Below are positions 1 through 22,174 of a stretch of 22,174 bases of DNA, in pieces. This DNA comes from a virus, in the IMG/VR virus record IMGVR_UViG_3300046455_000371, positions 1 to 22,174 of that record. One strand, written 5' to 3'. Both the position numbers and the translations under genes were made by a program. Below the pieces are notes generated by a model. That model saw only the letters and a list, made by a program, of their open reading frames with translations. It was not told the origin of the DNA and did not search any database. Position 1 is the stretch's first letter. Every line of letters begins with the position of its first letter.

Positions 1-103
1 GCACCTATTAAAATGAAGTAGAGTAAGTGCTAGGGGGTTGAGGGATGTCGTAGAGTCTCTTGTACTGAACGGCGAGGTACCTTACACTGTCCGCTATATG
101 AAT
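1..103. repeat. Left arm of a 103-bp perfect inverted repeat
   Basis: Bases 1-103 are the exact reverse complement of 21102-21204; position i pairs with 21205-i and identity stops at 104 (T opposite C). The other arm is the last 96 bases of the terminase gene plus 7 downstream bases. The match reaches the first base of the window, so the true repeat may be longer. It may be real, or an assembly fold-back at a contig end. Confidence 0.97.
8..103 (-). pseudogene. Inverted fragment of the TerL C-terminus
   Basis: On the minus strand this encodes the last 31 residues of the terminase large subunit plus its TAA stop (8-10), identical to 21102-21197. It starts at the codon for the Ile before the H-I-A-D nuclease motif and ends in STSF. 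There is no start codon or upstream coding sequence, because the tRNA begins at its inner end. It is not a functional gene; it is a by-product of the inverted repeat. Confidence 0.85.
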
Positions 104-173
104 TAGAGATCGTCTAAAGGTAGGACTAATCCCTTTGAAGGATTCAATGGTGGTTCGAATCCATCTCTCTAAA
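103..173 (+). tRNA. tRNA-Gln (anticodon UUG)
   Basis: A full cloverleaf can be drawn. The acceptor TTAGAGA (103-109) pairs with TCTCTAA (166-172). The D-stem GTCT/GGAC has a 7-nt loop containing GG. The anticodon stem AATCC/GGATT holds the loop CTTTGAA with anticodon TTG at 135-137. A 4-nt variable loop follows, then T-stem GGTGG/CCATC with the canonical loop TTCGAAT. The discriminator is A173 and no CCA is encoded. The weak U1-A72 pair is typical of bacterial tRNA-Gln. It would read CAA/CAG; CAA is by eye the dominant Gln codon in the structural genes, so it may support late translation. Its first base is the last base of the inverted repeat. Confidence 0.93.
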
Positions 174-394
174 GTTTATGGTAATCGCGGTGTGGACAGT
201 GACACACAATGCGAAATGATGACTTGTAATGCGTAAAGAGAAAGCGCTTACTTTCTCTGAACGAGCCCTAAAACAAGCATGGTATCCATCAGAGCCAGTA
301 TTTTAGCGACAAGTATTAGAGTGACTTGGAGATCTTCTCTAACTCTATAGAGATTGCTTGAGATATCTAGCCAGTGCAATTCTGGTCGATTACC
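174..394 (+). ncRNA. Possible structured RNA with tRNA-like closing domain
   Basis: No ORF is supported here. GTAATCG (181-187) pairs perfectly with CGATTAC (387-393), extended by G180-C394. Two bases later GTGT (190-193) pairs with ACAC (202-205) around an 8-nt loop. Directly 5' of the 3' acceptor strand, GCCAG (370-374) pairs with CTGGT (382-386) around the 7-nt loop TGCAATT. This is the spacing of acceptor, D and T arms in a tRNA, with about 160 nt between them in place of an anticodon arm. Internal hairpins lie at 237-258 (8 bp, 6-nt loop) and 336-353 (6 bp). The T-loop is not TTCRANY and position 8 is not U, so it is neither a standard tRNA nor a recognisable tmRNA. It could be a chance fold. 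Confidence 0.3.
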
Positions 395-402
395 AAATTT
401 TA

Positions 403-470
403 TGGCCAAAAATACTTCTCGTCCTTATCTAGGAAGGTGGTAACCACTCCAAGAGAGGGAAAATAGGCCA
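403..470 (+). other. Folded leader upstream of the 71-residue gene
   Basis: TGGCC (403-407) pairs with GGCCA (466-470) and encloses two adjacent hairpins: TCCT/AGGA (422-434, 5-nt loop) and GTGG/CCAC (437-447, 3-nt loop). The ribosome site AAGGA follows at 477-481. It may be a structured 5' leader or a processing site. No T-run follows, so it is not an intrinsic terminator. Confidence 0.3.
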
Positions 471-491
471 CCAATTAAGGAAATAAAATAA

Positions 492-707
492 ATGAGTCTC
501 ACCCCAGCAGATGATGCACGTACCGCAAGAGAACGTAAAGAAGCAGTTGAATTATGTGGTAAGAATAGAGGCCCACATGATTACATTCCCATTGAATGGT
601 TGATGACAGCTACAAGTAAAAGAATTACACGCATGATGTGTCGTATTTGTTTCAATCATGTAACTATCATGAATCTTTTAGAAAATGCTCAAGAGGTTAG
701 TTATTAG
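492..707 (+). CDS. Small Cys/His protein, possible zinc ribbon
   Basis: A 71-residue protein with no recognised function. It carries a single Cys at 22, a PHD element, and an M-C-x2-C-F motif near residues 48-53, a layout common in small phage zinc-ribbon proteins. Only three Cys and one nearby His are available as zinc ligands, so metal binding is plausible but unproven. The start has AAGGA about 10 bases upstream, a rather long spacing. The TAG stop (705-707) overlaps by 11 bases the stop end of the leftward endolysin gene, so the two are convergent. It is the first protein gene after the tRNA and the non-coding leader. Confidence 0.6.
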   Translation: MSLTPADDARTARERKEAVELCGKNRGPHDYIPIEWLMTATSKRITRMMCRICFNHVTIMNLLENAQEVSY

Positions 708-1161
708 TAAATGAGTGATATCTACAAAGAGATTGATCTTTATCAACTCTACCTAGAACTGTGTTATAATGGGTTTTGTAATATTCCCAGAATTGTTCCT
801 GGTTCGCCTTTTGCGGAATCGGTTCTAGAACGCGTGCGTAGTGAATACGAGTCATTGCGGTTGCAAAACGAAGATCATAAATAAGTCTATATTCATCTGG
901 AATTCTGTTTACATCAAAGTTTGAATGTAAACGCATATACAGACTAGACTTTCCAATAAGATAATTTTGCCAGATGTCATGATATGATTCTGGACACATA
1001 CCATAGATGCCTAATCCTTTGGCATTTGTAATGGAAGATCCCCCATTAGATTCAACTGCACAAGTAAAAACTAATAGTTCAACAGCATCATCAGAAAGCA
1101 TAATGAGATCTTCTAAAGCAGGCTTGATGATTAATTCTCTCAATTGTTCTATATTAAACAT
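697..1161 (-). CDS. Endolysin-like lytic transglycosylase
   Basis: A 154-residue protein resembling phage peptidoglycan-cleaving enzymes of the goose-lysozyme/SLT type. The candidate catalytic Glu is E37 in AVESNGG, preceded by a hydrophobic helix. It is followed by a GLGIYGMCPES segment (about 50-58), equivalent to the G-L-x-Q-M-x-P-A motif, then DIWQNYL. The C-terminal YYKTHYNT..G stretch (about 127-137) is typical of a phage family with this layout. It has no signal peptide or membrane segment, so export would need a holin, and none is recognised here. AAAAGGA sits about 7 bases before the ATG. It is the only complete leftward gene and faces away from TerS. Its likely role is host lysis; a virion-associated wall-degrading role is also possible, because the gp16-like protein has no visible transglycosylase domain. 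Confidence 0.75.
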   Translation of the reverse strand: MFNIEQLRELIIKPALEDLIMLSDDAVELLVFTCAVESNGGSSITNAKGLGIYGMCPESYHDIWQNYLIGKSSLYMRLHSNFDVNRIPDEYRLIYDLRFATAMTRIHYARVLEPIPQKANQEQFWEYYKTHYNTVLGRVDKDQSLCRYHSFTNN

Positions 1162-1211
1162 GGCAAATCCTTTTAGGATAGTATAGGATTAATACAATTA
1201 TAAGGAATGGT

Positions 1212-1793
1212 ATGATACTTGATCCAGAAGTAATGTTTAAGAAAATTAAATTCAAACCTACAAAATATAATGAAAAACTCCATTGTCCATTGATACTAAA
1301 AATCATGCTAAACAAAGGCAGATGCAGTGCATTCTGTTGTGAAGTATTAATCGATGAATCAATATTTTATAGATGGATAAAAGCTAATCCACTCTTTGCT
1401 ATATGTTATGGATTAGGAAAGATGTTTGCACGTGAGGCATGGGAAAAAGAAGGCGAAGACATTCGTGAAGAAACAAATCCTCCTGGAGTTATCAGTCACA
1501 AATTCGAACATTGGAAGATGATTGGATGGTCAAGATTTGGTATAAGTAAGAACTCTCGTATCAAACTTGATCTAGATCCAACAGCTAATCCTAGTCAGCA
1601 CTATTCACAACTTTTAGTACAAGCCGCTAATGGTGATTTTACAGCTAGTGAAATCAAACAATTGATGGAAGCGGTTAATGTTGGGTTAAATACTCATCAA
1701 GTATTCGAGTTACAAAAACAAATAGATGAGCTAAAATCTGATCTAGCGACGATGGTAAGTAATCAAAATGGCAACGATACTGTCGCAAATTAA
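1212..1793 (+). CDS. Terminase small subunit (TerS)
   Basis: A 193-residue DNA-recognition subunit of the packaging motor. Residues about 36-62 form a helix-turn-helix-like segment ending in FYRWIKANP, the pattern of phage TerS N-terminal domains that bind pac/cos DNA. A W-x3-G-W-x-R-F segment follows at 101-109, then an acidic/polar linker and a helical tail with E-I-K-Q-L-M-E-A and LQKQIDELKSDL (about 147-180), suited to ring oligomerisation. AAGGA lies 5 bases before the ATG. The 50-bp gap to the divergent endolysin gene contains TACAAT (1193-1198), a possible -10 without a good -35. It opens the rightward late block and is about 18 kb from TerL. Identification rests on the HTH, length and position just before the portal gene. 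Confidence 0.75.
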   Translation: MILDPEVMFKKIKFKPTKYNEKLHCPLILKIMLNKGRCSAFCCEVLIDESIFYRWIKANPLFAICYGLGKMFAREAWEKEGEDIREETNPPGVISHKFEHWKMIGWSRFGISKNSRIKLDLDPTANPSQHYSQLLVQAANGDFTASEIKQLMEAVNVGLNTHQVFELQKQIDELKSDLATMVSNQNGNDTVAN

Positions 1794-1902
1794 AGAACTT
1801 CGTAAGAAGATAAAGATTCCATGGCGTATTAAATATGTGACAAAAGAAATATTGCCGGAAGAGTTTGAAGAAAAGACAATTTATGTTCATATATGGATTT
1901 AA
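1768..1902 (+). CDS. Hidden 44-residue basic protein
   Basis: An ATG at 1768 opens a 44-codon frame ending in TAA at 1900-1902. It overlaps the last 26 bases of TerS and fills the otherwise empty gap before the next gene. The product is Lys/Arg-rich in its first half (LRKKIKIPWRIKYV), with an acidic patch (PEEFEE) and a hydrophobic end, YVHIWI. There is only a weak GGTAAG upstream, so translation would probably be coupled to TerS. No homology is recognised. Filling the gap exactly and using ordinary codons argues for a real gene, but the length is weak evidence. Confidence 0.5.
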   Translation: MATILSQIKELRKKIKIPWRIKYVTKEILPEEFEEKTIYVHIWI

Positions 1903-1917
1903 TGAGAGGGAACCTAA

Positions 1918-2235
1918 ATGAGTATTTGGGATACGATTAAGAATGTATATAAAAGTCCGTTCGATGTCAGTAAAGGTATTATTAATACCGTCACAGGCAA
2001 ACCTGATAAAAACCAACAAAAGTTAATTAATGAGCAAATTAAATCTTATCAAGAACAATCGAAGCTTGCTAAAGATGAATTAGCAAAAGCAAAAGATCAA
2101 CAAATTGCTGAAAAAAGACGGATACAGGAAAAACAAATTAGGTCATTAAGAGGAAGAGGAAGTTCCAGAGGATTCTTAGGATCAAGCAACCCTGAACCAG
2201 GTAATGCAGGACTGAGCAATCAATTAGGTGGTTAA
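1918..2235 (+). CDS. Small virion-associated protein upstream of portal
   Basis: A 105-residue hydrophilic protein. Residues 1-30 contain SIWDTIKNV and VSKGIINTVTG; a long Lys/Gln/Glu-rich predicted coiled coil follows (about 33-76). It ends in a basic Arg/Gly/Ser segment (RGRGSSRGFLG) and the C-terminus LSNQLGG. Small proteins with a charged middle and an R-G-x...L-G-G tail commonly lie beside portal genes in podovirus-like phages, but their role is unsettled. GAGAGGG precedes the ATG by 7 bases. The portal ATG begins 3 bases after this stop, so the two are translationally linked. Confidence 0.7.
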   Translation: MSIWDTIKNVYKSPFDVSKGIINTVTGKPDKNQQKLINEQIKSYQEQSKLAKDELAKAKDQQIAEKRRIQEKQIRSLRGRGSSRGFLGSSNPEPGNAGLSNQLGG

Positions 2236-2238
2236 AAC

Positions 2239-3894
2239 ATGGATACGACGCAAGGAATGCCGCCGGTTGCAATGCCTGCAGGCTCAATGCTAGAGATATT
2301 GAGAAAACGTTATAATAGAGCAAAGTATGTTGCAGATTTGTGGATTCCAATCATGCAAGCTTCGTTCTTTTATGCGGTGCCTTTTAGAAATCGTTACTAT
2401 TTACCTGGAAAAGAATTTCAAGGTACGACTCAAAATACACGTGTATATGATACGACAGCTGTTGAAGGTGTAACAGTATTTGTATCTAAACTTCATGACA
2501 CCATGACACCCCCACAAGTGCAATGGGGTTATCTTGAAGTTGATGATAGCATGGTCGATGATCCAGAATCAGAACAAAATGTTCCTCTTCTTCAAGAAGC
2601 ACAATTAATTTTAGATGCTTATATGAGGCGTCTATTTACTTTTATTCATGCCTCTAATTTTGATGTGGTAATTAATGAGTGTTACTATGACTTATCTATT
2701 GGTACTTCTGCCCTTGTTATTAATCAGCATACTGATGATCAGCCTTTTTTGTGTACTTCTATCCCGATGGATAAACTTGCAATTGAAGAGGCGGTCAATG
2801 GCAATATTGAATCCTGGTTCAGAACATGGCAAAACCTAAAGATCATCGAGCTTCATACACGTTGGCCTGGTATTGTCATTACTCCTAATTTACAAGCACT
2901 CATTGCAGCTGATCCTGATGCTGTAGTTAGAAATGTATATGAGGGGGTGGCTTATTTTTGTAATCAACCAAAGAAATATTGTTATGCAGTATGGGCTGAT
3001 AATGATTTATTATTCACTCAGTGGCTCGATTCAAACCCTGGTATTGTTTGGCGTTTCAAGAAAACAAACAATGAAACCTGGGGTCGTGGTCCAGTTATGG
3101 AAGCATTGCCTACTATTATCTCTTTAAATGAAATGGCGAGAGTCGAACTTGCTTCAGCTAATCTTAATACTTTTAGACCTTACATGGGCTTTAGTGACGC
3201 TGTATTTAATCCTCATACGTTCCAATTACAACCCTTCACTATTATTCCAATTGCTCCTATTGGTACAGGTGGTCAGGTTCCTCTTATACCCTTACCTAAT
3301 AGTGCTGATCCGAACTTTGCGCAAATGACCATGGCCGATTTGCGTATGCAAATTAAATCATTACTCTTTGCTGAACAACCACAAGATTCACGAAGTGTGC
3401 AACCAGCAACAACTTATGAACTTTCTATTAAGCAACAAAGTTTAGCTGAAAAGATTGGTCCTTTATTTTCTCGTATGCAACAAGAGTTCTTATGGCCTGT
3501 CATTAAAAGATTCGCTCACATTTTGCATACCATGGGTAAATTACCGTATCCAGATGTCGGTGGTGTTCCTATAATCTTCAAGTACAAATCACCTTTAGCA
3601 TTAGCCAAAGGAAGAGCTGAAGTTGAAAGATTTACGCAATGGGTACAATTGATGCAAGGTATTATGGGCCCTGATGCAACCCAACTTTACATTAATCCGG
3701 AAACTACACCTTATATGCTTGCTGAAAAAATGCAAGTCGATGAAAGATTTTTAAATAAACCTGAAGATGTGAAACGAGTCGCTCAATCATTACAAGATCA
3801 ACATAATGAAGCGAAACTGGCTCAATCAAGTGGAATGATGCCAGCACCACCTGAAAACCCAGCTCAAAGTCCTATAGCCCCACCTGTTCAATAA
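2239..3894 (+). CDS. Portal (head-to-tail connector) protein
   Basis: A 551-residue portal of the podovirus head-tail connector family (T7 gp8-like). It would form the dodecameric ring at one capsid vertex through which DNA enters and leaves. The N-terminal part has LRKRYNRAKYVADLWIPIMQ and an R-x2-YYLPG element, then YDTTAVEGV and KLHDTMTPPQVQWGYLEV, the pattern of connectors in this family. The middle holds TNNETWGRGPVMEALPTIISLN (split here as a recognisable connector core), and the C-terminal region is rich in Gln, Pro and Ala. Length is normal for the family. AGGTGG about 8 bases upstream serves as ribosome site, inside the end of the preceding gene. It is followed by the Bbp19-like, scaffold and capsid genes, the usual head order. 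Confidence 0.9.
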   Translation: MDTTQGMPPVAMPAGSMLEILRKRYNRAKYVADLWIPIMQASFFYAVPFRNRYYLPGKEFQGTTQNTRVYDTTAVEGVTVFVSKLHDTMTPPQVQWGYLEVDDSMVDDPESEQNVPLLQEAQLILDAYMRRLFTFIHASNFDVVINECYYDLSIGTSALVINQHTDDQPFLCTSIPMDKLAIEEAVNGNIESWFRTWQNLKIIELHTRWPGIVITPNLQALIAADPDAVVRNVYEGVAYFCNQPKKYCYAVWADNDLLFTQWLDSNPGIVWRFKKTNNETWGRGPVMEALPTIISLNEMARVELASANLNTFRPYMGFSDAVFNPHTFQLQPFTIIPIAPIGTGGQVPLIPLPNSADPNFAQMTMADLRMQIKSLLFAEQPQDSRSVQPATTYELSIKQQSLAEKIGPLFSRMQQEFLWPVIKRFAHILHTMGKLPYPDVGGVPIIFKYKSPLALAKGRAEVERFTQWVQLMQGIMGPDATQLYINPETTPYMLAEKMQVDERFLNKPEDVKRVAQSLQDQHNEAKLAQSSGMMPAPPENPAQSPIAPPVQ

Positions 3895-3908
3895 CAAGGA
3901 AATAATGA

Positions 3909-4226
3909 ATGTCGATTGATAAGAACCCTTTGATACAGCCTGAAAATTATTTTGAAGGATACGCAAAAAGTGCAGAAGCTTTAAAAAATAATCCAGAGAT
4001 TATAGAATTTGACAAACTTTGTTATGAATTGTTTGAACACCAAGAAGCTGGAAGAAAATTTATAGAGATCATCACTAATCGTTATTTATTAGCACCATTA
4101 GGTTCGCCAGGTTCGCCTACCTTTTCTCAAGATGTCATGTGGGGAGAAGGATTACGATATGCCTTTTTACTTCTAAGAAATTCTGTACGCGCACATCAAC
4201 AAAGAATAAATGCTCAAGGACGTTAA
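3909..4226 (+). CDS. Bbp19-like phage structural protein
   Basis: A 105-residue protein. The core F-x-H-Q-E-A-G-R-K-F-I-E-I-I (about 42-56), followed by an S-Q-D-V-M-W-G-E-G-L-R-Y segment (74-85), matches the small family named after Bordetella phage gene bbp19, in which a conserved F....G...L...L...F.EG.R.....I pattern is seen. Members lie between portal and scaffold genes, as here. Their exact role in the virion is not established. AAGGA lies about 9 bases before the ATG; an ATG four bases earlier runs into a stop within four codons. The downstream gene starts one base after this stop. Confidence 0.7.
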   Translation: MSIDKNPLIQPENYFEGYAKSAEALKNNPEIIEFDKLCYELFEHQEAGRKFIEIITNRYLLAPLGSPGSPTFSQDVMWGEGLRYAFLLLRNSVRAHQQRINAQGR

Positions 4227-4227
4227 T

Positions 4228-4905
4228 ATGAGTGAAGAAGAAACGATACAAACCCCTCTATGGTTTATTGATGAGGGAATTCCAGGTGTGGGTAATAGAC
4301 CTGGTTGGTTGCCTGATAAATTTAAGACGACTGCTGATTTAGCAAAAAGTTATCATGAGCTTGAAAAAAAAGTAGGTACTGTACCTGATGATTATGATTT
4401 TAGTAAATCTAAATATCTTGATCCAGATTACGTTCCTTTTCATGAGTTAAAACAGATTGCTAAAGATAAACGTGTACCTCAAGAAGTCATTGATAAGATG
4501 CTTGAATCCGTTGATAAATACATGGATGAGTTTACTATTGATGACAGAGAAGAAATTAATAAACTAGGTGCCAATGCTCAAGATCGTTTAACTACATTAA
4601 ATAATTGGGCTAAAGCCAATTTAAGTAATGATTCTTATGAGGCACTTACCTACAATTTACGAAGTGCTGAATCAGTCAAAGCACTCGAAGAACTAAGGAA
4701 TAAATTTATGTCAGGTGCAACACAAATCCCTAATGGTAACGATGGTGCTATTCATAATGCTGCATCATTAGAAGATATCAAATTAGAACTTACAAATAAT
4801 CTACAAAAATATAAAGATGATCCAAACTATCGAAGGGATCTACAAGGTCGATTAGAGATTGCTGCTAAAAATGCTGGTGGATATATTGACAAAATGGGCG
4901 CGTAA
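4228..4905 (+). CDS. Capsid scaffolding/assembly protein
   Basis: A 225-residue acidic protein. It has W-F-I-D-E-G-I-P-G, then R-P-G-W-L-P-D-K-F-K-T-x-A-D-L-A-K-S-Y-H-E-L-E-K-K-x-G near the N-terminus, the signature of phage capsid assembly scaffolds. The remainder is helical and charged, with a D/E/K-rich C-terminus ending GGYIDKMGA. Scaffolds direct MCP shell assembly and leave before or during packaging. The frame is open 18 bases further upstream, but the ATG at 4228 is preferred: AAGGA stands about 9 bases before it, and it starts one base after the previous stop. It lies between the Bbp19-like gene and the MCP, where scaffolds are expected. Confidence 0.82.
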   Translation: MSEEETIQTPLWFIDEGIPGVGNRPGWLPDKFKTTADLAKSYHELEKKVGTVPDDYDFSKSKYLDPDYVPFHELKQIAKDKRVPQEVIDKMLESVDKYMDEFTIDDREEINKLGANAQDRLTTLNNWAKANLSNDSYEALTYNLRSAESVKALEELRNKFMSGATQIPNGNDGAIHNAASLEDIKLELTNNLQKYKDDPNYRRDLQGRLEIAAKNAGGYIDKMGA

Positions 4906-5051
4906 TATGGTATGATTCAAAAAGTACCAATTGATAATTGGACAACTTCTGAGCATTGACCTCAATTTTTGAGACAATCACATGTGCTTAAAGCCCAAAA
5001 ATACAATGGTGAAATAGGATATTTCATTAATAATTTTTGGAGATTTAAGTT
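4906..5051 (+). promoter_or_regulatory. Intergenic hairpins ahead of the capsid gene
   Basis: This 146-bp gap is one of the longest within the late block. It holds two close hairpins: CCAATT-GAT-AATTGG (4927-4941, 6 bp) and CTCAA-TTT-TTGAG (4961-4973, 5 bp). Neither has a terminal T-run. TTGACC (4956-4961) and TACAAT (5002-5007) resemble promoter boxes but are 40 bases apart. The gap may hold a processing or stability element, or a phage-specific promoter, that raises capsid expression. Confidence 0.35.
5028..5042 (+). repeat. Repeated ribosome-site leader, copy 1
   Basis: The 15-mer TAATAATTTTTGGAG precedes the MCP start. An identical copy at 5886-5900 precedes the decoration protein start. 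It ends in the ribosome site GGAG and has an A/T-only upstream part, typical of strongly translated genes. Confidence 0.7.
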
Positions 5052-5888
5052 ATGTCTACCTCATTGACTGCGGTGCAACAAATTGAGTTTGATGCTCTCG
5101 TAAAAGCCGAATATCAATCCTTAGGTTTTTTATTGCGCGATACAGTACGCGTTAGACGCGATGTTATCGGTGCAACCGTTTCTTTCCGTAAAGTAGGTCA
5201 AGTACAAGCTGTACCTACAGGTTATTTACAAACAGTTGTTATTCAAGATCCTAATTACACTCAATCATCTGCTATATTACAGAAATATACTGCACCTACA
5301 GCTGTTGATAGTGTTCAAGAGTTAACTGTTAATTTCGATGCTAAGATGGAAAATGCCATGTTAGTTGCGAATGCTTTAGGTCGAAGATCCGATCAAATCA
5401 TCATTAATTCACTCGGTGTAAATCCAGGCCAAACCATTGTAGCGGGTGGTGTGAATATGACTTATACAAAATATCGTCAAGTCATTCAGTTCTTTGATAA
5501 TAATGCAGTGCCATTACCTGAAAGATTCTGGGCAATGAGTGCTAGTAATTTTGCAGCACTCTTAGCAGATGATCATTTCGTATCAACTTTCTATACTCAA
5601 AATAGAGTATTAGATAAAGGATTTGTTCGTGAATTCTTAGGTGTAAACATTATCATTATTCCTGCAATGGTTGAAGGTGGATTACCATTCGCATCTGCTA
5701 ACATACGTCAAACCTATGCTTGGCACAAACAAGCAACAGGTATGGGTATTGGTCATGATTTCAGAACAGAAATCAATTATTTGCCTCGTGAAACATCTTG
5801 GTTGATAAATGGAATTTTCAGTGCAGGTGCTATCACTATTGATAACCTGGGTATTATCCAAGTTAACTGCGATGAAACCTCAATCTAA
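5052..5888 (+). CDS. Major capsid protein
   Basis: A 278-residue shell subunit, presumed HK97 fold. Features: N-terminal helix TAVQQIEFDALVKAEYQ; a basic loop DTVRVRRDVIG followed by the strand ATVSFRKVGQ (E-loop-like); P-T-G-Y-L-Q; LTVNFDAKMENAMLVANALGRR (spine-helix-like); a mid-domain with RFWAMSASNFAALL; and a C-terminal region W-H-K-Q-A-T-G-M-G-I-G-H-D-F-R-T-E-I-N followed by the final beta strands. The last block (histidine-tryptophan, then T-E-I-N-Y, then GAITID..GIIQV) recurs in podovirus MCPs. The length is short but within range. The ribosome site GGAG is about 9 bases upstream in a repeated leader. Position after the scaffold supports the call. Confidence 0.88.
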   Translation: MSTSLTAVQQIEFDALVKAEYQSLGFLLRDTVRVRRDVIGATVSFRKVGQVQAVPTGYLQTVVIQDPNYTQSSAILQKYTAPTAVDSVQELTVNFDAKMENAMLVANALGRRSDQIIINSLGVNPGQTIVAGGVNMTYTKYRQVIQFFDNNAVPLPERFWAMSASNFAALLADDHFVSTFYTQNRVLDKGFVREFLGVNIIIIPAMVEGGLPFASANIRQTYAWHKQATGMGIGHDFRTEINYLPRETSWLINGIFSAGAITIDNLGIIQVNCDETSI

Positions 5889-5900
5889 TAATTTTTGGAG
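5886..5900 (+). repeat. Repeated ribosome-site leader, copy 2
   Basis: Identical to 5028-5042. Its first three bases are the TAA stop of the MCP, so the motif spans the gene boundary. It sets the start of the next gene at ATG 5910 rather than the in-frame TTG at 5895, which lies inside the motif. Confidence 0.7.
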
Positions 5901-5909
5901 TATTTAAAC

Positions 5910-6785
5910 ATGGCTTATACCGATGCAAATTGGACTTGTGTCTCTTCTGCTTTAAACGAAGGTCAAATAACAGTGACACCTTTTGGTGGTTCACCAACCG
6001 TATTAAACGCACCTAATATTTTTATATATGGCTCACCCAACGATACAGTAGCGACTGCTTCAGCTGCGAATTATTTCCTTTCTAAATATGCAGTGTTAAA
6101 AGTAGGTGATTGGATTTTAGTCAATGGAACAGATGCAAGTACCATTTTAATTATAGTCACGTCTTCTTCAACAGGTGTGACAACTGCTGGATTTGCAGCA
6201 ACAGGTACTGTTAATACTGCAAATATTGTGAATAACGCTGTGACATATGCAAAAATGCAACAAGCATCAGCTTCCACATTACTTGGCAATCCAACGGGTG
6301 TTTTAGCTAACGTTTCTGAAATTACCTTAGGTGCAGGTTTATCATTTAGTGGAACAACATTACAACTACCATTAACTTACCAACGCTATGCAGCAGTCAC
6401 TGTTTCTTCAGCTGAATTTCTTGGTATGTTTGCAGCACCTAAATTATTAGTTGCAGCAGGGGGTGCTAATACTTTAATCGTACTTGATAAGTTAGATTTG
6501 TTGATGACATTTGTATCGACTAACTACGCAGCTGGTGGAGTTGTAGCAGTACAATATGACAGCACAATAAATGGTGCAGGTGTTATTGCTTCGACCACAC
6601 GAGTCGCAGCAGATTTCTTTGCAGCAGCAAGTACTGGATTTGGATTCAATATGGGTGTTGTAGCACAAGCATTTACAACCTGTGTAAACAAGGGATTGTA
6701 CTTGAGTAACATTACAGCGGCATTTACCACTGGTAATAGCACATTTGTTGCTCATATCTGGTATAAAGTTGTACCAACGGTATAA
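5910..6785 (+). CDS. Capsid decoration or head-fibre-like protein
   Basis: A 291-residue protein rich in Ala, Thr, Val and Gly, predicted mostly beta. Residues 1-100 include an N-terminal YTDANWTCVSSALNEG element and alternating strands. Around 108-150 is a tail-fibre-type linker: NAVTYAKMQQASASTLLGNP, then EITLGAGLSFSGTTL. A C-terminal beta domain follows (about 160-291) with a FLGMFAAP start and a final HIWYKVVPTV strand. Immediate position after the MCP, the shared leader, and composition suggest a cement, decoration or capsid-fibre protein on the head. The linker motif is more often seen in receptor-binding fibres. The start at 5910 follows GGAG by 9 bases. The exact structural role is inferred from position. 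Confidence 0.6.
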   Translation: MAYTDANWTCVSSALNEGQITVTPFGGSPTVLNAPNIFIYGSPNDTVATASAANYFLSKYAVLKVGDWILVNGTDASTILIIVTSSSTGVTTAGFAATGTVNTANIVNNAVTYAKMQQASASTLLGNPTGVLANVSEITLGAGLSFSGTTLQLPLTYQRYAAVTVSSAEFLGMFAAPKLLVAAGGANTLIVLDKLDLLMTFVSTNYAAGGVVAVQYDSTINGAGVIASTTRVAADFFAAASTGFGFNMGVVAQAFTTCVNKGLYLSNITAAFTTGNSTFVAHIWYKVVPTV

Positions 6786-6809
6786 TCTTTATACTTAAGG
6801 AGAGACGGT

Positions 6810-7415
6810 ATGGCCTATAGCAAAACTTCCATTATTAGTTTGGCAGTGATGTTATTAGGCCATAATCCCATTCAAACTCTTGATAATGCTGATGATCTTG
6901 TCATATCTGCTGAACAAGCTTATGACATTTTATTACCCAGTGTACTTGCAACAGGTAATTGGCGTTTTTCGATAAAAATTGAACAATTAGTATTGTCTAC
7001 TCAGATCCCACCACTTCAAACTAATTGGCAAAATATTTATTTATTACCTGCAGGCTATTTAAAGAATATTCGAATTATTCCTCAGAACTATGTTTATGAG
7101 ATTTATTCGAATAGTCAGATATGGTGTAACTGGGGTACTCAGTCACCTATTTTCATGGAATTTGCTTATTTACCACCCTTGGCAACCATTCCAGCTCCAT
7201 TTATTAATTATTTTATTTATGAAATAGCATGTTTCTTATGTTTATCAAGTGCTCAAAAACCGGATTACTTCACAGCATTGCAGACTCAAAAACAAATACA
7301 ATGGGCTATTGCTGCAGCAGCAGATGCACAAAATAGACCACAATTTGTTGAAAGGCAAATCCCTATGCTTACTAAGAGAAACATTGGCGGTATTATTGGT
7401 CCACAAATAGGTTAG
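6810..7415 (+). CDS. Tail tubular protein A (T7 gp11-like adaptor)
   Basis: A 201-residue adaptor that would bind under the portal and start the short tail. The N-terminus SIISLAVMLLGHNPIQTLD, then AYDILLPSVLATGNWRFSIK (about 38-57), is the characteristic start of gp11-like proteins: a helix with L-L-G-x-x-P-I, then the W-R-F strand. Next come a WQNIYLLPAGYL segment and a C-terminal helical region with FINYFIYEIACFLCLS. Length is normal for the family. The start is clear, with AAGGAG 7 bases upstream. A small hairpin GTATA/TATAC (6780-6794) lies just before the ribosome site. It precedes the nozzle protein gene, the standard order. Confidence 0.88.
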   Translation: MAYSKTSIISLAVMLLGHNPIQTLDNADDLVISAEQAYDILLPSVLATGNWRFSIKIEQLVLSTQIPPLQTNWQNIYLLPAGYLKNIRIIPQNYVYEIYSNSQIWCNWGTQSPIFMEFAYLPPLATIPAPFINYFIYEIACFLCLSSAQKPDYFTALQTQKQIQWAIAAAADAQNRPQFVERQIPMLTKRNIGGIIGPQIG

Positions 7416-7424
7416 TCATGGAAT

Positions 7425-9944
7425 ATGGCATATACACTTTGGTCACAGGATGTATTCTCTAAAGGTGAATTATCACCTTTCATGTATGCTCGTTGTACAG
7501 TCAATCAATATAATGATGGTCTTAAAACTGCACAAAATGTATTGAACTATCCGACAGGTGCTGCTGGTAAAAGATTTGGCACATTATTTCAATCGACACT
7601 CAGTGGGTTTACTCGATTTGATCAGTTGTTTTTTGATACCTTTCAATATTTGAATGATTGTGTTTATCAACTTGTATTCACTCCTGGATTAATATCGATC
7701 TATCTAGAAGGATTATTGGTCAGTACTGTTGCAACGCCATACAATGCTAATCAAGTCTATAATATGAGCACTACTGTTATAGGTTCTTTATATAGAGTAG
7801 CCACTTTTGGAATAAGACCTTTCGACTTAAAAAGAACTAATAATGCTGCAAATCCTATTGTTTCAGTAACTTCAAATATTTTAACTGTGTCTGGTGCCGC
7901 ATTACCTGTAGGTGTTGTATTGCCTATACAGTTTACGACAACTGGCTCATTACCAGTTTCAGTTCCGCAAATTGTGGCTAATGTAACTTATTTTGCATTT
8001 ACTTTATCAGCAACAACACTGCAAGTTTATGCAACTTCACAAAATGCTAAATTGAAAATTGATCCATTTACTATCAGTACTGCAGGCGTCACAAGTAATA
8101 TCATTGTTTCCAATACATGGACATTTGCAGCATTCTTTTTTAAAAATGTACCAGACTATGATTTTAATAGTATTATCGCATCCTATGAAGCTTTGACTTT
8201 CACACCCTCTGCAACAACCGGTGTAGTTGTGATAACTATTAGTGCTCCAGGTTATCCTTTATTAACACCTGCTTATAATGGGGGTGCATTCATTGGGGGT
8301 GGCGGCACTGCTATTATCAGTTCTGTTTTAAGCACCACTTCCTTTACAGCCGGTGTACAAGAACCCTTTGATTCAGTAAATCCCATTCCTGGTTCGTTAG
8401 TATTTTTAGCAGAACCCGCTTGGAGTGATGCTCGTGGATGGCCTCAAGTTTGTTCCAGTTATCAAAATAGAGCTTTATTTGCAAATACTGTTAGTTTACC
8501 TAATGGGTTTTGGGCAAGTGTGATTAATGATTATACTGATTTCACCGACTTAACGAGTGATGATGATGATGGTATCTCTTGGTATCCTACTAGTAATAAT
8601 GTTAATTATATACGATTCATCGTACCCTACAGGTCTTTAACGGTACATACGAATACAGGAATATACTCAAGTCCTTTATCAGATATATCAGCCATAACCC
8701 CTAGTAATTTTACATTGCAGTTACAAGATTCCACCCCCGCTGATACTTTATTACCTCAAGCCATCGATAACCAAGTTGTTGTGTTATCAGGTAATGATGC
8801 GCATCAAATGCTGTGGGATGGTATTAATAATGCATATACCTCTGATATTGTCTCAGTTATCAGTGAACAATTAATAAGAACGCCTGTAGATGAAGTTGGA
8901 TTTTCAGATATAAAACGCGCTGGAAGCCGTTATATATTCATTATTAATGCTGATGGTTCAATGGCCATATTTCAGACACTCATTTCTCAAAGTGTATCAG
9001 GATTTACACCTGCTATTTTAGAACAGTCTTATGGCGATGCTGTATTCCTGCAAGCCGCAAGCAGTGCAGATGGGCGATGTTGGTTTGTATGCCAAAGAGA
9101 AATAGCAACCCTTGGAAGTACATTTTCAATTATTGGGTTTACTTCTATCACATTAGAAGCGACAGGTTCTAATTTAAGTACAATCATTCCTACTGCAATA
9201 AAAGTTACTACAGCAGGATCATTACCGACTAGTGACCCTCAAATAGTGATTAATCATTATTATTGGGCTTTAGGAGTTGATGCTAATAATTTCACTGTTT
9301 ATCTTAATCAAGAAGATGCGCTTGCAGGTATCAATGAAATTCAATTTTCTGCACTTGGATCATTAAGTAGTATAGTTGTATGGGGATTAACCACTGTATT
9401 TACCTTAGAAGAACTAACCCGTGATACTTTTCTAGATTGTGCTATCTATTATAATAGTACGGCGACTAATACCATCACAACAGGATCTTTATTCAATGCA
9501 CAATCTGTCAAGATGGTGGGTGATGGGTTTGGCTTTGATGCTGTGGGTATTGACAATCAAGTTTCATTTGAAGCACATGGAATACCTATTAATGTAGAAA
9601 AAGCCTACATTGGATTTCCTATACATACCATTATGGAACCAATGCCATTAAGTATTGCATCCGGTAATAGTGCTAAAACGAGTGGATTAACTAAACCGAC
9701 TCGCATACGTAGTGTTCGATTCTGGTTTAATGATACGATCGGGGGTGATATTAATGGTGTTCCGATTGCTATTAATACTTTTGATCAAGCACACATTGGC
9801 GAACCACCTATTCCTTCTAATGGCATTGTTGAACATATGATTATGAAAGGATGGGATGATATTACTAATCCTACATTTACCATTACGCATAGTGAACCCT
9901 TTAATATAGAATTATTGGGTGTATTTTATTCAGTAGACATTTAA
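7425..9944 (+). CDS. Tail tubular protein B (T7 gp12-like nozzle)
   Basis: An 839-residue tail nozzle protein. The N-terminus W-S-Q-D-V-F-S-K-G-E-L-S-P-F-M-Y-A-R, then NVLNYPTGAAGKRFGT, is diagnostic of the family (F-S-x-G-E-L-S-P ... G-x-x-x-R-P/F-G-T). The central part holds the beta-propeller-like region with SSYQNRALFANT and FIVPYRSLTVHT. Two related beta modules of about 80 residues appear to be inserted, one near residues 145-235 and one near 565-655; both contain G-S-L-P...P-Q-I-V followed by an aromatic-rich strand. The C-terminal part has GWDDITNPTFTITHSEPFNI. Six such units would form the tail tube tip. The start at 7425 lacks a strong ribosome site; an ATG at 7419 is out of frame. 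Confidence 0.87.
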   Translation: MAYTLWSQDVFSKGELSPFMYARCTVNQYNDGLKTAQNVLNYPTGAAGKRFGTLFQSTLSGFTRFDQLFFDTFQYLNDCVYQLVFTPGLISIYLEGLLVSTVATPYNANQVYNMSTTVIGSLYRVATFGIRPFDLKRTNNAANPIVSVTSNILTVSGAALPVGVVLPIQFTTTGSLPVSVPQIVANVTYFAFTLSATTLQVYATSQNAKLKIDPFTISTAGVTSNIIVSNTWTFAAFFFKNVPDYDFNSIIASYEALTFTPSATTGVVVITISAPGYPLLTPAYNGGAFIGGGGTAIISSVLSTTSFTAGVQEPFDSVNPIPGSLVFLAEPAWSDARGWPQVCSSYQNRALFANTVSLPNGFWASVINDYTDFTDLTSDDDDGISWYPTSNNVNYIRFIVPYRSLTVHTNTGIYSSPLSDISAITPSNFTLQLQDSTPADTLLPQAIDNQVVVLSGNDAHQMLWDGINNAYTSDIVSVISEQLIRTPVDEVGFSDIKRAGSRYIFIINADGSMAIFQTLISQSVSGFTPAILEQSYGDAVFLQAASSADGRCWFVCQREIATLGSTFSIIGFTSITLEATGSNLSTIIPTAIKVTTAGSLPTSDPQIVINHYYWALGVDANNFTVYLNQEDALAGINEIQFSALGSLSSIVVWGLTTVFTLEELTRDTFLDCAIYYNSTATNTITTGSLFNAQSVKMVGDGFGFDAVGIDNQVSFEAHGIPINVEKAYIGFPIHTIMEPMPLSIASGNSAKTSGLTKPTRIRSVRFWFNDTIGGDINGVPIAINTFDQAHIGEPPIPSNGIVEHMIMKGWDDITNPTFTITHSEPFNIELLGVFYSVDI

Positions 9945-9963
9945 TTATAAAAAGGAGTTGATC

Positions 9964-10470
9964 ATGCCATTTGCATTATTATTAGCTATGCAGGCTGCTG
10001 GAATGGTCGTAGATTATATGGGCACACGCCAACAACAAAGACTTGGTCAAATGGGCCTTAGAGTTCAAAATGCAGGTATTGAAGCTAATATTTATCAAAC
10101 ACGCCTTGAAACAGAGGAAGCAAGTTTAGCTGCTATGAAAGATTTAAGAAAAAATATGGGTACTCAATTAGCTGTATTCGCTGCACGTGGAACTAGTACA
10201 TCAGGTGGAAGTTCAGTTGCAATCATGAATGAATCATTAAGCGATTTCAATGCTGATGAAAGAATGCGTCGTATGAATCAATTATCACGTGAAAATGAAT
10301 TAAAAGCAGGTGGTTCTATTGCAGCACTCAATCAATCTGCATCCAATTCAAAACTTTGGCAAAACTTTGCATCACGTTCTTTAGAACGTTTTCCAACAAG
10401 TGGTGCTGCCTGGGGACAAGGATTCAAATCAGCTAAATCAAGTTTTGGATTAACGCCTATAGGAGGCTAA
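9964..10470 (+). CDS. Internal virion protein, T7 gp14-like
   Basis: A 168-residue protein, the first of three ejection (core) genes. A short hydrophobic start, FALLLAMQAAGMVVDYMG, leads into an Ala/Gln/Arg-rich helical region with an LAVFAARGTSTSGGSS segment (about 74-89), which is the hallmark of gp14-like phage core proteins (A-x-G-x-x-x-x-G-S). In T7 the homologue enters the outer membrane during DNA ejection. The start ATG 9964 has AAAGGAG about 6 bases upstream; the in-frame TTG at 9958 would abut the ribosome site and is rejected. Its end contains AGGAGG, the ribosome site of the next gene, so the two are coupled. Confidence 0.8.
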   Translation: MPFALLLAMQAAGMVVDYMGTRQQQRLGQMGLRVQNAGIEANIYQTRLETEEASLAAMKDLRKNMGTQLAVFAARGTSTSGGSSVAIMNESLSDFNADERMRRMNQLSRENELKAGGSIAALNQSASNSKLWQNFASRSLERFPTSGAAWGQGFKSAKSSFGLTPIGG

Positions 10471-10473
10471 CAC

Positions 10474-12894
10474 ATGGCTGATTTAGATTTTACGCATAAA
10501 GTTTCTCAAATTCCTAGAGGTGATGAACTTCCTAAATCTAAAGGAACTATAGTTAAACCTGAAATTAGTCGTATACCTGATTTTCAAGGTGCTGTGAATA
10601 AATATGCTGAATCAACCAATTGGATGTCAGCTCTTGGTTCTGAAGTAGCTATGCGTTCATCTGAAGCCATTGCAACTAAACTCGGTGGTGAACTTGGTAA
10701 AAATCCTCAAGGTGATATTGGGCCATCTTTCACTAAGTTTGATGAAACACTTTCTAAAAGTTATGCTACACAAGCTCAATCTACATTAGGTTTGCAAGCT
10801 CAAAAACTTATTAGTCAATCAAATTTAGAATTGGCATCTAAACCTCGTATAGATGCTAATATGATTGCAGCAACTCAAAAAAGCACATTACAAGGTCTAG
10901 ATAAGATATTTGCATTAGCTCCTGATTCGGTTCGTCCTAATATGGAAACTCATTACGGCGGAGAAATGATCCGACAAAATGAGAGTTTAGTTGATAGGAT
11001 GATTCGTGATCAAAAAACTGATCGAGTTAATAATCTTGAATTTTCAAGTAAGGTCAATGCTGAAAATGCTTATGCTTTAGCTTTAAATGGTAATGATAAA
11101 GCAGCAGATGCAGCTATTAAAGCAACGACAGCTGCAAGTCATGCATCAGCAGGAAGATATGATATATCACCTGAAAAAGCAAAAGTATATGAGGATACCA
11201 TAAGACAATCAGCTGAATCGGGTCGTGTAACTCGACTCATGCTTCAAGCAGAAAAAGAAGGAAAATTAAATGAATCACTTGCGGCTCTAGCAGATGATCC
11301 ATCTAAATTTAATATTCCTATTAATGATCAAGATACTGTTATCAGTAATGTCATGAAAAGAGTGACTCGTGATCAACAATTACGTTCTTTGAACGAAAGA
11401 CATTTAGCTCTTGAAATGCATAATAGGATTGTAGAAACAGGTGGTGATATTTCGGGTTCTGAATGGGCAGCTTTTAAAGAACAAGTCTCTCCTAATACTG
11501 AAGCTCAAATGCGCATTAATTTGACTACAGCACAACAGAGAAATGATAAGAAAATAAATGATACATCACAGGCTATAAAAAATGTTACTAATTTTGATAT
11601 GTTTAATCAAAATACTTCTGAACAAAATTATGATGCTTTCATTGAATTAACGAATAAAAAAATTGAAGAATCTAGATTAAGCGGAAGAGATCTTGGCATT
11701 CCTGAAGCATCAATGCAAGTAGCTGCTACATTAGCAGGTCCTATTCCAAGATTCATTGCTACACTTAATACAAAAGCTTCATCAGGTGATCCAGTAAAAA
11801 TACAGGAAGTTCAAGCAACTATTGAATATATGAGCAATGCAAATGCCTCTCAAAATTTAGCAGGCATTACAGATGATACACGAAGCATGATTGCAAAATA
11901 TGATTCATTAAGTTCAGTCGTTGATCCTATTGAACGTGGTCAAATTGCCAAAGATCAAATTTATAATAAAAAAAGTGAACAAAATATTGCTAATCAACAA
12001 GCATGGGATAATCATCTTAAAACTCGAAAAAAGAAAGGTCAAACTGATGCTATGTTTGCAGTTTCTCAAGCAAATATAGATCCTGATTCTGTTGTTAATA
12101 TACCTTTATTATCTCAATATACTTTAGATAAATATGAAACTCTCTTTAAACTTAATAATGGTGATGTACAAATATCACAGAAATTATTACAAGAAGATGT
12201 AAGTAGAATATTTGGAACAACACATGTTAATGGTAATAAAGAATTCATGATGTTTCCTATTGAAACGCGAGGAAATTTACCACTTGATTCGACACCTTTT
12301 ATTCATGAAGATATTAGAAATCAAGTTACTACTAAATTAACAGATACTAGAAAACTTTATGATGAAAATAAAGTTGATTTCTATTGGGAGATGAGTCCTC
12401 AAGTTGATTTAGATACAGCTTTATCTTCAAATCGACGTATAAGAGAACTACAGCCTCATTATGGTTCCTATAAATTAAAGAATAAAGAAAATGTAAAACA
12501 TGAGCTTTATTCACAACAACGTGAATTATTACAAGCAGAAGAAAATATACATAGTTTTCTAAAAGGTGATTCACCGAAGATAATGAAACATTTTCGTGAT
12601 GGTCATAAAGAAGAATATGAAATTATTGTTCAACCTAATCAATCATTAGGAGTTAACTCATCAAGAGGTGTCGTAGGATTTTACAATATCATGCTGAAAG
12701 CTGGTAAATCAACAACACCCTTATTATTAGCAGATCCTGCATCAGGTCCTACTATCTATCGACCTCGGTATGAAGATATAAAGAAAAATTATGCATTACT
12801 TCGATATTATTTACCGCCTAATTTAGAATTATCAAAAGATACTGCAAGAACCATTGCTAATTTAGAAAGAGAATACATTAACCCTAAAATATAA
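10474..12894 (+). CDS. Internal virion protein, T7 gp15-like
   Basis: An 806-residue, largely helical, soluble protein with many Asn, Gln, Ser and Ala residues and no membrane segment. The N-terminal part has FTHKVSQIPRGDELP and helical repeats; the middle contains NDKKINDTSQAIKNVTNF; the C-terminus ends in LEREYINPKI. Sequence identity to known proteins is not obvious. The assignment rests on size, composition and place between gp14-like and gp16-like genes, where phages of this architecture keep their second ejection protein. In T7, gp15 and gp16 form a channel through the periplasm. A strong AGGAGG is 8 bases before the ATG. Confidence 0.75.
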   Translation: MADLDFTHKVSQIPRGDELPKSKGTIVKPEISRIPDFQGAVNKYAESTNWMSALGSEVAMRSSEAIATKLGGELGKNPQGDIGPSFTKFDETLSKSYATQAQSTLGLQAQKLISQSNLELASKPRIDANMIAATQKSTLQGLDKIFALAPDSVRPNMETHYGGEMIRQNESLVDRMIRDQKTDRVNNLEFSSKVNAENAYALALNGNDKAADAAIKATTAASHASAGRYDISPEKAKVYEDTIRQSAESGRVTRLMLQAEKEGKLNESLAALADDPSKFNIPINDQDTVISNVMKRVTRDQQLRSLNERHLALEMHNRIVETGGDISGSEWAAFKEQVSPNTEAQMRINLTTAQQRNDKKINDTSQAIKNVTNFDMFNQNTSEQNYDAFIELTNKKIEESRLSGRDLGIPEASMQVAATLAGPIPRFIATLNTKASSGDPVKIQEVQATIEYMSNANASQNLAGITDDTRSMIAKYDSLSSVVDPIERGQIAKDQIYNKKSEQNIANQQAWDNHLKTRKKKGQTDAMFAVSQANIDPDSVVNIPLLSQYTLDKYETLFKLNNGDVQISQKLLQEDVSRIFGTTHVNGNKEFMMFPIETRGNLPLDSTPFIHEDIRNQVTTKLTDTRKLYDENKVDFYWEMSPQVDLDTALSSNRRIRELQPHYGSYKLKNKENVKHELYSQQRELLQAEENIHSFLKGDSPKIMKHFRDGHKEEYEIIVQPNQSLGVNSSRGVVGFYNIMLKAGKSTTPLLLADPASGPTIYRPRYEDIKKNYALLRYYLPPNLELSKDTARTIANLEREYINPKI

Positions 12895-12905
12895 GAGTTT
12901 GATTT

Positions 12906-15900
12906 ATGGATGAAATTAAAGATCAAGAAAATGAAGAAAATAATGATATTATTTCACTTCAAGCTCCTATAAAAGATTTTGGGACTATTAAGAAAGTTGA
13001 AGATGATCCTGCAAGATTATTCAATATTCCTTTTCCTGTTGAAGTACCTTATCAAGATCAGTATCACGAATATTTTCAAGGTGAAACGTTCAAACCTGCT
13101 TTTCCTACCGGTCATGAACAAATTGGCGCATGGGAATCTTTAAAACAAGGTTTTAATGCCGTCAATGATTTTAGTTTGATGTATAATAGTCAAACAAATA
13201 ATGATAATCCTCTTTATGATGTTGTCCCGCCTGGATGGAAGGCCGCTGATGATGAAGAAGTTTTTAATGGTATCGATGATATTTATAAAGGTTATCTGTT
13301 AGCTGCAACTTCTCCTAAAGATTTAAAAAGACGTCAATATCAAGTCATTGGATGGATGAATGATACAAAACGTTATGAAGATGGTTCTATGCTTTATCAT
13401 GCGATTGGTATGTTAGGGGGTGGTGCTGTTAGTCCAACCACTTGGATTCCCTTAGGTGCTGAAGTTAGAGCGGCTCATTTAGGTAAGCGATTAGCCCAAG
13501 ATATACCTAACATTGTACCTGGGATTGCCGTAGGTTCCGCATTACATGAATATGTTGAAGAAACCAATAAAATTAATGGAAGTATTGAAGAATATATAAC
13601 CAATACTTTTAGAGATACTATTTTTGGTGTTGCCTTTATGGGTGGTGCGATGGGTTTAAGCCATGCTTATAATGGTGGAAAACTTTATAATGCTAAACGA
13701 ATTGTGAATCTAAACGGTAATGATATTGATTTAAAACCTATCATTGGTGAAGACGGCACCATCATTGGCATAAAAGCATTGTCAAGTAGTGCAGGTGCTG
13801 CTGAACTTTCTTTTGCACAAGAATTTGCAAATTCAACGATGGCACAAAAAGGTTTATTTGGAATCCCTGTTATCGGTGGATGGCTTGGTAAGGGTGCAGC
13901 GACTGTTAATCCTATCATTCGTGGACTTAACTCTGTATTTCCTTCTGTTGCTGCTTATTGGGATAGATCAGCTGATCATGGTATTGTCACTACAGGTAAC
14001 ATAAAAGGTATCGCATCACCTGATAAAGTCGAAGTTAAACTTGAAATATTAAAAGGTGATAATCGTATCTTTATGAATTGGCTTACAGGTATGCATCTAG
14101 TTCGTAATGGACTTGATCCAAGTCAACGTATGAGATCAGGTTTTAAAGAAGCACATATGCGCTGGAAAGATGAAGGTTATACTTCACCTGAGCAATTTAT
14201 GGATGAAATTGAGGATGTCATTATTAATGATACACCAAGTGTCCATGCAGCAACGAATGAAGCCGCTGAAGCCATTAAAACCAAATATGCTGAAAGTTGG
14301 GAGGCTTACCGAGATGCCTATGACCTTCCAAAAGAATTTACATTACCAAAAACTGCTAAAGGTTATTTGACTCGTGTCTATGATTTAGATTATTTAAGTG
14401 TCAATGAGAATCATTGGAATGAAGTAGTTATTGATTACCTTACAAAAGCTGATGCTACTATTGCTGAAAAAATGCAACCTATTAGAGATTTAGAAGCTAA
14501 CTATAAATTAGTCAAAGAACAGCATAATATCAATAAAGGTAATATGACTCCTGAAGAAAGAAAAGTTTCAGCTGATTTAGTAAACAGTATGAAAAAGCAA
14601 TTACAAGGAAAAGAAAATGCTTTGCAGAATGAATTGCGTACTAATGAAGCTTTAAGAATTCATGTTGAAGATCATTTCGCATTATCAGCTAAAGAAGCTA
14701 GCCAATTAAAAAATATTTTAAAACCTTTAAATAAATTAAAGCAAGAACAAAAGTCTTTAAGAAATGCTATTAAATCAACCAATTTTTTAAAATTAAAAGA
14801 AGAAGGTGTGCTTACTAAGGATAATGTACAAGTCTTAAAGAAAATTGAAAGTGATTTAATGAAACTCAAAGATGAATTAAGAACTTTAGATGGCAAGATA
14901 GATCAAGAAAATTTACGACTACAACAAGCAGTTGAGGATAAAAAAATATCGTCTTTATTTTATACTCGTCAACAAGGTACTAATGTAGTCAAATTTAAGA
15001 ATCCTAAAGAACGATTAAAACTTCGTCAAGAATATGAATCTGAACATCATAGAAAGGAAGCATCTAAGGCTTATTACCGTTCTATTACTAATCAAACTGC
15101 TGAAGATACCATTAATCAAATGATGGGAACATTAACATCTGGCATGACTCCTAATCCTATTAAACAAAGATCTATTATGTTGCCTGATGATTTGCTATAC
15201 ACGAATAAATTTTTAAGCAAGAAGTTGGGGGTGAATGTTGCCAACTATCGGATGTATCTGGGTAGGCGGACATTCATTAAAAATATTTTTAAAGATGTTT
15301 CTATTGATGGTGATGTTGCTCCTTTAGCTCGTGCTGCTAATGAAGATTTTTTAGCTATGAAAGCTGTATTGGATACCAAGAAAGCAAATACAAAATCAAA
15401 AAAAGAAATACTAAAAATTGATAAAGATATTATTCAACTAGAAAAGTTATTTAAAAGAGATATTGAAGATATGTCTCTTAACTTTAATAAGTTGATGGGT
15501 GTGACGACAGGTAATCAAAAGATTCGTAAATATACTAATGATATTCGTAATTATGCAGTATCTACTCAATTAGGTGCTACCACTTTAACTATGATTACCG
15601 ATTTAATGGGAGTTGTCTTTAAACATGGCTTTTGGCCTTCTATTAGAGATGGCGTTATTCCTCAACTTAAAAATATAGCAAATATTGTCAAGCAAGGAAA
15701 AGGTGAGAATTACATTAAAAATGCCGGTCATGCAGGCTTAGGATTAAATCATGTTTTGTCTGGAATGAGTGATAGAAATGCTGGGGGTGTGGCTCAACCT
15801 TACATGCCAGTTTCAGGTCGAATATCTACTGGTCTTGAAAAAGTAGCTCATATAAGTACTAACTTATCTTTAATGAATCATGTTGAAAATGCTTACCAAG

Positions 15901-16757
15901 AACTCACAGCTTCCATTATTCAAAGCAAAATCATTAGTCATATGATTAATTTTAAAGCAGGTAAATTAAGTCCAAAGGATAAAGAAAAATTATTGATCTA
16001 TGGATTACAACCTGAAATTTGGGCTGATAAGATTGTTGCTGCGTGGAAGAAAGCAGGCAGTGATAAAAATGGTTCAGGTGGTTATCAGAGTTGGTATTGG
16101 AAATGGGATGATAAAGAAACTGCGAGTAAATTTGCTGAAACTATTTTTAGAGGGACAAAAGATACCATTATAAGACGCGGTATGTTTGATGCACCTTTTG
16201 CCTTAGATGATCCTATTCTTGGGATGTTATTTATGTTTAAAGGTTTTTTCATGGCCTCTTTCACTCGCTACCTTATTCCTTTAATGCAAAGACCTGATGC
16301 TGAAAAGCTTGTGGGTACTCTATTAATGATGGGTATGGGTGCAATGGTAACTCCATTAAGAAGATTAGCAAAAGGTGAAGAACCTATCCAAGAAGATGAT
16401 AATATGTTCTGGAATGCTATGGTTGATGGAAACGTTTTTTCATCGGTCACTGATACTTTAGAATATGTTAATGTATTGATGGGCGGTAACTTATTAAAAG
16501 ATATACGCAATGATAGATATAAAGATAGGACTATTGCAGGTTTTTTAGCCGGTCCTGTAGGTGGTATGGGTGATAATTTTGTACATATACTCAAGATGCT
16601 ATCAAGTGGGAATTTTAACCAATCTGATGTTAATAAAGTAGCTAAGTTAATCCCTTGGGCGCAGATTTGGCAATTAAGATATTTAAGTAAAAAACTAGTT
16701 GAATCGACGGGATTACCAGAAACTTACTCAGATGCTGAAGCAATGAATTATCAGTAA
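12906..16757 (+). CDS. Internal virion protein, T7 gp16-like
   Basis: A 1283-residue protein, the largest in the window. It has an acidic N-terminus; glycine-rich hydrophobic stretches near residues 160-255 (LGGGAVSP, FGVAFMGGAMGLSHAY); a long charged coiled-coil region (about 520-675) rich in Lys and Glu; and a C-terminal part with MLFMFKGFFMASFTRYLIPL (about 1104-1123), then LMMGMGAMVTPLRRLA. The C-terminal F-K-x-F...R-Y-L-x-P pattern is shared by gp16-like ejection proteins. In T7, gp16 enters the inner membrane and helps pull in DNA. No E-S-x-x-G/G-x-x-Q-x-x-P transglycosylase motif is visible at the N-terminus, unlike T7 gp16. The ribosome site is weak (AAGAG 8 bases upstream). Confidence 0.82.
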   Translation: MDEIKDQENEENNDIISLQAPIKDFGTIKKVEDDPARLFNIPFPVEVPYQDQYHEYFQGETFKPAFPTGHEQIGAWESLKQGFNAVNDFSLMYNSQTNNDNPLYDVVPPGWKAADDEEVFNGIDDIYKGYLLAATSPKDLKRRQYQVIGWMNDTKRYEDGSMLYHAIGMLGGGAVSPTTWIPLGAEVRAAHLGKRLAQDIPNIVPGIAVGSALHEYVEETNKINGSIEEYITNTFRDTIFGVAFMGGAMGLSHAYNGGKLYNAKRIVNLNGNDIDLKPIIGEDGTIIGIKALSSSAGAAELSFAQEFANSTMAQKGLFGIPVIGGWLGKGAATVNPIIRGLNSVFPSVAAYWDRSADHGIVTTGNIKGIASPDKVEVKLEILKGDNRIFMNWLTGMHLVRNGLDPSQRMRSGFKEAHMRWKDEGYTSPEQFMDEIEDVIINDTPSVHAATNEAAEAIKTKYAESWEAYRDAYDLPKEFTLPKTAKGYLTRVYDLDYLSVNENHWNEVVIDYLTKADATIAEKMQPIRDLEANYKLVKEQHNINKGNMTPEERKVSADLVNSMKKQLQGKENALQNELRTNEALRIHVEDHFALSAKEASQLKNILKPLNKLKQEQKSLRNAIKSTNFLKLKEEGVLTKDNVQVLKKIESDLMKLKDELRTLDGKIDQENLRLQQAVEDKKISSLFYTRQQGTNVVKFKNPKERLKLRQEYESEHHRKEASKAYYRSITNQTAEDTINQMMGTLTSGMTPNPIKQRSIMLPDDLLYTNKFLSKKLGVNVANYRMYLGRRTFIKNIFKDVSIDGDVAPLARAANEDFLAMKAVLDTKKANTKSKKEILKIDKDIIQLEKLFKRDIEDMSLNFNKLMGVTTGNQKIRKYTNDIRNYAVSTQLGATTLTMITDLMGVVFKHGFWPSIRDGVIPQLKNIANIVKQGKGENYIKNAGHAGLGLNHVLSGMSDRNAGGVAQPYMPVSGRISTGLEKVAHISTNLSLMNHVENAYQELTASIIQSKIISHMINFKAGKLSPKDKEKLLIYGLQPEIWADKIVAAWKKAGSDKNGSGGYQSWYWKWDDKETASKFAETIFRGTKDTIIRRGMFDAPFALDDPILGMLFMFKGFFMASFTRYLIPLMQRPDAEKLVGTLLMMGMGAMVTPLRRLAKGEEPIQEDDNMFWNAMVDGNVFSSVTDTLEYVNVLMGGNLLKDIRNDRYKDRTIAGFLAGPVGGMGDNFVHILKMLSSGNFNQSDVNKVAKLIPWAQIWQLRYLSKKLVESTGLPETYSDAEAMNYQ

Positions 16758-16768
16758 AAGGAATTTAT

Positions 16769-19411
16769 ATGAGTCAAACAATTATCAATGATGTGCCACC
16801 CTATACGCAAGCTTCAGCTAGTGGAGGCCAAACAGTCTTTGGCACAAATTGGACCGCAAATGCTGAATCAGATGTCATTGTTTTTGTTACACCTGTAGGT
16901 GATGAGCCTAACGATGCCATACAAATATTATCTTTTCCAAGTCAATACTCTGTGACATTTGTCGGTGCTTTACAACAAGTTCAGGTCACTTTAGTGACGC
17001 CTTCTACATTAGGTGATATTGTTACAGTCATTCGCATGACACCTTCTGACCGTGAAAATCTTTATAGCAATACTAATTTTTTACCCAGTATGCTAAATAA
17101 TGATTTTGGTATTTTGACTTTAGTTGATCAACAAAATCAGCTTGTCAATCAGTATGTAGGACCTCGATATAATTATTCAGCAACGATTATACCCACTCTT
17201 GATACTATTTTACCCATTCTTGGAGCTAATCAATTTTGGGGTAAGAACTTAACAGATACAGCCATTATTGCTATTGATATAGAAGATATTATCAGTGGTG
17301 GAACAGTCACTCAAATAGATACAGGAACAGGATTAACAGGTGGTCCCATTACCACTGTAGGTACTATTTCATTTGCACCCATAGCTGCTAATTCTTTATG
17401 GGCTAATATGACAGGGGGTATTGCTGTTCCAACCGTCACACCTTTATCTAGTTTGGCAGGTCTTATTCTTCCTCCAACTTCTACCGCTCGCCAGATGCTT
17501 CAATCACAAGCATTAGCCGATCCTGTTTGGTCAACAGCAACATGGCCTGCTACCACTAGTATAAATCAAATTTTATACAGTTCAGCTAATAATGTTGTGA
17601 GTCAGATTGCGGGTGCAAACAATAGTGTTTTAATCACTGGTGTTTCAGGCATACCAAGTTTAAGTACAACATTACCACAAGCAGTACAAACCAATATTCA
17701 ATATTTAGGTGTGCAGAATCAAAACTTAAATATGGGCGGTTTTCAGATTAATAGCATGGCTGAACCTACACAGCCTTCTGATGCTGCAACTAAAAGTTAT
17801 GTGGATCTAAATGCTTTAACAGGCACTTCAGCCTATGCTGCAACTACGACTAATCTCACGGTTACACAATCCGGTTCCGGAGTAGGTGCTACCTTAACGA
17901 ATGCGGGTGTACAAGCAGTCTTTGCTATAGATGGTGTGAATCCACCTTTGGCATCACTCGTATTAATAAAGAATTTAGCCGCACCACAAAATGAAGGAAT
18001 CTACTCAGTCACTAATGTGGGATCTGGTGCAACAAACTGGGTATTAACTCGAGCAACCACTTTTGACACGCCTGCTGAAATTAATCAAACGGGTTTAATC
18101 ATTATTCAAAATGGCGCAACTCTTGCGGGAACTGCTTGGTTTAATACTGCAACTATTGTCACAGTCGATGTGACCCCATTTATTTTTTCTCAATTTGGAA
18201 ATATTGTATTTCCAGTGTCACTTGCAAATGGTGGTACCAATGCTAGTTTAGTTGCAAGTGCTGGTTCAATTGTTTATAGCACACCTACTGCGATGGCATT
18301 CAGTGCAGTGGGTTCAACGGGTCAATTGCTTAGATCAACAGGTGCTACTGCTCCAGGCTGGACAACGGCTACTTATCCATCAGTTGCGATATCTACAGGA
18401 AGTTTTATTTATGCCAATGGAACAAATTTTATAGCCTCTACTTCTTTGTGGCCTAATACAGTAGGCTTAGCAGGCAACATTATTAGATCTAATGGTACTA
18501 TAAATAATTACAGTACAGCAACATTTGCAGATACTTATGCTGCAAGTAATTTACTTTATTCGAATGGTGCAAACACTGTAACAGGTCTTACAAGCGTCAA
18601 TTCAGCTTCATTAATTACTAATTCAACAGGCGTTCCCGCGTGGTCTGCAACCATGACAAATGGACAGGTCATTATAGGCAGTACTGGATCAACTCCTACG
18701 GCTGCGACTTTGACTGCCGGTACTAATATTTCTATCACTAATGCTGCTGGAAGCATTACTATTGCGGCAAGTGGCCCAGCATCTAATGCCATTAATCAAG
18801 TAGTCGTACGAACATTTACAGCTAGTGGCACTTATACTCCAACTACAGGCATGAAATATTGCACGATTGAGTGTCTTGGGTCTGGAGCTGGTGGTGGAGG
18901 GACTGCTCTCTCAAGTGCATTTAGTCAAGGCGGAGGTGGTGGTGCTGGATCATATTCCAGAAAAACGGCATCTGCTGCAACAATAGGGGCATCTCAAGTT
19001 GTGACGGTAGGAAATGCAGGAACAGGAGGTGCTGCAGGAAATAATAATGGTAATCCTGGTGGTGATGTTTCTGTTGGAATTATATGCGTAGGCAAAGGTG
19101 GCTCAGGTGGCACAGGAACTCCTGCAAATAGTGCGGGTAACGGAGGTCTTGGTGGAGTTGCGGGGACAGGAGATATTGCAGCAACTGGAGCTCCAGGTAT
19201 GTTTGGTATGGGTGGAACTACTAACACTTCAACACCATTTTGTGGTCAGGGTGGATCTTCTATGTGGGGTGCTGGTGGCAGATATCGTAGTGCTGCATCA
19301 GGTTTTGGAGCTGGCGGTTCAGGCGGCGCTTCAGTTTCATCGAGTGCAGCTGACGCTGGTTTTGATGGTTCAAAAGGATTTGTTGTAATCACTGAATATT
19401 TATCTGTTTAA
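16769..19411 (+). CDS. Tail fibre with glycine-rich tip
   Basis: An 880-residue receptor-binding fibre. The N-terminal domain (about 1-150) reads PYTQASASGGQTVFGTNW, then VIVFVTPVG and VTLVTPSTLGDIVTVIRMT, the T7 gp17-type tail-attachment domain. The shaft contains GTGLTGGPITTVGTISF and several repeats of a T-A-T-x-P...L-Y-S-x-x-x-N-x-V unit. It also has a QINSMAEPTQPSDAATKSYV linker (about 324-343) and an inserted module of about 120 residues (about 350-474) with LASLVLIKNLAAPQNEGIYSV. The last 180 residues begin with VRTFTASGTYTPTTGMKYC and are Gly-rich (GSGAGGGG, GGGGGAG, GGSGGTG), as in adhesin tips that fold as polyglycine helices. The tip probably sets host range. AAGGA is 8 bases upstream. 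Confidence 0.88.
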   Translation: MSQTIINDVPPYTQASASGGQTVFGTNWTANAESDVIVFVTPVGDEPNDAIQILSFPSQYSVTFVGALQQVQVTLVTPSTLGDIVTVIRMTPSDRENLYSNTNFLPSMLNNDFGILTLVDQQNQLVNQYVGPRYNYSATIIPTLDTILPILGANQFWGKNLTDTAIIAIDIEDIISGGTVTQIDTGTGLTGGPITTVGTISFAPIAANSLWANMTGGIAVPTVTPLSSLAGLILPPTSTARQMLQSQALADPVWSTATWPATTSINQILYSSANNVVSQIAGANNSVLITGVSGIPSLSTTLPQAVQTNIQYLGVQNQNLNMGGFQINSMAEPTQPSDAATKSYVDLNALTGTSAYAATTTNLTVTQSGSGVGATLTNAGVQAVFAIDGVNPPLASLVLIKNLAAPQNEGIYSVTNVGSGATNWVLTRATTFDTPAEINQTGLIIIQNGATLAGTAWFNTATIVTVDVTPFIFSQFGNIVFPVSLANGGTNASLVASAGSIVYSTPTAMAFSAVGSTGQLLRSTGATAPGWTTATYPSVAISTGSFIYANGTNFIASTSLWPNTVGLAGNIIRSNGTINNYSTATFADTYAASNLLYSNGANTVTGLTSVNSASLITNSTGVPAWSATMTNGQVIIGSTGSTPTAATLTAGTNISITNAAGSITIAASGPASNAINQVVVRTFTASGTYTPTTGMKYCTIECLGSGAGGGGTALSSAFSQGGGGGAGSYSRKTASAATIGASQVVTVGNAGTGGAAGNNNGNPGGDVSVGIICVGKGGSGGTGTPANSAGNGGLGGVAGTGDIAATGAPGMFGMGGTTNTSTPFCGQGGSSMWGAGGRYRSAASGFGAGGSGGASVSSSAADAGFDGSKGFVVITEYLSV

Positions 19412-19452
19412 AAAAATTAATTATAATAAATATTATTGTATAATAAAAAATT
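19409..19452 (+). promoter_or_regulatory. AT-only spacer with possible -10 boxes
   Basis: After the fibre stop, this stretch has only one G or C among roughly 40 bases. TATAAT occurs at 19422-19427 and 19439-19444. No -35 better than TTAATT is found about 17 bases before the second. It could be a promoter for the two small genes and TerL, or simply an A/T-rich ribosome-loading leader. Confidence 0.3.
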
Positions 19453-19468
19453 TAAGGAAATAGTAAAA

Positions 19469-19684
19469 ATGTCACAAGCTGAATTAGATGGTTTAATCGC
19501 TCAATTAGAAGCATCCAAACAAATGTACAATGAAGCTTTGAATACTTCATATCAACTTAGAACTGAAAATGTCATGCTAAAAAAACAAGTACAAACTTTT
19601 CTTGCTAATATGCAAAAGCAAGCTGAAGAAGCTACTAAAATTGTGGAAGAAGTTGTTGATCCAGATGTAAAACTTAAGGAGTAA
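19469..19684 (+). CDS. Small coiled-coil protein
   Basis: A 71-residue protein without Cys, Trp or His and with no membrane segment. Leu/Ile heptad spacing runs from LDGLIAQLEASKQM through LRTENVMLKKQVQTFLANM to an acidic tail with EEVVDPDVKLKE, so it is probably a helical oligomer. No family is recognised. In T7 the genes between fibre and TerL are a holin and TerS, but this one has neither a membrane helix nor an HTH. Start ATG 19469 is chosen because AAGGA lies about 10 bases upstream; the frame is open from a TTG at 19436, inside the AT-only spacer. Confidence 0.65.
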   Translation: MSQAELDGLIAQLEASKQMYNEALNTSYQLRTENVMLKKQVQTFLANMQKQAEEATKIVEEVVDPDVKLKE

Positions 19685-19688
19685 TATT

Positions 19689-19883
19689 ATGCCATTAATT
19701 CATAGTGCAGATAAGAAAGCGATTGGTAAAAATATTGCTATTGAAAAACATGCTCATCCAGAAATGGATATTAAACAAGCGGCTGCAATTGCTTTTTCTA
19801 CGCAAAGAGAAGCACAACGTCATTCTCATGAAGAACGTGAATCACCTAAGCATGAGCATGAAAAGTATAAATATGGAAGATAA
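19689..19883 (+). CDS. Small conserved phage protein with His-rich tail
   Basis: A 64-residue protein. MPLIHSADKKAIGKNI, then KQAAAIAFSTQR, matches a small family frequent in phages and bacteria (M-P-L-x-x-S-x-S/D-K-x-A-x-x-x-N-I ... K-Q-A-x-A-I-A). Its function is unknown. Here the C-terminal third is unusually rich in His, Glu and Lys (RHSHEERESPKHEHEKYKYG), which could bind metal or nucleic acid. AAGGAG precedes the ATG by about 7 bases. The frame is the same as that of TerL: after its single TAA stop (19881-19883) reading continues open into the terminase. Confidence 0.7.
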   Translation: MPLIHSADKKAIGKNIAIEKHAHPEMDIKQAAAIAFSTQREAQRHSHEERESPKHEHEKYKYGR

Positions 19884-19934
19884 TTTATCTATATAAAGAT
19901 TCCAAGCATAAATCCCTACCCTCACCAAGCACGA

Positions 19935-21197
19935 ATGTTTAAGGCTCTTATCAATGACCTAAACATTTGTGCTGTGATTCATAGACGTGCTGGTAAAGAT
20001 ATTTTTTGTATTGAAGCATGGGTACTCCGAGGTATTAAACGAGTCGGTACTCATGTTTACCTTTTTCCATTACACAAGCAGGCGCGTCAAGTTATTTGGC
20101 AAGGAATGGATTTTGATGGTCGACCTTTCATGGATGCTATTCCAGATGCACTTGTTGCTAAAAAAAATGAAGCCCGAATGGAGATTGAGTTGTTCAATGG
20201 CTCTAAGCTCGTACTTGCTGGTAGCAACAATTATGATGGGCTCATGGGGACTAATCCTGTTACCATTATTTACAGTGAGTTTAGCCTACACAATCCACTT
20301 GCACGCCAATACCTCAACCCCATTTTGGTTCAAAACAAAGGCAAAGAAATCCTCCAATACACCCCCAGAGGAATGAATCATGGTCATGAAGTCTTCATGC
20401 AAGTCAGAGATTTACCCGATTATCATGTCGAACATTTATCAGTTGAACAAACCTTTAAGCATGACGGTACGACTCGAATTATCACAACTGAAGATATCCA
20501 ACGTGCAAAAGATTTGGGGATGTCCGAAGAACTTATCAGACAAGAATTCTATGTCGATTTCGAAGTGGGAAATCTTGGTGCTTACTACACCCGTGAAATG
20601 AGTGATATGGATCGTGAAGGTCGTATATGTGCTCTCAAACCAGACCCACGACTTAAGCTACATTCTATTTGGGATTTAGGAGGAACTGATGCAACTGCTG
20701 GATTATTGTTTCAAGTCACCGGACGCTACATACATATTTTATACTTGCTTCATGATACGGGAAAAGGCCTTAAGCATTACTTGGACCTCGCCGAGCGAGT
20801 TCGTCAAAGTATGGGACTTGAGTGGGGCTATCATTTTGGACCTCATGATATTGACCAGAAACATCAAGGATGGGAAAGCACTGAGTCAAGATTAATGCAA
20901 GCTCGTAAGCATGGTTGGATGTTTCAAATGGTTCCTAAAGTAAACGTCGAGGATGGCATTGAAGCAGTAAGATATATGCTACCTAGAGTACGTATCGATA
21001 AACTTAACTGTAACCTACTGGTTCGGGCTCTACGTGAATATCAGCGGCATTACGATGATAAGAAAGCACGTTTTGATCCTAAGCCACTCGATAACTGGGC
21101 CATTCATATAGCGGACAGTGTAAGGTACCTCGCCGTTCAGTACAAGAGACTCTACGACATCCCTCAACCCCCTAGCACTTACTCTACTTCATTTTAA
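19935..21197 (+). CDS. Terminase large subunit (TerL), N-terminus uncertain
   Basis: The ATPase-nuclease motor that fills the capsid. From the ATG at 19935 (420 residues): Walker A HRRAGKD (16-22), Walker B-like IIYSEF with catalytic Glu 115, coupling motif YTPRG (142-146). RNase H-like nuclease acidic residues are D247 (WDLGGTD), D305 (GPHDID) and D394 (HIADSVRY). The conserved lead-in KIPSINPYPHQAR is coded in frame directly upstream (19896-19934), so the true N-terminus lies before 19935. No ATG, GTG or TTG exists in that frame after the TAA at 19881. An ATG at 19873 lies in the frame from which a -1 shift would enter TerL. Possible explanations are a non-AUG start, a shift near 19881-19887, or a lost base. 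GC content is higher than in the structural genes. The last 96 bases are duplicated inverted at the left edge. Confidence 0.92.
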   Translation: MFKALINDLNICAVIHRRAGKDIFCIEAWVLRGIKRVGTHVYLFPLHKQARQVIWQGMDFDGRPFMDAIPDALVAKKNEARMEIELFNGSKLVLAGSNNYDGLMGTNPVTIIYSEFSLHNPLARQYLNPILVQNKGKEILQYTPRGMNHGHEVFMQVRDLPDYHVEHLSVEQTFKHDGTTRIITTEDIQRAKDLGMSEELIRQEFYVDFEVGNLGAYYTREMSDMDREGRICALKPDPRLKLHSIWDLGGTDATAGLLFQVTGRYIHILYLLHDTGKGLKHYLDLAERVRQSMGLEWGYHFGPHDIDQKHQGWESTESRLMQARKHGWMFQMVPKVNVEDGIEAVRYMLPRVRIDKLNCNLLVRALREYQRHYDDKKARFDPKPLDNWAIHIADSVRYLAVQYKRLYDIPQPPSTYSTSF

Positions 21198-21204
21198 TAG
21201 GTGC
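21102..21204. repeat. Right arm of the 103-bp perfect inverted repeat
   Basis: Exact reverse complement of 1-103. It covers the final 31 codons and stop of TerL plus 7 bases downstream. This arm has a natural context, with continuous terminase coding sequence on one side, whereas the left arm does not, so this is presumably the original copy. Confidence 0.97.
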
Positions 21205-21300
21205 ATTCTGACCCTTTCTAAACTCGTCTCTGAACCTGTCAACTATACCCGACACCCTTCTGAAAAATATCCTTTCTTACTTTGACTTTTATATGAGAGG
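21205..21300. other. Non-coding spacer after TerL
   Basis: Pyrimidine-rich on the plus strand (CTTTC, CCC and TCTC runs). No ORF, tRNA or clear promoter was found. It lies between the inverted-repeat arm and the GC-rich folded region. Confidence 0.5.
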
Positions 21301-21440
21301 AGCGCATAGACCGTTCTTGGTAGACGCTTTTAGTGTTCTATACCGAACCACTTTAGGGCAGCGCTGGTCACTCAACTGAGAGAGTTGTGTGGCACCGGAA
21401 TCCAAAGTGACCCCCCGTCCCCGCTTGCCACCCCCCTCGC
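21301..21440. other. GC-rich folded non-coding element with C-runs
   Basis: GC is 80 of 140 bases (57%). AGCGC (21301-21305) pairs with GCGCT (21361-21365) around a hairpin GTTC...GGTA/TACC-GAAC (21313-21348). Directly after it, GGTCACT (21366-21372) pairs with AGTGACC (21406-21412) around CAACT-GAGAG-AGTTG (21373-21387). Then come C-runs at 21411-21416, 21419-21422 and 21431-21436 (G-runs on the minus strand). It may be a DNA site for packaging or genome-end cleavage, an origin, or a structured 3' end of late mRNA. No gene is supported. Confidence 0.5.
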
Positions 21441-21444
21441 AATT

Positions 21445-21477
21445 GTTTGAAATTTGGGCCCAATTCAGACTTTTTTT
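21445..21477 (+). terminator. Intrinsic terminator of the late block
   Basis: GTTTGAA (21445-21451) pairs with TTCAGAC (21464-21470), 7 bp with one G-U. Inside, a 2-base bulge leads to TTG/CAA around the loop GGCC. Seven Ts (21471-21477) follow immediately. This fits a rho-independent terminator for rightward transcripts coming through TerL and would insulate the early promoter. Confidence 0.65.
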
Positions 21478-21496
21478 GTTAATCATTTGTTAATCA
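21476..21496. repeat. Tandem 10-mer direct repeat
   Basis: TTGTTAATCA occurs at 21476-21485 and 21487-21496, with a period of 11 bases (one helical turn). It sits between the terminator and the promoter. It is a candidate protein-binding site, because tandem copies one turn apart present the same DNA face. Confidence 0.7.
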
Positions 21497-21501
21497 AAGG
21501 A

Positions 21502-21511
21502 GCGCGCGCGC
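21502..21511. repeat. Alternating (GC)5 tract
   Basis: GCGCGCGCGC, self-complementary and flanked by AGGA and CTGC. It stands out in AT-rich DNA and could adopt Z-form or a small cruciform under supercoiling. No function can be assigned. Confidence 0.6.
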
Positions 21512-21550
21512 CTGCTACTATATACATACACCCACAAAATTAAATGCGCT

Positions 21551-21586
21551 GTAGTGTATTGACATATATGCGAGGTAGTGTATACT
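21551..21586 (+). promoter_or_regulatory. Sigma70 promoter with repeated operator-like sites
   Basis: The -35 TTGACA (21559-21564), a 16-base spacer and the -10 TATACT (21581-21586) form a near-consensus host-polymerase promoter reading right. The 9-mer GTAGTGTAT occurs twice, at 21551-21559 and 21575-21583, with a 24-base period. One copy touches the -35 and the other overlaps the -10, as expected for a repressor or activator site. It drives the small genes that follow. Confidence 0.75.
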
Positions 21587-21614
21587 GGCCACATATTAAT
21601 TAACGAGGTGACCT

Positions 21615-21713
21615 ATGACAACAGAACAAATGTGGGAAGAGAATGAAAGATTAGTAAGGGAATGGTTTGGAGATGCTGTGATGGATGAGTTAGATAGAGT
21701 TGAGAATAAGTAA
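21615..21713 (+). CDS. 32-residue acidic peptide, first gene after promoter
   Basis: ATG at 21615 to TAA at 21711-21713. GAGGTGA lies 4-5 bases upstream, one of the best ribosome sites in the window. The peptide starts MTTEQMWEENERLVREWFG and is Glu/Asp-rich, amphipathic and probably a single helix with two Trp. The first start codon after a consensus promoter, a strong ribosome site and a hairpin directly after the stop make translation likely. No family is recognised. Early phage peptides of this size often bind host proteins, but that is only an analogy. Confidence 0.65.
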   Translation: MTTEQMWEENERLVREWFGDAVMDELDRVENK

Positions 21714-21718
21714 TAGAA

Positions 21719-21736
21719 AGGGGGTGAAAGCCCCCT
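21719..21736 (+). terminator. GC hairpin after the 32-residue gene
   Basis: AGGGGG pairs with CCCCCT (6 bp) around the loop TGAAAG. No T-run follows, so it may be an attenuator, an RNA stability element or a weak terminator rather than a full intrinsic terminator. Confidence 0.45.
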
Positions 21737-21787
21737 GAATTAACGATGAATTATAGAAAGTTTTTTAGGATTGTTTAGGGGATGAAT

Positions 21788-22056
21788 ATGAAGTGCATAG
21801 AATGCGAAGAAGTTTACTTAGGGTTAACCCTGATGTTTTTTGTGGCTGTTGTGCTAATCTGCTTGACTACTTGAGGCCCTTACTAATGCCGATCGAACTA
21901 ACATCTTATCAAATAGAGCTGTTGATAAGAGACAAGATTAAGAATGCTTGCATTTGTTTAAAACAAACTGAAATAGATATGGATTATATAGAAAATACTT
22001 TAGCTGTAACTCTTTATTATATTGAAGAACATAAAAAAATAAGGAACAAAGAATGA
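21788..22056 (+). CDS. Zinc-ribbon protein, apparently frameshifted
   Basis: Two frames together make one sensible protein. The ATG at 21788 (AGGGG 6 bases upstream) encodes MKCIECEEVYLG, then runs on in its own frame as a hydrophobic stretch that stops early. Moving back one base at the GGG (about 21824-21826) enters the long frame to the TGA at 22054-22056 with VNPDVFCGCCANLLDYL. This yields Cys pairs C3-x2-C6 and C19-x2-C22, a classic zinc ribbon. The rest is helical with LLIRDKIKNACICL and an acidic/basic tail. The long frame alone would need a GTG at 21793 or ATG at 21802 without a good ribosome site. A lost G in a run of four, a real mutation, or programmed shifting could explain it. 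Function is unknown; transcriptional or nucleic-acid binding roles are common for such proteins. Confidence 0.55.
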
Positions 22057-22087
22057 ATACAATGATCTTTGTGAATAAGGAAAATAA

Positions 22088-22174
22088 ATGCAACTCTACG
22101 CAGATATAGTTGGGTTAATATTACTTACTTTAGGAGCTATTTTACTAGGAAGTTTCATGATTTCAGTGATAATA
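22088..22174 (+). CDS. Small membrane protein, cut by window end
   Basis: ATG at 22088 with AAGGA 6 bases upstream; 29 codons are visible and the frame is still open. After MQLYADI comes one continuous hydrophobic segment (VGLILLTLGAILLGSFMISV), a single membrane helix. It might be a small early membrane protein or a holin-like protein; the missing C-terminus prevents a call. An 18-codon frame (22053-22109) starts in an ATGA overlap with the preceding stop and spans this start. It may be a coupling leader. Confidence 0.5.
   Translation, partial: MQLYADIVGLILLTLGAILLGSFMISVII

Follow-up and report, generated by a model that had tools for sequence, protein, structure and literature searches.

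An inverted repeat carrying the terL tail in a family of uncultured tailed phages, and its possible role in flipping the structural and replication halves of the genome

The structural module and its 103-bp inverted repeat

The analysed DNA (the window) is a whole IMG/VR contig of 22,174 nucleotides (IMGVR_UViG_3300046455_000371) and comprises the structural half of a podovirus-like phage, with the gene order portal, scaffold, capsid, tail and terL. Its nearest isolates are remote, with about 37% identity for TerL, about 36% for the capsid and about 29% for the portal protein, and there is no isolate in the family. A scan of a collection of genome contigs with the capsid protein revealed no relative. 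The features of the window are as follows (IR, inverted repeat; S, structural region; N, recombination/replication region).

1..103 (-), left IR arm: inner edge of the second IR copy, holding an orphan antisense copy of the terL tail (TerL C-terminal match at 11-106, minus strand); cut off by the contig end
103..173 (+), tRNA-Gln(TTG) at the inner edge of the left arm (ARAGORN; Rfam RF00005, 59.2 bits)
104..21101 (+), S region: single-copy structural module between the two IR copies
19935..21197 (+), terL, large terminase (phrog_2472 and phrog_2); its last 96 bp lie in the IR
21102..21204 (+), right IR arm: last 96 bp of terL plus 7 bp; inner edge of the complete IR copy, beyond which the contig continues for 970 bp
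21102..22174 (+), probable IR copy as far as the contig reaches (1073 bp), inferred from homology to the IRs delimited in relatives
21380..21439 (+), conserved GC-rich non-coding element of the IR with C-tracts (GAGAGTTGTGTGGCACCGGAATCC...ACCCCCCGTCCCCG...ACCCCCCTC)
21559..21586 (+), outward promoter-like site TTGACA-16-TATACT, matching the consensus at 11 of 12 positions
21615..21713 (+), short ORF (32 codons) after the promoter-like site, inside the probable IR

Bases 1-103 were found to be identical to the reverse complement of 21102-21204, confirming the observation made in the preliminary description. The match ends at base 103/104 (21102/21101) and cannot be followed outward because base 1 is the end of the record. 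It is the only exact repeat of 20 bases or more in the window, so chance is excluded. The preliminary description had also placed the tRNA-Gln directly at the left arm. The tRNA does begin at base 103, but this contact is peculiar to the present genome, since ARAGORN found no tRNA at this place in the relatives scanned. A broken acceptor stem was suspected at the junction, but ARAGORN showed the stem to be well paired.

Distribution and anatomy of the repeat in related contigs

To test if the repeat is private to this record, related contigs (numbered with the prefix G) were collected. A TerL scan of IMG/VR gave 29 related loci, and many of their contigs end within about 60 bp of the terL stop. 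Searching these records for the TerL C-terminus revealed a second, inverted, orphan tail 20-22 kb away in independent records, and further contigs were added by a capsid-alignment scan and a scan with an N-region protein. Of 66 group contigs, 26 carry a total of 32 distant inverted pairs of 60 bp or more, mostly an orphan terL tail inverted 20-23 kb from terL, whereas 0 of 64 background phage loci and 0 of 4 isolate records do. The background loci average 14.9 kb, shorter than the contigs, so this comparison is indicative rather than exact. The isolate records were the nearest isolates MEP301 (29.5 of 34.8 kb examined), Hodr, SI2 and CKB-S2. The remaining 40 group contigs show no arm pair, many of them being fragments lacking one or both S ends. 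In one subgroup (G017, G020 and G028), the arms lie downstream of terL rather than inside it. An exact scan with a sequence from the window's own IR revealed no other contig, and no near-identical contig was found; the N region and the full IR of the window are not part of the record.

Long records show two arm pairs, one around S and one around N, so that a second single-copy region is bounded by the other edge of the same IR. In these, the stretch from the outer edge of one pair to the outer edge of the other is the full IR, measuring 1193 bp in G008, 984 bp in G013, 1170 bp in G016, 539 bp in G034, 817 bp in G069 and 487 bp in G074; the G009 strain gives 1155 bp. The IR separates an S region of ~21 kb from an N region of ~7-12 kb. 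Its inner edge lies at different places in different genomes, as expected of expansion and contraction rather than of a fixed crossover site.

Most IRs hold the GC-rich element, which was found in the IR of about 20 records, always in the same orientation relative to the S edge and at either S end; it is strongly conserved, and a packaging or origin role is possible. One additional hit of the element, in a record showing no relation to the family, was disregarded. In 10 of 13 IRs with the element, the best outward sigma-70-like site lies 146-191 bp beyond it. Some of these sites are no better than in shuffled sequence, so the constant spacing is the stronger hint. A DnaJ-domain protein gene (about 169 aa; G009 21658-22167, with homologues in G016, G020, G052 and G053) lies inside or at the edge of the IR and would be present twice per genome. 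At the IR/N boundary of G009 (22189) and G052 (6813), the IR ends just after a ribosome-binding site and ATGAGT, giving the same start to different ORFs at the two ends of N.

N carries a RecE-like exonuclease (PF12684 in 12 of 20 records; phrog_412), RusA (11 of 20), a RecT match in G013 and an O-like replication initiator. A serine resolvase/invertase-type gene (PF00239) occurs in 2 of 20 records, namely G017 (26108-26677) and G020 (1825-2391; oriented coordinates), and was seen only in the subgroup whose IR edge lies downstream of terL; a tyrosine integrase (PF00589) was found in 0 of 20. Homologous recombination is thus the likely engine. In G003, an N-region ORF of 298 aa (2347-3243, oriented coordinates) resembles a cytosine DNA methyltransferase, as judged from its motifs by eye.

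Arrangement of S and N around the repeat

Comparison of near-identical contigs revealed the same IR+N joined to different ends of S. G009 and G053 are 100% identical over 6854 bp of S and 3789 bp of IR+N, yet IR+N is attached to the terL end of S in G009 and to the opposite end in G053. G052, which is at least 99.9% identical, shares S and the 1155-bp IR but continues into the other end of N. G054 and G055 share S and most of the IR (9619 bp at 99.95% and 364 bp at 98.6%) and then run into opposite ends of N, while G067 and G069 share N+IR (4168 bp, 100%) but continue into opposite ends of S. Among less close relatives, N appears in both orientations (G003 and G013 against G008 and G016). As a short-read assembler facing an IR longer than the insert may pick an exit arbitrarily, these contigs prove that four flanks share one IR and make alternative molecules likely rather than certain.

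In metagenome 3300020021, contig L307 (the non-terL end of S) and contig G015 (the terL end) abut in frame inside the scaffold gene with a 6-bp overlap and carry 434 bp of identical IR at their outer ends, so that at least this length of IR is present at both ends of S in one sample. Mismatched arm pairs in G017, G034, G036 and G065 show that the arms are separate copies. Arm identity within genomes is about 99.6%, while the first 400 bp of the IR average about 51% between strains, indicating that the copies are homogenised by recombination. No contig spans both complete IR copies.

Every arm pair touches a contig end, 30 of 32 arms are 127 bp or shorter, and many sit at 97-106 or 113-127 bp. 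This is what assemblers leave when a collapsed repeat is trimmed to a k-mer overlap; 99, 103 and 127 are k values in common assembler settings. The length of the left arm is therefore probably technical, inferred without knowledge of the assembler behind this record, while its existence is biological.

A quadripartite genome as the favoured model

We consider it likely, albeit not certain, that the 103-bp repeat is the visible edge of a larger IR of about 0.5-1.2 kb that is present twice per genome in this podovirus-like family and divides it into S and N as in a chloroplast genome. In this model, homologous recombination between the copies, probably by the phage's own RecE/RecT-type and RusA-type proteins or by host RecA, keeps them identical and flips S relative to N, giving two isomers. 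Because each copy carries the terL tail and an outward promoter-like site, terL and early expression should stay intact in either isomer. A single-junction model, by contrast, would by inference leave terL without its C-terminus in the flipped form, since the IR edge lies inside terL in most genomes. The analysis itself establishes IR sequence at both ends of S in one sample, full IRs of 487-1193 bp, same-strain contigs with both arrangements, and near-identity of the copies within genomes against deep divergence between them. That both copies lie on one molecule, that inversion is frequent, which enzymes act, and that the window follows the family pattern is inferred, as is expression in either isomer; flipping may serve replication or packaging or may be a by-product.

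The preliminary description had offered a fold-back assembly artefact, a recent inverted duplication, or an invertible or terminal structure of the phage genome, and this interpretation is partly supported. The invertible structure fits best, although it could not be seen from the window alone that the repeat is the edge of a longer IR, that it divides the genome into two regions, or that same-strain contigs show both arrangements. A terminal structure is unlikely, as contig ends within one strain differ by up to 136 bp and arm lengths cluster near assembler k values. A recent private duplication is rejected, because the arrangement is family-wide and kept identical within genomes. An artefact of library preparation or assembly could be suspected from the arms touching contig ends, but is rejected as the origin of the repeat: independent contigs from many metagenomes carry it at the same homologous place with different boundaries, longer contigs (G050, G054 and G055) contain internal orphan tails, arm pairs can be mismatched, and background loci lack it.

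Of the other explanations, a genome with two physical IR copies but one fixed arrangement, whose copies stay identical by gene conversion without crossover and whose alternative contigs are arbitrary assembler choices, is unlikely but remains the strongest rival. IRs of 487-1193 bp exceed usual short-read inserts, which makes the exit from the IR ambiguous, and contigs always stop in the second copy. On the other hand, N is reversed even between less close relatives, recombination genes are common in N, and, by inference, copies this well homogenised recombine, with gene conversion normally being accompanied by some crossovers. An HSV-like linear genome with one complete N-S junction, short inverted arms at its physical ends, and S and N each inverting would agree with G008, G013, G016, G069 and G074, which show outer arms of both pairs at their contig ends. 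We regard this as improbable, since contig ends vary within a strain (by 136 bp in G034/G035 and by 16 bp in G014/G016, which speaks against physical ends but is not proof), arm lengths cluster near assembler k values, and L307/G015 give at least 434 bp of IR at both ends of S. A T7-like organisation was not supported either, as no end-to-end direct repeat was found in group contigs, which may not reach the true ends; only the distant relative G029 has one. Site-specific inversion by a dedicated recombinase, as in phage tail-fibre switches, is very unlikely to be the general engine, because the serine resolvase/invertase-type gene of G017 and G020 is absent from the other 18 of 20 records, the repeat edges fall at different positions with no shared site, and the repeats are hundreds of bp long.

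IR-mediated isomerisation is known from plastids and herpesviruses. Most plant chloroplasts hold two orientations at equal frequency (PMC7145664), and share with the present family two identical inverted repeats around two single-copy regions, a truncated gene copy at the repeat edge, edges that shift between species and concerted evolution of the copies; the occurrence of both relative orientations here rests on the contigs described above, and the phage genome is about 32-37 kb with an IR of 0.5-1.2 kb. HSV-1 DNA likewise contains inverted repeats whose recombination reverses unique segments, but it is linear, with two components each bounded by its own repeats and four equimolar isomers (PMC8539067); here, one IR pair and two isomers fit better, and no physical ends were seen. 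The Campylobacter group II phages CP21 and CP220 have modules separated by 1-2.9 kb repeat regions, with modules of CP21 inverted relative to CP220 (PMC4546147); their genomes of about 180 kb contain four arrays of short repeat units, inversion was seen between species rather than as isomers of one strain, and there is no link to terL. Invertible segments flanked by inverted repeats occur in PhiH1/PhiCh1, PhiH1 having a recombinase-linked tail-fibre inversion and a historically reported invertible L segment (PMC6210493). The G segment of Mu and the C segment of P1 are further examples. Those known in detail switch tail-fibre genes through a site-specific recombinase, whereas here the whole structural half is the segment and no dedicated recombinase is conserved. 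No tailed phage built in a quadripartite manner was found in the literature searched, which excluded most subscription papers.

A more far-reaching reading, which we put forward only tentatively, is that a whole lineage of tailed phages keeps a chloroplast/herpesvirus-like quadripartite genome, in which IRs carrying the terL tail, the conserved GC-rich element and outward promoters make the two halves flip continually as part of replication or packaging, with expression that does not depend on orientation. Herpesviruses share their DNA-packaging ancestry with tailed phages. If confirmed, the architecture would offer a small system in which to test what such repeats do, be it recombination-dependent replication, packaging or copy correction. 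It would also explain why contigs of this family break at the end of terL and were never seen to circularise, which bears on how viral contigs are judged complete.
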